Shown here in pieces: positions 1-64,000 of a stretch of 64,000 nt of DNA; the first letter of the stretch is position 1; each line of letters begins with the position of its first letter. The DNA comes from Periplaneta americana (lineage: Eukaryota; Arthropoda; Insecta; Blattodea; Blattidae): the NCBI RefSeq assembly GCF_040183065.1, contig NC_091122.1:160995955-161059954 (forward strand), given 5' to 3'. The notes beneath the pieces are model-generated. The model ran no database searches. It was not told where the DNA came from and saw only the letters and a program-made list of their open reading frames with translations. A program made the translations under genes and the position numbers.

Positions 1-771
1 ACCAATAAATATTAATTTGCATTTCCCTTTACAACAATAATAATGGACATATGAATTAATGGGAGTAACTTACGTGTACCGGTACTTGTAGTGTAGGCTT
101 ACGTAGTTAACAAAGTGGGATGAGGTTAAGCAATAATAATCACACCAGAATTGGAAATAAAACGTGATCAATAAATTTTATTGTAAGAGACTTTTTCTAC
201 GTCTCTAGTAAAGTAACAAATAAAAATAACAACAAAATTAACAGCTATAATTAAAAACATATCCTTTGAAAAAAAAAAGTAGGCCTAAGTTGTCTGAAAA
301 TGTACAATTATTCAAGGAATCAGCTGATACATACGTAGAATTAGTACAAAGCTTTTGTTTCTCAGCTGCAGGTAATAACAGAACAGGTTTATTTGAAACA
401 TCAAATAAAGTTGGAACTGCATTCCAGATTAATTTATTTTTGTTTTCATTCATAAATTGTGTGTTTTAGAAATGAAGAGCGCAAAACTTTATATTATTAT
501 AAAGATTTGCTTCATTCTTTGTCATTGGATCTTCCCTCCTGCTGTTTATTAACCATTTTTTGCATCTAGAAGTAAAATAAGAAATAGATGTTAGGATTTT
601 TCTTCACGAGCATCAATGCGAAATACGCAACGATCTAGCACTCGATGGAAATACGACTCAGTCCACTCTAAATCCAAAGTCGACCGTGGACAGTCTATTG
701 TTTCTAGTCGCTTTATCGCGAGATTTGCAAAAAATCACCTCAAGCTTCGCGACTGTATATAGTAGACTGTG
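1..771 (-). mobile_element. P/THAP-type DNA transposon, partial (runs off window start)
   Basis: The right end at 738-771 carries the terminal sequence AGTAGACTGTG, which is the inverted form of the left end of the element at 57491. Positions 605-771 match 57491-57656 in reverse complement, and 1-275 match 58187-58460 in reverse complement, so this is an inverted second copy of that element. The part between holds the second half of a THAP domain on the minus strand. The other terminus lies outside the window. It is shorter internally than the 57491 copy. Confidence 0.75.
238..500 (-). pseudogene. THAP-domain remnant (second half) of a P-type transposase
   Basis: The minus strand encodes C-A-L-H-F near 470-485, matching the C-x2-H-F zinc-binding end of a THAP (C2CH) domain. 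Downstream it encodes W-N-A-V-P-T-L-F-D, matching the AVPTLF motif that closes THAP domains. THAP domains are the DNA-binding domain of P-element transposases. The frame between these motifs is interrupted, and no catalytic domain is visible. The related element at 57491 carries the first half of the domain instead. Decayed transposase is most likely; a domesticated THAP exon is less likely. Confidence 0.6.
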
Positions 772-1113
772 ATACTAGTCTCAATTCTTCTTATGTAATG
801 TTACGAAGACCAGTCTACGAATGTAATGTAATGCTCACTCATATAACAACTGATGTGCTTGCGAACCCTGATAACGAATAAATGTATTAGTAAATTACAT
901 ATCCAGATAAATGTAGCCATGCTTCGTCAGTAGGAATACTCATCAGTTATCGATTCGCAATTCCACAGGATACGTTAGGCAGAAATGAAAAGGAATCTTC
1001 AAAATGGTGATCATGGAAGTGTTACGACAACTGGCGAGCTGAAATGCCCTAAGAATCTCCTGCAGAATTTATGTACAAAATTAGCCGTGTCGCGCGACCT
1101 CTCTGAATAATAC
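772..1113. other. Interval with no recognised gene
   Basis: Unique-looking intergenic sequence between two P-type elements. I see no coding signal here. Confidence 0.5.
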
Positions 1114-1125
1114 CACAGTCTAGAG

Positions 1126-2378
1126 CAGAGGTCTCCAAAAAGCGTATCGTTATTCGTGCTCTCAATGCTGCCCGCCGAACACAGTGTGCTGTAAGGCTAG
1201 AGAAGGGGGAGAGACTCGTACCTCAACAGATGGGAGCGATCAGTGGGGGATCGCGGCAACGGTCTGCTTATGTTTACAAATAATATAAAAATAATAAGAA
1301 ATATCATACGTTTGTATATTATTTTGAAATACTATGAAGCTGGAGCCCCGTCTGTTGCTATTGACACAAGCCATTGCAAATTCAACCTCTTCTGTTCTAT
1401 GGTGCCTTTCATTGCCTGGAAAAGATCTTCTCCATTTGTATTTTGTAATTACATCTAGAAGACATTCAGACACAGTAAAATGTTCATTAACTCCTCGGAT
1501 GAAAATGGCTAGGTGAGCTTTGTCATTTCTATCTCTGCTTTCGTCCAATGTAAGTGAGTAAGCTACAAACTGGTTAAATGTGGTTTCGACCTCAGATTCA
1601 ATTTCATTTGCAATCTTTAAATTCCTTCTCTGAACTGTAATTGGAAACAATTTAATTTTCTTAAACTTTGACTTTGTTCTGGACACAGTATTTTAGTAAC
1701 GTCCTGTATGCACTATTTTACAAACGATGCTTCTGTAAAGGGGTTCATTGATTTTCCAATATTCCACGCTAGAACATAGCTAGCAAGAAGCTTTTTCTGT
1801 TTAAGACTGAGGACACGTGTGTGATTTGTGTTTGCATTTTCTTGTTTTATATTGATCAAAATACTTGTGGGCCTACGCATTTCACCCAAAATTAAACGAA
1901 AAACATATGCTTGTCATGTGGAACTCAGTGCAAACGTATTGTAATATACTGATTATTATTATGTATAGCCAACAGTTATACAGATACCCCAAAATAAAAA
2001 TTATTTTCACATGTCCAGCACACCTGTAATTGTATGATATTCTTTGTGAAGAGTCGAGTATTGTCGTCGGATTTTGAATTTTAACACACTCTTAAGAATT
2101 TTCAAACACATTAAGCATTTCACATTCTCCCCACTAACACAAAAGATTTCTCTTCCTATTCATCCTTGAATGTACTACATGCACGATTAGAAGACATTGT
2201 GAAACGGTGGAACACGCCGACCAACACAATGATAATGGCAGTCCGCCACTGTTCTTCGTTTGCGCATAAACATTGAGTACAGTACAGGTGGGGATGGGTG
2301 AGGCGGAGCGCGCTCATTACGTACTGGCTTCGGTTCCGTTCAGGGGCTTACTCGCGAGTAGGCTTTTGGAGACGTCTG
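1126..2378 (-). mobile_element. hAT-family DNA transposon, degenerate
   Basis: The termini are CAGAGGTCTCCAAAA at the left and its imperfect inverse ending GACGTCTG at the right. The CAG start is typical of hAT elements. The 8-bp flanks are GTCTAGAG and GTCTAGTA (6 of 8 identical), and together they rebuild the CTAGTATATAC stretch of the P-type MITE terminus. The hAT therefore landed inside the MITE's own inverted repeat. It contains a broken transposase on the minus strand. Confidence 0.8.
1240..1840 (-). pseudogene. hAT transposase fragment
   Basis: The minus-strand frame 1686-1240 contains S-L-T-L-D-E-S-R-D followed by A-H-L-A-I-F-I-R-G-V. This is the first catalytic Asp region of hAT transposases of the type related to ZBED/GTF2IRD2 proteins. 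Upstream, to about 1840 in another frame, are residues like L-A-S-Y-V-L-A-W-N-I-G-K and K-P-F-T-E-type motifs, so the gene is frameshifted near 1690. The C-terminal dimerisation domain is absent. It is non-functional. Confidence 0.7.
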
Positions 2379-2556
2379 GTCTAGTATATACAGTCACGAA
2401 GCTCAATACGTAGTAAATATGCATCCATAGATAGTTGCTAACCACTAGGATCGCTAATATCGTCTCATTACAGACAATGCGAAATAGTACCGGCACAGTC
2501 TATTGTTTCTAGCACCCTCACAACTCAAGCTTCGTGACTGTATATACTAGACTGTG

Positions 2557-2864
2557 GTAATACCTCGGAATCGAGAGCAACTAGAGACCTGTGCGACCAC
2601 TCGTTTGATTTGTGATGACAAGTTAAAGAGGTAATAGATTCGTACGATACACTTTGAGCGAACCATAGTGAAAAAAATTTTGTGAGCAGGATCAATTTCG
2701 GAATGTCTCTCCATACAGAAATTAATAAATATTGAATGTCCTTCATTAATTATTTCTCTTACAATAGAGATAGACACATGTGCTCCATATTTTGTAAATC
2801 GAAACAAAAATAAAACATTCGATCAAAACAACTGTAGCTTTATTTTCGAAACTGGGCGATGAAC
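2557..2864. other. Interval with no recognised gene
   Basis: Overlapping minus-strand open frames at 2525-2807 have no recognisable domain and run into the MITE end. I regard them as chance. The last bases (2851-2864) are the left target duplication of the LINE fragment that follows. Confidence 0.4.
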
Positions 2865-3360
2865 AAAAATCTGAAAGTTAGAATTTATAAAACAGTTATA
2901 TTACCGGTTGTTCTGTATGGCTGTGAAACTTGGACTCTCACTTTGAGAGAGGAACAGAGATTGAGGGTTTTTGAGAATAAGGTTCTTAGGAAAATATTTG
3001 GGGCTAAAAGGGATGAAATTACAGGAGAATGGAGAAAGTTACACAACGCAGAGCTGCACGCATTATATCCTTCACCTGACATAATTAGGAACATTAAATG
3101 CAGACGTTTGAGATGGGCAGGGCATGTAGCAAGTAAGGACGAATCCAGAAATGCATATAGAATGTTAGTTGGGAGGCCAGAGGGGAAAGACCTTTGGGGA
3201 GGCCGAGACGTAGATGGGAAGATAATATTAAAATAGATTTGAGGGAGTTGGGATATGATGATAGAGACTGGATTAATCTTGCTCAGGATAGGGACCAATG
3301 GCGGGCTTATGTGAGGGCGGCAATGAACCTCCGGGTTCCTTAAAAGCCAGTAAGTAAGTA
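2865..3360 (+). mobile_element. RTE-like LINE, 5'-truncated 3' fragment
   Basis: This encodes the C-terminal end of a reverse transcriptase polyprotein, with V-L-Y-G-C-E-T-W and R-L-R-W-A-G-H-V motifs. A frameshift near 3195 breaks the tail. It ends in the TAAG-type tail GTAAGTAAGTA. The sequence closely matches the end of the 9186-12405 LINE, so it is the same family. The flanks CTGGGCGATGAAC and CTGAGCGATGAAC form a target duplication of about 13 bp. Confidence 0.85.
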
Positions 3361-3395
3361 CTGAGCGATGAACTCTTCGTGTAGTTGCTTGATTA

Positions 3396-3651
3396 CAATT
3401 GAAGGGTCCACTGCAAGAATGATGGATGTCACTTTCTTGTCGAAAATGAACCAAGACTGTCAATGCATAGCTTAAGACATATGGAATGTACATAGAAAGT
3501 TATATGGCATTAACACTGATAGTCATTGCCCAGTAATGATCGGAAAATCACAGTTAAGCTTTGAGCGCTAAGCATTTCAAAATTTCAATTGCTTCTCCTG
3601 CAAAATGTATTTAAATGACATCCATCATTCTTGCAGTGGACTCTTCAATTG
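3396..3651. mobile_element. Palindromic MITE, about 256 bp
   Basis: Long imperfect inverted repeats face each other: CAATTGAAGGGTCCACTGCA at the left and its inverse ending AGTGGACTCTTCAATTG at the right. The arms extend about 37 bases. There is no coding capacity, and I cannot assign a superfamily. Confidence 0.65.
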
Positions 3652-4252
3652 GTTTAAACTGATAATCCAGGGAGACATTGTGACAAGATATCGTGTTAAG
3701 TTGACTTATTTGTTTGAGAGAGAATTTGCTATGATCTTGTTCATTGAAATGGAAATCTAAAACTTGTTTTATTTATTTCTGACTAATTACTATGGTTCTG
3801 ATAAAGCAGCAGTATCAGAATGGCTGTATTGGATAGAGCCTTGACTTGCTTCAGGCTAGGTAAACACTACCTCCTTCCACTTGCTAAAACTCTACCTGCT
3901 GAGAAATAGCGCTCCCCACTCCTACTAAAACATCAGTGAATGGACAGTACAGCCGATAGGAACTGAATACACGTCGTCACTACTGTCGGCTGGGGGACAC
4001 GCGTCAACTAGTTAATGTTTCTAAACAAAACGCACGGACCAAGGATGCCTTAGTACTGAACATCATTAATGTCGGCAAGATTCGAAGCCATAATTATAAG
4101 TTTTCGACGCAGAATATACTACGTCTTTTCCTCGCATAGAGTTTGGCCACTCGTCGAAAAAGTTCGGCGCGCTCGTACACGTAGCGTAGGAAAATGACGT
4201 CATTGGGTGTGGTTACACAGGTTACAGTGGTTCATTGCCTAACTACTAAGAA
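3652..4252. other. Interval with no recognised gene
   Basis: Intergenic sequence with no open frame or repeat that I recognise. Its last bases hold TACTAAGAA (4244-4252), the left target duplication of the SINE that follows. Confidence 0.4.
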
Positions 4253-4479
4253 AAGTCGACTTGGTTGGCGAGTTGGTATAGTGCTGGCCTTCTATGCCCA
4301 AGGTTGCGGGTTCGATCCCGGGTAAGATCGATGGCATTTAAGTGTGATGAAATGCGACAGGCTCATGTCAGTAGATTTACTGGCATGTAAAAGAACTCCT
4401 GCGTGACAAAATTCCGGCACATCCGGCGACGCTGATATAACCTCTGCAGTTGCGAGCATCGTTAAATAAAAAATAACAA
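4253..4479 (+). mobile_element. tRNA-derived SINE
   Basis: The head contains a Pol III A box (GGCGAGTTGGTATAGTGCTG) and a B box (GGTTCGATCCC). The body includes TCATGTCAGTAGATTTACTG and GCAGTTGCGAGC, and the element ends in GTTAAATAAAAAATAACAA. The flanks carry a perfect 9-bp target duplication, TACTAAGAA (4244-4252 and 4480-4488). The tail GTTAAATAA also occurs in the other SINE families of this window. Confidence 0.85.
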
Positions 4480-4626
4480 TACTAAGAATATTGGCATTCA
4501 GTTATGGCTCATAGTGTTTTTACAGTAAGCATTTGAATTTTTGGCATTGTTTTCTTTCACCACGGCTCATGCATGTAGGCTTACATGTTGTACAGTGTTA
4601 GAAAAAAGTTTTGTAGCACAGATACA

Positions 4627-4763
4627 TTATAAGTCCCAGAAAGTGAACATTGCGCATGATCAGAACACAACGAAACAAAATTAATTTTATTACCTCAACT
4701 AGTCGTTCTCTTATGAACCAGGTCGCTCGTTCTCTGATCATGCGCACTGCCACTGACTTATAA
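4627..4763. mobile_element. Small palindromic MITE
   Basis: Inverted arms start TTATAAGTC at both ends and share GCGCATGATCAGA. The element is about 137 bp and non-coding. Superfamily is unknown. Confidence 0.5.
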
Positions 4764-4959
4764 AGACAGAACTATGATGGAAGTGAGCAGTGCGGAAAGG
4801 AATGAACCAGAGTTATGGAAAGTGGTAATGAATGAAATGAGGAAAAGAATTGCTACACTGTACTATTAAATGAGAAGTAAGGCTTGGTGTGAGGGAATAG
4901 GACAGATAAATAAGATTAATGTTTCGAAATCTAGTACACAGCGAAGGGGAATAATGTTA

Positions 4960-6713
4960 ATACAGTGATGAAATGGTGAAAAGAGGGCTAACAATGTCAA
5001 GCAAGAGCAGTGGAAGAACTGATTGGTATAACAGTCTGCATGAGGGTGAAGTAAAATGGGGAAAAGAGAGCTAACAATATCAAGCAAGAGCAGTGGAAGA
5101 ACTGATTGGAATAACAGTCTGCAAGAGGGTGAAGTAAAATGGGGAAAAGAGAGCTAACAATGTCAAGCAAGAGCAGTGGAAGAAGTGACTGGTATAACAG
5201 TCTGCATGAGAGTGAAGTAAAATGGGAAAAAGATAGCTAACAATGTCAAGCAAGAGCAATGGAAGAACTGATTGGTATAACAGTCTATATGAGGGTGAAG
5301 TAAAATGAGGAAAAGAGAGCTAACAATGTCAAGCAAGAGCAGTGAAAGAACTGATTGGTATAACAGTCTGCATGAGGGTGAAGTAAAATGGGGAAAAGAG
5401 AGCTAACAATGTCAAGCAAGAGCAGTGAAAGAAGTGACTGGTATCACAGTCTGCAAGTGAGTGAAGTGAAATGGGGAAAAAAAGCTAACAATGTCAAGCA
5501 AGAGCAGTGGAAGAACTGACTGGTATAACAGTCTGCATGAGGGTGAAGTAAAATGGAGAAGAGAGAGCTAACAATGTCAAGCAAGAGCATTGGAAGAACT
5601 GATTGGTATAACAGTCTACATGAGGGTGAAGTAAAATGGGGAAAAGAGAGCTAACAATGTCAAGCAAGAGCAGTGAAACAACTGATTGGTATAACAGTCT
5701 GCATGAGGGTGAAGTAAAATGGGGAAAAGAGAGCTAACAATGTCAAGCAAGAGCAGTGAAAGAAGTGACTGGTATAACAGTCTGTATGTGAGTGAAGTAA
5801 AATGGGGAAAAGAGAGCTAACAATGTCAAGCAAGAGCAGTGGAAGAACTGATTGGTATAACAGTCTGCATGAGGGTGAAGTAAAATGGGGAAGAGAGAGC
5901 TAACATGTCAAGCAAGAGCAGTGGAAGAACTGATTGGTATAACAGTCTGCATGAGGGTGAAGTAAAATGTGGAAAAGAGAGCTAACAATGTCAAGCAAGA
6001 GCAGTGGAAGAACTGATTGGTATAACAGTCTGCATGAGGATGAAGTAAAATGGGAAAAAGAGAGTTAACAATGTCAAGCAAGAGCAGTGAAAGAACTGAT
6101 TGGTATAACAGTCTGCATGAGGGTGAAGTAAAATGGGGAAGAGAGAGCTAACAATGTCAAGCAAGAGCAGTGAAAGAACTGATTGGTATAACAGTCTGCA
6201 TGAGGGTGAAGTAAAATGGGGAAGAGAGAGCTAACAATGTCAAGCAAGAGCAGTGGAAGAACTGATTGGTATAACAGTCTGCATGAGGGTGAAGTAAAAT
6301 GGGGAAAAGAGAGCTAACAATGTCAAGCAAGAGCAGTGAAAGAACTGATTGGTATAACAGTTTGCATGAGGGTGAAGTAAAATGGGGAAAAGAGAACTAA
6401 CAATGTCAAGCAAGAGCAGTGAAAGAACTGATTGGTATAACAGTCTGCATGAGGGTGAAGTAAAATGGGAAAAAGAGAGCTAACAATGTCAAGCAAGAGC
6501 AGTAAAAGAACTGATTGGTATAACAGTCTGCATGAGGGTGAAGTAAAATGGGGAAGAGAGAGCTAACAATGTCAAGCAAGAGCAGTGGAAGAACTGATTG
6601 GTATAACAGTCTGCATGAGGGTGAAGTAAAATGGGGTAAAGAGAGCTAACAATGTCAAGCAAGAGCAGTGGAAGAACTGATTAGTATAACAGTCTACATG
6701 AGAGTGAAGTAAA
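4960..6713. repeat. 83-bp tandem repeat, about 21 copies
   Basis: A minisatellite with a unit of about 83 bp, running GCTAACAATGTCAAGCAAGA through ATTGGTATAACAGTCTGCAT and GTGAAGTAAAATGGGG. I counted 21 occurrences of the CAAGCAAGAGCA core. Copies differ by single substitutions and one-base indels, so the array is not coding. The sequence before the array (4770-4960) has diverged fragments of the same unit. Confidence 0.9.
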
Positions 6714-6990
6714 ATGTGACAAATAAACGATTGCGACTTGAATTATGCACGAGGAAATTTAGTTGATATTTGAGAACAAAAGTGGAATGAGATCTGTAGG
6801 GTAGAGGAAATTAATTATTTCAGTAAAAGCAACAGAAAACTGGTGAAGTAGATTAAGGGGGGAAAAAGTAATGAAATGGCAAAAAATGTAATCGTGAGTT
6901 ACGGTGATTCCTAATACAGGAACGTGAAGGGACACAATGAAATTATAGAAGCTGTTTGACTAATAAATATAAATATATATATTATTCCGT
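6714..6990. other. Interval with no recognised gene
   Basis: AT-rich spacer between the 83-bp array and the ATATC satellite. Confidence 0.4.
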
Positions 6991-7570
6991 ATCATATATC
7001 ATATCATATCATATCATATCATATCATATCATATCATATCATATCATATCATATCATATCATATCATATCATATCATATCATATCATATCAGATCATACC
7101 ATATATCATATCATATATCATATCATATATCATATCATATCATATCATATCATATCATATCATATCATATCATATCATATCATATCATATCATATCTATC
7201 ATATCATGTCATGTCATATTATCATATCATATATATCATACCATACCATATATCATATCATATCATATCATATCATATCATATCATATCATATCATATCA
7301 TATCATATCATATATCATATCATATCATATATCATATCATATCATATATCATATCATATCATATCATATATCATATCATATCATATATCATATCATATCA
7401 TATCATATCATATCATATCATATCATATCATATCATATCATATCATATCATATATCATATCATATCATATCATATCATATATCATATCATATCATATATC
7501 ATATCATATCATATCATATCATATCATATCATATCATAACATATCATATACCATATAATTTATTATCTCA
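6991..7570. repeat. ATATC (5-bp) satellite with 7-bp interruptions
   Basis: A simple repeat of ATATC units, occasionally broken by ATATATC. It stays open in two plus-strand frames and gives artificial Ile-Ser-Tyr-His repeats, which I do not regard as protein. Remnants of the same repeat flank the next two small transposons (7690-7732, 7982-8040, 9028-9057), so both inserted into this satellite. Confidence 0.95.
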
Positions 7571-7584
7571 TATATCATATCGTA

Positions 7585-7681
7585 TATAATATAATATAAT
7601 ATAATATAATATAATATAATATAATATAATATAATATAATATAATATAATATAATATAATATAATATAATATAATATAATA
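7585..7681. repeat. TATAA (5-bp) simple repeat
   Basis: About 19 units of ATAAT directly follow the ATATC satellite. Confidence 0.95.
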
Positions 7682-7732
7682 TCATATCATATCATACATC
7701 AAGCATCACGCCAGATATATCACATCATATAT

Positions 7733-7981
7733 GAGGGGTTCACAACCAGACTGGACCAAGTCCATCTGGAATAGTTATGAGATATTGAGTCTTAAAGTTC
7801 CTGGCTCACGCTTAGCAACCTTCACCTTCCATAGGAAATGCTGCCCTCTGTGGTGTAACAAATGAGTTATGGACTTTGTTTGTTATGGCAATGAATAAAT
7901 CTAAGTTTTCTTCATCCGAGATTGTATTAATCCACAAACTGGTCACTGGTGGACTTGGTCCACTCTGGTTGTGAGCCCCTC
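7733..7981. mobile_element. MITE with GAGGGG termini inside the satellite
   Basis: Inverted repeats of about 32 bp: GAGGGGTTCACAACCAGACT at the left and its near-perfect inverse ending TTGTGAGCCCCTC at the right. ATATAT flanks both ends, which fits a short AT-type target duplication. It is non-coding. The GAGGGG terminus is shared with the larger transposon at 14841 and the solo end at 9062. Confidence 0.75.
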
Positions 7982-8041
7982 ATATATCATATCACATCAC
8001 ATATATCATATGACATTATGTATATCATATCACATCATACA

Positions 8042-9026
8042 CAGGGTGTTTCCGGGCTAGTGTTACAAACTTTCAGGGATGATGACGAAGGACACATGTA
8101 TCAATTTGAAATAAGGAACCCTGGTCCGGAAATGACCGAGTCGAAAGTTATACTGGGGACAGAACATCTAGAAGCTTGGAGACGGTTACTTTTACTGTCC
8201 GGCCACCCCCTCCTCCCGCACTAGCAGGTATACGGTACCATTAAGCTGCAAAACATGTTCTGAACAGACGTTATTGTATTGTAAGAGCGCAGCTGAGTCA
8301 GTGAAAGTAGATGTTCAACGTTTTCAGTTTGTAGTGCAACGAACAATTCTGCTGTGTGTGGGTTCTTCTGCAGTGACGTCACTGAAGCCTCTAGTTGTTC
8401 TGTCCCCGGTATACAAGCAAAAATAGTTCTGTGGAAATGAAAAAATTTTATTCCTCTGTACACCTTATTTATTTGTATTTGTCCGTACATATTACACGTA
8501 CTGTATTCATCTGACGTTTTTTACGTTACCTTCTTACAGTATTCCATTCAGTGCGCTGTCTGAGGTGTGGGGGACAGGAAACTACACTAAAGCAATGCAG
8601 ATAGTGTAAAGTGTAACAGACATGGTCGGTCCTGATATGCACGCCTGTAGACAGCAGTGTATGTGTACAAGTTGCAGTGTTCAGCCGATCAGTCCTAGTG
8701 AAATGGAGGAGTACACGAGAGAGGAATATCAGACCTGATTTTCGAATACGTATGAGCTAATGGGAACAGCAGACAAGCTCACAGATTGTATCGGGCAAGT
8801 ACCCACGTAGGAGACATCCGGCTCATACAGTTTTTCCACGACTGTTCCAAAAGTTAAGGGAAGGAGAGCACGTGGTGCCAAATTACAATTCCATTTCCAC
8901 ACAACTATTTTTGCTTATAACTTTCGACTCAGTCATTTCTGGACCAGAGTTCCTTATCACATATTGATACATGTGCCCTTCGCCATTATCCCTGAAAGTT
9001 TGTAACACCACCTCGGAAACACCCTG
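8042..9026 (+). mobile_element. Tc1/mariner-like transposon with about 115-bp terminal inverted repeats
   Basis: The ends are CAGGGTGTTTCC and GGAAACACCCTG. Long inverted arms match over about 115 bases, including TTACAAACTTTCAGGGAT and its inverse. The interior holds a decayed transposase N-terminus on the plus strand. The element sits in ATATC satellite. No clean target duplication is visible. Confidence 0.7.
8703..8880 (+). pseudogene. Transposase N-terminal helix-turn-helix remnant
   Basis: From ATG at 8703 the frame reads M-E-E-Y-T-R-E-E-Y and then breaks. Continuing in other frames are A-N-G-N-S-R-Q-A-H-R-L-Y-R-A and R-R-H-P-A-H-T-V-F-P-R-L-F-Q-K-L-R-E. This order matches the N-terminal domain (DUF4817-like) of a large arthropod transposase family related to mariner. 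At least two frameshifts are present and the DDE domain is gone. Confidence 0.6.
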
Positions 9027-9057
9027 TATATCATATCACATCATATATCAGATCATA

Positions 9058-9110
9058 TATGAGGGGCCTAGTATCAAAACATATCCCATCCACTTTTCTA
9101 TATTTTAAGA
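9058..9110 (+). mobile_element. Solo terminal end related to the 14841 transposon
   Basis: ATATATGAGGGGCCTAGTAT followed by CAAAA matches the ends of the 14841-17838 element (GAGGGGCATAATATCAAAA). No partner end is visible before the LINE at 9186. It again directly follows ATATAT. Confidence 0.5.
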
Positions 9111-9154
9111 AAAATGAGAAAAACGTGCAGATATTTTGATAAAAGATGTACGTG

Positions 9155-9185
9155 ACATTGTGTTCTGGGGTGTCTTATTGTGTTT
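9155..9185 (+). promoter_or_regulatory. Distal half of copy 1 upstream module, cut off by a LINE
   Basis: ACATTGTG at 9155-9162 and CTTATTGTGTTT at 9174-9185 align with the sequence before GGTTATG in copy 2 (ACATTGTG at 38872-38879, TTTATCAAGTTT). If the LINE and one target duplication are removed, ACATTGTG starts 34 bases before GGTTATG, against 33 bases in copy 2. Positions 9175-9185 are the left 11-bp target duplication. What is seen is the alignment; a promoter role is inferred. Confidence 0.55.
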
Positions 9186-9207
9186 CTTACTTACTTACAA
9201 ATGGCAT

Positions 9208-10545
9208 TTAAGGAACCCGAAGGTTCATTGCCTCCCTCACATAAGCCCGCCATCGGTCCCTATCCTGTGCAACATTAATCCAGTCTCTATCATCATATCC
9301 CACCTCCCTCAAATCCATTTTAATATTATCTTCCCATCTACGTCTCGGCCTCCCTAAAGGTCTTTTTCCCTCCGGTCTCCCAACTAACACTCTATATGCA
9401 TTTCTGGATTCGCCCATACGTGCTACATACCCTGCCCATCACAAAAGCCTGGATTTAATGTTCCTAATTATGTCAGGTGAAGATTACAATGCGTGCAATT
9501 CTGCGTTGTGTAACTTTCTCCATTCTCCTGTAACTTCATCCCGATTAGCCCCAAATATTTTCCTAAGCACCTTATTCTCAAACACCTTTAGCCTATGCTC
9601 CTCTCTCAGAGTGAGAGTCCAAGTTTCACAACCATAAAGAACAACTGGTAATATAACTGTTTCATAAATTCTAACTTTCAGATTTTTTGACAGCAGACTG
9701 GATGATAAGAGCTTCTCAACCGAATAATAACACGTATTTCCCATATTTATTCTGCGTTTAATTTCCTCCCGAGTGTCATTTATATTTGTTACTGTTGCTC
9801 CAAGATATTTGAATTTTTCCACCTCTTCGAAGGATAAATCTCCAATTTTTATATTTCCATTTCGTACAATATTCTGGTCACGAGACATAATCATATACTT
9901 AGTCTTTTCGGAATTTACTTCCAAACCGATCGCTTTACTTGCTTCCAGTAAAATTTCCGTATTTTCCCTAATCGTTTGTGTATTTTCTCCTAACATATTC
10001 ACGTCATCCGCATAGACAAGAAGCTGATGTAACCCGTTCAATTCCAAACCCTGCCTGTTATCCTGAATTTTCCTAATGGCATATTCTAAAGCGAACTTAA
10101 AAAGTAAAGGTGATAGTGCATCTCCCTGCTTTAGCCCGCAGTGAATTGGAAAAGCATAAGATAGAAACTGACCTATACGGTCTCTGCTGTATGTTTCACT
10201 GAGACACATTTTAATTAATCGAAATAGTTTCTTGGGAATACCAAATTCAATAAGAATATCATATAATACTTCCCTCTTAACCGAGTCATATGCCTTTTTG
10301 AAATCTATGAATAACTGATGTACTGTACCCTTATACTCCCATTTTTTCTCCATTATCTGTCGAATACAAAAAATCTGATCAATAGTCGATCTATTACGCC
10401 GAAAACCGCACTGATGATCCCCAATAATTTCATCTACGTACGGAGTTAATCTTCTCAAAAGAATATTGGATAAAATTTTGTACGACGTCAACAAAAGTGA
10501 TATTCCTCGAAAGTTACCACAGTTGGTTTTGTCCCCCTTTTAAAA
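9208..10545 (-). pseudogene. LINE reverse transcriptase, disabled
   Basis: The minus-strand frame from 10494 contains [11 protein letters not shown] and [11 protein letters not shown] (RT motif A region), [12 protein letters not shown] and the catalytic Y-A-D-D-V box, all intact. A stop at 9484 splits off the tail, which continues as W-A-G-Y-V-A-R-M and G-R-P-R-R-R-W-E-D-N to a second stop at 9208. A one-base frameshift near 10540 separates it from the linker frame. The enzyme would make cDNA by target-primed reverse transcription. Confidence 0.88.
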
Positions 10546-10568
10546 ATAGGTACAATTATTGACTCCTT

Positions 10569-12135
10569 TCATTGTTCTGGTACAATTTCCTTTTCCCAAA
10601 TAGCAAGTACAAGTTTATAAATTTCGCTATATAATGCACTTCCACCCTCTTGTATTAATTCTGCTGGAATTTGATCGATACCTGGAGACTTGTACTTTTT
10701 CAGATTTTCTATCGCAATTTCGACTTCTGAAAGCGTGGGTTCAGGTATAAATGGCTCAGCAGTTTTTATTTCAATTTCGTCCCGATCATTTCTATTTGGC
10801 CTATGTACATTTAGTAGTTGCGCAAAATAGTTTTTCCATCTGTTTAGGATTGATGGAGAGTCTGCAAGCAAGTCACCATACTCATCCTTGATCACGTTTA
10901 CCCTTGGCTGGTATCCGTTCTTAAATTCCTTTATACCGTTATATAAATCTCGAATGTTTTTATTCGTACTATTTGTTTCTGCCTCATTCAGTTTTTCCTT
11001 CAAGTAACCTCTCTTTTTATTCCTAAGTGTACGACTTGCTTCCCTTCTTTCATTGAAATAATTATCTCTCTTCTCCTCAACTGGATCCTGTAAGAATTTA
11101 AATTTTTCCTGTTTCCTTCTTTTTAATACCATGCAACAATCTTCATCAAACCACGGTTTCTTTTTCTTAGTTTCATAATAACCTATGCTCTGCTCAGCTG
11201 CAATTTTGTTACTATCTCTGATATTTTCCCACAAGCTATTAACATCTAATTCTTTCTCAACTTCGTCGGAACTTTCTAAAGTGGCAAACCTATTCGAAAT
11301 TTCGACCTGATAATTTTGCTTAGCTTCCTCGTCCTTTAATTTAAAAATATTGAATTTAATAATATTAACTTGTTGCTCTACTCGCTTGGCTACCGATAAT
11401 CTTTCTCTTAATTCTCCAATCACCAAATAATGGTCAGAATTACAGTCTGCACCCCTGAAAGTTCGAATATCTACTATACTAGTATGTCTCCGTTTATCTA
11501 TCAAGATGTGATCTATATGGTTGTGTGTCAATCCAACTGGAGAAGTCCAAGTATATTTATGTATATCCTTATGGGGGAATGTTGTACTTTTGACAATTAA
11601 ATTGTTCGATGTGGCAAAGTTGACTAATCTAACTCCATTGTCACAACTAGTTGCGTGTAGGCTCTCTTTTCCAATAGTTGGTCTAAAAATATCCTTCCGT
11701 CCTACTTTAGCGTTGAAATCCCCCAATAAAATTTGCATGTGATATCTAGGTAACTAATCAAAAGTATGTTTCAATTCCTCAGAGAAGGTATCCTTTATAT
11801 GGTCGTCTTTCTCTTCTGTAGGGGCGTGAGCATTTATAACTATGATGTCGCACCATCTACCCTTAAGTACTAAATATGATAACCTGTCACTGATAAATTC
11901 GACCTTTTTTACTGCTGATTTTATTCTTTTATGAACAAAGAATCCTGTTCCTAATTGGTGATTATCGTTTCCTTCCCCATAATACAACAAGTAATCTCCT
12001 ATTTGTGATATACCATTCCCATCTAACCTAACCTCTTGTACTCCCACGAAGTCTATTCTATATCTAGCTGGTTCTTTTGCTACTAATGTTACCCCTCCTG
12101 TTCTATAAAGACTAGTTACGTTCCAAGTGCCAAAT
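10569..12135 (-). pseudogene. LINE APE-type endonuclease and linker, disabled
   Basis: The endonuclease/exonuclease/phosphatase fold is recognisable from V-G-V-Q-E-V-R-L-D-G, then G-D-F-N-A-K-V-G, D-H-I-L-I-D and C-N-S-D-H-Y-L-V. These are the catalytic Glu, Asp/Asn and final Asp-His motifs. An in-frame stop at about 11754 divides the domain. The reading frame is open upstream to about 12135 (T-W-N-V-T-S-L-Y). The linker ends at a TGA near 10569, where a Trp codon is expected (P-E-Q then K-E-S-I). The resemblance to proteins annotated craniofacial development protein 2 is typical of RTE elements. Confidence 0.87.
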
Positions 12136-12419
12136 CAAAAAACCTTATTCCTTTGCTGTGGTCGTGCCAGAGAATCAGTCCTATTCCGAGGCTTATTGTT
12201 GGGATTCGTAACAAGCTGTTTTTTACCGTGATGGGTTGTTAGCCCTTCGTCCAACCCCCAAGCTGGAGGACCACCCCTTATCGGCTGTCCACGACTGCTT
12301 ATTCAATATATTCGCAGCTACCCTCCATATCTGGAGGCCGTCTCCTCTATCCGCAACCCGAGGACGCGCCATGCCGTGGTGATAGAGACCCACAATACAT
12401 GGGCTTTATTGTGTTTTCA

Positions 12420-12599
12420 GGTTATGTTAATCATTGTATGAATAAGGAAAATGTAATTTCTGTGACAGTTACGTAACGCCTTCTCAAGGATAAGTAAAAC
12501 GCCATTGATAATCTACACATTTATATAGTCTGGCAGTTCAGACTGTTTGGAGACTTCTAAATAATTGGAAGCAGAAGATTGACCAGGTCGTTAGCAGAC
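12420..12599 (+). promoter_or_regulatory. Upstream module and 5' leader of peptide copy 1
   Basis: Begins GGTTATGTTAATCATTGTAT at 12420, shared with copy 2 (38905) and more weakly with copy 3 (44441). The start codon is 180 bases downstream, versus 176, 172 and 195 in copies 2, 3 and 4. A GATAA motif occurs near 12513 and TTATATAG near 12521. The last 30 bases (GGAAGCAGAAGATTGACCAG, 12568 on) align with the leader of copy 4. Similarity is directly visible; the regulatory function is inferred. Confidence 0.55.
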
Positions 12600-12842
12600 A
12601 TGTTTGGCTCAGTCTGTGCTGTGATATTGATAGTGCACTTACTGTCTGCATCTGCATATATGGTTTGCTGTAGAGACACGTGTTTCAAGCAGTGTGAAGG
12701 AAAGACGACCTTTTGTCCTATGGGAGAAGAGTGCAAAAGCATTGCTACTTGTAGTGATTATGAAAACGTCAAATGTATGGGAGAGTGTGTGGATTTGGTA
12801 CGTACTTCTAATTTTCAAATTAGATCTCTCTGTGTTTATTGA
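12600..12842 (+). CDS. Cysteine-rich secreted-type peptide, family copy 1
   Basis: An 80-residue open frame from ATG 12600. I chose this start because it aligns with the start of copy 2. Residues 1-19 form a hydrophobic leader (V-I-L-I-V-H-L-L-S-A-S-A) that looks like a signal peptide with an A-x-A cleavage region. The mature part has cysteines at 23, 24, 28, 32, 39, 45, 51, 59 and 63. It shares C-F-K-Q-C with copy 2 and the spacing C-x3-C-x6-C-x5-C-x5-C with the other copies. The tail after Cys63 (V-D-L-V-R-T) may be read-through; GGTACGTAC at 12798 could also be a splice donor. I do not recognise the family. Small secreted disulfide peptides in insects are often immune effectors, protease inhibitors or venom-like peptides; none of these is shown here. 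Confidence 0.7.
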   Translation: MFGSVCAVILIVHLLSASAYMVCCRDTCFKQCEGKTTFCPMGEECKSIATCSDYENVKCMGECVDLVRTSNFQIRSLCVY

Positions 12843-13674
12843 TTAATTCTTGGTATATTTATTCATTACTATTCTTTTCACAATATCGGTTCATTTCACC
12901 TATTATTTAAATAACATTAATTAAATCCATGTTATAATATACACAGTGTATTAAAAGAACACTCAATTTTTTGAGGGGTGATAGTATTCACAAGAAACAG
13001 TCTAGTAAGTATGTAAATATCTCTCGAGATATGAGTACTTGTTCATCAACACTGTAGGACAGTCATGTCAATTGATTCCCATAGGAGCAAGCGCGCGCTT
13101 TAGAGCTCAGGAGAGCCTGAGCTCTTTACAGCGGAAAAGGAAAGAGACAGACGAAAGAGGTACTATATGCCGCTTGGTCGAGATATATTCAGGGATGGTC
13201 AGTGCTGATTCAATAGATAAAGGGAAGAGAACTTATTAAAACCGTATCCATGTTAATTTTTAGATTTGTCTGAGAAGTGTAAGTGCATTATAAGAATGTA
13301 GGTTTTAATTTTAATGCTCATTTTTCACAAGTTTGTTTTTCTATTCAAAAGAAATATTTTCTCAATTTTTTTCATAGAAAAGTAAATTTTTCAGATATAG
13401 GCCTGTTTATTTAGTAGCCTTACAGGTACTGAAATAATGTTTTCGTAAATATAATGTACCTAAATACGTATTACTGTTGATAGTTTATTGAAAATTTTGA
13501 AAATATTGAGATGGAAAGTGTTTGTAAGGAAATTAATTGACAAAGCAACTATTGTTACATCATAAACAGAAGATATGTGCTCATGTGTTGCAAAAATGTC
13601 TTCTCTAGTGTTAATATTATATTATATAATTCCATTGCCGCTGGAATTTAAATTTAGTTTCTATTTTATTTTAC

Positions 13675-13678
<4 letters not shown>

Positions 13679-13724
<46 letters not shown>
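13679..13724. repeat. ATT microsatellite
   Basis: About 15 uninterrupted ATT units. Confidence 0.95.
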
Positions 13725-13726
<2 letters not shown>

Positions 13727-14226
13727 TATATTTCTCTTATAATAATATTGTATTATATAATTTCTGTAACTGTAATTTTAATTTTATTTCCTATTCTGTT
13801 TTATTTTATATTCCCTTATAGGCCTATTAATATTATATCTGAACTGCGACCGAACACGAGCGCTGCTCATTCGGTCTCAAATTTTGTTAATACTACTGTA
13901 TCTCCTTTTTTATATAGATTGTATTATTTTATTTCTATTTTTCTTGTTTGTTTGTAATTATATTATTTATTCTGTACATTTAAATTTAAATTTAAATAAA
14001 TAAATAAATAAATAAAATATTCTGATGATAGGAAGTTGCGCACCAATATCACCTCAAAAGCATAATGCGATAAGAGATTTGTTATGGAATATTAGTTGCA
14101 CTTAAAACATATACAGCACCTAGGTAACTTTGCTTTGTACTGTAATATTATTTTGATTAGTTTATTGATTACTTTTGTAAGGCTAAAGATACCATCAAAT
14201 TCAATTCCAACTTATGATGTCATACT

Positions 14227-14229
<3 letters not shown>

Positions 14230-14263
<34 letters not shown>
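14230..14263. repeat. CT microsatellite
   Basis: About 16 CT units. Confidence 0.95.
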
Positions 14264-14266
<3 letters not shown>

Positions 14267-15167
14267 GGGGATATAACTTTCTTTATGAATGATGTGTTTC
14301 ATCCATTTAGTACAGTATAGTCGTACTACTATGGAATTTAAGTGAATATTCCTTCTTAACTCTTTATTATGTTAAGATTTAAAACACAACTGGAATATTA
14401 AGAAATTGATGTTAGTACCTTTGGTTTACAGACAATATAGATAATATCAAACAGAAAGAAGCCATATAAAAATAACGACATAAAATTTCAAGTTCCGTTT
14501 GACGTTTGTGCACTACTGTTTTCTTAATCCAACAGGCTGCTTATTCATATACACAACCCTTCCTCTTGCCATACTTAGCGCTTGATGCCCGCGCACGACG
14601 TCAAGGTCAGAAAAATGCGCTTGCTTTGATACCACTGCTGTAGGAGATGTTCAATGTGATTTCTATGAAAAGAAGCATTGACCATGCTTAGGGGTGCTAG
14701 TATTAATTAAAAAGGAAGAAAAGCCTAATAAAATGCGTCCTATAATTAAATTTTGTACGAAACATGGACTTTGAATTTGGTAGTGTAAGAAAAGTGTGTC
14801 TTATAATATTAGCTTTTCACTCGTATCTTATTGAATATATGAGGGGCATAATATCAAAATGGGTCATGTTAGTAAAAGTTAAAATTAAAATAAAGTCTAA
14901 AAACTGTATCTTTTATCACATCATGTTTAGGTTTGTGGTTTCTTTTTCTATCACTTGCTAAGATAGCATTAACCTTATATCGCACTGAAATTTAAATTAT
15001 GTTCTCAAAATGTAGCTTTGAGAGAGGAATTAAATTTAACTTGACCCACTTTGTTACATTCACTTTGACATGACCCATTTTGAATCGTACAACTGGAAAA
15101 TAGACTCTCCACGGCAATGTAATTATGCATTAATTTGTAAAATTTCTGTGGTCTTATTTTTCAAATA

Positions 15168-15330
15168 ATTATGATCATGCCATCTATAATTACAATTGTA
15201 ATATTATCTAAAGAAACAAAAAACACAATTGTTATCTTTTCGTAAAAATCATAATCATCATCTTTAATTACAATTGTAATATTATTTAAAGAAACAGAAA
15301 AGAGAATTGTTACTTTTTCATAAAAATAAT
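15168..15330. repeat. Tandem duplication of about 80 bp
   Basis: Two copies of a unit containing AATTACAATTGTAATATTAT and AAAGAAACA lie within the 3' region of the 14841 element. Confidence 0.8.
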
Positions 15331-15578
15331 GATGATGATCATCAAAATTGATCAATGAAAACTATTATCATCACTATTCATTAATAATAACTTCTAACCA
15401 TTGCAAGTAATTTTTATGATGATTTTCATTACAAGTTAAGATTATTATCAATATCATTATTGATGCTCATTGACACGTCTTCTAACAATCAATACCATAT
15501 TTTAGAAAAAAATAGTGTTACAAGGGAAACTGAAAAAATTGAAATAAAGAATGGTGTGGTAACTGAATAAAACAAGAT

Positions 15579-17356
15579 TTAAAAATGAGTGCAGGAATCA
15601 ACATCCAAACAGAAACATGTATTAAGACCATCAACATCTTCTGGATGTTCAGTGCCGGAATCTGGAGAACATTTCTCACTGATTTGTTTGTAGATTTCCA
15701 AATGTTCATTTTCTTTCCATGAGTGACCAAAATGTTTCTGTAAGAGCCTATCCACATCTCTAACTTTCAAGGGATTGATTTTTACTACTGATGTGGATAA
15801 TGAAGGTCCTGATGACGCCCTACTGAAACTTTTCCCCCGCTTACATAGTCCACTTGATGATGGTTGGTTGCTTTGGAAATGAAAACAAGATTCTGCTTGA
15901 AATTGAATTGTATTTCTTTTTCTAGTGAAAAACATTCCTTTTACTTCAGATATTTTAAATGGAAGTGAATTTGTCGGTTTCACTACATCTCTAGAAAAAC
16001 TCTTCCAGTCATGTATAGGACAGTCACTGCCCGGGTGTAGAACAGTTGCGTGGTTACTGATGATCGTCTTATACTCTTCTGGGTACACAATCACTTCCTC
16101 TTTACGAACAGACTTTTCAATGTTTCCGAATACTCTATCGCAAGGGAGAAAGCTGTGGCCGACAACAGGGAATAAGAGTTCTACAGATTTGACTTGTGGA
16201 GGAGCTTCATGTTGCAACCACCAGCAGACCATGGAAAGCATTATTGAGTTCTTATTTTGAGCTCCATATCCATCGGAGACGGGGCGAATTTGTTCTATTG
16301 ATGTGAGATCAGTGGACTGCAATTTGTGATGAATGACTGGTGCAATTTCTTTGCTTCCTTTGGGTGCTTCATGTCCAAGCGATGTATATGCAGATATATT
16401 GCGTGGTGATAATCTGTAGTCCTGGCGTTGCTCTACAACAGTTTCATTAAACATATAATATTGCCTAGTATAGTAAGTTGCTTTACCTGGAAGACGAGGG
16501 AGTACGAAATTTTGTTGACAGTAAAAAATTAATGTTACCAGATTTGACGAAGTTTCTTTCATTGTTTCATAGAAACTCTTAGCACGCAGCAAATGAACAC
16601 GTTGGGCTGTCATAGCTTTCAGTCGTGCTTCTTGATTTTTTGCACTGTTGTTCCTTATGATTTCTTTATTTTGGAGGCAGGTTGAACAAACATCAGTTTT
16701 TGGAACACCAAAAGAAAGGTTAAATTGCTTTGTGAATATGGAGTGGAAGAATCCAAGCTTTACTGTCTGTACATTTTCTGTAGGTGCGAAATTTTTGTTG
16801 TAGAGATTCCAACATCTTCTAATAGACTTCAATTCTATGGGTAGGTACAATTTTTTTGAACTTTGACGTGAATAATGTGCTTCTCTGCAAGGTAACCTCT
16901 CAATGAAGACTTTGACAGATTCGCGGCAAAGTCCATATTTAGTTGCCTTCCGATCTCCCCCATATTTTTCTTTCCTGCATGCTCCTGTGTCATGATAAAT
17001 CTTAAGCAAACGGCCCAACCTTCCTCTGTTGACATTGGGGAGAACTGACATAAACAGTGTTTTACACACTTGCACCGTTTTCTTGCTTTTTGTTCTTACA
17101 AAAAATGAGGCAAAGTATGTTTCTTTCTTTCTTTGGTAGCAGTGGACTGTGTGCTAACATGACTTAAGACGAATTCATCCTGTGCTTTATACTCCGAACG
17201 CTTTAAAAATAATTTTCCAAAGAAGGATGCATCCTCTGGAGTTACCTTGTTGCATTCCAATTTTTGCTGCCTGTGACTGCAAGCAGGTGGTATTGTGGCT
17301 GGTTTCCTCAAACTCGAGTATTTATTAAAAAAAATACAATCACTTCTTGAAATCAT
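15579..17356 (-). pseudogene. Probable DDE/RNase H-type transposase, one frameshift
   Basis: The main minus-strand frame (to 15579) reads V-C-K-T-L-F-M-S-V-L, Y-L-P-I-E-L-K-S-I, then V-P-K-T-D-V-C-S-T-C (Cys pair), Y-C-Q-Q-N-F-V-L-P. It continues with S-D-G-Y-G-A-Q-N-K-N and F-P-V-V-G-H-S-F-L-P-C-D-R-V-F-G-N-I-E-K. The D-G-x-G-A-Q-N-K-N and G-H-S-F-x-x-x-D-R-x-F motifs recur in a widespread insect and cnidarian protein family (I believe DUF7869-like), suspected to be transposases. The main frame has no ATG at its head; a second frame (17356-17096) supplies the upstream part, so one frameshift near 17100 is likely. An intron there is the alternative. Family assignment is from memory. Confidence 0.6.
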
Positions 17357-17838
17357 CTATTTCTTTGAACATAACTTTCTCAAATTTTAGTACTGTTTGT
17401 TAAAAGTAATATCCGGAAATACCACGTACTATAATACTGCACAGAGAAGCGACTGCACATGAGTATGTTCCTAATAATATTGAAGGGTTTCATAATTTAC
17501 CAGATTTCTGGACACTATAGCAAAACACTGCCCACTGCGCAATTGACAAGACCCATTCTGTTTCACGTACTATCATAATACCTAGTGTCTTAACGTATAA
17601 GATGGCCCATTTCGATCCATGTAAAAGTAAAGATGACATGTTCCATTCTGAATCATTCATAAGCAAAAAGATGACCCATTTTGATCTGTATGCTTGACTT
17701 CACAGCTCTGTACTTCAGTGACGTGACCCATTACGAATCAGAAATTTTAAGGACAGAAAGCAATCAGTTTCTATATAGAAGACACATCACTAACACATTT
17801 AAAAAAATGACTTGACCCATTTTGATACTGAGGCCCTC

Positions 17839-18229
17839 ATATAGTATCATACCGGAAATCCAGTAAACAAAAGGGTAACGAGATGTGCAATCATTATTGA
17901 TCGTTACAGTGAACAATATACAAGAAACAAGCAAAGAGCTCACATTAGAAGAAATATTGCTCTTACAATACCACTTTCAAAGCCCTTGTTTTGTATCAAA
18001 TTTAATTTTAGGACCCATGTTTATTAGATGTTTTTTTTCTTGTTTTGATGAAGACTATTATCTCTCAGAATAATGAATGTATTTTTCTTTAAATGGAAGT
18101 AATCATATTGAGCATCATCTGTGTTGATGAACAAGTACTCATGTCTCTGAAGATATTAATTGTAGGATCACTCATTATTAGATTTTGTTTCCTTCTTTTG
18201 ATGAATACTGTGAAGGTCATTGCGATGTA
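17839..18229. other. Gene-free interval with partly repeated sequence
   Basis: Two diverged tandem copies of a unit containing TTGATGAA(T/G)ACT lie at about 17990-18060 and 18117-18215. The second also matches 12982-13068 inverted. No gene. Confidence 0.4.
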
Positions 18230-18616
18230 TAGTTGTGGCAAAAAAAAACCGGACCGACCCTTGTAGCAGATTTCAGAGTCACAGATTCAAATTTTGCTAG
18301 TCACAAAACACGTCCATCTTGAAAATTAATTGTAACAATGGCGTTTATTGTATTTGTTCGATTCTTCCGTCTTTTATTTCCTTCAGTGCCTCAAACTTAC
18401 AGACGAAAAAACTTTGAGAGTTTTATTTTCATCTGGCATCAATATTACATTTCTATCTCTATTCGGCAAAGATAACTGCGTGTTTTTACATTAAGTAGCA
18501 GTACATACCTCTGGCTTCACTATCCATATTGAAATTACCACAGTTTGACACAATACACAGCACAGGATTCTTTTGTATCAGCTACAAGGGTCGGTCCGGT
18601 TTTTTTGCCACTACTG
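18230..18616. mobile_element. Tc1/mariner-type MITE, 387 bp
   Basis: Near-perfect inverted repeats carry AAACCGGACCGACCCTTGTA at the left and its inverse at the right, with GTGGC near the tips. TA dinucleotides flank both ends, as expected of a Tc1/mariner target duplication. Non-coding. Confidence 0.8.
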
Positions 18617-18693
18617 TACATTGCTTTCAATGTTGTAAGAAAAATAAAGACGGTGTATTGTTTGATTTCTTTCTTTTAAACATACACAGAGAA

Positions 18694-18956
18694 AGCCACC
18701 GGCGTAGCTCTGTCGACTAAGGCGTTTGCCTACCGATCCGGAGTTGCTCTCGGGCGCAGGTTCGATTCCCGCTTGGGCTGATTACCTGGTTGGATTTTTT
18801 CCGAGGTTTTTCCAAATCGTAAGGCAAATGTCAGGCAATCTATGGCGAATCCTCGGCCTCATCTCGCCAAATATCATCTCACTATCACCAATCTCATCGA
18901 TGCTAAATAATCTTGTAGTTGATATAGTGTCGTTAAATAACCATGTAAAAAAATGC
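18694..18956 (+). mobile_element. tRNA-derived SINE, second family
   Basis: Head with an A box (GGCGTAGCTCTGTCGACTAA) and a B box (GGTTCGATTCCC). The body includes GATTACCTGGTTGGATTTTT and ends GTCGTTAAATAACCATGTAA. A perfect 10-bp target duplication ACACAGAGAA flanks it (18684-18693, 18957-18966). Confidence 0.9.
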
Positions 18957-19106
18957 ACACAGAGAATGTGGTAGTAGTATTTTACTTCAACCAACTGGAA
19001 ATAATATTGCTCTCCTTTTCATTTTTATTAAAGTAGGTAACCGGTACGCTTACATTAAAGAAAGTAAATTTCTACACTGTCTTTAAATCAAATTGATGCG
19101 GTATAT

Positions 19107-20131
19107 GGAAAAAGGGCACGTAATCCGATATGGCATTCTGAGAAAATAGTAATATACGTTACAAAAGTGGTATGTTGACGTTTTCATGGTCAAGGAAAAG
19201 ATTGAAAAGCGAAACGTAGTTGAGCTTTCTTAATTTCCGAGAACATGAAAATAAACATACCGCTCGTGTATCGTACATTATTTTGTGCGAAGATCGTTTA
19301 TTACATACCTGAAAGACGAATTTCTAATTAGTTGCAATGAAATCTCCATGTTGGTTTCTGTTTAATGACGGCAACTTCGGAAAACCAAAATATCTTTCTT
19401 CAACATTGTTGCTATAAAATGTTTTCTGTGTTTACTATACTCCAGCAGGCCGTGATATACGTCTGTCTTTTTTTCCCCCAGTCTATAAATGCGAACTTAA
19501 AACAAACGGTAAGGCTATGTAATGATTTATTTTTCATTTTAATATTTTAACAATATTATTTATATAACATATTGCAGTAATAACATCCGCATCTGGAATC
19601 TTGTTGATTTTTTCACGTCTTCCTTAATGTTACTTGTATCAGGAATGCAATAAGTTTCGTGGAGTAGTAGACTTTACTTAATTTTTGCAAATATTTAAAA
19701 ACAATAATTAACATTGCAATTTAGGTGAAATTGCAGTGGTAAGTTTCCAATTTATAATTATTACTATGTTAAACGTCTCTAAAAATGATATGTTAAAAAC
19801 CTAAAGCAGTGAAATGAATGTCGCGCTTAAGCGGTAGGAAGAGGGAAATTGTTATGTGTGTTACGTTGGGAATACTGAATGTGGTATTTCACACTTACCG
19901 CGTATTGGTTCTGTGCGGAAAACAAGCAAATACGCACGATCTCGCACAAATACTTTTAAAGTTTGCAATCCGTTATATTTATTGTTCTAATGTTTATATC
20001 GTCGTATCTTTTACAAAAAAAGTACTGTTTTATTTATCCTCATCAAAAATATTGCGAATGTTTATAATATTAATATCAGAATGTTATATTGAAAGTAAGT
20101 AAACTACAATGGTGTATGTGCCCTTTTTTCC
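19107..20131. mobile_element. Possible DNA transposon with short inverted ends
   Basis: GGAAAAAGGGCACGTA at the left faces ATGTGCCCTTTTTTCC at the right. No target duplication or transposase is visible; small open frames inside have no domain. Could be coincidental. Confidence 0.35.
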
Positions 20132-20918
20132 AAAGAACATAATTATCATCATTTAAAAAGCAGTTTTTCAAGAACAATTATAATTTATTAAGCTCAGTAA
20201 TACTGGTAAAAGTGAATTTAATCTTCATGAAACATCTTTACTATCCAATTTTCTTCGTCTTCTGTTAGGAAAGCCATCTGATTCTTTGTACGGTTGGTCA
20301 CGTTCATAATCATGGGTGGGTAACTCGTGCTCTCTAACTATGAACACAACCGCAGTCAGGGGGAACGAACTCTGTTCTAGCTCTATTATCTGTATGCGGT
20401 TCTTGCAAGACTAAGTTCTCTCGAGTCTGCAGTAAGCGGCGGCTCGTTATGAGTGAAACACAGTAAAATCCGATCAGATCGTTTCTATTTTTTTTTTTTT
20501 GACGACTGGGAATAAAAGTACCGTAAATGATGTCATTAATTTTAAGGGCTTATTCGTTGAGATTATTTGAAACAAAAAGTTAAATACAATTATGCTCGTT
20601 TGTGCTTCCTTTTCGAGAAAAATTTGTTTTAAATAAAACAGTTCATAGCGTATTTTGGGAAAGTTATTGAATTAATTCTCAATAAGTTCAGTCACTTTAA
20701 GAGAGCAGTGTCTTATGATAATTAATTAGGCCTACTGAAAGAATTTTAGTTTTGTTCTTTAAATGTGCAGAAATTTGAAAAAGCTGAAGAAGATAAACAG
20801 CAAAAAAAGATAGGCTTTCCCTCAGATGGAAGCCATCTAATGCTCGGCGTATATGTGGAGGAAGCTAGTTGACGAAAGAATCTGGACAATCCAAAAAAAA
20901 AAAAAAAAAGACCTATTC
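20132..20918. other. Interval with no recognised gene
   Basis: Contains poly-T and poly-A tracts (about 20490, 20894). No supported gene. Confidence 0.4.
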
Positions 20919-21444
20919 AGCGTATTCCGAATCTCACCGGTCCGGTGGCATCAATGACGTCACCTTGCAACGAAATAAGAAACAAAACTGCTGGAAGGAT
21001 CGATGGCTGTCATGGCGACTGTACAAGTTGTTGTCTGTGCTGCGCTAGCAAAATTTTGCGAAATTTTCGTTCTGCCATCTCATTCAAAGAAAAGATAGCA
21101 TAAACAATTTATTTCTTGAACCGGTAGTAATAACGGGTCCGTTGACATGTTCGTTCATAAGCCATTAACATATTGTTTTTACGTTGTGCTCATTACAAAC
21201 AATACAGCAGAACTAAAGCAGAACACACCGCCATGACACAACAGTGCACGATGTCATTCGTCTGCTAATTCCCGCCCTATACAATAACCAATCAGATTCA
21301 CTGATGGCGGCTGATGGAGGCCGCCACCACCTCTGCAAGTTGATGGCACCGGTGCGACACCGGTGGAGCATCAATGACGTCATCGGTGGAATTCGGAACA
21401 CCGTGATGCCATCGGATTGCTCACCGTGAGATTCGGAATACGCT
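20919..21444. mobile_element. Harbinger-like MITE, copy 1
   Basis: The ends are AGCGTATTCCGAATCTCACC and GAGATTCGGAATACGCT. A second copy lies at 62372-62884, aligned end to end with a few small gaps, so the element boundaries are well supported. Both hold a CACCGGTGCGACACCGGTG palindrome. No transposase is encoded, and the superfamily is a guess from its general form. Confidence 0.75.
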
Positions 21445-21534
21445 CATTGTGCCACGTATATGGGTATTACCACAGTCACGAAGCTTGAGTTGTGAGGGTG
21501 CTAGAAACAATAGACTGTGCAGGTACTATTTCGA

Positions 21535-22868
21535 ATTTTTTTTTTTACCTTGGGGGATTAATTGAAGTGAATTTTTATGGCAGGCAGAGTAACTATCTCA
21601 TGCCCCCATGTTTTAAATTGCTTCCAGTGCACTTCATTAGAACCAGGTACCCAGCTTCGAAGCCGTTAGCCCTGTGAACTTACAGTATAATTATTTTCCC
21701 CTATTATCATAATACAGGTTTATTATCTAAGAAATTAGCAAGTTCTTTGTGATAGTAGAAGAGAAAGAGTGGGGGGGAGGGAAGTGGTCCGTGGCCCGTT
21801 TCTTTTAGGGCTCATCCCGACATTTGTCTTATTACTCAAGGGAAACCACGGAGAAACCTTGAGCGGAATGAGGTGTCGTGCTGACGACAAGGCAATTGGC
21901 TACAATGGGGTCATGAATATGTTGTGGTGGGAGGTTGTTATTTAATCATTTGAAGTACTCAAACATTAAAATACATATTAATTAGTTACAAAGAATTCAA
22001 AGCATCTATGCAGCCAATAACGTGATGACCCTGGAACAGAGAAATAACATTATTAGTGCATTAATTGACATGTATGTCTTAGGAGTCAAATGGTTGTTTA
22101 GAGTTCAAGTTGGTATTCGTCTAGTACGTTGTCGTTGCAAGCTAGAGGGTGGAGTACACTCTTAGGTCTTTTATGTTTATCTAATGCAGGATTGTAATTT
22201 CCTAGTGAAGAAATTAGTGGGTTTGTGCTGCTGTACGACTTGGTGTACGTGCAGAAGGCTTGATTTGAAATATATTCTTGAATGGTCGAAATTTCTAGTT
22301 CTTCATGAATCAATCTAACAGGAGTTACTCTAGGAAGTCCTGTGATGAATCTTAAAATTTTGTTTTGGAAAACTTGTAATTTTTTACGGACTGTAATAGG
22401 TGCATGTCCCCAAGCAGGGCAAGCATATAGTATTACTGACCTAATTAATGTTTTATACAAAGTTAGAGCTGTATGTATGTTTAGATGTCTGCTTTTATTT
22501 AATATTGGATAAAGCTCCACCATTCTAGCATTGGCTAGTCTGAGTTTTTGTAGTATATGTTCAGAAAAAGTGAGCCGTCTGTCTAGTGTTACTCCGAGAT
22601 ATTTAACTAGGGTTTTCCACTCGATTTGTGATCCATTTATAGCTAACTTCGAGTGATTTATACCCGGTCTATTGAATTTATTTCTTCTGCTAAATAAGAT
22701 GGCTTGTGTTTTAGATATATTTAATTTGATTCTCCATCTGAGGAGCCATGGTTCAATGTCACGCAGGTGACCTTGTAGCCTGGTAATGGCGACAGTTGGC
22801 TTCCACGATGCCGTGAGAAATGCCGAATCGTTAGCGTATAGTGCTAAAATAGTATTATTGTATGTATA
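21535..22868 (-). mobile_element. Jockey-like LINE, 5'-truncated, inside the P-type MITE
   Basis: Poly-T at 21537-21547 marks the 3' poly(A) end on the minus strand. TCGAATT occurs at both junctions (about 21532 and 22867) as a short target duplication. The 3' region is 21548-22097 and the coding part lies to the right. Confidence 0.7.
22098..22868 (-). pseudogene. Jockey-like reverse transcriptase, C-terminal fragment
   Basis: The frame begins around L-A-L-Y-A-N-D-S-A-F, the Y-A-D-D catalytic box with the first Asp changed to Asn. It continues with V-K-Y-L-G-V-T-L-D and Y-A-C-P-A-W-G-H to the stop at 22098. The LINE is truncated just before the catalytic box, so no active enzyme is possible. 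The apparent Met start at 22916 lies in MITE sequence, giving a chimeric frame. Confidence 0.85.
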
Positions 22869-22976
22869 TCGAATTGTATGTAATAAGGCGATATTAGCGA
22901 TCCTAGTGGTTAACAACTATCTATGGATGCATATTTGCTACGTATTGAGCTTCGTGACTGTATATACTAGACTGTG

Positions 22977-23419
22977 GTATTACTACGATAACAGTGCTAC
23001 AGAACTTTGGTTTCAGTGTGTTGGAAAATGCCAAAAATTGTTTCACGAGGCATGGGTGAAAAATGGCACCGATGAAAAATTCACACGTGACCAACGTATT
23101 ATATAATACAGTATTAAGGTATATTTTAGGAGCAAAATTTGTGTTGTAAATGTTTGGTTTTAAAGTGTTTCCTATGTTTGTCATGCAATATTGAAATGTC
23201 TCCCATTATGGGAGATGTCGACACTTCGGCATCCAGTTGTATTTCCTTTAAACACAGAGAAATTATATGATCACATTGCCACCAGATATGTGAAATGTAC
23301 GGAAGACATATCCAGACATTTTAGAAGAAGAGATTAGAATAGGAATTGCATAAATTGTTCCCAAACTTAACATGTTTTCTTTGCGTGTCGAGATGTCCCT
23401 AAACGACCCTATTATGTAT
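22977..23419. other. Interval with no recognised gene
   Basis: A small hairpin CTCCCATTATGGGAG lies near 23201. No gene. Confidence 0.4.
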
Positions 23420-23522
23420 GTATTTATTCACACTGCAAATGGGTATATACCCGGTGGCAGTGGTAACTAATTACACTCAATAATGACAATTAATAAAAAC
23501 AATAATAATAAATAATAATGTT

Positions 23523-23525
23523 AAC

Positions 23526-23557
<32 letters not shown>

Positions 23558-23593
23558 GTAATAATAATAATAATAATAGTAATAATAATAATA

Positions 23594-23637
<44 letters not shown>
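23523..23637. repeat. AAT microsatellite
   Basis: AAT units with occasional AGT. Confidence 0.95.
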
Positions 23638-23640
<3 letters not shown>

Positions 23641-24011
23641 CATCCTGGATTGAATGAAGCACGATCACTTAAAATAACATTTAAAGTAAATCTAATTTCT
23701 ATCTTAACACTAAGTTCGAACTAAGACCCACGAGTGTGATAGGCCGTTCATACCTGCACAAGTAGGCCTACCTTTCGGCACTACACTTATTCCGCTGTCA
23801 ACTCACTCACTGCACTGATTCTATCCTGATTTCACTAACACTTCAAAACCATTTCACTGTTCAGCTACTTTGTACAGCCACTATGAACTATAGAACTTCA
23901 CTGACACAAACGCACTTCACTTACACAGTAGACTTCACTGACACTACACACTTCACACTTCACTGACAAAACACACTTCCTCGCTGATACAACACTTCAA
24001 ATAATAAAATA

Positions 24012-24604
24012 TCAATTACACCCTTTAAATAGTGTGTATAATATACTACCGTCTATTAGTAAAGCCCTTAAGCCTATTTTAAATACATTTTTGGTTATTG
24101 GTAAAGCCTTTAGTAAGTCTGCAGGTAAAGCATTCCAATCCCTGATAGTACGATTGAGAAAAGAAAACTTTCCAGTATCCGTCCTCTGTCTTCTTTCCCT
24201 CAATTTATATGAGTGGTCGTTCCTTGAAGAATAATTTGGCGGCTGCAACCTATTTTTTATTTCTCTCCAGACAGGCTCATCTATTTGTGTTTTGAACATT
24301 GCGCGTAATCGAATTCGCGTTCTTCTGTCCGTGAGTGTCCCATTTAATGGTGAATTATTACGACAACACTTGAGAGCCCGTTTTGAATCTTTTCCAGAGC
24401 CTTAATATGTTCTAATCTGTAAGGATCCCAACATGCAGCACCATATTGCATTACTGGACGAACTAGTGATTTATATGCAATCTCTTTGGATTTATCAGAG
24501 CCTTTTCTTAGTACCCTCATCACAAAGAGTAACGCTCTCCATGCCTTTTCCGCTGTGTCAGTAACGTGTTTCCCCCAGCCGAGATTGCTGCTAAATGTTA
24601 TTCC

Positions 24605-24605
<1 letters not shown>
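24012..24605 (-). pseudogene. LINE reverse transcriptase C-terminal remnant
   Basis: The minus strand encodes L-G-W-G-K-H-V-T-D-T-A-E-K-A-W and L-V-R-P-V-M-Q-Y-G-A-A-C-W-D-P, then after frameshifts S-F-L-N-R-T-I-R-D-W-N-A-L-P-A. These are the conserved post-RT motifs of Jockey/CR1-type elements (V-R-P...Y-A...W-D-P and R-T...W-N-x-L-P). Confidence 0.75.

Positions 24606-24667
<62 letters not shown>
24606..24667. repeat. ATT microsatellite
   Basis: About 20 ATT units. Confidence 0.95.
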
Positions 24668-24668
<1 letters not shown>

Positions 24669-25527
24669 GCTCGCAAATTAATGATGCAGCCTCATATGTC
24701 CCTTCAATTTTCGTTTTATTTAGTCCATGATCACAGTCGATGTTCAGTTCTTCATTATAGACAGGAGCTTGACATTTTTACTCTTTTTTCTTAAGAGTCC
24801 CCGTTATCTTTTTACTCTTACTTCCTTGCAGACTCTCGTGAAAATCTACAGGATATTCCATGTCCTCTGCTTCCATTACTACTAAGAAGACACTATGGTT
24901 ACTGTCGTCGAATCGAGTTGCAAGTGACTGTTAAATGTTCCAGGTTGGTGGAAGAAATGTGTATGAATTCACATTCAATTGTTGATATTTAAACTGAATA
25001 AATGAATGAATTGAAGCATTTGAAATTGCATTATAATATCCAGAGAAATTATAATGGACATATTGCGTTTTGTTAAAACTTAAAAGAGGAAGATATTAAG
25101 TTTCGTCCAAATCCTATTCGTAGGTTAAGGCCTAAAAATGAAAGGCTTTTGTTGAGTTTTGTCGTGTTCCGTTTACATCACCTTAAAGATCTCATTTCAA
25201 AGTGTCTAAAACCGATAGATACCGAATTTCGCAAAAATTTGAGATGTTGCATTTTGTCAAAACGGTCCTCATTTACTGCTGATATAAACAGGAGTTCTCA
25301 AACTTTTTGAAACAGGAACGCTGCTCACATGTCACACATTTCTACCCAAAATAAAAAAAGAAGAATTATGTGGTAGAACTATTTTTTAAATAAAATATTC
25401 ATTTCAAAAGAAAATAGTCATTTACAATACCAGCTTACACTGTTTTAAGGTAAAAATAAACGAATTAATATGAAATAAATATATACACTTAGGCCTAATA
25501 AAAATTTCCATGTTACGTTTCACTGTA
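24668..25527. other. Interval with no recognised gene
   Basis: No domain-bearing open frame. The last two bases are the TA target of the next element. Confidence 0.4.
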
Positions 25528-26059
25528 CACTTAGCGGCAAAAAGAATGGGCCGGCCGACAATTTCTAAGTTCCAGAGACATACATTGCGCATGCTCGTCT
25601 CGTCAAAGCCGTAGTTCACTAGGTAACACATAATTAAACCATTTAAATTTGCTGTATTTTGTTTAAGAGTCTAAAATATGTAATAAAATCGAATGGCTGG
25701 TTGATTCTAGATACACCAGGGCCCTTGAAGACTGAAATAATAATAAAATTGATAAATACAAAATCAACCGGAGCGAATATGAACAGGAAAACCACGTATT
25801 ATGCCGAACCGATATTAACGGTCACAGTAGCGTAAGTCGTTACGGCATTGGTCTGTTGAACAAATTGATAGTAATACCTCAAGGTTCGAATTTCCCCCCA
25901 TCTTTTTTTATTACAAATTTGTCATCACATGTGTCTCGCAAAGCTATAATTATATGGCGATATCTCTTAGAATATGCCCAAACTCTAATAAATAATAAAC
26001 CTCCCTCTCTCTTTCAAGCAATACTGCTATCTGTTAATACAATGGAAAACGATATCCAG

Positions 26060-26400
26060 AAGGAACACTTTTCTTCCAGCAGGATAATCATCCCATACAC
26101 ACCGCCAACCGGATTCAAAGATGGTTTACGAGGAGGCGTGATGTCGACCCAGTCGACTGGCCTCCAAATTCACCAGATATGAATCCGATTCAAAATTTGT
26201 GGGCTGCAGTCAAAAGGATCCTACGCTCTAATTGGGCAGAACAACCACCCTTTCGGACACTGAGGAATTGTGGGACAGAGTTCTAGATGCGTGGGAGGAG
26301 ATGGCCAAGAATTTAGACCTGTTCCATAATCTTGTGGACTCCATGTCGCGCAGAATGAGGGCAGTTGTTGACGCAGGTAGTTTGTGGACGAGATACTAGT
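26060..26400 (+). pseudogene. Tc1-like transposase, C-terminal part
   Basis: Reading frames give Q-Q-D-N-H-P-I-H-T-A, the second catalytic Asp region, followed by V-D-W-P-P-N-S-P-D-M-N-P-I-Q-N-L-W. This is the Tc1/mariner signature W-P-x-x-S-P-D-x-N-P-I-x-x-x-W with the third catalytic region. At least two frameshifts break it (near 26090 and after 26230). The N-terminus between 25640 and 26060 is too decayed to read. Confidence 0.8.
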
Positions 26401-26659
26401 ACCCACCACTGGCCTTGTTTTGTTTATATATTAAAAAATTGTTTGTTTTTGTTAATTTAATTATTTATTTGTGTTTGATATGCGTCCGGTTTTTTAGGAT
26501 ATGAAACAAGTATTTTTGTTTATACAGGCCAGGTATCATTTATTAATAGCCCAAAGGTGATGGGCAATAATATTTTTACAAGGCAGGCATAACGAAGTTT
26601 GTTAACAAATGCCATTTCACATTTAAACTAATAAATTAAGTAAAAATTAAAATAAAAAA

Positions 26660-26755
26660 TAATAATTTTACCGTACCGGGAGGCGAACTCAAAACCTCTC
26701 GCACGGATGTCAGACTTCTTACCACTGGGCCACACACTGCTCGTAAGGTTTACTA
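26660..26755 (-). mobile_element. tRNA-like head of a SINE
   Basis: The minus strand contains TGGCCCAGTGGTAAGA, an A-box-like sequence, and GAGTTCGCCTCCCGG, a degenerate B box, in tRNA-like spacing. It lies inside the Tc1-like element. Probably a SINE remnant rather than a tRNA gene. Confidence 0.4.
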
Positions 26756-27399
26756 CATTATAGACGGACGACTTTCAATGAAGAGACACCACAGCAATGC
26801 CTTGCACTGGGTTACGTTTACACGAGTGAACCGCACGATAGAACTTAGCATTTCTATCGACCAAGAGTCGGCCCATTCTTAAGTGTACATATACATTTTA
26901 GTTTCTCCTTATAGCGGCGACTTCCCAGTTAAAGATCAGTAACAAAGATCATCCACCGCCCCCCCCCACAAACAGAAATCGACAGAAGTAAGGTCTGATG
27001 ACCTTCGTGGGCAATGCATGTGACCACAATGGCCGATACATTCTCAGATGAATGTGATATTTAGAAGATGTGACACCTGATAGCTAATACGTGAAGGGGC
27101 TCTGTGATGTTGGAAGATCATGTTCATCCTGGTAGCTAAGGGAACCTTCTGCAACAACGTTGGAAGCTCGTTTTGCAGAAAGACTGAGTAAGTGACTGCA
27201 CCCCTGTGAAGCCCAAACTACGGAATATCTTATTCTCACCTGTGCAAAACTAATAGGGTCGTATTCATAGACAAGACTTTGGACCAAAGTTGACTTTGGA
27301 AAGTACAAAGTCACCATTTTCCTATTCACAGTCAACACTTTGATGAAAGTAAACTTCAATCGTGACTTTACTTCGAAGTCGCCGAAAATCTAGACTTTG

Positions 27400-27690
27400 A
27401 CTTTGACTTTCGTTCGTGGACATAAGAAAATTGGCTGATATTTCGAAAAATGTTAAATTTTTCGAGAATATTGAGGACATCTAGGGGACTATTAAAGCTA
27501 TTCGTGTTCCTTAGCGTATTATTAGATATAGATAATAAATTCAACTCAAGGTACAGATTTGATAAACAGACAGTACTAGATATCCTCGTCATGTTTCAAC
27601 ATTCATTGATCAATAATAATCAAAGAGGATTATCTGTTCCACCAATGATTGATTTTCTTATTTAATCGCGATTTTACGCTACAGGTAATT
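27400..27690 (+). pseudogene. HARBI1-like transposase, N-terminal fragment
   Basis: The frame contains F-N-S-R-Y-R-F-D-K-Q-T-V-L-D-I-L and R-G-L-S-V-P-P-M-I-D-F-L, then a stop. After it comes S-R-F-Y-A-T-G-N in line with the R-F-Y-A-T-G motif. This order is that of Harbinger (HARBI1) nucleases before the DDE domain, which is missing here. Confidence 0.65.
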
Positions 27691-28299
27691 GATGGATTAA
27701 TATTGATTTGAGTGTTTAATTCTATAGAGATATCTTATACAGTTGGATATGCAGTTAAATTTTAATCCTGCGGTCGTCATAATAATGTTTTCTGAACATT
27801 GATTTCAATTAATTTTTAAGTAGTCTGTTATTAGTGGCATCTTCTTATCTTCCATATTTTCACAATTAAATTATTTTATAATGAAATAATTCGAGGGCTT
27901 AATGTGAACCTAACGTAAGTACAATCGATGTTTTATTCACAACATAATTCTTAGCAGGCAATATTATTTCAGATGAACTATACCATCATGTTTTGTAGTT
28001 ACGAATTTTATTTTATTATGTACGAGTACAGGACTGTTTGGAACTGAGTTACGATTTTTTGTGACCAAGTAGAAGAACGAATTACTATCTATTGGTTTAA
28101 AGATCTAAAATTGTCAATTTTTTTACTTACGTTAGTTTCACACTAATAATTTTATTATTCTTATGTAAAGCTGAAACAACGGCTAACAATCGCTTAACAA
28201 GTACCGATGTTCAATTGTTTAATTGATTTGTGACTCAAAAGTTGGCTTTGATTGAGGCAATGCCTACTCTATTTCAACTATCTATCGGCTGGTCACTTC

Positions 28300-29440
28300 A
28301 ACCTTACTAATGCCGGACCAAAAGATAAATATATTAAATCAATATATCTGGCCTCAGTTGGTTTACCCCTTCCGATGTGCTCCTTTAAAAGATCTTAAAG
28401 TGAAATTTCTAACTGATATTGACAAATTGATTCGCAGTGCTGTTAAGGAAATAATTAACATTCCTACTGACACCCCGGATGCTATGTTGTATGCACCCAG
28501 AAGATTGCGAGGTTTAGGAGTATTTAAAGCCCATTGGGAAGTTTACCTTCAGCATTTACATATCTGTCAAAGTCTTTTACACGTTGACAACCCTCATGTA
28601 GCAGCCACTCGGAATCTCCCAAAAGAAACTGAACATTGCATCAAACAATTACCAATTACCTTGGATTGCTCTGAACGTATTTCTTCTCAAAAACTAAGAA
28701 AAGCTTTGCGTAAAGATTCTTTTCATCAATGAAGAAAATTGAAAAGTAGAGGTTTGGGAGTTGTTTTCTATTCTCACTGGAAGAAAGGTAATTCGTGGAT
28801 CTCAACCAAAAAGGGACTTTCGAGCAGTCAGTGGACGCAAGCCATTAAGATGAACTGTAATACAATACCTATACGTACTCTCCCTGGTAGAACTCTTGAC
28901 TCAACCCGTTGCAGAAGATGCGACGGCAAGAAACGCTTCCTCACGTCTTGGGTTTCTGCCATCATGGAGAATTGCTCCGAATCAACAGACATAATACGGT
29001 TCGTTCTCTCATCGCATCTTCAACCCGTCAGAATGCTTCCTATGAGCTTCATTAGGAGGTTGGTTGCGTCTCTTCTGATGGATCTACTAGACGTGCTGAT
29101 ATCATCATAATTGATCGGCAGAAGGATAAGGGTGTCATTCTTGACCCCACAATCCGTTTCGAGATGCACGAGCAACAGCCACAAGAGGTGTGTCGTGAAA
29201 AACAAGTCATATATGAGCCTTGTTGTCAGCATCTCGGAGCACAATACCACATCACACATTGGACAGTTTTTGGGCTCATGTTCGGTACCCGTGGCACGAT
29301 TCCACGAGAAACTTTAAATCAACTTAAACAATTTAAAATTTCTGATGCAACGATTGATGCCATAGGATCTCATGTGTTAAAATCATCCTTAGCTATAATT
29401 AGTAATCATTTGTACCCAACAAACTTTTATTGTAAATGAT
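28300..29440 (+). pseudogene. R2-like LINE C-terminus with restriction-like endonuclease
   Basis: The first frame (to 28732) reads L-N-Q-Y-I-W-P-Q-L-V-Y-P and I-P-T-D-T-P-D-A-M-L-Y, ending the RT/thumb region. The next has C-R-R-C, the first pair of the CCHC motif. Then, in shifted frames, come R-R-A-D-I-I-I-I-D-R-Q and I-L-D-P-T-I-R-F-E, matching the PD-(D/E)XK restriction-like endonuclease of R2/NeSL-type elements, and G-L-M-F-G-T-R-G-T-I. Several frameshifts (28733, near 29000, near 29150) disable it. The final stop is at 29440. Confidence 0.75.
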
Positions 29441-30518
29441 TTCCTATGTTTTCATATCATTTATCCTAATGTTTTCTTTTTCCTTTCAACTTGTCATACA
29501 ATTGGTTTTCATGATTATTCTTTATGAATTGATTAGTAGGCCGATCTGTTCGAACTCTTATTTAGGGCGGCTTTTTTTTTTTTTTTTATAAAAATTATAT
29601 ATTCGTTTAGAAGGCAGTGATTGTGATTGCCAACATTAGAACAAGACCGTCAAATATCGACTTACCGAAGTTAAAGTCAAAGTCTCAGAAGTATTGTCTA
29701 TGAATAGGACTTTTAACAAAGTTGACCTTTACTACGAAAGTCGATTTTGGGAAGTCTTCATCCAAAGTCTCGTTTATGAATACGGCCCTAAAACAACAGA
29801 GGGATAGAATGATCGACGCAATTAAAGTGTAGAGTGGAAATTGGCCTGTGCCTCAGTGTGTCTAGTGACAACATTTTAAGAGAATTAGTGTTTTTATTGT
29901 ATATACTTCGACAAATTGTAAATATTTATCGAAGCGTAAATAGTCGCACATTTAAATTCATATTAATTTACTGAAATAGCAAGAACATAACTAAAAACCC
30001 TGAGGACCACAAAGTAGGGGAGACTAAATATTATATTTGTGCTCGAAAAGGAAGTGGAAGAATAAGCAACTAACCAAGCACATGTTGTCTGTTTTGACTC
30101 TGAAAACTGTAGTTTTGTTGTTCCACTTCGCAAGAATACTGGTGGGTGAAATTAATAATATTGAAAATACTCATAATTTTATTTGATTCTGTAGGGTTTA
30201 AAATTTAAATTGAAATATTAACAAAGTATTTTGTAAATGTTATAATTAGTAACCAAGACCAAGTACGGAGGCTTGACTCACATGTCATAGGGAGATTGGA
30301 CCCACATTTTGACATTTTAAGGAAAAATAGATATAAAACAACTCACCAAAAGAAATGTAAAATTTAAGTTAATTAACCTGTACCGATAAATATAACAGAA
30401 CCACTGTTTCTGAAATATATACTTTTTTCTCTCTTCAACCAATTAATAAATTTTTCGTGCTATGTGGATAATTTCCTAGGGAAAAAATATCTGTAGTAAT
30501 TGCACGACTGCTGTATCA
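29441..30518. other. Element end and gene-free interval
   Basis: The R2-like 3' region with a poly-T tract (29572-29588), the right end of the Harbinger element (to 29789), then AT-rich sequence without coding signal. Confidence 0.4.
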
Positions 30519-31112
30519 TCTATATAACTTATATAATTTGAACTGGTAATGGAAATTACGGGAAAACGGCTGAACGGAATTTAATAGATGACTCCTCATT
30601 TTGAAGCTTGGAACCCAAAGTTTTTCAGAAAAATAGCAGTTTTCAGTGAAATATCAATTTTCTTGCATCATTTTCCTATTTTCCAAAATCCATCTGTCGT
30701 CAGTTTTCAGAAATATGGCTTTTCAGAATAAAACAAAACACAAACACATTACAATAAACAATAGGATATTACACGAAGGCCATGACCTGCAGGATTGCTG
30801 ACACATTTAGAGCTCAAATTCAATTGGTTTATAAAAACTTCAAAACTTACTAAAAATAATTCACAGGTCTGATTCTGCGGTGTGTAATTTTTTGAGTACA
30901 GCTGTGAATTGGTTATTAAATTCTACAAAATTTGAGGTGGTTTGATGACATTATTACCATTATGATGAAATATTATTATAGTTAATATCATGATATGACT
31001 ATTTTTCATTAATTATATATATTAATGCTATATTGATGATATCAAAGTGAAACGTTTTGGGGTTATGTAAGTATATGTAGAGAATTCTTAAATTAGATCT
31101 TCATTTCTATAA

Positions 31113-32957
31113 TTTAGATTAGATTAGATTAGATTAGATTAGATTTATTTATTTAACCTGGTAGAGATAAGGCCGTCAGGCCTTCTCTGCCCCTCTACCA
31201 GGGGATTACAACTATAACATGAACAATAAGATTACAAGTAATATTAAATTTACAATTACAATTACAATAAAAATTAAAGTACGACAAGAATACCTGATTA
31301 ATGAAAGCTAGACATTTTATCATAGAAGTTAAGAACAAAGAATATTTTTGTATTTACTAAATTACAAATTAAACCTACAATAACAAAATTCTATAGTGAT
31401 GAAATTACCGGATATTGAGATATTTTGTGGTAGATTAAAATAACTATTTACAAGAAACCATGTCTGAACGAGTCTCAATTACTGACCAAGTGCCTAGTAA
31501 GTTTCCGTTTGAATTGAATTTTATTTCGACAGTCCCTGATGCTAGCAGGTAACGAATTCCAGAGTCTTGGCAGGGCTATTGTGAAAGAGGATGAGTATGA
31601 GGAGGTGCGATGGGATGGTATTGTTAGTATTGTTTCATGGCGAGAGCGTGTGTTCAGATTGTGGTGGGAAGAAAGGTAAGTGAAGCGAGACGACAGGTAC
31701 GAAGGAATAGAAGAGTTCAAGATTTCGAAGAGAAAGAGAAGTGAATGTAAATTTCTTTTCTTATCTAGTTTAAGCCAACCTATTGCTTCCAGGGATGGGG
31801 TAATATGATCATATTTACGAACATTGCTTACAAAACGTACACACAAATTATGAGCACGTTGAAGTTTCATTTTGTTGTCGCTGGAAAGGTCAGTCAGTAA
31901 AATGTCAGCATAGTCAAAATAGGGAAATACAAGGGTCTGCACAAGGGACTTTTTTAAGCAAGAGGGAAGATGAACATTTATCCTTTTTAGCACATGAATA
32001 ATAGAATATACTTTTCTGCAGGTTTCTGTGATTTGCATGTCCCAGTTGAGATTATTATCCATGTGAATGCCAAGATTTTTTACCGAAGAACTGAAAGGGA
32101 TATGCACTGTACTTACTTTAACGGGGGAAATGTCGAGGTGCTTTACAGCGTCGGTTTGCCGTTTGTGTCCTAATATGATTGCTTGTGTCTTTCCAGGATT
32201 GATATTAAGATGGAATTTCTTTGTCCATGTCACAATCGAGTCAATGTCTTTGTTCAATTTATCTATAGCGTCATTTATTCGATCTAAGCGGGAAGAGATG
32301 TAGCATTGAAGGTCGTCAGCATACAAGTGATAGTTACAATGCCTTACATGAGATGTAATATCACTGACATATATTGTGAACAACAATGGTCCGAGTACCG
32401 AACCCTGTGGTATACCTGATGTTATGTTAAGCCAGGAAGAGCTTCGATTCCCGGATACAACACATTGTTGTCTTTCCCGTAAGTAGGATTCGAACCAACT
32501 CACAGCAGTCTCTGACAAATGCAGATTTCTCAATTTATGGGTGAACAGGTCGAAATTTACAGAGTTGAAAGCTTTGCTAAGGTCAAGAAGTGTTAGTATT
32601 GTTACTTTATTAGAGTCGATTGCTTCACGAATGTCTTCTGTCACTTTAAGTAGAGCAGTGCTTGTGTTGTGTCCAGCTCTGAAACCTGACTGATACTTGT
32701 CGAATAGTTTGTGTTCGTTCATGTAGTTAGTAATTTGTCTGTGTACGATTCTTTCCAGTGCTTTTGATATGGCTGGCAGGATACTGATTGGTCTATAGTC
32801 GTTCGGGTCGGTGGGAACTTTGACTTTTGGAAGAGGAAGAACGAAAGCTTGCTTCCATGTTTTAGGGAAAGTTGAAGTGATTAAGGAACTATTGAATATG
32901 TGTGCAATTGTAGGTATGACTATGTCTTGTATTTTCTGTATAAATTTTTCATATGCT
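31113..32957 (-). mobile_element. L2/CR1-like LINE, 5'-truncated
   Basis: The 3' end at the left has a TAATC-type microsatellite tail (31113-31146), then TTTATTTATTTAACCTGGTA. The RT frame is open from about 32955 to 31475. The endonuclease is missing by 5' truncation. A fragment of the same 3' end is at 49935-50003. Confidence 0.85.
31475..32955 (-). CDS. Reverse transcriptase frame of an L2-like LINE
   Basis: An uninterrupted frame of about 490 codons; the longest Met-started part is 415 residues from 32722. Upstream residues P-N-D-Y-R-P-I-S-I-L-P lie in frame. It contains Y-Q-S-G-F-R-A-G-H, L-L-D-L-S-K-A-F (motif A), I-P-Q-G-S-V-L-G-P-L-L-F (motif B), the catalytic Y-A-D-D-L (motif C), and the R-L-W-N-S-L-P-A tail. 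The RT catalytic residues are all present, but the element lacks its 5' part and so has no endonuclease. Probably a recent dead-on-arrival insertion. Confidence 0.85.
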
Positions 32958-33548
32958 TAATGGCGGCGGTGCGGTGTAGATTTTTATATGCGTCATTCTC
33001 TTCAGTATTGGCTCGAGAGAGCGGAAAAATTACAGTTCCTAAGGAAATACCAAACGGTATTAATTATTGATAAAATAAGAAGCCTATAAAATTATGTAGT
33101 CTCCCGATCATTTCAGCAAGATCTCTTAGCAGGATAAAATGATTTTACCCTCTACATTTCAAGCTCTACGTGCAATAGCTATACCAAGATGCTATGTCTA
33201 TTTTTCGAAAGCATAGCAAATCTTTTTTTTTTTTTTTTAACTTTCACCTACAATCAACAACAATGACCTGAAATAGCTATCGCTTTACTCCCACATGAAA
33301 AACCCAGTGATCGTCCTGACAATGTTACTTGCGTTTTCGCGCTGAATCTCAAAAACTGAAGGTGGATAGGTTCAATAAAAAGTATTTGGAATAAAAAAAA
33401 CATTCAGAGGGAGTATGTTTCATTATTACAGAAGAAAATAACTTTCAAAATGTCTGGTATTCTTCATTCAAAATACTGTAAGTCTGAAACATTTTTATTT
33501 GAACGTCTAATGAACTTAGTTTGCAGCATTTGCTGCACAAGCCACTAG

Positions 33549-34571
33549 TGTTCATAATTTTACTTACTTAAATGATGATAATTATTATAAAACTCAGCAT
33601 TAGACATTATTGTGTTTCATTGTAATGATGTTGAAAAACAAACTGCTATGTATTGCTAAATGCCATTGCCAATTACTCAGAACGAAAATACGAAACAACA
33701 ATACTTAACCTCAAAATAAGATAAGCTGAAATGCTACATTAACAAATATTTATTTATTACTTGAAGTTACAGTTTTTGAAAACGCAATTTTCAAAGTTAA
33801 ATTTTGTTAGCATTTCCCGATTTTCTGTGATTGACATTGAGGTATTGTACGATGCGTGTTATCAGATAAGACTCTTTCTTACAAAGCGTCTTATCAAGAA
33901 ACACAACTGTGATTGGTTGATTTTAAGGCGGTTCTGAACCGCTATTGGCCAATGTCGCAAATTCATCATATAAGTTGAATATACTTTTTACTATATCATG
34001 GAATGATACGGTCAAAAATTGTTCGATATAAATTTAGTCCTTTTCCACCAGTGTAATTCGAAGGATTAGGTATATTGTCGATTCCAGACACGTTTAACTA
34101 CCTCAGACAAGCGGGATGCTACTTGCGCGTGTTAATTTCGAACGGCGTCTTAAGCAATAAGCAAAACCTGTTTCTAGAAGTACTCGTATAACCGCTCCGT
34201 TATGATCCATGACAAAGCAGAGATACAGTATAGCTGATGCAGTTTTAGTTGAATGTAAAATACCGATACGCAAATGTATGAAAATGAATTTGTAAATTTA
34301 TGAGGTTTGTAATCACACTAAACCTGTTTGTAACAGTATTTGCAGGTTATCTATCCACGTTTCACACTAACTGGTTCCAGGCTGGTGTAACTATTTTCCT
34401 CTATAATAGATACTGGTAGAAAAATATAAAGTAGATATGATAATTGAGACTGTAATTTGCGTCGTAATATTTCAGAGACTAAAGGAGTGAATGTGGAAAT
34501 ATATGTCGCGAACAAGTTACAGTTGAACTTCGATATCTTCATCGAAGGGAAATAGGAATGATGTCGCAAGA
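33549..34571. other. Interval with no recognised gene
   Basis: AT-rich sequence. A short minus-strand frame at 34351-34569 has no domain. Confidence 0.4.
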
Positions 34572-34832
34572 ATGAATAATACTTCCTTTATGTGTCCTTT
34601 ATGTAATTTTACTTGTGGATCAACAGAAGAATTACGTAATCATTTGCATACAGTACATTCCATTACAGTTGATAGAGAGACTGTAGAATTTCAAAATAGG
34701 GACCAGTATGATAAATGGAAGTGTAATATTGAAAAGGAGTCATTTTCCAAATATACTATTGTTAAAAGTTATTCAAATTTGAAAGGGTATACCCATGAAT
34801 ATACTTTTTACTTTCATGAAGAGCTGAGTTAG
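34572..34832 (+). pseudogene. C2H2 zinc-finger protein fragment
   Basis: 86 residues from ATG 34572. Residues 7-30 form one finger: F-M-C-P-L-C-N-F, then H-L-H-T-V-H, that is C-x2-C-x12-H-x4-H. It continues with F-Q-N-R-D-Q-Y-D-K-W-K-C-N-I-E, a segment I associate with insect zinc-finger proteins of transposon origin. It ends abruptly near 34832, where a convergent minus-strand zinc-finger frame begins. It could be a first exon or a truncated TE gene. Confidence 0.45.
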
Positions 34833-34912
34833 AGGACAATCCATGAGTTTTCCGCTCATGAAATGTAGCATGATATTTTTGAATAAACATTTTGTCACAA
34901 TAAGAACATTTA

Positions 34913-36289
34913 GGCCCGGTTGCAGAAACACCAATCAAAATATGATTGGCAATCAAGGACGGTTTGATTGGCCATCAGTTCTATTTCTGTTGCAGAAAGA
35001 ACAATCAGTGTTTGATCGGAGATCAGTCTTCCATCAGATTTGATCAACAGATTTTTGCTGGTTAAATCACTGATCATCGATTAAGTAGGCTATTTATGTT
35101 GTTCTGTTTATAATGCAGTTACTGTAATGTATATAGTAAATAGTTATAGCATAACAATATTGTTTTCGACATAATGGATTCTTCTGATGAAGAAATTTTG
35201 GAATGAAAAAAATATTATTAAGAAGAAGGCGTTTCCGTGATAGACATGAATTGTTTTTATGTATAATGACAGAAAATTTGAGCAAAGATTTAGGAAGGAT
35301 TCGTGTGTTTTGTTACTTTCAAAAACTGAAACAAATATATGCAGACAGACAAATCGAAACCTTCCACTTTCTTCTATGAACCAAGTTCTAATAATGCTGA
35401 GATTTTATGTTGTTGGAATTTTTCAGGCGGTCTTGGGTTATCTTGTTAGGGTCCACAAATCAACTATTTGCCGAGTAGTTAGGAATGTTACGTATGAAAT
35501 TGCTTTGTTATGGCAGGGTCTCATAAATCCCCAAACCTCAAACAGGGAATGATTTGAAATCCAGAGAGAATATTCAGTCATGTCAGGATTTCCAAGAGTA
35601 GCCTAATATTGGTTGTATAGACTGTTCACATCCCCATCCAATCACCTGGTCGAAATGATGCCGAACTTTATCGAAATGGAAAAGGTTTATTTTCTGTGAA
35701 TATACAGGCAATATGTAGTCTACACCATCATTGAAATTCGGGAATGTTGTAGCCCGTTGGCAGGGTTCTACACATGACAACACAATATTTTTAATGAGTA
35801 GGTTACGAGCTCCATTTGTAAACAGAGAGATGGGAAATGGAATTATTTTGGGTTATGGAGGCTATGTATATTCCAATTTCTTGTCGACTCCCCTAGCAAA
35901 TCCCACAACAGAAGCCCCCTCACGTTTTTTTTTTTTTTTGTTGGCTTCATTTTTTTTTTTTCCACTATATTGTAGTCTATATACAAATAGAATCCACCCG
36001 TTTCCTTTCTACAAAAAGCAACAAAACATTTACTTGAACATTCACTTGTTTTCCTAGTCACCGCCCACTTGATGCATTCGTTTCGCGACTTTTAAATAAC
36101 ATCAAATTGGCGGTGGTTGCTAAATAGCAATGTTGTCAAATGTATTTCTTTCTCAAATCAGCAATTAGTAAATTGAGACAACTTGATTGGAGATTCACGT
36201 TTGTGCAACGCAATGAACAATCAAATAAATCAGACATCAACTAATTGGCAATCAGAGACTGATTTGATTTGTGTTTCTGCAACCGGGCC
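34913..36289 (+). mobile_element. PIF/Harbinger transposon, 1.38 kb
   Basis: The ends are GGCCCGGTTGCAGAAACACC and its inverse, ending GTTTCTGCAACCGGGCC. A TTA duplication flanks both sides (TTA before 34913, TTA after 36289), the usual Harbinger target. The interior holds a decayed HARBI1-like transposase on the plus strand. Confidence 0.85.
35259..35900 (+). pseudogene. HARBI1-like transposase, disabled
   Basis: The first frame has F-E-Q-R-F-R-K-D, L-R-F-Y-V-V-G-I-F-Q, V-H-K-S-T-I-C-R-V-V. In shifted frames follow G-C-I-D-C-S-H-I-P-I (first catalytic Asp), F-S-V-N-I-Q-A-I-C, R-W-Q-G-S-T-H-D-N-T-I-F (second Asp) and L-G-Y-G-G-Y. The motif order is that of complete Harbinger nucleases. Stops near 35552 and several frameshifts disable it. 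Confidence 0.8.
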
Positions 36290-36794
36290 TTAAACTTGTA
36301 TTTACTCAAGTCAGTTTGTCTCAGTTTAGGAGCAATTTCGTCTACTGTCCCAGGATGAGATCTATTTACATGCTACCTAAGGTTATTACAATAATCATAC
36401 TCTCTGTCGCACAGCTTGCAAACAAATTTTTTCCCCATTATTTAACTGTTAACACCTCATTTTAACACGAATACAATAACTTTTAACTTGAACAAAAACA
36501 CAGTCACTATTTTCGGCTTTAGTGTTACCGCCATCTAGCGCCAAAAGATTCTATTAATACGAAAACTGTAACACCACTGCCACCTGGTGAGTGAAATTCT
36601 AACTACTTACTCAAGTGGAAGCTTTTGATGGTTGGGCTCTAGACGCAAGTAAGAAAGTGTACTATGAAAATAAGAAACATAGACAACTCTAATGTAATTC
36701 TTCGGAACATACATTTTCAAATTTCGCAGAAGAAATATTACTTTGACAATTTTTTACAAACAGAATCAACATGGTCTGCCTAAGTAAATGTGCT

Positions 36795-36925
36795 GTCCAC
36801 TGTATTTTTTTTTAAATATATTAGGTTATTTTACGACGCTTTATCAACAGCTTTGGTTATTTAGCGTCTGAATGAGATGAAGGTGATAATGCCGGTGAAA
36901 TGAGTCCGGGGTCCAACACCGTAAG
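36795..36925 (-). mobile_element. SINE 3' fragment (same family as 53523)
   Basis: AGGTTATTTTACGACGCTTT and TGAATGAGATGAAGGTGATA are the inverse of the tail of the 53523 SINE. The tRNA-derived head is missing. Confidence 0.85.
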
Positions 36926-37141
36926 TTACTCAGCATCCACAGTAATACCAAGAAGTGTAAAGTTATTATTTTCCATGACTGTACTACTAAATAACAAAGA
37001 TGCAGTTTTACTTTCATTTAAAAGAAACTTATTAGAACTAAACCAGTTCTTGGCTTTATTAAAAACGGAATTGGTAAGAGTTTTCAATTCATTAATATCA
37101 CTATCACTTGTCAAGAAATTGGCGTCATCATATATATTCAA
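36926..37141 (-). pseudogene. Reverse transcriptase fragment
   Basis: The minus-strand frame starts I-Y-D-D-A-N-F-L, a relative of the Y-A-D-D box. It continues W-F-S-S-N-K-F-L-L-N-E-S-K-T, the typical downstream LINE motif with N-x-x-K-T. Both sides are truncated. Confidence 0.65.
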
Positions 37142-37285
37142 AATTCAAATTCAAATTTTTTACAATCTACATTTGAAATGAATACATATGAATAGATACC
37201 CGAAATGAGCATATGCTCGTGCTCGGATACAGTCCAGTAGTCTACATAAATTTTACAGAGATCAAACAATAATGCTGATGGTAGA

Positions 37286-37325
<40 letters not shown>

Positions 37326-37377
37326 TAGAATAATCGTGACGGAGATGATACAAAGATAGTAATACAAAATAATTCAT

Positions 37378-37410
<33 letters not shown>

Positions 37411-37986
37411 TAGCGATAAAACAAAAATATTTACAATAATAAAATAAATACTAAGATGGATAAAATAAAATACAAAACCACTAGTGAGAGTTAACACAAC
37501 TTAAATAAGCATTTATAATAACCGGAAAAAAATGACGAACTCGAAAATCAACAGAAAAGTTCGTTGTATCGTAGACGACAGCAACCGCCGTATTGATATT
37601 GTGTTATGCATTAATGGTAGTAGGGGGCAGCCGAAAGTCTACGTAACTGCCGTTCTCTTCGAATCTTCTCGTACAATCATGGGAAGTTAATGCTGCAAAA
37701 ACAAAATATCTACGAGTCAAACTGTTCATTATTACCAGGATAAATACAAATAATACTGAAATATATTAATCAAGTTTCAGTTATAGATCTCCCCTTTTGT
37801 GTAGGAAGTATCATATCAAAATATTTTATGAATGGCGGGGAAAATATAAATTTCAAGAACTCTCTAGTGACAAGAGATAGTGACAAGTACAATCAAGTGT
37901 ATGTGTGGCGATGCTAAGAAATCATTTTTTGGAGATATACACTGTTATTAATTAAGAAAATGATCTATTTATATTTATTACAATGT
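37142..37986. other. Microsatellite-rich interval
   Basis: AAT runs at 37289-37326 and 37378-37412. No supported gene. Confidence 0.5.
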
Positions 37987-38551
37987 TTTATGCTCGACCA
38001 TGCCGAAATGTAGTAATTATACACCTGATAGCAGACCTTTAATGCATGTCATTATAGTACACCTACTCATTAAAGGTCAGGTCTTTCAGCCAATGACGAC
38101 TCAGGTTACAACTGTTCAGCCAATGACAGGTCAGCTTTCTACCGTTATAAGATCGCAAGTATCGATTATTCTCGGATATGCAATCTAAAGAGAATTAGCG
38201 AAAAGTCACGGAGGCTGGAAATCCAATATTGTCGCAGAAGGTTATGTTCTGTTACTATAATAATTAGCGTTAATTGTAAATAATATTCAAATAAATTCAA
38301 TTTGTCATCTCGTTTTTCAATGTCGAATTCAATAATCAAGGTTATAATATTATAATATTATCAAGTTTAACAGGATTACATTAAGGTCAATGACATTATT
38401 GTTCCTTGGAAAAAATCAATACTTTCGCGTCTGCGCACATTTCACAATTCACGACCTAGAACAAGGTCACTTCCGATCTTGTCACATACAAATAAAATGT
38501 ATACATCTGAATACCGGTAATTTCAAGTTAGAAATATGGTCGAGCATAAAA
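37987..38551. mobile_element. Possible MITE with 16-bp inverted ends
   Basis: TTTTATGCTCGACCAT at 37987 and ATGGTCGAGCATAAAA at 38536 are perfect inverse copies. Interior short repeats (CAGCCAATGAC, twice) are present. No target duplication was seen. Confidence 0.45.
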
Positions 38552-38555
38552 ATTC

Positions 38556-38684
38556 GTATGAAACTCGCCTATAATGGTAATTAAGAAGCTCGTATGAAAA
38601 TTATGAAACTCGCTTGCGCTCGTTTCATAAATATCCATATTCGATTCTTAATTACTATCATTATAGGCTCGTTGCATAATGTAC
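38556..38684. repeat. Foldback repeat
   Basis: CTCGCCTATAATGGTAATTA at the left faces TAATTACTATCATTATAGGC at the right. A folded-back element of about 130 bp. Confidence 0.55.
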
Positions 38685-38838
38685 TATTATCTTATAGGTT
38701 ACATGCATCAGATAAATACAATAAATATTAGTACCATATAATGCTAGTAACACTTAAAAAAATAATAAAATTTATCAAATATCATACAAACATTTTCACT
38801 TTATTTTTAAACTTAAGAATGTGTAAATTGCTTAGGTT

Positions 38839-39080
38839 CATAGGATACATTCGAATACTTCCGTGCACCTTACATTGTGCAATGAGGTACTTTATCAAGT
38901 TTCAGGTTATGTTAATTGTTGTATGAATAATTAATTTTATATTTTAGAGAATATAACGTATCTCAAGTGACTGAAATGCCAGACGGCAAACGAAGCTCTT
39001 CACGTTCGCAAACTCCGAGAGCTCAGGCTTGTTTTCTTCTACGGATCTCAAAGCAGGGGAAGAACAAAACACTACCAGCG
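38839..39080 (+). promoter_or_regulatory. Upstream module and 5' leader of peptide copy 2
   Basis: Three shared blocks are seen: CATAGGATACATTCGAA (38839, 16 of 17 with 49172 before copy 4), ACATTGTG (38872, shared with 9155), and TTTCAGGTTATGTTAATTG (38901, shared with copies 1 and 3). GGTTATG lies 176 bases before the start codon. This copy has no LINE in it and so shows the undisturbed arrangement. Function is inferred from conservation among paralogues. Confidence 0.6.
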
Positions 39081-39317
39081 ATGATTAGGTCAGTGGGTGC
39101 TGTGCTATTGGTGCTACAATTGCTGATATGTGTAAACGAAGTCAAATGCGATTGTGTTTGTCGTGGAGGAGCATGCTTCAAGCAGTGCCAGTCATCTTTT
39201 GCATTTTGCAATGTGCGTAAGATATGTTATTCTGATAGTGATTGTGAGGGAAATGCCAGATGCTGTTCACCTTGCTTTAACCTCCTTATGCTCCACGAAC
39301 TTTCGAAATCAGGCTAG
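39081..39317 (+). CDS. Cysteine-rich secreted-type peptide, family copy 2
   Basis: A 78-residue open frame from ATG 39081, chosen because the hydrophobic leader starts there (S-V-G-A-V-L-L-V-L-Q-L-L). An in-frame ATG at 38976 would add 35 polar residues before the leader, which is unlikely for a secreted protein. Cleavage probably falls near residue 22. The mature part has 11 cysteines, at 23, 25, 27, 32, 36, 43, 49, 55, 61, 62 and 65. The end, C-Y-S-D-S-D-C then C-C-S-P-C, matches the second half of a WAP four-disulfide core (D-x-D-C-x5-C-C). The final WAP cysteine is absent. This is the best-preserved copy. Role unknown; extracellular inhibitor or defence peptide is a guess. Confidence 0.75.
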   Translation: MIRSVGAVLLVLQLLICVNEVKCDCVCRGGACFKQCQSSFAFCNVRKICYSDSDCEGNARCCSPCFNLLMLHELSKSG

Positions 39318-39747
39318 CAATAATTTTATTTTTAATCAGAAAATATATATGAGAGTAGATTTTTTATTCATGTCATCTAAAACACTCTAAAACTACAGAA
39401 ATGTGAAATTGTTACAAATTTACGTCTTGTTGACACTTAAAAATTTGTAATGAAATACGAATATCCTTTACAGTTTATATTAAAACTGTCCAATATGTTT
39501 CTTTCGAATTTTACCTGGTGAAATATTTCTAAATATCTTCGCAAATTTATTTAAATATTTCTAATATTTCCATTTGTTATGAAATTTATTGTATATTAAT
39601 ATCTGTTTCAGGACTGCTGTGCTCATTTATTTATTTAAATTTAAATCAGAAATTAACATTACAAATTACATATTCTTATTTAAAAGACACCGTTTGCATG
39701 CAAAAAAAGCAAATGTTCATGCTTGGTGTAGTTCCATTTACGCAATA
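39318..39747. other. Downstream interval of copy 2
   Basis: AT-rich, with no canonical AATAAA close to the stop. The last two bases are the TA target of the next element. Confidence 0.4.
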
Positions 39748-40371
39748 CAGGGTGTTTAAAAAAGAACTGTATTAATATAGAAGCTTATAGAAATATATTG
39801 ACATATCTTACAGAAATGGATAAGGTGTCATTTTAAAGGACAATATATCAAGTTTCTACCAAGTAGTTATTTTGGTTCGATGTGTCTGCCGTTTGTGATA
39901 TGCCAGATATCCAATCTATAGTCAATTTATTGCCACAAACGAGCAACTGCGGCATTAGTTCAAATTCTCAGCTCAGGGAGATGGGCAGGCAGTCTAAAGA
40001 AGAACGAACACTCGAACTTTGACAAACCCCCACAGGAAATAATCGAGGGGTCAGATCTGGTGAGCGAGGTGGCCATCCAGTTGCCCTGCACGACCAATCC
40101 AACGACCAGGAATAAACTCCGATTAAGTAGCTCACGAACCTCGAAGCGGTAGTGAGGTGATTCACCATCTTGTTGGTAGTGAATGCGTCCATCTTGGTCA
40201 TTTTCGTCAATCTGCGAAATGAAGAAATTTTCGAGCATATCTTGATATGGAATACAGTCTATGAGAAATTTTATACTACGGCACTACACGAGGCAAACTT
40301 GAAGTATTGTCCTTTAAAATGACACCTGAACCGAGTGAGATATGTGGATAAGTTTCTAGTCGTAAAGTCTG
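39748..40371 (-). mobile_element. Mariner-like element (first of two back to back)
   Basis: Imperfect inverted ends of about 105 bp share AAGGTGTCATTTTAAAGGAC (left arm; the right arm has it inverted without the first bases). TA flanks both sides. It holds a broken transposase C-terminus on the minus strand. Confidence 0.65.
39960..40240 (-). pseudogene. Mariner-like transposase C-terminal fragment
   Basis: Reading across two frames gives Q-Q-D-G-E-S-P-H-Y (second catalytic Asp region), P-P-R-S-P-D-L-T-P and F-V-K-V-R-V-F. This is the signature W-P-P-R-S-P-D-L-T-P-x-D of IS630/mariner elements. Frameshifted near 40090 and truncated. Confidence 0.7.
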
Positions 40372-40375
40372 TATA

Positions 40376-41001
40376 CAGCGTGTTTACAAAAGAATACCCC
40401 CAACTTTGAGAGGCTACAACTTGGGTTCACCATTCCCTTCAATAATATCTTTGTAAAGTTTAATCTGATTACTATAGCTTCAGAAAATTTTGATTTTCAC
40501 TTCACAAATAGTCTTTTCGGTGTGACCGCCACGAGAAACCCGAACAATACCAACTCGATAATCAAACTCATCCCACATCTGCTGGAAAATGAAGTCCCCA
40601 GCTTCTTCTTCTTCTAGCTGAGGAAACAACTTGTGTTGCAGCATTTCAGGTAAGGATTTTCATTAACTGTGGGCGCTTGAAAAAAAATGGGCCAAAAACT
40701 TTTTCTTTGGATACGACACAAATCATATTAACTTTGGGAGGATTCGCGCTCATGTTCGACCTTTTCATGAGGATTCTCTAATCCCCAAACTCGTACCTTG
40801 TGACGGTTAGCTTTTCGGTTGGTATGAAATGTCGCTTCATCGCTAAACACAAACTTAGATGTGAAGGAATCGTCTTCCGCGATCTGATGGAGAACAAACT
40901 TACAAAAAATCACTTCTCTGTTCTTTATTCCAGTGGTGCTCTGAGTTATGTTGCCGGAATATAGCCTTTCAAAGTTGGGGTATTCTTTTGTAATCAAAGT
41001 G
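40376..41001 (-). mobile_element. Mariner-like element (second of two back to back)
   Basis: The inverted ends share TTACAAAAGAATACC and CCAACTTTGA. TA lies on both sides, and the left TA directly follows the TA of the previous element. It encodes a different part of a related transposase. Confidence 0.7.
40728..41000 (-). pseudogene. Mariner-like transposase, first catalytic region
   Basis: The frame reads R-E-V-I-F-C-K-F-V-L, then F-V-F-S-D-E-A-T-F-H, with the first catalytic Asp in F-S-D-E-A-T-F, followed by N-R-H-K-V-R-V-W-G-L-E-N-P-H-E. This is typical of the arthropod DUF4817-linked transposases. The apparent N-terminus is made of terminal repeat sequence. Confidence 0.75.
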
Positions 41002-42560
41002 TACAATACTAGAAGTTAAGTAATATAATTCAAGTTTTAAATAAAAGCTGAAAAAATTCAAGAAAAAATATCTCTATAAAAGAGTTAAATGATGGGCAGT
41101 TTCAATTTAAATGAACACAATATTTATTTCGCTTACTGAAAATGTTATTGTTAAGGTTACTTAATCCTGGATTTATTTTTATAAACTGTTGTATAATCTT
41201 GGTCCACAATGAATTTTCACAGATTTTGTGTTGTATTTTAGTATTTCGCTTAGTGTTATGAAATGTTGTTTCTATATCACCTTTTTAGAAGCAGCACTTT
41301 TTATGAAAAGTTCAACAAATTTAAATTGTAAATCTATTTTAAAAAATCCCAAAAGAGAAATCAAATGTGTTGGGTAATCAACAGATTTTGACAAACAAAT
41401 TTTAATTATCCTTTTCTGAAGCGAAGAGAACGGAATGAGATGCAATTCAGCACTTCCTCCTCAACCAATTATATCACATCTAAATCTGTAGACATTATAG
41501 ACTCAACTATATATTTATGGGTTTTGTTTTTTTTATTTCTTCTTTAGTTATTTTGTACAGTGTTATTTCTTTTGAACTGGGTTTATTATTTTTTCTTTGT
41601 TGCACTAGTTTGGGTGTATATACTGTTACTACGAGTAAATACAATTTACTTAAAATATGAATGTGTAAATAATTTCGAGTAATGACAAATTTATATGTAG
41701 TTTTACCAAGCCTGTTACATAAGAAAGCTGTATGTTGATTAGTGGTAATACCTAAATAATGATTTAACTTAACTTACAATATAGAACATGAACAATAACA
41801 GTTACCAGTAATTTATTTCCGTTTTAAATTTAAATTTAAATTTAATATCTGCATACTGTATCTTAAAATATGATAAAAGGAAGCAAATTCATATGTGTTA
41901 ATAAACTTTAAATATAATCATACTATACAGAATCATAGTATATGTAAATTGAAATTTGAGTATATTTTGTTTTTCTTTTCAAGTCTGTTGGTATGAGAAA
42001 TTAGTTGTAGATATGTGTAGATTTATTCAGTAGTCATGAAAGTTTATTTGATTTTCTCAGAAACTTCTGTTTCACTTGTTTCACTATTGTTGCTATGGTA
42101 AATGAAATAAATAAACATATATTCAAGCAATTTTTGAGCGAGTTATTTTTTTTAATAATGGTCTTACCTCTAAAAATGTGAATTGGCCTTATTAGTATTA
42201 ATGTATGGGTAATGGGGATTGTTCCAGCGTACTGAGGGGAATCAGGATTATAAACGAATTGAAATATGGAGCCTACAATTTGTCATGTTTTTCGGAGATC
42301 GTGAAAAATTGAAGAGATCGGTTACGTGACCGATAAGAAAAATTGTGGTAGCCCAAATTTCGGAGTCAATGCTCTACCAAATGAACCACTCTGCCATTAA
42401 TACTGAAGAATCCTGAGGATCCTACGTCTAAATCACAGGACAAAACAAAGAGGCATTATGTTCAACATTGAAGTCGTAAATTACATAGATCTTAACATTT
42501 CAGTGCTCGGTGGGCTAATATTGTATCCCACCTTTCTTTGTAGTGCTATGACGTCTTCGC
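41002..42560. other. Gene-free AT-rich interval
   Basis: No open frame with a domain. A weak tRNA-like segment is at 42335-42410 on the minus strand, too degenerate to call. Confidence 0.5.
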
Positions 42561-42938
42561 GAATCAAGCGGCGACATTTTCCTTTTGTATAGTATCTTTC
42601 CTGCACACTTGTAACAATGCATCAGAGCTGTTATAATTTATGACTTGATCAGATGTTCAGACTGAGAGTGATTATTATTCCTTGGGCCACGCGAGTAAAC
42701 CCGTAACTTTATTTTCGAAGCAACTTCTCATAAATTTAATGCTTTATCGAATCAAGCGGCGACATTTTCCTTTTGTATAGTATCTTTCCTGCACACTTGT
42801 AACAATGCATCAGTGCTATTGTTGTTTATGATTTGACCAGATGTTCGAGTGAGAGTGATTGTTATTCTTTGGGACACGCGAGCAAACCCTTAACTTTATA
42901 TTTTCGAAGTACCTTCTCATAAATTTCAGGTTTTAATT
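42561..42938. repeat. Tandem duplication of about 190 bp
   Basis: Two successive copies start ATCAAGCGGCGACATTTTCC and end CTTCTCATAAATTT. They differ at scattered positions. Confidence 0.9.
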
Positions 42939-43049
42939 TTTTGAACATTGCATGCGTCATTGAAATAAGTTAATTGAAAGACAAATTCAGCAATGGTTGG
43001 TTTAATATAATGGAATAAATTATAGGAGTTGAAAACAAAGGCCAGAATT

Positions 43050-44319
43050 CAGTGGCGGCTCCTGCATATTTCTTAAGAGGAGGAAAGAAGTTAACAGCGC
43101 AAAATGACACCTTCAGAGAAACATGCTACAAATTAGCCTACATGCATACATGTAAGACCAGTTAGTGTTAGGGTTGGTCTTCCCTTTTGTATAGCAATAA
43201 TCTGTTTTTGTAAACTGAGTTTGCTAAATTGTCCAAAATATAATATGTTTTCACTTCCATTCATTGTTGAATAATTGCACAAATTAACAATTACAAGTAA
43301 ATTCACAACCTCGCAGCATTTTTCGTGCACATAACAGCATCACACGTGTTGGAAGAGACTAGCTACTAACACCTAACCGAAACCGTTTTACGGAAGTGGG
43401 AATGGAAAATAACCTGTTAGGAAAGGGAGAACACTGCACCCACCCACGTGGTCTGTGTTGCCACATGTACATTTTACAAGTTCAGTATCACATGCTTTTT
43501 TAAGAATGTCAGTTCTTGTAAAGTCATACTACTATTATTGTTCAAAGCTGCCGATGGCCAATTAATTTTTTATGTTAAAAATTATGTAGTTTGCAGTACT
43601 TTCAATTTGAAATATATTTGTACAAAACTGACAACTTGGTTGTTGTCCTGTCTAGGGGACAATGAATGTAAGTGAATTTCATAGGCTAAAAAGATCTGCG
43701 ATACTAACTTAGAACTACTTCCTCTTTGTTTTATATAAATCCAACTTCAACTTTCAGATATCCTCGAAAGTTTCAAATCATGAATAGTAGCTTATATAAA
43801 GTGCAATGAATAATATATTTTGATTTATAATTAAAAAAAAGTTTATATGCTGTCTTTCATAGCTTTGCGTTAAAACTGTTTTTATTGTGTCTCCTCCTAG
43901 ATGTGTTATAGTTTGGTTGAATGCAGCATCGTTAAATGGCAGCAGTAGCGAGCTTGCTGCACAACCAGTCGGTTTCTATTTCCCGCCCATGCGCTGATTC
44001 AGAGGAGGATCTCCTCATCCATTCATTTACTTGCTTTACAACTCTGCTTCTTTCTCTGGCCGCTAGCGCGCTGTTGTCTATGTGTGTGTTAACTGCAGTA
44101 GAGGAGGAATGGATTGACTTTCCTCCACACAAACTATCTCGCATCCTTCTCACAGTTTTCTAGCAGCACATGAGTGCGCGTCGTTTAAAACTCGATCAAC
44201 CGAGGTTTTCTTATAGCTGTGAAATTAAAAATTATCGAATTCATTTGGTATTTACTTTCAAAAGAAGAAAAATGTGAGGAGGACGTTCCTCCCTTCCCTC
44301 CTACGAGAAACCGCTACTG
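43050..44319. mobile_element. hAT-type element, 1.27 kb, no transposase
   Basis: The ends CAGTGGCGGCTCCTGC and (inverted) CAGTAGCGGTTTCTCG are hAT-like. A perfect 8-bp duplication CCAGAATT flanks it (43042-43049, 44320-44327). Open frames inside (43932-44163 on both strands) have no known domain. It lies just upstream of peptide copy 3. Confidence 0.85.
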
Positions 44320-44430
44320 CCAGAATTGTAATGTGCTACAATAGTAGCCCAGGCGAGCATTAACGGGGTTATTACAAACGCGAGAATTGTACATTACTGC
44401 AACTGACAGTATGTCATGGCTGCTTTATCA

Positions 44431-44612
44431 TGAAGTTTCTGGTTATGTTAATTGTAGCACAAATATTAACATTTTGTTATCGAAATGTAGCTTCACGTCA
44501 GAGATAAACAGTGAAAAGATAAAAACATTCATGCAAATAGTACAAGGCCAGAGACTTTTTAACTTTTACGAAACTGAAAAAAGAACAATAACAAACGAAG
44601 TTTCTATCAGTT
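44431..44612 (+). promoter_or_regulatory. Upstream module and 5' leader of peptide copy 3
   Basis: TGAAGTTTCTGGTTATGTTA begins at 44431 and matches copy 2 around GGTTATGTTAATTG. The start codon is 172 bases after GGTTATG. The leader ACGAAACTGAAA near 44569 also occurs before copy 4 (50491). Two AGATAA motifs lie at 44502 and 44518. Regulatory role inferred. Confidence 0.5.
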
Positions 44613-44844
44613 ATGATTTGGTCAGTAGTTGCTGCAATATTGGTGCTACATATGCTGAGTTGGTCGAAGCAAGTCACGTGTCCGTGTGTTTGTCATGAAA
44701 ATGAGTGTTTTAAGCACTGTTTTTTTACCGATTCAGTTTTTAAGTATCTATTGTAAAACTGGCTACAATTGCAAATCTAATAGTGATTGTCCAGACAAAA
44801 AGTGTTTGGTCTGTGTTTCGCTCTGTGTAGATATTTACTTTTGA
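44613..44844 (+). pseudogene. Cysteine-rich peptide, family copy 3 (frameshifted)
   Basis: From ATG 44613 the frame has a hydrophobic leader (A-A-I-L-V-L-H-M-L) and cysteines at 23, 25, 27, 32 and 36, exactly the spacing of copy 2, then stops at 44754-44756. From about 44752 a second frame, offset by one base, carries the rest of the pattern: C-x5-C-x5-C-x4-C-x2-C-x3-C, with K-S-N-S-D-C, to a stop at 44842-44844. Between Cys36 and the first cysteine of the second frame there are 31 bases instead of the 18 in the other copies. A net 13-base gain is therefore the likely break. An intron is improbable at this length. I leave the two frames separate. Confidence 0.65.
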
Positions 44845-45210
44845 AATGCGCTAATTCTTATGGAATATTGAAGATGATGACCTACGAGTATGTATATTTT
44901 CGAGCTAGAGATCTGTAGCGATATTAGTGTCAATGAAGAAAATTGTATGTTAACAGAATGTTAAAGAAAACTTGTGTCAATTACCAATAAGCATAGTAGT
45001 AGTAGTATTTATTCCATATTTATAAACCCTATTTTACATATAGTACATTAGGGTTATATTTTAAACTAATCATAACAAATTGAAACTTACAGACTACCAT
45101 ACAATAAATATACACTTGTAAGAGTGTAACATATATAAATTAATACCAATAAGCATAACAGATCCATAACGGAGAACGTTGTACACATTTGTAAATTCGT
45201 AATGATATAT

Positions 45211-45266
<56 letters not shown>

Positions 45267-45757
45267 TCATTTTGTGCGGTAGATTTCTTCATAGTACCAT
45301 TCTCAAGATAATCAATTTGTGGCGTTTGCATTTGGAGTGTCCAAAAGAAGAACATTCTAAGTTACTTTTATTTTTACATTTCATATTTGTAGTCATCTAT
45401 AATATAAACTATCTTTCTATCAAATGACAATGGCAGAAAGCCTGCTTTATAATATATCTAAATTATATGCAAATGAATGAAGTCTTAATAGGCCTATACT
45501 GTTTTATTTTCGCTGGCAGAGGTAAGGCCATAAGACCTTCTCTTCCACTCAACGAGGCTTAATCAATGCAATAGTGATATACATATTTAAATTTGGATAT
45601 TTACATACACTAAAGATTCTCTAGTAATATTCATTCAGTTAAATTTTAACGACTAATACAAGTTTATTTAATTTGAGATAAAGTTTATACGAAAAAGTAA
45701 TAACTTAATTTATGAGCTGATGTATATATGTATATATGTATGTATATATATGTATCC
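44845..45757. other. Gene-free interval with TA microsatellite
   Basis: The 3' part of copy 3 (ATTGAAGATGATGACC near 44867) resembles that of copy 4 (ATTGAAGATAATGACG near 50761). A LINE-like fragment GGCAGAGGTAAGGCCATAAG is near 45515. A TA run is at 45213-45257. Confidence 0.5.
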
Positions 45758-46020
45758 TACTTACTTACAAATGGCTTTTAAGGAACCCGCAGGTTCATTG
45801 CTGCCCTCACATATTCTCGCCATCGGTCCCTATCTTGCTCAACATTAATCCAGTCTCTATCATCATATCCCACCTCCCTCAAATCCATTTTATATCATCC
45901 TCCCATCTACGTCTCGGTCTCCTCAAAGGTCTTTTTCCGTCCGGTCTCCCAACTAACACTCTATATACATTCCTGGGTTCACCCATACGTGTGCTGCCCA
46001 TCTCAAACGTCTGGAATTCA
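45758..46020 (-). mobile_element. RTE-like LINE, 3'-end fragment
   Basis: Starts at ACTTACTTACAAATGGCTTT and matches 9188-9450 of the 9186 LINE over its whole length, with small deletions. Severely 5'-truncated. Confidence 0.9.
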
Positions 46021-46289
46021 GGATATATATGCAATTTGTAAAGAATTATAATTAATTTGAGCTAGCTAGTTGGTTAAATGATGAGAATTAATTTAATAGC
46101 AGTCTACTAGAACTATGTTATAGGGAGTCTTGGCGGTGTTTTAGAGTAAAAATACTCTTCTGAAAAATTGAAGAAAAATGAAATATCTTGTTCTTGTCGG
46201 ACCGTTCATTTGTTATCAATATTTATTGTAGTATATTGAAGACATTGTACGAGTTGTTTTCGTCAATTTTGTCCAAAACGCAGCGAAAT
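46021..46289. other. Interval with no recognised gene
   Basis: No coding signal seen. Confidence 0.35.
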
Positions 46290-46332
46290 TTAGCCTCTTA
46301 TCTTTATCATCGGGCTTGATCTGCTGCATGAT

Positions 46333-46660
46333 TTAAATTTTGTAAGCTCGAAGACGGAGCCTTTTGTGTAGAACATTATGAACAGTGCTGCGAGAAATCT
46401 GGAGTAGCAAACTTGCTTTTGGGATTGATTTTCTTGAGATTCTTGTAAAGGAGGTTCGTACGAGTTCATTGTTCTCTTCATAAAATCTTTTCTTAGCATG
46501 CTTACCACTGCTCGATAACAAGCTTCCTGTTTGCTTCAACTTTTCATCGTAGGCCATTATTCTCGTATAGTCAGGAATAGGATCATGTCTTTGAAGGTTG
46601 TATTCCCGACGAAATCGGCGTTGAATATGCTTCACAGAATTTGTTTCTTCTAACCAAAGA
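46333..46660 (-). pseudogene. IS630/mariner-type transposase, N-terminal helix-turn-helix
   Basis: The frame reads I-Q-R-R-F-R-R-E-Y, T-G-S-L-L, then N-E-L-V-R-T-S-F-T-R-I-S-R-K-S-I and R-S-T-V-H-N-V-L-H-K-R-L-R-L-R-A-Y-K. This is the N-terminal DNA-binding half of a common arthropod transposase. The DDE part is absent downstream; a second frame overlaps at 46290. GGACACGGTGTA near 46854 may be the terminal repeat. Confidence 0.7.
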
Positions 46661-47138
46661 ACGCACGAGATTTCCTGCTAAAGAGTCCACATGGCTAGTT
46701 TTACACAATTAGTTTGCTGTTATTTATTTATTTCTCCATGGCAACCATTGTTACATAAATTGTAAGATCTGCATTACCAAACCTGACTAGATATATTCCT
46801 CTTTGCCATATATATTTGGAGTTATAGCCATTTATTTTATTGCTGTTTTAAGCAGGACACGGTGTATTTGACAGTCGTCAGGTGTGGCTTTATACGTAAC
46901 TTCACATTGTAAAAACTACAAGATGACAACGAACGTGAAAAGTTTCCCACTATACATTGTTGGAAATACAAAGTTCTCATGGCTCCAACGAAATAGCTTC
47001 AGTTCTAGGCACTATCTCATGGAACTGGAAACAAAGTTACGCAGTGAAAACAAGAAAAATGTAGTCACTTCGTCTCTTTCCTGATTCCTGCTTCCCACAA
47101 AATAAAAATTCTACAATGCTGGCCACATTAATGAGCAT
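46661..47138. other. Interval with no recognised gene
   Basis: Possible terminal repeat of the preceding transposase remnant near 46854; nothing else. Confidence 0.35.
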
Positions 47139-47400
47139 AATTGAATGGGTTATTTATGAAAGGGCCTAAGTCATTATTTTGTGAAAATCAGTTTGTAATG
47201 TAATAACTGCTCTTTGGGTATAGATACTTCGATTTAGATATGAAGAGGGCTAAGTTTCACACTCTAATGCTTTGTAGAATTTATGATACAATTTTTATTT
47301 CAGCCTTAATTTCAAAATTTCGGCCTATGAGTAGTTTTTCTTAAGTTACTAACAATGTAGTATTCAAGACTTAGGCCTTTCATAAATAACCCATTCAATT
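47139..47400. mobile_element. MITE with 33-bp inverted ends
   Basis: AATTGAATGGGTTATTTATG at the left and its inverse CATAAATAACCCATTCAATT at the right; the arms continue with AAAGGGCCTAAGTC. Non-coding. Confidence 0.75.
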
Positions 47401-48389
47401 GAGAATTACACTACTTTCAAGAAATATTGCACTATTTTCCCATCAGAGGCCATAGTTATTTACCACCAAATCGTATCTTTGGCAATATCGAGGAGTACAG
47501 GCTCTTAGATACAATCACTGTACCCTCCTAGTACTACAAAATACTGTCGAAATATGGTAAGTGTGTAGTCCTTGGTAAGAATCAGAGGATTTTTTTGACC
47601 TAAGGAGCACATCACAAAGTCTACTGAAGAAAAAGTTGTCATTCAAACTCAACGAAATCCGTCTATTTCGGCTACTTCAAAAATGAAGTATATGCGAAGA
47701 CAAATGCTGGGCCTGCAATGAAGGTGGAAACATTGAAGGTAGGAGTAAGAACTTTAGGAAATATGGATAAAGCTTTGGAAGTTGAAATGAAGAACCAAGT
47801 CAGCCAGAACATAAGTTCTGATACAAACTCCATACTATCTTCATACGCCAGTGTTTATGCTATCTTGCGAAAATAAGTATTATTTTTTGTGATTATTTCC
47901 CCAAAATTTTAGCATAATTATCTAAAATAGGATGTCTTTAAAATATAGTGTAAATAACATAATACTACTTTGAAAAACACTGGTGCAGAGAACTTTGGAA
48001 AAATGTTTATGTTTTTCCATGACTAAAGTGAAAATATTAATTTGAAATTTAATATTTTCAGAAATTTTCAGTTTTAGTGTGTAATGGCAATGTGTTTGTG
48101 TTAAAATGAGTAATATTGTGACAAATAACAGGATAAATGTATTGGATAAATTGTTATAAAACTCTTATTAAGAGAAGCAGGTAAAAGTTTTGTAAAATTT
48201 CAGTAAATGTATTAATATTTTGTAGAAAAATGCAAATTCACAATTTTATTTCAAATGTGTTTACCAATTCCATTCTAAGACTGTAATACAGCTCCACTAT
48301 GCCTGTTGCGTGCTCCGGTGCTTCGAAGTTCAAGCTCCGACTCTAGCACCACAACTGCTTTTGGAGCTTACAACTCTGACACTACTGCT
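47401..48389. other. Interval with no recognised gene
   Basis: A decayed coding-like stretch at about 47600-47830 has no recognisable domain. Confidence 0.4.
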
Positions 48390-48775
48390 GTAATAGGTTA
48401 GATAAGGTCACGGTGGCTAAGGGCGGGTTAGGACGACCCTTTGCACGTCGGTCATACTGAGATCTATTGTGCACTCCGAAGTGTAGGAGATAAATGAGGA
48501 TGAGGGTGTACCAGCCCAACGGTCGCATGTGACCCCTCATCCGCTCACCCAATGGGTGCCTCTACCCTCCCCCGCTCTAAGTTCACACCGGCAAGGTGTG
48601 CAAGCAGCACAGATTCCATTCCAACAGCCCTTCCAAGGTGTCGAAGCGCCCTTGGAGGTGCTCTTAAGGAATGAATCCTGGCAGAGATATCGCGGAAGGC
48701 TGGGAACTCAGGAACGGTTGTAGAGAGCACGACCCCTCCAGTAAGCGGATGAAGACATGCGTCTTGACCTGAATA
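48390..48775. other. GC-rich segment of unknown nature
   Basis: Clearly GC-richer than its surroundings, with open frames on both strands (48529-48730) that I do not recognise. It may be the untranslated region of a LINE or a different repeat. No claim of a gene. Confidence 0.3.
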
Positions 48776-48914
48776 TGGCTATTGGATGAGATGAGAAAGA
48801 TGAATGATATGATAATTATGAAATCTAAATTCTTTTTCTACACGGGAGGAGAAGGGAAAATGGACGGTTGCAATGAAAATTTCAACCCAGCAATTGCCTA
48901 AGTAACTGTGGAAA

Positions 48915-49010
48915 ACCACGGAGAAACCACATTCAGGTTGGTCGGTCCGGGAATCCAACCACGGACCTCTCGAATGCGAGTTCCATGCGATACGCTTGGT
49001 TAAGATTGTA
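48915..49010 (-). mobile_element. tRNA-like SINE head
   Basis: The minus strand has CGCATTCGAGAGGTCCGTGG then TTGGATTCCCGG, like an anticodon-TpsiC region with a B box. AACCACGGAGAAACCA is typical of SINE bodies in this genome. Probably a SINE remnant. Confidence 0.4.
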
Positions 49011-49171
49011 ATATATAATATTTTTTTAAAGATAAAAGTTTGAACACGATATAGGTGTATTTTAAAAGACAACTCTCCTGAAAAAAAAAAAAAAACAGGT
49101 TTTTGTAGATAACGTTTTTTGTGAGAACGCTATTCTTTTGCACAAAGTTTTATAGCCATGGTAGGCCTACT

Positions 49172-49233
49172 CATAGGATAGATTCGAACGCTTTATAATA
49201 CCACAGTGAGTTGTGAGTACTGATGAAGTTTCA
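49172..49233 (+). promoter_or_regulatory. Distal half of copy 4 upstream module, cut off by a LINE
   Basis: CATAGGATAGATTCGAA (49172) matches 38839 before copy 2 at 16 of 17 bases. GATGAAGTTTCA (49222-49233) matches CATGAAGTTTCT before copy 3. The module resumes at GGTTATGTT (50337), after the LINE. Confidence 0.5.
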
Positions 49234-50336
49234 TATTCATATATTCATATTCATAGACTATTCATATTCATATTATTTATTTGCCTGAAGGTACAAGAAT
49301 ACAAGAGGCCTTGTCAATGTGATAATATAAAAAACAATGTGTCAATATTTAAAATATTAAACGAGTAAAAAATAATAAAATTTAACTAAAATTCTACATC
49401 ATTTTCAAAAAATTCATTCATATTATAAAAGGTATTATTTTGTAGCCATCTCTTAATCTGAAATTTAAATTGTGTTTCATTAAGTGCCTTTATGTTTGTA
49501 GGTATCTTATTATATACTTTTATTGCAGTAATTACATAGCTTGTGTTTTTTTTTGCAACCTAACATGTGGTACATTTAATTGATCATTATTTCTTGTTTC
49601 ATAGCGATGCAGATCTACTATACTTGTATAATTAGTAATATTCTTGTTTACATACATTAAAAGTTAAAAAATATATAGATTGTAGGCTGTCATAATCTTT
49701 TCATTTTTGAAAAGAGATCTACATGATAGTCTGGGTGGTGACATTGTTATAATACGAACTGCCTTTTTCTGCAGTAACAGAATGTTTGGAAGGTCAGAAC
49801 TATTTCCATATAAAAGTAATCCATATCTAATAACACTTTCAAATAGTGCATAGTAAACTTGTTTTAAATAATGTTTGGGAATCTTGTACATGACACTTCT
49901 CAAGAGATAAATTACTCTAGAAATTATTATTACTATTTATTTACTATTTATTTATTTAACCTGGTAGAGATAAGGCCGTCAGGCCTTCTCTGCCCCTCTA
50001 CCAATTATTTTACATACATAACTGAAATGGCTATTCCACCTTAGTTTAGGATCCAAATACATACCCAGCATCTTTACAGATTCATTTATCACATTATTTT
50101 GGGTTTGTTTCAAACTTAGTGTTAACACATGAGTTTTGTCATCATTAACAATAAATCCATTAATTGAAAACCACTTTCTTATTTCAGCAAGTACAGCTTG
50201 TTTCATAAAATCTAACTCAGCAGTATTATTATGTGTGATAACAAAAGTTACATCATCAGCATACATTATAGTTTTAGCCGACACATTGTATGGCAAGTCA
50301 TTTATCATAATAAGAAACAAGAATGGACCAAGAATA
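49234..50336 (-). mobile_element. Non-LTR LINE, 5'-truncated, inside copy 4 upstream module
   Basis: The left (3') end has ATTCAT-type repeats (49234-49280). The right end stops in an RT frame directly before GGTTATG. The LINE holds two RT frames on the minus strand. A short insert of the 31113-type LINE end (TTTATTTAACCTGGTAGAGA) lies at 49935-50003. It belongs to a different family from the 9186 LINE. Confidence 0.75.
49664..50330 (-). pseudogene. LINE reverse transcriptase C-terminal half, interrupted
   Basis: From about 50330 the frame reads I-L-G-P then F-L-I-M-I-N-D-L-P, with the catalytic Y-A-D-D-V and L-G-M-Y-L-D-P-K-L-R-W. It is cut at 50003 by a nested LINE-end insert. It resumes at 49903 as Y-A-L-F-E-S-V-I-R-Y-G, L-Q-K-K-A-V-R-I-I and ends near 49664. 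The RT box is intact, but the protein is truncated at both ends. Confidence 0.75.
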
Positions 50337-50531
50337 GGTTATGTTGCTTATTACGTGAACATTAAAATATTATTTCCCAGAAAAGTCCCTACTTTAGAGC
50401 TTATCTGCAATGTTTGAAATTTCCCTGAGATAAAGCAAACTGGTCTCGTTAGTAAAGTGTGCAACTCAGAACTCAGACTTATTAACATTCACGAAACTGA
50501 AAGCAGAAGAACCTGGTAGTTGCTACCAGTT
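50337..50531 (+). promoter_or_regulatory. Proximal upstream module and 5' leader of copy 4
   Basis: GGTTATGTTGCTTATTACGT at 50337 is the start of the module; 195 bases lie before the position of the lost start codon. GAAATTTCCCTGAGATAAAG (50417-50436) holds a kappaB-like half next to a GATA motif, a pairing known from insect immune promoters. GAAAGCAGAAGAACCTGGTA (50498 on) matches the leader of copy 1. Regulation is inferred. Confidence 0.45.
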
Positions 50532-50760
50532 ATATTTCGCTCAGTCGGTACTGCAATATTACTGTTAAAATTTCTGACGTTTATGAAGGAAGTTGAGTGT
50601 GATTGTAAGGAAGATCTGTGTTACGGGCGTTGTTATTCTTACCATGAAATATGTAATACGTGTAAGCATTGCAAATCTGACAGTGATTGTCAAAACGAGG
50701 ACTTTTGGAGTGTTGTGAACCCTGTGTACCATATTATTTAATCCATAGTAAGTCACAGGC
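50532..50760 (+). pseudogene. Cysteine-rich peptide, family copy 4 (start lost, frameshifted)
   Basis: At the position of the start codon (50532) the sequence is ATA instead of ATG, without a length change. The frame then gives a hydrophobic leader (F-R-S-V-G-T-A-I-L-L-L) and cysteines spaced C-x3-C-x6-C-x5-C-x5-C, with K-S-D-S-D-C. After about 50695 the conserved end (two adjacent cysteines, then C) is found only in a different frame, so a one-base loss is likely near T-rich ACTTTTGG. An in-frame ATG at 50583 lies after the leader and could not make a secreted protein. The 3' region resembles that of copy 3. Confidence 0.65.
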
Positions 50761-51341
50761 ATTGAAGATAATGACGTGTAGAGATTTTCATGTTGAAGTT
50801 CTACAAGAATTTCAATAGTCATCAAACACGATTATGTAATATGAAGTAGTCAGAAAATGTAACCGAAATAATTTGAAACATTTTTTAAACAACACAATAC
50901 TTATGTACAACTATGTCTTCTACACGTCTGCCGCCATCTTGTATGACATAGTGACGTAGCATCACATTGCTCCCTGTTAGCTTGTGCAGAACTGTTTAAA
51001 TGTTTTCATGAAGATCGGCTAGACCACGTAGAATAGGTGTGAAGCACTATTCTTAGTGGTGGGGTATGACCAGTGAGGGAAATGAGACGGTATGCGACGG
51101 TATGGAATACCACCACTGGTTTCTATGGCCAAAACATATACCGTTAGTGAAAAATGACATACCGTCACTGAAAAAAATGTGATCCGTAAAAATTTGTTTA
51201 TACATTTCTTCACAACAAAGAGTACTATCTGTTTGCTTCGTAAATCTAAACCACAGCCTTCTGGAACTGTATTCAATGTGTATTTAGCAGAGCCTTCTTC
51301 AGTTACAAGCCGGAGCCATACGTCGGCAACACTGTAATTAA
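50761..51341. repeat. Diverged repeat shared with 57240-59060
   Basis: 51286-51330 (CCGGAGCC and TTACAAG) and 51060-51120 (CAGTGAGGGAAAT, GGTATGC) match 57265-57310 and 58990-59060 in reverse complement. The same unknown repeat therefore lies here and around the P/THAP element. TTAA at 51338-51341 is the piggyBac target. Confidence 0.45.
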
Positions 51342-51821
51342 CCCTCAACTACTACCTCATTTTTTTTTTACATAACTACTATCGTGGGGTTATAAGTGAC
51401 CCGGTTGCAAAATATATTAAAAACACGCTTTATATTTAACATTTATTTTTTCAATTGAAAACATGAAGAAGTCACACATATGAAGACACAATGACACCAA
51501 ATTTGTAACATCATTACTTTAATTGTACGAAAAAAGTATGCGCAAATAAAAACATACAAGTTCTATCTAAAATAATACACTGTGACATTGTTTTAAAAAT
51601 TGTCCTCTTTCTAGTGACCCTGAAGGAGTGATATGTCCACACTTATTTCAAAGAAACATGGTTCAATCACTGCAAAGAAAAAAATACTTTGGTAATTCTT
51701 GTATATAAAATTTAACAGGGGTGTACAAATGGTATTTTTGCTGAAAAAAAATGTAATAACTATATTTGTCCATGGAAAACATAAAATGAAACATATGAGG
51801 AAAATTCGGCCGACACTGTGG

Positions 51822-51905
51822 ATCGTGTCCCGACATAGCTCTGTTGAAAAGAGCGCTCATCTTGCAGATCTGAGTGGTCCCGAGTTCGACTCCCGGTGCC
51901 GGAAC
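51822..51905 (+). other. tRNA-Cys-like segment (pseudo-tRNA or SINE head)
   Basis: AGCTCTGTTGAAAAGAGC forms a D arm. CTTGCAGATC places GCA, the Cys anticodon, in the loop. CCGAGTTCGACTCCCGG is a good T arm with a B box. The acceptor pairing GTCCCGACA with TGCCGGAAC has mismatches, and the anticodon stem is weak. Probably a SINE head or pseudogene. Confidence 0.5.
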
Positions 51906-51999
51906 AAATTTTTCTCAAATTAGTCATAGCAGATGATTCGCTGTTCAGAATGACTCTTGCACATAGTTCGGTGACATACACTGCATACAGTCGGGTGTT

Positions 52000-53900
52000 T
52001 CTTGTCTCTGTTGCGTGGGCAAATCAACATCGTCTTCGCTTTGGTAGACCTTCAAGTTGTGTGTCAGCATCAGATAATACTGCTGCTGCAAATCTGGCTA
52101 TCATCTGCCGAAGTTCTCTTGGAAGTGTGGAAATAGTGGCACGCACCTTAAGATGATCCAATATAAGTTCCATCCCTAGGTCCTTAATAAAATTGTGACG
52201 ACTTTTTTATAGCCTTTATCACTAGCTCTTAGGATAATGTGACCATTCACGGTTGAAATATCCAACATAACATACCAGATAGCTAAAGGCCATCTTTTAC
52301 ATCTTCGTCCAGTCCTATAAATTGCATAATTCTGGTCGAGAGCATCGACATTATAGAACATTATCATGTCAGGTTTTCCAGAGGAATGGATAGCACTGTC
52401 GTGGTGCATGGAAGACACCAGCTTTGGATTTCTTTGGCACAAAAGACACTGTTGTTTTGTCTCTTGTGAATCCGAATTTCGTTGATCCAACTTCTCGTTT
52501 TTTGTCGGACAAAAATTGTGGCAGAATTTATTTTTTTCCGCACTGGTCCAACATACATCAAGCTGATTTTTCTTATCTCATCCATTAGCTCCACTGATGT
52601 GAACCAGTTATCCCCTGTAACATTTCTGTTAGTTCCTGAAATTGGTGACACCAAAGACAAGACAGATCTTGTTGGAACGAATAATTGCTGTGGTTAGGAC
52701 CACACATTTTCCCCGTATATATAAATGCATTAATCAGATAATGGGTCTTCGCATCACACAAACACATATAAATTTTAGGCCATACTTTTGTGGCTTTCCT
52801 TTTAAATACACTCTGAAAGAACACCTGCCACAGAAACCAACCAGAATCTCATCAACATTGGTGTATTCTGAACTACAATAATTTCTGTTACAGTTGTTTA
52901 TGAAACTATCGAAAACTTCTGAAATTGCAGCAAGCTTATTTCCTTGTCTTTTCCCTTCTTCTCTAGTTTCAATATTATCAAATCTAAGAGCTGACAGAAG
53001 AAACGAATACCGCTCCTTGGTCATAGTAGCTCTGAATATATCTCTTCCTGTTTCATCTGTAGCGAAGAGTGAGTCTACGTCCCATGGTTTGATTTGAATA
53101 TCCCTGCCAAGAACACCAGACCAATAAATGCTTTCAATTCCAGCTCGTCTAGGTGTCTAGTGAATGTTGCAGTTTCACCATAACTGGCAGCCATTACACA
53201 AATTTTCTTATTTGTATGATTGATAATTGTTCGAAGGCTATCATCTGTTATGAAGAGAGTTCAAGCTTGAAGAGAAGTGCTTGGTTTGATATCACGCGCA
53301 GGACCCCTAAGACCAGGCAAATGAGTAATGATGTTGTGATTTCTAGTTCTCGATGCAGAAGGACAACTCTGTGACCACTTATATCTATTCCTGCCAAAAA
53401 AACTACCAGCAGAAGTATTATCAGTATAACCTTTTGCATCACGTTCATGTTCATTTTCACTCTCAGAAATTTCTGATACAGTATTGTGATCGCTATGCTC
53501 ACTTTCCTTATCACTTAGTCCGAGTCCACACCTGTGGAGTAACGGTTAGCACGTCTGGCCGCGAAACCAGGTGGCCCGGGTTCGATTCCCGGTCGGGGCA
53601 AGTTACCTGGTTGAGGTTTTTTCCCTCAACCCAATATGAGCAAATGCTGGGTAACTTTCGGTGCTGGACCCCGGACTCATTTCACCGGCATTATGACCTT
53701 CATCTCATTCAGACGCTAAATAACCTAAGCTGTTGATAAAGCGTCGTAAAATAACCTACTGAAATAAAAAAAAAATAAACTTAGTCCGTCATCATCTTCA
53801 TTTTCAGCTTCAGTCTCGTCACCAGCGATACTAGCATTGTCAATAAAGTCATTTATTTAATCAGATGTAACGAAATTCCCGTCTATTATAACACCTTCAC
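52000..53900 (-). pseudogene. piggyBac transposase, disabled
   Basis: Reading leftward: an acidic N-terminus around 53880-53790 (D-E-D-D-D-G type), the SINE, then S-Q-S-C-P-S-A. Next are a stop, F-L-A-G-I-F, then R-Y-S-F-L-L-S-A-L-R-F-D-N-I, V-D-E-I-L-V-G-F-C-G-R-C and K-G-K-P-Q-K-Y-G-L-K-F. V-D-E holds a catalytic-type Asp of piggyBac. It continues with V-T-G-D-N-W-F-T-S-V-E-L and L-P-R-E-L-R-Q-M-I-A-R-F. The Cys-rich C-terminal zinc finger is missing. At least five frame breaks. Confidence 0.85.
53523..53778 (+). mobile_element. tRNA-derived SINE, third family, copy 1
   Basis: The head contains GTGGAGTAACGGTTAGCACG (A box) and GGTTCGATTCCC (B box). The body has GAGCAAATGCTGGGTAACTT; the tail is TAAAATAACCTACTGAAATA with an A run. 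A 10-bp duplication ACTTAGTCCG flanks it (53513-53522, 53779-53788). It interrupts the piggyBac transposase. Confidence 0.95.
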
Positions 53901-54135
53901 TCGACATACCGAAGAAAATAAAGTTACGCAACTACTATTGTGGGGTCACTGGTGACCCAAACACTCATTTACTTGCAAACCTCTAACAATAAGAACCCCA
54001 CGACTTGTCTCTTGTGAAATTTCACTGCAATGTGAGAATACATGAAGTGGCATGACTCAGAATGGCGCGCATGCGCAGAAACAAAAGAAAGAAAATGGCG
54101 TGGGTCAAACATGACCCTACCATAGTAGTTGAGGG

Positions 54136-55069
54136 TTAACTGTCAGCCGGAGGCCGACCATACAGTACACGTGTTTGTGCTAATGTCGATTTTCAATGTA
54201 AATTAATGTTACAATATAAGTGTGTGTCGATGGAATTATGTTCGCGGTCGTACAAACGTTCATTATTGATGTATTATAAACGATGTGCGTGTTGGCAATA
54301 AAATCAAGACAATAAATGAAAGAAAGAATGGTTGCAGTCTTTGGAAATTTTTACGGTTAGTGATGACAAAGTAAATATTAAATATTGTATTAACTATATT
54401 TTTATAGTCTTACTTGTGGTTTGTGATGTATCAGAATTCTAGCCAAATTGTTGGGTCTCGCCTGCTATATCAATAAAGTTACGCCGTTGATTTTCAAGTT
54501 CATTGTAAACAGCTGTTTTGTGATCCCATAAAATAAGTTGCAGTTTTGAAGATTCGGAATGCCTGCTATACGTCAGAACTATCTATAATTTGTAGATGCA
54601 TACACTCACTTTGTTGGTTTTCAAGGTTTATTTATTAATATTATTCCTTTTGTAATAAATTAGTTATAAACATGTCTCTTTTCAGTTCGTATTCACAGGA
54701 TTTAACCCTTTCCAGCCCAAATTAAATTGAAAATTAAAAAAAAATAAATATATTTTGACATGAAGGAGAAACGCTGCCCGATAGTGTTTTGTTTCGGGAT
54801 TTCAGGGGTGCCAGCTATCTTAAAAATAACTAAGAATATGGCTATGATAACATATGGAGTCATTTGGCATTTTACATGCATTCTCAGAGCAGGTAAAGTA
54901 TATGATGCCATATGGAATCATTGGGCTGAAAGTTCACTAAGTTTACGCTAATTGGCACATACTTAATAGGTAATGATGTGTTTTGTTACGTATGTTGAAG
55001 GTATTTTTCTTAATTTTTTCATAGATCTTTATACTTGGTCTTGGCCTATTTAAAATTATATTTTTAAAA
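54136..55069. other. Interval with no recognised gene
   Basis: AT-rich. The short frames near 54702-54951 have no domain. Confidence 0.4.
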
Positions 55070-56372
55070 ATTTATAACAAATAACGAAAAGACTAACAAG
55101 AGCACTGAACGAACAGCAGCCAGAAGAACAAGCTGGATTTCGATCGGGGTACAGTACAATAGACCACCTACAAGTCATGAACCAACGTTTTGAAAAAACG
55201 CAAGAGTACAACATAGGGATCTTCATAGCCTTCGTCGATTTCACTAAGGCATTCGACTTAGTAGAGCATGAATTCGTCTGGAAAGCACTGACAGAACAAG
55301 GCATTCCACAAAAATACGTCAGACTACTTGCTAAGCTATATGACAACAGCCAAGCAAAAATAAGAACCGAGAGGGAGGCGGACTCTTTGCACTAGGAAGA
55401 GGAGTCAAACAGGGGGACCCTCTATTGCCAAAGCTCTTCACAGCTCTACTGGAAAGCCAAATACGCAAACTGAACTGGGACACTGAGCATGGAATAAACA
55501 TTAACGGAGTGAACCTCACCCACCTACGCCTCGCGGACGACATCGTGCTGGTGGCAAGGTCGGCGGAGAAGTTAGAACAAATGTTAATAGACCTCGAAAA
55601 AACGAGCGCGGAAGCGGGCCTGCAAATGAACCCCAAAAAGACACAAGTAATGACCAACGACACAGAATTACCAATAAACATCAACGGGACACCAATAGAA
55701 TATGTACCGGAATATGTTTACCTGGAACAAAACCTAGCATTCCACTACAACATAGAGAAAGAGGTGAAAAGAAGAATTGGACAAGCCTGGAAGAAATTCT
55801 GGAGCCTCAACTTCATTCTGAAAGACGCAACCCTGAAAAGAGTACAAAAGCGGAAGTGCTAGAAAAATGTGTGTTACCGGTACTGACATACGGTAGCCAA
55901 AGCTGGTCATCAAACGGGAAGACAAAGCACATGATCCAAGTATGCCACAGAAAAATGGAGAGGATGATATTGCGAGTATCTCTAAGGGACAAGATCCGGA
56001 ACGAAGACATACGTAGAACCACAGGTTTGAAGGACTCGATCGACATAGCAGAAGGGCTCAAATGGCAATGGGGAGGCCACGTGGCGAGGATACAGAGCTC
56101 CAAATGGACATACAGAGCAACCATGTGGACCGGCAAAAGGCGCGTCGGGAGGCAGAAGACCAGATGGGCTGGTCAAACGAGCTGGTCTCGAATGGACGAG
56201 ACTAGCAAGGAACAGAGGAGAGTGGAGACAACAGGCACCGGGACGACAGCGATAGGAGAAGCACAGCATAAATGTAAACGCAGAAATACAGAGGAAGCGC
56301 CAGAACCGACGCGAGCAGCAAATACAGACGCAACAACGGAACCAACAGCGATCATTGAAAGTGCAATATAGT
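55070..56372 (+). pseudogene. LINE reverse transcriptase, frameshifted
   Basis: The first frame has Q-A-G-F-R-S-G-Y-S-T-I-D-H and F-V-D-F-T-K-A-F-D (motif A) to a stop at 55395. The second starts G-V-K-Q-G-D-P-L-L-P-K-L-F (motif B, with Ser changed to Leu) and has L-R-L-A-D-D-I-V-L (motif C) to 55862. The third (from 55856) has V-L-T-Y-G-S-Q-S-W and W-G-G-H-V-A-R. Two frame breaks, near 55385 and 55855, disable it. Confidence 0.85.
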
Positions 56373-56611
56373 GCAATATAAGTGCAAGTGCAAAAGTGAA
56401 GTGAAAAGAAAACGTACCAATCACACACAAAATGTTCAGTGAATACACTGTAGTCGGAATAGCAACAAACCTTTGAAATACCCCAGAGCAACAAACACTC
56501 TCCAGGAATAGCTAGCCTAGTGAGTGCCGGCACCCGCTACTAAGTGAGTGCTCGTAAAGCTACCCCACCTACCGGTGGGAGGCCTTAGCCATCAAGGGAT
56601 GTTATAGGCTA

Positions 56612-56708
56612 AATTCATTCATTCATTCATTCATTCATTCATTCATTCATTCATTCATTCATTCATTCATTCATTCATTCATTCATTCATTCATTCATTC
56701 ATTCATTC
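56612..56708. repeat. ATTC microsatellite (LINE tail)
   Basis: About 24 ATTC units. Confidence 0.95.
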
Positions 56709-57490
56709 AAATTAGGATAACAGTATTTTTATAATGACTGGCAAGGTTCAAACTAAAACTAGCTTCCTGGGTATCGGAAATATTTATTGAAAAGCACGAC
56801 ACATCACATGGAATTAAAATGTAGGCCTATATGATATTCTAGACCTTTCAAGTCAGAGGTGAAACAACATAAAGCGACAAAACATTGTCAATTTAATAGC
56901 CACATAATGATTAATTGATTTGAGTAGGGCATTGCGAAAGTACGTCGTTATTTTATTTATTTTTGGTAGAAGTAACATTTCTTTAAGTATTTATTTATTT
57001 TCCCTGGTACCTTCAATTGAAAACACGTATGATTTTAATTTTTTTTAAGTTATAAGTGGCTGTATGGCGGTATTCTGAAATTCAAATAAAATACCATTTC
57101 GGATTCCGTAATAAATTACGTACATCAATACGCTGAATCTTGATCATATGCACTTAGTTTTGTATCAATTAATGTCGAAAATGTACATGTGACAACGAAA
57201 TCAAAGCACTAAAACGTCAAACGTCATGCCTTTATTTCGCTTCCGCTCGCTTCCACTCTGCGTTGCCAAACCTACCCATGCTCCGGCTTGTAACTAAAGA
57301 AGGCTCTGGTATTTAGACACGTCTATTTGATAAGTCAACCTCTGGAATGTTTACAACGGTAGTATTTCAAGTCTAGAAGGCTGTGATCTGTAGTTTGTTG
57401 TGGCCATTGTTGCCAATTTAATGACTGTGTTATTTTTGTTGTTGTTGTACTTTTTATTAATAATTAATTAAGGCACTTTGAAGCTTTAAC
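56709..57490. other. Interval with no recognised gene
   Basis: Contains the repeat shared with 51286-51330 (57265-57310). CTTTAAC at 57484-57490 is the left target duplication of the P/THAP element. Confidence 0.4.
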
Positions 57491-57719
57491 CACAGTCTAC
57501 TATATACAGTCGCGAATCTTGAGGTGTTGTTTTGCAAATCTCGTGGTAAAGCGCTCCAAGCGGTTAGCAACTAGAAACAATAGACTGTCCATGGTCGACT
57601 TTGGACTGTATCGTATTTCTATCGCGTTGTTGCGTATTTCACATTGATGCTTGTGAAATGTTCGTTATTGGTTGTAATGAAAATGTTAATGGCTAAAATA
57701 TAATAATTTGAATAATAAT

Positions 57720-57866
57720 ATGGGACAAGGAGGAGACGTTTGTAGTGCTATAAATTGTAGCAACAGTAAGAGAAAGAGGCCAGAGTTATCCTTTTTCCGA
57801 TTTCCGAAAGATTCAGAAAGGTTCCTGGGTTTCCACAAGAATGCTGTGCAGAAACAAAACTGTTAA
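57720..57866 (+). pseudogene. THAP domain, first half, of a P-type transposase
   Basis: From ATG 57720, 48 residues: V-C-S-A-I-N-C-S-N-S, the C-x4-C zinc pair, followed by L-S-F-F-R-F-P-K-D-S-E-R, the diagnostic F-x-F-P-x-D of THAP domains. It stops before the C-x2-H. The second half lies instead in the partial copy at 238-500. An intron after residue 48 cannot be excluded. Confidence 0.7.
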
Positions 57867-58019
57867 TTTTGAAGTTCTTTGTGACTGTTAGAATACATTA
57901 TATCCTTAAATTTCACAATGAAATGTTTCAGTCTAACCGAAAGGACATTAGATACCGGTTAAAGTTCTGTCACTTAGGCTGCTAAATTTGCAGAGAAATA
58001 AAGGTTAGGTCTACTTTTT

Positions 58020-58345
58020 TTTTTTCAGAGGATATATTTTTAATTGTAGCTATTAATTTTGTTATCATTTTTATGTGTTATTTTACTAAAGACGTAGAAA
58101 AATTAAGTTTGTTTTAATGAAATTTATTGATCACGTTTTATTTTCAATTCTGGTGGGATTATTATTGCTTAGGCCTACTTTTTTTTGCCAAAGGATATGT
58201 TTTTAATTATAGCTGTTAATTTTGTTGTTATTTTTATTTGTTGCTTTACTAGAGACGTAGAAAAAGTCTGTTACAATAAAATTTATTGATCACGTTTTAT
58301 TTCAAATTCTGGTGTGATTATTATTGCTTAACCTCATCCCACTTT
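58020..58345. repeat. Tandem duplication of about 165 bp in the P/THAP element
   Basis: Two copies with GAGACGTAGAAAAA or AAGACGTAGAAAAA and TTTATTGATCACGTTTTATT. The partial element at 1-275 matches the second copy. Confidence 0.9.
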
Positions 58346-58817
58346 GTTAACTACGTAAGCCTACACTACAAGCATCAGTACACGTAAGTTACTCCATTAA
58401 TTCATATTTCCATTATTATTGTTGTAAAGGGAAATGCAAATTAATATTTATTGGTTTCATAGTTAATTATCGCTATAATCTTGAATGAGTGAAGCTATTA
58501 TAGTAAATTTCAGTTCTTTTTGCACAAACAAAAATTGTATTAACTTATTTCTTGCAGTTATCTTCGAGTTTATGGTGGAATTTAATATACTTCATTAAAA
58601 TAATAAATTAACTTTATGCATTTAATATTTCAATAATGGAAGGAAGGTGTTAATTTTTCCAAAAGAACACGACAACGAAAGTGTAACATATTTTGTCGTC
58701 TGCTAGGAGAGAGATCTGCGATGATGAGGCGATAGTAGCGATCCTAGTGGTGGGCAACTTTCCATGTTTGCATTTTTACTACATATTGAGCTTCGCGACT
58801 GTATATAGTAGACTGTG

Positions 58818-60486
58818 CTTTAACATTATTTTAAATGATAATTCTCAATGGACATTGCAAAATAATCTAGCAAATAACTGAAGTAATTTAATGTGTTGCG
58901 TAAACTTCAAAGAAACAATTTATTGTATAGATCATGTATGTGTATGTTGTAAGGGAGGGGGTATGAATTTTTTTAATGGAGGTATGCCAGGGGAAAATCT
59001 TGGAGTAGCATACCGCCTCTGGTTTTTTTTTCCCCCAATTTCCCTCACTGGGTATGACAGTGTTTTGCTGTCACAGCTTCGGAAAAATTACTGTGATAAA
59101 TAACAGTGATTTTGTCACAGTGTGATTTTTGTGTTCGAGTGATTCTTGCGGATTGTGGGGCTTCGTTTCCTGTCTGTAGATTTCCAAGTCGTCTGAAACT
59201 CAATATCTCTGAACAAACCATTAGGAATACCCATGTTTCTCATCACCAGCCGACAAATATTTATGTTTATCGCTCTTCTGTTAATTGAATTGATATACCG
59301 GTGTCATGTCTTATATCAACAATAGTGATTGGCACGGAGATTACACTAAAAGCAAAACATGCTCTGAGCAGTGTTATCGCGATGTGTGGCGCGTATATTC
59401 TCCTAAGAATATTTACGAATGATTAAATGAATCATTTGTGGAAGAATATTGCGAGCGCATAGCTTCATTATTAAAGAGTTGCCAACGTTAAAGTTTTGGG
59501 TGGGACGAAAATGAATTAGATCCCAGTTATGTTGTCCTTCAAGTTAATCTCATGACTTGCCATAGTCTGTACTCTAAACCAGTGTTGCCAACTGAACGAG
59601 AATGTCATCAAAATGACGGAATTTCAATGTAGCGGACGGGAAAAGAATGGCTTTGACGGGTGACGGATTTTCTGGCGGAAATTACGATTTACATCGTCCT
59701 TTGACATTTTTTTAACTGCTCTCATTTGTAATTGTTTAATTTTTGGTGGAGCGTAGATCAACAAAGCACATCAACTGCAGGACTAGAGGCAGATGATGTG
59801 ACTGAATTATTATTATTTTAATCAAGACTGTTAAGGAAGTTGCGTTAAGATTTGCTTTTATTTGTATATATATATTGAGTGGGTTTTACTTTTTAATTAA
59901 TTTTGGCGGATTCTGATGGATTTCCAGGTGATAGATTGACGGGGATACAATTTATGTGTTGGCCAAAGTGCTGCATTGGAGTTAAATCGCTCGCTTGAAC
60001 TCGGTCGAATGTCGCACGCTCGAGTGAGATGAGATCGGTCGTGATATGCTCATAATAAATAGAAGCACAGTATAAGGTCATCTCACCAACATGTCTTATC
60101 TTGTATGGAAGGCGACAGATAAGATACATATATGTTTTGCTCACACGGTAAAAATAAGGCTTTATTTTCTGCGTTTATGACAAACGTCTAATGGAACGTA
60201 CCAAAACAGTAACATGAAGTTATTTAATAATATAATATGAAAAACTTCGATTTACAGTTATTATTCCTAATTAATAATTATTCAATATTTGATTTACCAC
60301 ATATATAATATGATAGGTCCATGCATAGTGTTTTGCCTATATACTGCGACAATGTAGAAACGTTTTAGAAAATATTAATATATAACAGTAATTTAATAAC
60401 AACATTAGTACAGAGATAACGTCACAGAAAATATAATAAAACGAATAATCATGCAGCACAACTGTTACAAACGCAAAGATTGATAC
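58818..60486. other. Interval with no recognised gene
   Basis: Includes the repeat shared with 51060-51120 (58960-59060). No domain in the short frames. Confidence 0.4.
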
Positions 60487-60490
60487 ACTA

Positions 60491-60545
<55 letters not shown>
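60487..60545. repeat. ATT microsatellite
   Basis: About 19 ATT units; a G run follows at 60663-60674. Confidence 0.95.
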
Positions 60546-61339
60546 GAAAACTTGATACATTTCTTGCATTATCGTGATAGTGTTCTCAGTTTATAATAAT
60601 TACTTTTACATCCAATAACATCTATCAGATATGGCAAAAACAAAATCACTCCTGTGTGTTTGTGGGGGGGGGGGGACATTTACCTACAACATTTATATTA
60701 CATTTTAAAGCAAGTTTTGTAGTTGTACCATGGAGAGGTTAGTTAAACACTGGAAAGTTTTGAAATGATAAACATCTATGATGTTACTACACAGTTCATC
60801 ACTGTAACAAGAACGAATGTCTAACGCTCGGCTTATACCTTTCGAGGATTTATCGCTCGCGACAATTTTACCCATCATGCATGTGCGCTACCTATCGGAT
60901 TATGCTATGAACTACTTGGCTGTAGAGCGAAAAACTCGGATGCAGACCTCTGGTGTTGGCAACACTGCTCTAAACCTGTCATATATGCGTAGTACATCAG
61001 TCGCCTTCGCTGTGAGTCACATGTTGGTCAGAGATGACGATTTCTCGGAGCTGTGATGTTGGAACTGTAGTCACAGCGACAAAATCACAGGTCTGCAAAT
61101 TACATGACCTTCAATGTCCTCTCAAAGTTTATAAACATTTGCAAAATAACGCAGACGTGCTTGGAACTCAGCTTCTTTCAGTTCTTGAAATAGAGCTGAG
61201 ACGAGCTGTTATGGCACCAACCTGCGTGAAGTTCAAAATTGCCGGCCAGCAGGATAGAGGAGTGGGGGTTGTTTGGGTTACGGTTCTCAAGCTCAGAGAG
61301 GCGTTTCACCTCTTTCCAAAAACATTCGTCTTACCTTAG
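60546..61339. other. Interval with no recognised gene
   Basis: Open frames at 60817-61339 have no recognisable domain. Confidence 0.35.
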
Positions 61340-62190
61340 TATCACCACTTTCCTACTCAAGAGTCCGAAGGTACCTAATGGAATTACGCCCGCTATTCCA
61401 TCTTTATATTCTTATTCTCCGTCCGAATGAGACGACTGATCTGTGCTGGAATCAGATGTCCCTAAGTTTATGGAAATGTTCTCCAAAATACTGTCCATCA
61501 CGTGCTCACTTTCAATGTAATTGTTCTCTACTTTCTTCACATAATCATACATTGATGTCCACACCTGTGGAGTAACGGTTAGCACGTCTGGCCGCGAAAC
61601 CAGGTGGCCCGGGTTCGATTCCCGGTCGGGGAAAGTTACCTGGTTGAGGTTTTTCCGGGGTTTTCCCTCAACCCAATATGAGCAAATGCTGGGTAACTTT
61701 CGGTGCTGGACCCCGGACTCATTTCACCAGCATTATCACCTTCATCTCATTCAGACGCTATATAACCTAAGCTGTTGATAAAGCGTCGTAAAATAACCTA
61801 CTGAAATAAAAAAAACATACATTGATATCCATTCTTGGAAGAAGCGATTGCAGAGTCGGCCTCTGCTTATGCGTAGCGTAGAAATTATAGACGAGTCTTC
61901 TTAGGACTTCCTCATCAAAACTCTCTACAGCTTGAACAATCTTCTTCTTCGGCTGTGAATTTTCCGGACTGGAGAAAGAATGTACTGTTCCTGCCTCAAT
62001 ATTTTTCTCTTATTTCTTGATTCTTGCCAAGGTTCGCTTTGAAATAAAAGTGGCAGCCAGTACTCTTGCACACACGCCTTTCAATGGAATTGGCATTCCA
62101 TTTACAACCTCTTCTGACATGAATTTCCATACATTGTATGCTATTTCGTGTCCTTGACTATGAACTACTCTATGATTTCACACCTTAGAC
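61340..62190 (-). pseudogene. IS630/Tc1-type transposase remnant, split by a SINE
   Basis: On the minus strand from about 62165: H-E-I-A-Y-N-V-W-K-F-M, F-I-S-K-R-T-L-A-R-I (helix-turn-helix) and F-D-E-E-V-L-R-R-L-V-Y-N-F-Y, then P-T-L-Q-S-L-L. After the SINE come Y-D-Y-V-K-K-V-E and an acidic serine-rich end. These are the N-terminal domain and tail of an insect transposase; the DDE core is deleted. One in-frame stop lies near 62010. Confidence 0.55.
61561..61815 (+). mobile_element. tRNA-derived SINE, third family, copy 2
   Basis: Almost identical to 53523-53778. The flanks CATACATTGATGTCC (61546-61560) and CATACATTGATATCC (61816-61830) are a 15-bp target duplication with one mismatch. It lies within the transposase remnant. 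Confidence 0.95.
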
Positions 62191-62371
62191 AATGCCATAA
62201 TGAGGGCGCTCAGAAGGACATAATGTTTTCAGTATTAGCAATAGCGGTAGTAGCACAACGTTCTGAACACTCGGACTGCTAGTAACCAATTAACCCAACA
62301 CCCCTCCAGTTGAGTGTGAGGCCGAGTCCAAGAAAACGAACTAAAATGCGTCCCTCGCGCTGGTGCCATAC
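62191..62371. other. Short interval without a gene
   Basis: No coding signal seen. Confidence 0.35.
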
Positions 62372-62884
62372 AGCGTATTCCGAATCTCACCGGACCGGTG
62401 GACAACAATGACGTCACGCTGCAACGAAATAGGAACAAAACTGCTGGAAGGATCGATGGCTGTAATGGCCACTGTATAAGTTGTTCGTGCTACGTTAGCA
62501 AAATTTTGAGAAATTTCCGTACTGCCATCTCGTTCAAAGAAAACAGAGCATAAACAATTTATTTCTTCAACCGGTAGTAATAACTGATCCGTTGACATGT
62601 TCTCTCATAAGCCATTAACATATTGTTTTTACGTTGTGCTTATTACAAACAATACAGCAGAACACACCGCCATGACACAACAGTGCACGATGTCATTCGT
62701 CTGCTAATTCCTGCCCTATACAAAAACCAATCAGATTCACTGATGGCGGCTGATGGAGACTGCCACCACCTCTGCGAGCTGATGGCACCGGTGCGACACC
62801 GGTGGAGCATCAGTCACGCCATCGGTGAAATTCGGAACACCGTGATGGCATCAGATTGCTCAGCGCTGAGATTCGGAATACGCT
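62372..62884. mobile_element. Harbinger-like MITE, copy 2
   Basis: Starts AGCGTATTCCGAATCTCACC and ends GAGATTCGGAATACGCT, colinear with 20919-21444 over the whole length. The open frames in it are also found in that copy and are not protein-like. Confidence 0.8.
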
Positions 62885-63619
62885 CATAACTTCTCATCCG
62901 GGCTCTACCTGTAGTCGATCGATGTGAGTGTGTTCCAATATGCACAATTATACGATTAGCAATAGAATAATTTCGGTTACCTTTTTTTTTTTTGACCAAT
63001 CTATGTATTAAATTTGTAATGTAACTTTCGCCTATTAAAATATTCTTGCATATTTCTGGGCTTTTTTTTTCATTATTTCTTTAGAATTTTCATTAATTGT
63101 TATAAAACCGTCTCTACAAATGAAGGACCTTTAATAATAAAAGAAAATTTTACTCAAGATTTAGTCACAGAAACAAACTAGCTCTGAAGATGACTAATAT
63201 TGAAGTCGAAACTAGTCAACTAAGGCAATTTACCAACTTAGTTTCAATTTAACACTACAAAATTGTTTCTGTAACTAAATATTAAGTGATATAAAGTGTT
63301 AAATGTGTATAAAATAGAACATTTATTAATACAAAAAGTAAATTTATTAATGATCAGTGAACACATTACTACATCAAGAAGTAGATCTTAAAAAAAGAGA
63401 GAGCATTACAAACTTTGTTTAAATGCCTGGAAGAAAAATATCATCTACACGAAGACAACTGGGAGGTGATTCGATTATGGCTTAGGACGCATGGAAATAC
63501 TTCAGTATTTTTTTTTCCCATAGATTTCATAGTGATACCTCAGTTGTTCAGAATATATTTAAACAAATTTTAATTTCTCCTTTGTTAATTATAAATCACA
63601 ATTTGTACAGTTTTATAAA
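62885..63619. other. Interval with no recognised gene
   Basis: AT-rich, no coding signal. Confidence 0.4.
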
Positions 63620-63800
63620 TGAATAAATAAATTATTCAGTTTAAGGACGCCTTATGATTTTCTAGCGTCTGAGTGAGATGAAGGTGATAATACCAGCGAA
63701 ATGAGTTCAGAGCCCAGCATCGAAAATTATCCAGGATTTGAACCCAGGCCCGCTCGTTTCACGGTCAGGCATTCTGTTACTCCACAACGAAACGGTGGAC
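63620..63800 (-). mobile_element. SINE, third family, diverged copy
   Basis: The inverse of the 53523-type body is recognisable: GTCTGAGTGAGATGAAGGTG, then a degraded B box (TTTGAACCCAGG) and CTCCAC near 63780. It is more diverged than the two plus-strand copies. Confidence 0.7.
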
Positions 63801-64000
63801 TCAAATTGGTGTTACATTTTTCAATAATCAGAAACTGCCCACTGAAAGATGCACTGGAAGGAACGGCGAATGGGAGAAGGGTTCGGGTCAGAAGAATATA
63901 TCATATGATAGACGACATTAACATACATGGATCATATATGGCTAAATCATCCTAAACTTTGTGCCACCACAAAACTGATTAGTAGCCTAACAAACCAAAC
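63801..64000. other. Window end, no recognised gene
   Basis: No coding signal that I can support. Confidence 0.3.

What the first reader, a model, noticed from the sequence alone, without database searches (positions are those of the whole stretch)
12600..50760. Four-member family of cysteine-rich secreted-type peptide genes, all in one orientation
Seen: four plus-strand sequences (12600, 39081, 44613, 50532) share a hydrophobic leader beginning M-x-x-S-V (M replaced in copy 4) and the core C-x3-C-x6-C-x5-C-x5-C. In copy 3 the C-x6 interval is disrupted. Copies 2, 3 and 4 also share S-(D/N)-S-D-C. I do not recognise the family. Inference: a rapidly evolving secreted peptide family, possibly defence-related or inhibitory, maintained in a TE-dense cluster.
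Basis: partly seen in the sequence, partly recalled or inferred. Interest (0 to 1): 0.9.

Follow-up and report, generated by a model that had tools for sequence, protein, structure and literature searches.

The report
Cockroach cluster of cysteine-rich peptide genes
The American cockroach genome carries an apparently undescribed cluster of small genes that look like they make secreted, disulphide-knotted peptides; the family is real and some copies are decaying, but what the peptides do is not yet known.

Summary
The window is Periplaneta americana DNA. Its four copies are true paralogues, alike in coding DNA and about 190 bases upstream; the cysteine motif occurs three times exactly and in 0 of 40 shuffles. 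Copies 1 and 2 are open; 3 and 4 are broken. In 320 kb around the window there are 11 loci, 8 open and 3 broken, six on + and five on -. The two genome-wide searches that were answered found no copy elsewhere (lower bounds). Six of 8 open copies fit C-x4-C-x3-C-x5/6-C-x5-C-x5-C-x4..7-C-x2..4-C; 8 of 8 have an even cysteine count, with mature starts chosen by eye. Protein-database, Pfam, PDB and fold searches did not place it. WAP and DUF7107 matches lie below cut-off and are not clearly separated from cysteine-fixed shuffles. Best reading: a lineage-restricted family of secreted disulphide-rich peptides under birth-and-death evolution, probably microbe-facing. Expression and function are untested.

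The parts
12600..12842 (+). Copy 1 (c1): open frame of 80 codons plus stop; leader, then 10 cysteines in the mature part
   Evidence: closest paralogue u6 at C6:160972513-160972761
39081..39317 (+). Copy 2 (c2): open frame of 78 codons plus stop; leader, then 10 cysteines
44613..44756 (+). Copy 3 (c3), first piece: leader to the third core cysteine, then frame ended by a stop
44746..44844 (+). Copy 3, second piece in another frame, holding the remaining cysteines and ending in a stop
   Evidence: profile match E 0.0084 for the frame
50532..50741 (+). Copy 4 (c4), first piece: no ATG (ATA at the start position), open through the S-D-S-D-C motif to a stop
50699..50761 (+). Copy 4, last cysteines in another frame
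   Evidence: tblastn match to copy 2 residues 57-77, E 0.076
12404..12599 (+). Conserved 5' flank of copy 1, with GGTTATGTTAAT at 12420-12431
38864..39080 (+). Conserved 5' flank of copy 2, with GGTTATGTTAAT at 38905-38916
44398..44612 (+). Conserved 5' flank of copy 3, with GGTTATGTTAAT at 44441-44452
50336..50531 (+). Conserved 5' flank of copy 4, with GGTTATGTT at 50337-50345

Best explanation
This is a gene family in one cluster on contig C6 of the Periplaneta americana genome. Each open copy reads as a single frame: a signal-peptide-like leader of about 19-23 residues and a mature peptide of about 46-69 residues, held by an estimated three to five disulphides on an 8-cysteine core. Copies arise by local duplication that, in the + block and in u4/u5, carries about 180-190 bases of upstream DNA along. 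The mature part then diverges while the cysteine frame is largely kept, and some copies decay: birth-and-death evolution. Most likely the peptides are secreted extracellular effectors that face microbes, as defence or gut/symbiont-control peptides. Shown here: paralogy, cluster, cysteine frame, open and broken copies, and, in the DNA pairs compared, a slower leader than mature part. Inferred: secretion, disulphide pairing, transcription, splicing, and any microbial target.
For: Paralogy in coding and 5' flanking DNA, E down to 2e-26. Motif 3 exact against 0 in 40 shuffles. Under neutral divergence of copy 2 to 58% or 64% identity, 0 of 20,000 simulated sequences each kept all six block cysteines and stayed free of stops, as copy 1 does. 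11 loci in about 202 kb, 8 open and 3 broken. Searches with c2 (E <= 0.001) and u4 (E <= 1) found only cluster members in a 3.23 Gb genome. Six of 8 open copies keep all eight core cysteines, and 8 of 8 have an even count: 10, 10, 8, 6, 8, 8, 8, 10. Leader less diverged than mature part in 7 of 7 DNA pairs compared, of 28 possible. c1/u6 mature part 44/183 differences against 31/278 in flanks. Anatomy like aphid BCR and legume nodule peptides (PMC3574423 passages).
Against: No expression evidence at all. No homologue of known function. Mature net charge runs from -6 to +4, so the peptides are not uniformly cationic. The dN/dS test for the c1/u6 mature part is not significant against 1 (p = 0.18), and none of 6 other pairs shows a significantly faster mature part than flank. 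By codon counts among the window copies, leader dN is below mature dN in only 4 of 6 pairs; the two exceptions use the short first piece of c3. The mature starts used for cysteine counts were chosen by eye.
Confidence: 0.45

Rival explanations
1. Protease-inhibitor family: small disulphide-rich peptides that block proteases of gut, cuticle or pathogens, WAP/crustin-like in way of working.
For: Mature copy 2 gives WAP (PF00095) as its only Pfam match at E <= 1: E 0.26, 12 bits. Copy 2 carries C-x5-C-x5-C-C with D at the WAP-typical place (seen in the sequence; the WAP motif is recalled).
Against: Below the 20.8-bit cut-off. None of 10 cysteine-fixed shuffles of copy 2 gave WAP, but 2 of 10 gave other families, one at better E-values (0.048 and 0.12) than WAP has. 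The eighth WAP cysteine and the usual spacing after C-C are missing (formula in PMC7401287). The adjacent C-C at that place is present in copy 2 only among the open copies.
Confidence: 0.15
2. Reproductive or chemical-communication peptides (accessory gland, spermatophore, tergal gland), where tandem duplication and fast mature-part divergence are also usual (recalled).
For: Faster mature part in the youngest pair; single-cluster birth-and-death; mixed charge.
Against: Nothing here points to any tissue.
Confidence: 0.18
3. Bacteriocyte peptides that control the obligate endosymbiont Blattabacterium, as BCR peptides are thought to do in aphids.
For: Size, leader, cysteine number, clustering and apparent absence from the protein database resemble aphid BCR genes (PMC3574423 passages). 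The field says unidentified AMP-like genes cannot be ruled out in Blattella (PMC9369362 passage).
Against: Expression untested. Sequence similarity to BCR proteins was not tested directly. The cluster (about 202 kb) is far wider than the 20 kb of the aphid one.
Confidence: 0.12
4. Relics: an old gene family now mostly non-functional; the open frames in the window survive by chance.
For: Three of 11 loci are broken and u2 lacks two core cysteines. No protein in the database for the window copies.
Against: 0 of 20,000 neutral simulations at either identity match what copy 1 keeps of copy 2. Six of 8 open copies keep all eight core cysteines.
Confidence: 0.1

Closest known systems
Aphid bacteriocyte-specific cysteine-rich (BCR) proteins (PMC3574423, passages read)
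   Same: Small orphan proteins of 67-108 aa with a leader and a diverged part of six or eight cysteines, at near-fixed spacing in four of them; three genes within 20 kb; many not annotated before.
   Different: Defined by bacteriocyte expression, not testable here. No sequence comparison was made. Here 3 of 8 open copies have ten cysteines and the cluster spans about 202 kb.
WAP four-disulphide core / crustins (PF00095; PMC7401287 passages)
   Same: Copy 2 shares C-x5-C-x5-CC and is hit weakly, E 0.26.
   Different: Below cut-off, last cysteine and spacing missing, and CC at that place absent from the other open copies.
Pfam DUF7107 (PF23416), a domain of unknown function
   Same: Cysteine spacing fits: u3 E 0.002, u5 E 0.76; 3 of 9 mature members at E <= 5.
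   Different: Best 18.9 bits against a cut-off of 24.6. 2 of 10 cysteine-fixed shuffles of u3 also hit it, at E 0.038 and 0.088, and other shuffles hit other families at E down to 0.0092, so most of the match may be spacing.
Cockroach defensins, termicins, drosomycins (PMC7712779 passages; abstract in listing)
   Same: Short secreted cysteine-rich peptides in multi-gene families of Blattodea.
   Different: Six cysteines (defensins) or eight (drosomycins) in other Pfam families; none of these families was listed for any of the 8 open copies.

Membership tests
WAP / crustin | Pfam PF00095 at or above its 20.8-bit cut-off | tested here: not met
   Mature copy 2: 12 bits, E 0.26; no other of the 9 members listed at E <= 5
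WAP / crustin | Eight cysteines as CX5-9CX6-31CX5CX5-7CCX3-4CX3-6C (PMC7401287) | tested here: not met
   Copy 2, in the best register I found by eye, has x5 for the second gap, x2 after CC and no last cysteine; the other open copies lack CC there
WAP / crustin | Antiprotease or antimicrobial activity | not testable with these tools
   needs peptide
DUF7107 | Pfam PF23416 at or above its 24.6-bit cut-off | tested here: not met
   Best 18.9 bits, for u3
DUF7107 | Match beyond cysteine spacing | tested here: inconclusive
   Real mature u3 E 0.0035 against 2 of 10 cysteine-fixed shuffles at 0.038 and 0.088
Insect defensin / termicin / drosomycin | Pfam PF01097, PF11415 or PF00304 match | tested here: not met
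   Not listed for any of the 8 open copies (u1, u2 and u6 scanned as mature part only)
EB module | Pfam PF01683 at its 24.3-bit cut-off | tested here: not met
   Mature u1 12.3 bits, E 0.19
Aphid-type BCR peptides | Small leader-bearing proteins with six or eight cysteines, clustered | tested here: inconclusive
   Size fits (68-92 aa) and all are in one cluster, but 5 of 8 open copies have six or eight cysteines and 3 have ten; definition
Aphid-type BCR peptides | Expression restricted to bacteriocytes | not testable with these tools

The most novel reading that the evidence does not exclude
The cluster is a cockroach counterpart of legume NCR and aphid BCR peptides: a host-made, lineage-restricted, disulphide-rich peptide set that controls the vertically inherited endosymbiont Blattabacterium, evolved independently.
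Probability: 0.1. Interest if true: 0.85.

Novelty: new variant of a known kind. Interest (0 to 1): 0.5.

Why it matters
A single-cluster family of at least 11 loci with its own cysteine frame showed no clear relative in the databases searched. In Blattella the literature leaves room for unidentified AMP-like genes (PMC9369362 passage). With eight open copies located, RNA-seq and peptide assays can test directly whether cockroaches use undescribed peptides in defence or symbiosis. The c1/u6 pair is a usable case for testing diversifying selection.

Tried and rejected

Genome-wide search with copy 1 and with family PF23416 did not complete.
Full report
What was claimed and what is there. The four sequences exist at the stated places. 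Copies 1 (c1) and 2 (c2) are open frames of 80 and 78 codons. Copy 3 (c3) stops after the third core cysteine and continues in another frame. Copy 4 (c4) has ATA where the others have ATG, and its last cysteines are in another frame. The exact motif C-x3-C-x6-C-x5-C-x5-C occurs three times in six frames of the window, all in this family, and 0 times in 40 dinucleotide shuffles. DNA alignment shows that the homology also covers about 190 bases upstream, e.g. c2 against c3 64% over 332 bases, E 2e-26. GGTTATGTTAAT stands exactly upstream of c1, c2 and c3, and at up to one mismatch nowhere else in the window. The shuffle expectation for that was 0.71 matches, and 2 of 100 shuffles reached three. 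In the two members outside the window that I checked, the element was not found upstream of u1 or u2 at up to two mismatches.

Source. The best matches of a reverse-transcriptase frame of the window are Periplaneta americana proteins. The window is contig C6:160995955-161059954 of a 3.23 Gb genome.

The family is bigger. A genome-wide search with c2 found four places at E <= 0.001, all on C6 within about 200 kb, two of them outside the window. I searched the fetched stretches with a profile of six members, and then 320 kb of C6 with a profile of seven. Names used here: u7 (160844294-160844398, -, broken); u2 (160846477-160846752, -); u3 (160850585-160850839, -); u4 (160861333-160861536, -); u5 (160864807-160865013, -); u1 (160940095-160940322, +); u6 (160972513-160972761, +); and c1 to c4 in the window (+) (u1). 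That is 11 loci, 8 open and 3 broken, spanning about 202 kb, six + and five -. The 10 kb downstream of the window held no further member; the next stretches were not fetched. A genome-wide search with u4 at E <= 1 gave six places, all in the cluster. Copy 1 as a query did not complete, so copies elsewhere related mainly to c1 cannot be excluded, and the tool calls its counts lower bounds. A tree of nine members supports only u3+u4+u5 (96/97) and, less firmly, c1+u6 (91/90); 4 of 6 inner branches are open. Upstream DNA is shared over about 180-200 bases within the + block and between u4 and u5; u3 and u2/u7 share little before the start.

Cysteine frame. The cleanest members (u3, u4) are C-x4-C-x3-C-x6-C-x5-C-x5-C-x4-C-x3-C; u1 differs from this by one residue in one gap, u5 by one residue in each of two gaps. 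c1 and c2 carry the same core of eight, with somewhat different last gaps, plus two more; u6 keeps seven of the eight and has three others, ten in all; u2 lacks the third and the eighth. With mature starts chosen by eye, cysteine counts are even in 8 of 8 open copies. In c2 one extra cysteine lies before the first core cysteine and one beside the seventh, and the two pieces of c3 show comparable extra cysteines. The joint absence of cysteines 3 and 8 in u2 suggests, but does not show, that they pair; u2 may instead be decaying.

Selection. Simulated neutral divergence of c2 to 58% or 64% identity kept all six block cysteines in 4 and 10 of 20,000 runs, stayed free of stops in 169 and 243 of 20,000, and did both in 0 of 20,000; c1 does both. 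The simulation has no indels and uses one composition. In the window, NG86 gives dN 0.70 / dS 1.83 for the open pair c1/c2, and 0.52 / 0.49 for the broken pair c3/c4 over 34 codons; with such divergence and length these are rough. In the same call, leader dN is below mature dN in 4 of 6 pairs; c1/c3 and c2/c3, with 12 and 16 mature codons, go the other way. The youngest pair, c1/u6 (81% over 532 bases), differs at 20/185 (5' flank), 10/57 (leader), 44/183 (mature) and 11/93 (3' flank) sites. First plus second codon positions of the mature part, 36/120, exceed flanks, 31/278 (Fisher p 8e-6), and third positions, 10/60 (p 0.038). NG86 for the mature part is dN 0.33 / dS 0.26; YN00 returned no value there. 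Maximum-likelihood omega is 2.1 for the mature part (p 0.18 against 1), 0.69 for the leader (p 0.61) and 1.27 overall (p 0.56). A recount with another alignment gave mature against flank p 0.0018 for c1/u6, and no significant excess in any of 6 other pairs (p 0.08-0.74); the leader was less diverged than the mature part in all 7 pairs compared, chosen from 28 possible. The flanks may themselves be constrained. So fast evolution is supported in one pair, and positive selection is not proved.

What it is not, as far as tested. No database protein matched c2 or the four-row window alignment, although Periplaneta proteins are in that database; the method needs shared words and similar length. Pfam gave nothing for c1 and c2 with their leaders. 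Mature c2 gave WAP at E 0.26, below cut-off. Of 10 cysteine-fixed shuffles of c2 none gave WAP, but two gave other families, one of them at E 0.048 and 0.12. u3 gave DUF7107 at E 0.002 with 18.9 bits against a cut-off of 24.6, and its mature part E 0.0035. 2 of 10 cysteine-fixed shuffles of u3 also gave DUF7107, at 0.038 and 0.088, and the best shuffle match to any family was E 0.0092. So the shared thing may be cysteine spacing only. NCBIfam gave nothing for c1 and c2, and PDB sequences gave only chance-level matches. The mature c2 model has mean pLDDT 77.6, with strands at 2-5, 8-12 and 18-25, a short helix at 29-32 and a less sure one at 46-53, and no match at E <= 0.001 in PDB or viral models. 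Foldseek is weak on such small proteins (recalled), so this does not show a new fold.

How it probably works. Leader and cysteines point to secretion and a disulphide-tied scaffold whose loops vary. A family in one cluster, with open and dead copies and, in the DNA pairs compared, more divergence in the mature part than in the leader, is the usual picture of peptides facing changing partners. In insects and plants such families include antimicrobial peptides and symbiont-control peptides: aphid BCR (PMC3574423, passages) and nodule peptides mentioned there. Known cockroach AMP families are defensins, termicins, drosomycins and attacins (PMC7712779, passages, abstract in the listing), and none of the open copies matched the defensin, termicin or drosomycin Pfam families. 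I put microbe-facing roles first (0.45 together with the structural statement), then reproductive or communication peptides, protease inhibition, and bacteriocyte control as a special case. Charge is mixed (-6 to +4), which speaks against a simple cationic AMP.

Literature. None of the listed titles described this family: searches for cockroach cysteine-rich peptides listed 3 of 3, 15 of 16 and 10 of 202 papers; WAP in cockroaches gave 0 papers, EB module 1 unrelated paper and DUF7107 0 papers. Only open-licence PMC papers are in that library, and I read passages of six papers, none whole (PMC11050582, PMC7712779, PMC9369362, PMC7401287, PMC12774602, PMC3574423).

Noticed in passing
window 9487-11738 (-): Two long frames of a LINE-type element (endonuclease-like and reverse transcriptase); the second is 94% identical over 87% of the query to a P. 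americana protein, with 7245 relatives at E <= 0.001 among 7984 scored.
   Followed up: partly
window 31475-32722 (-) and 22098-22916 (-): Further reverse-transcriptase frames (PF00078, E 1.9e-30 and 5.3e-05, the second below cut-off).
   Followed up: no
window 15579-17075 (-): 498-codon open frame with a weak DUF7869 match (E 4.2e-05, below cut-off); possibly a transposon protein.
   Followed up: no
window 6956-7589: Long simple-repeat stretch that reads as repeated ISYHI in overlapping frames.
   Followed up: no
window 12420, 38905, 44441, 50337: The shared upstream block starts with GGTTATGTT, followed in c1 and c2 by a short ATG frame and GTATGA that the broken copies c3 and c4 have changed; could be a promoter element or an upstream frame.
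   Followed up: partly
L017 4294-4398 (-): u7: a truncated family member with a stop at the place of the third cysteine.
   Followed up: partly
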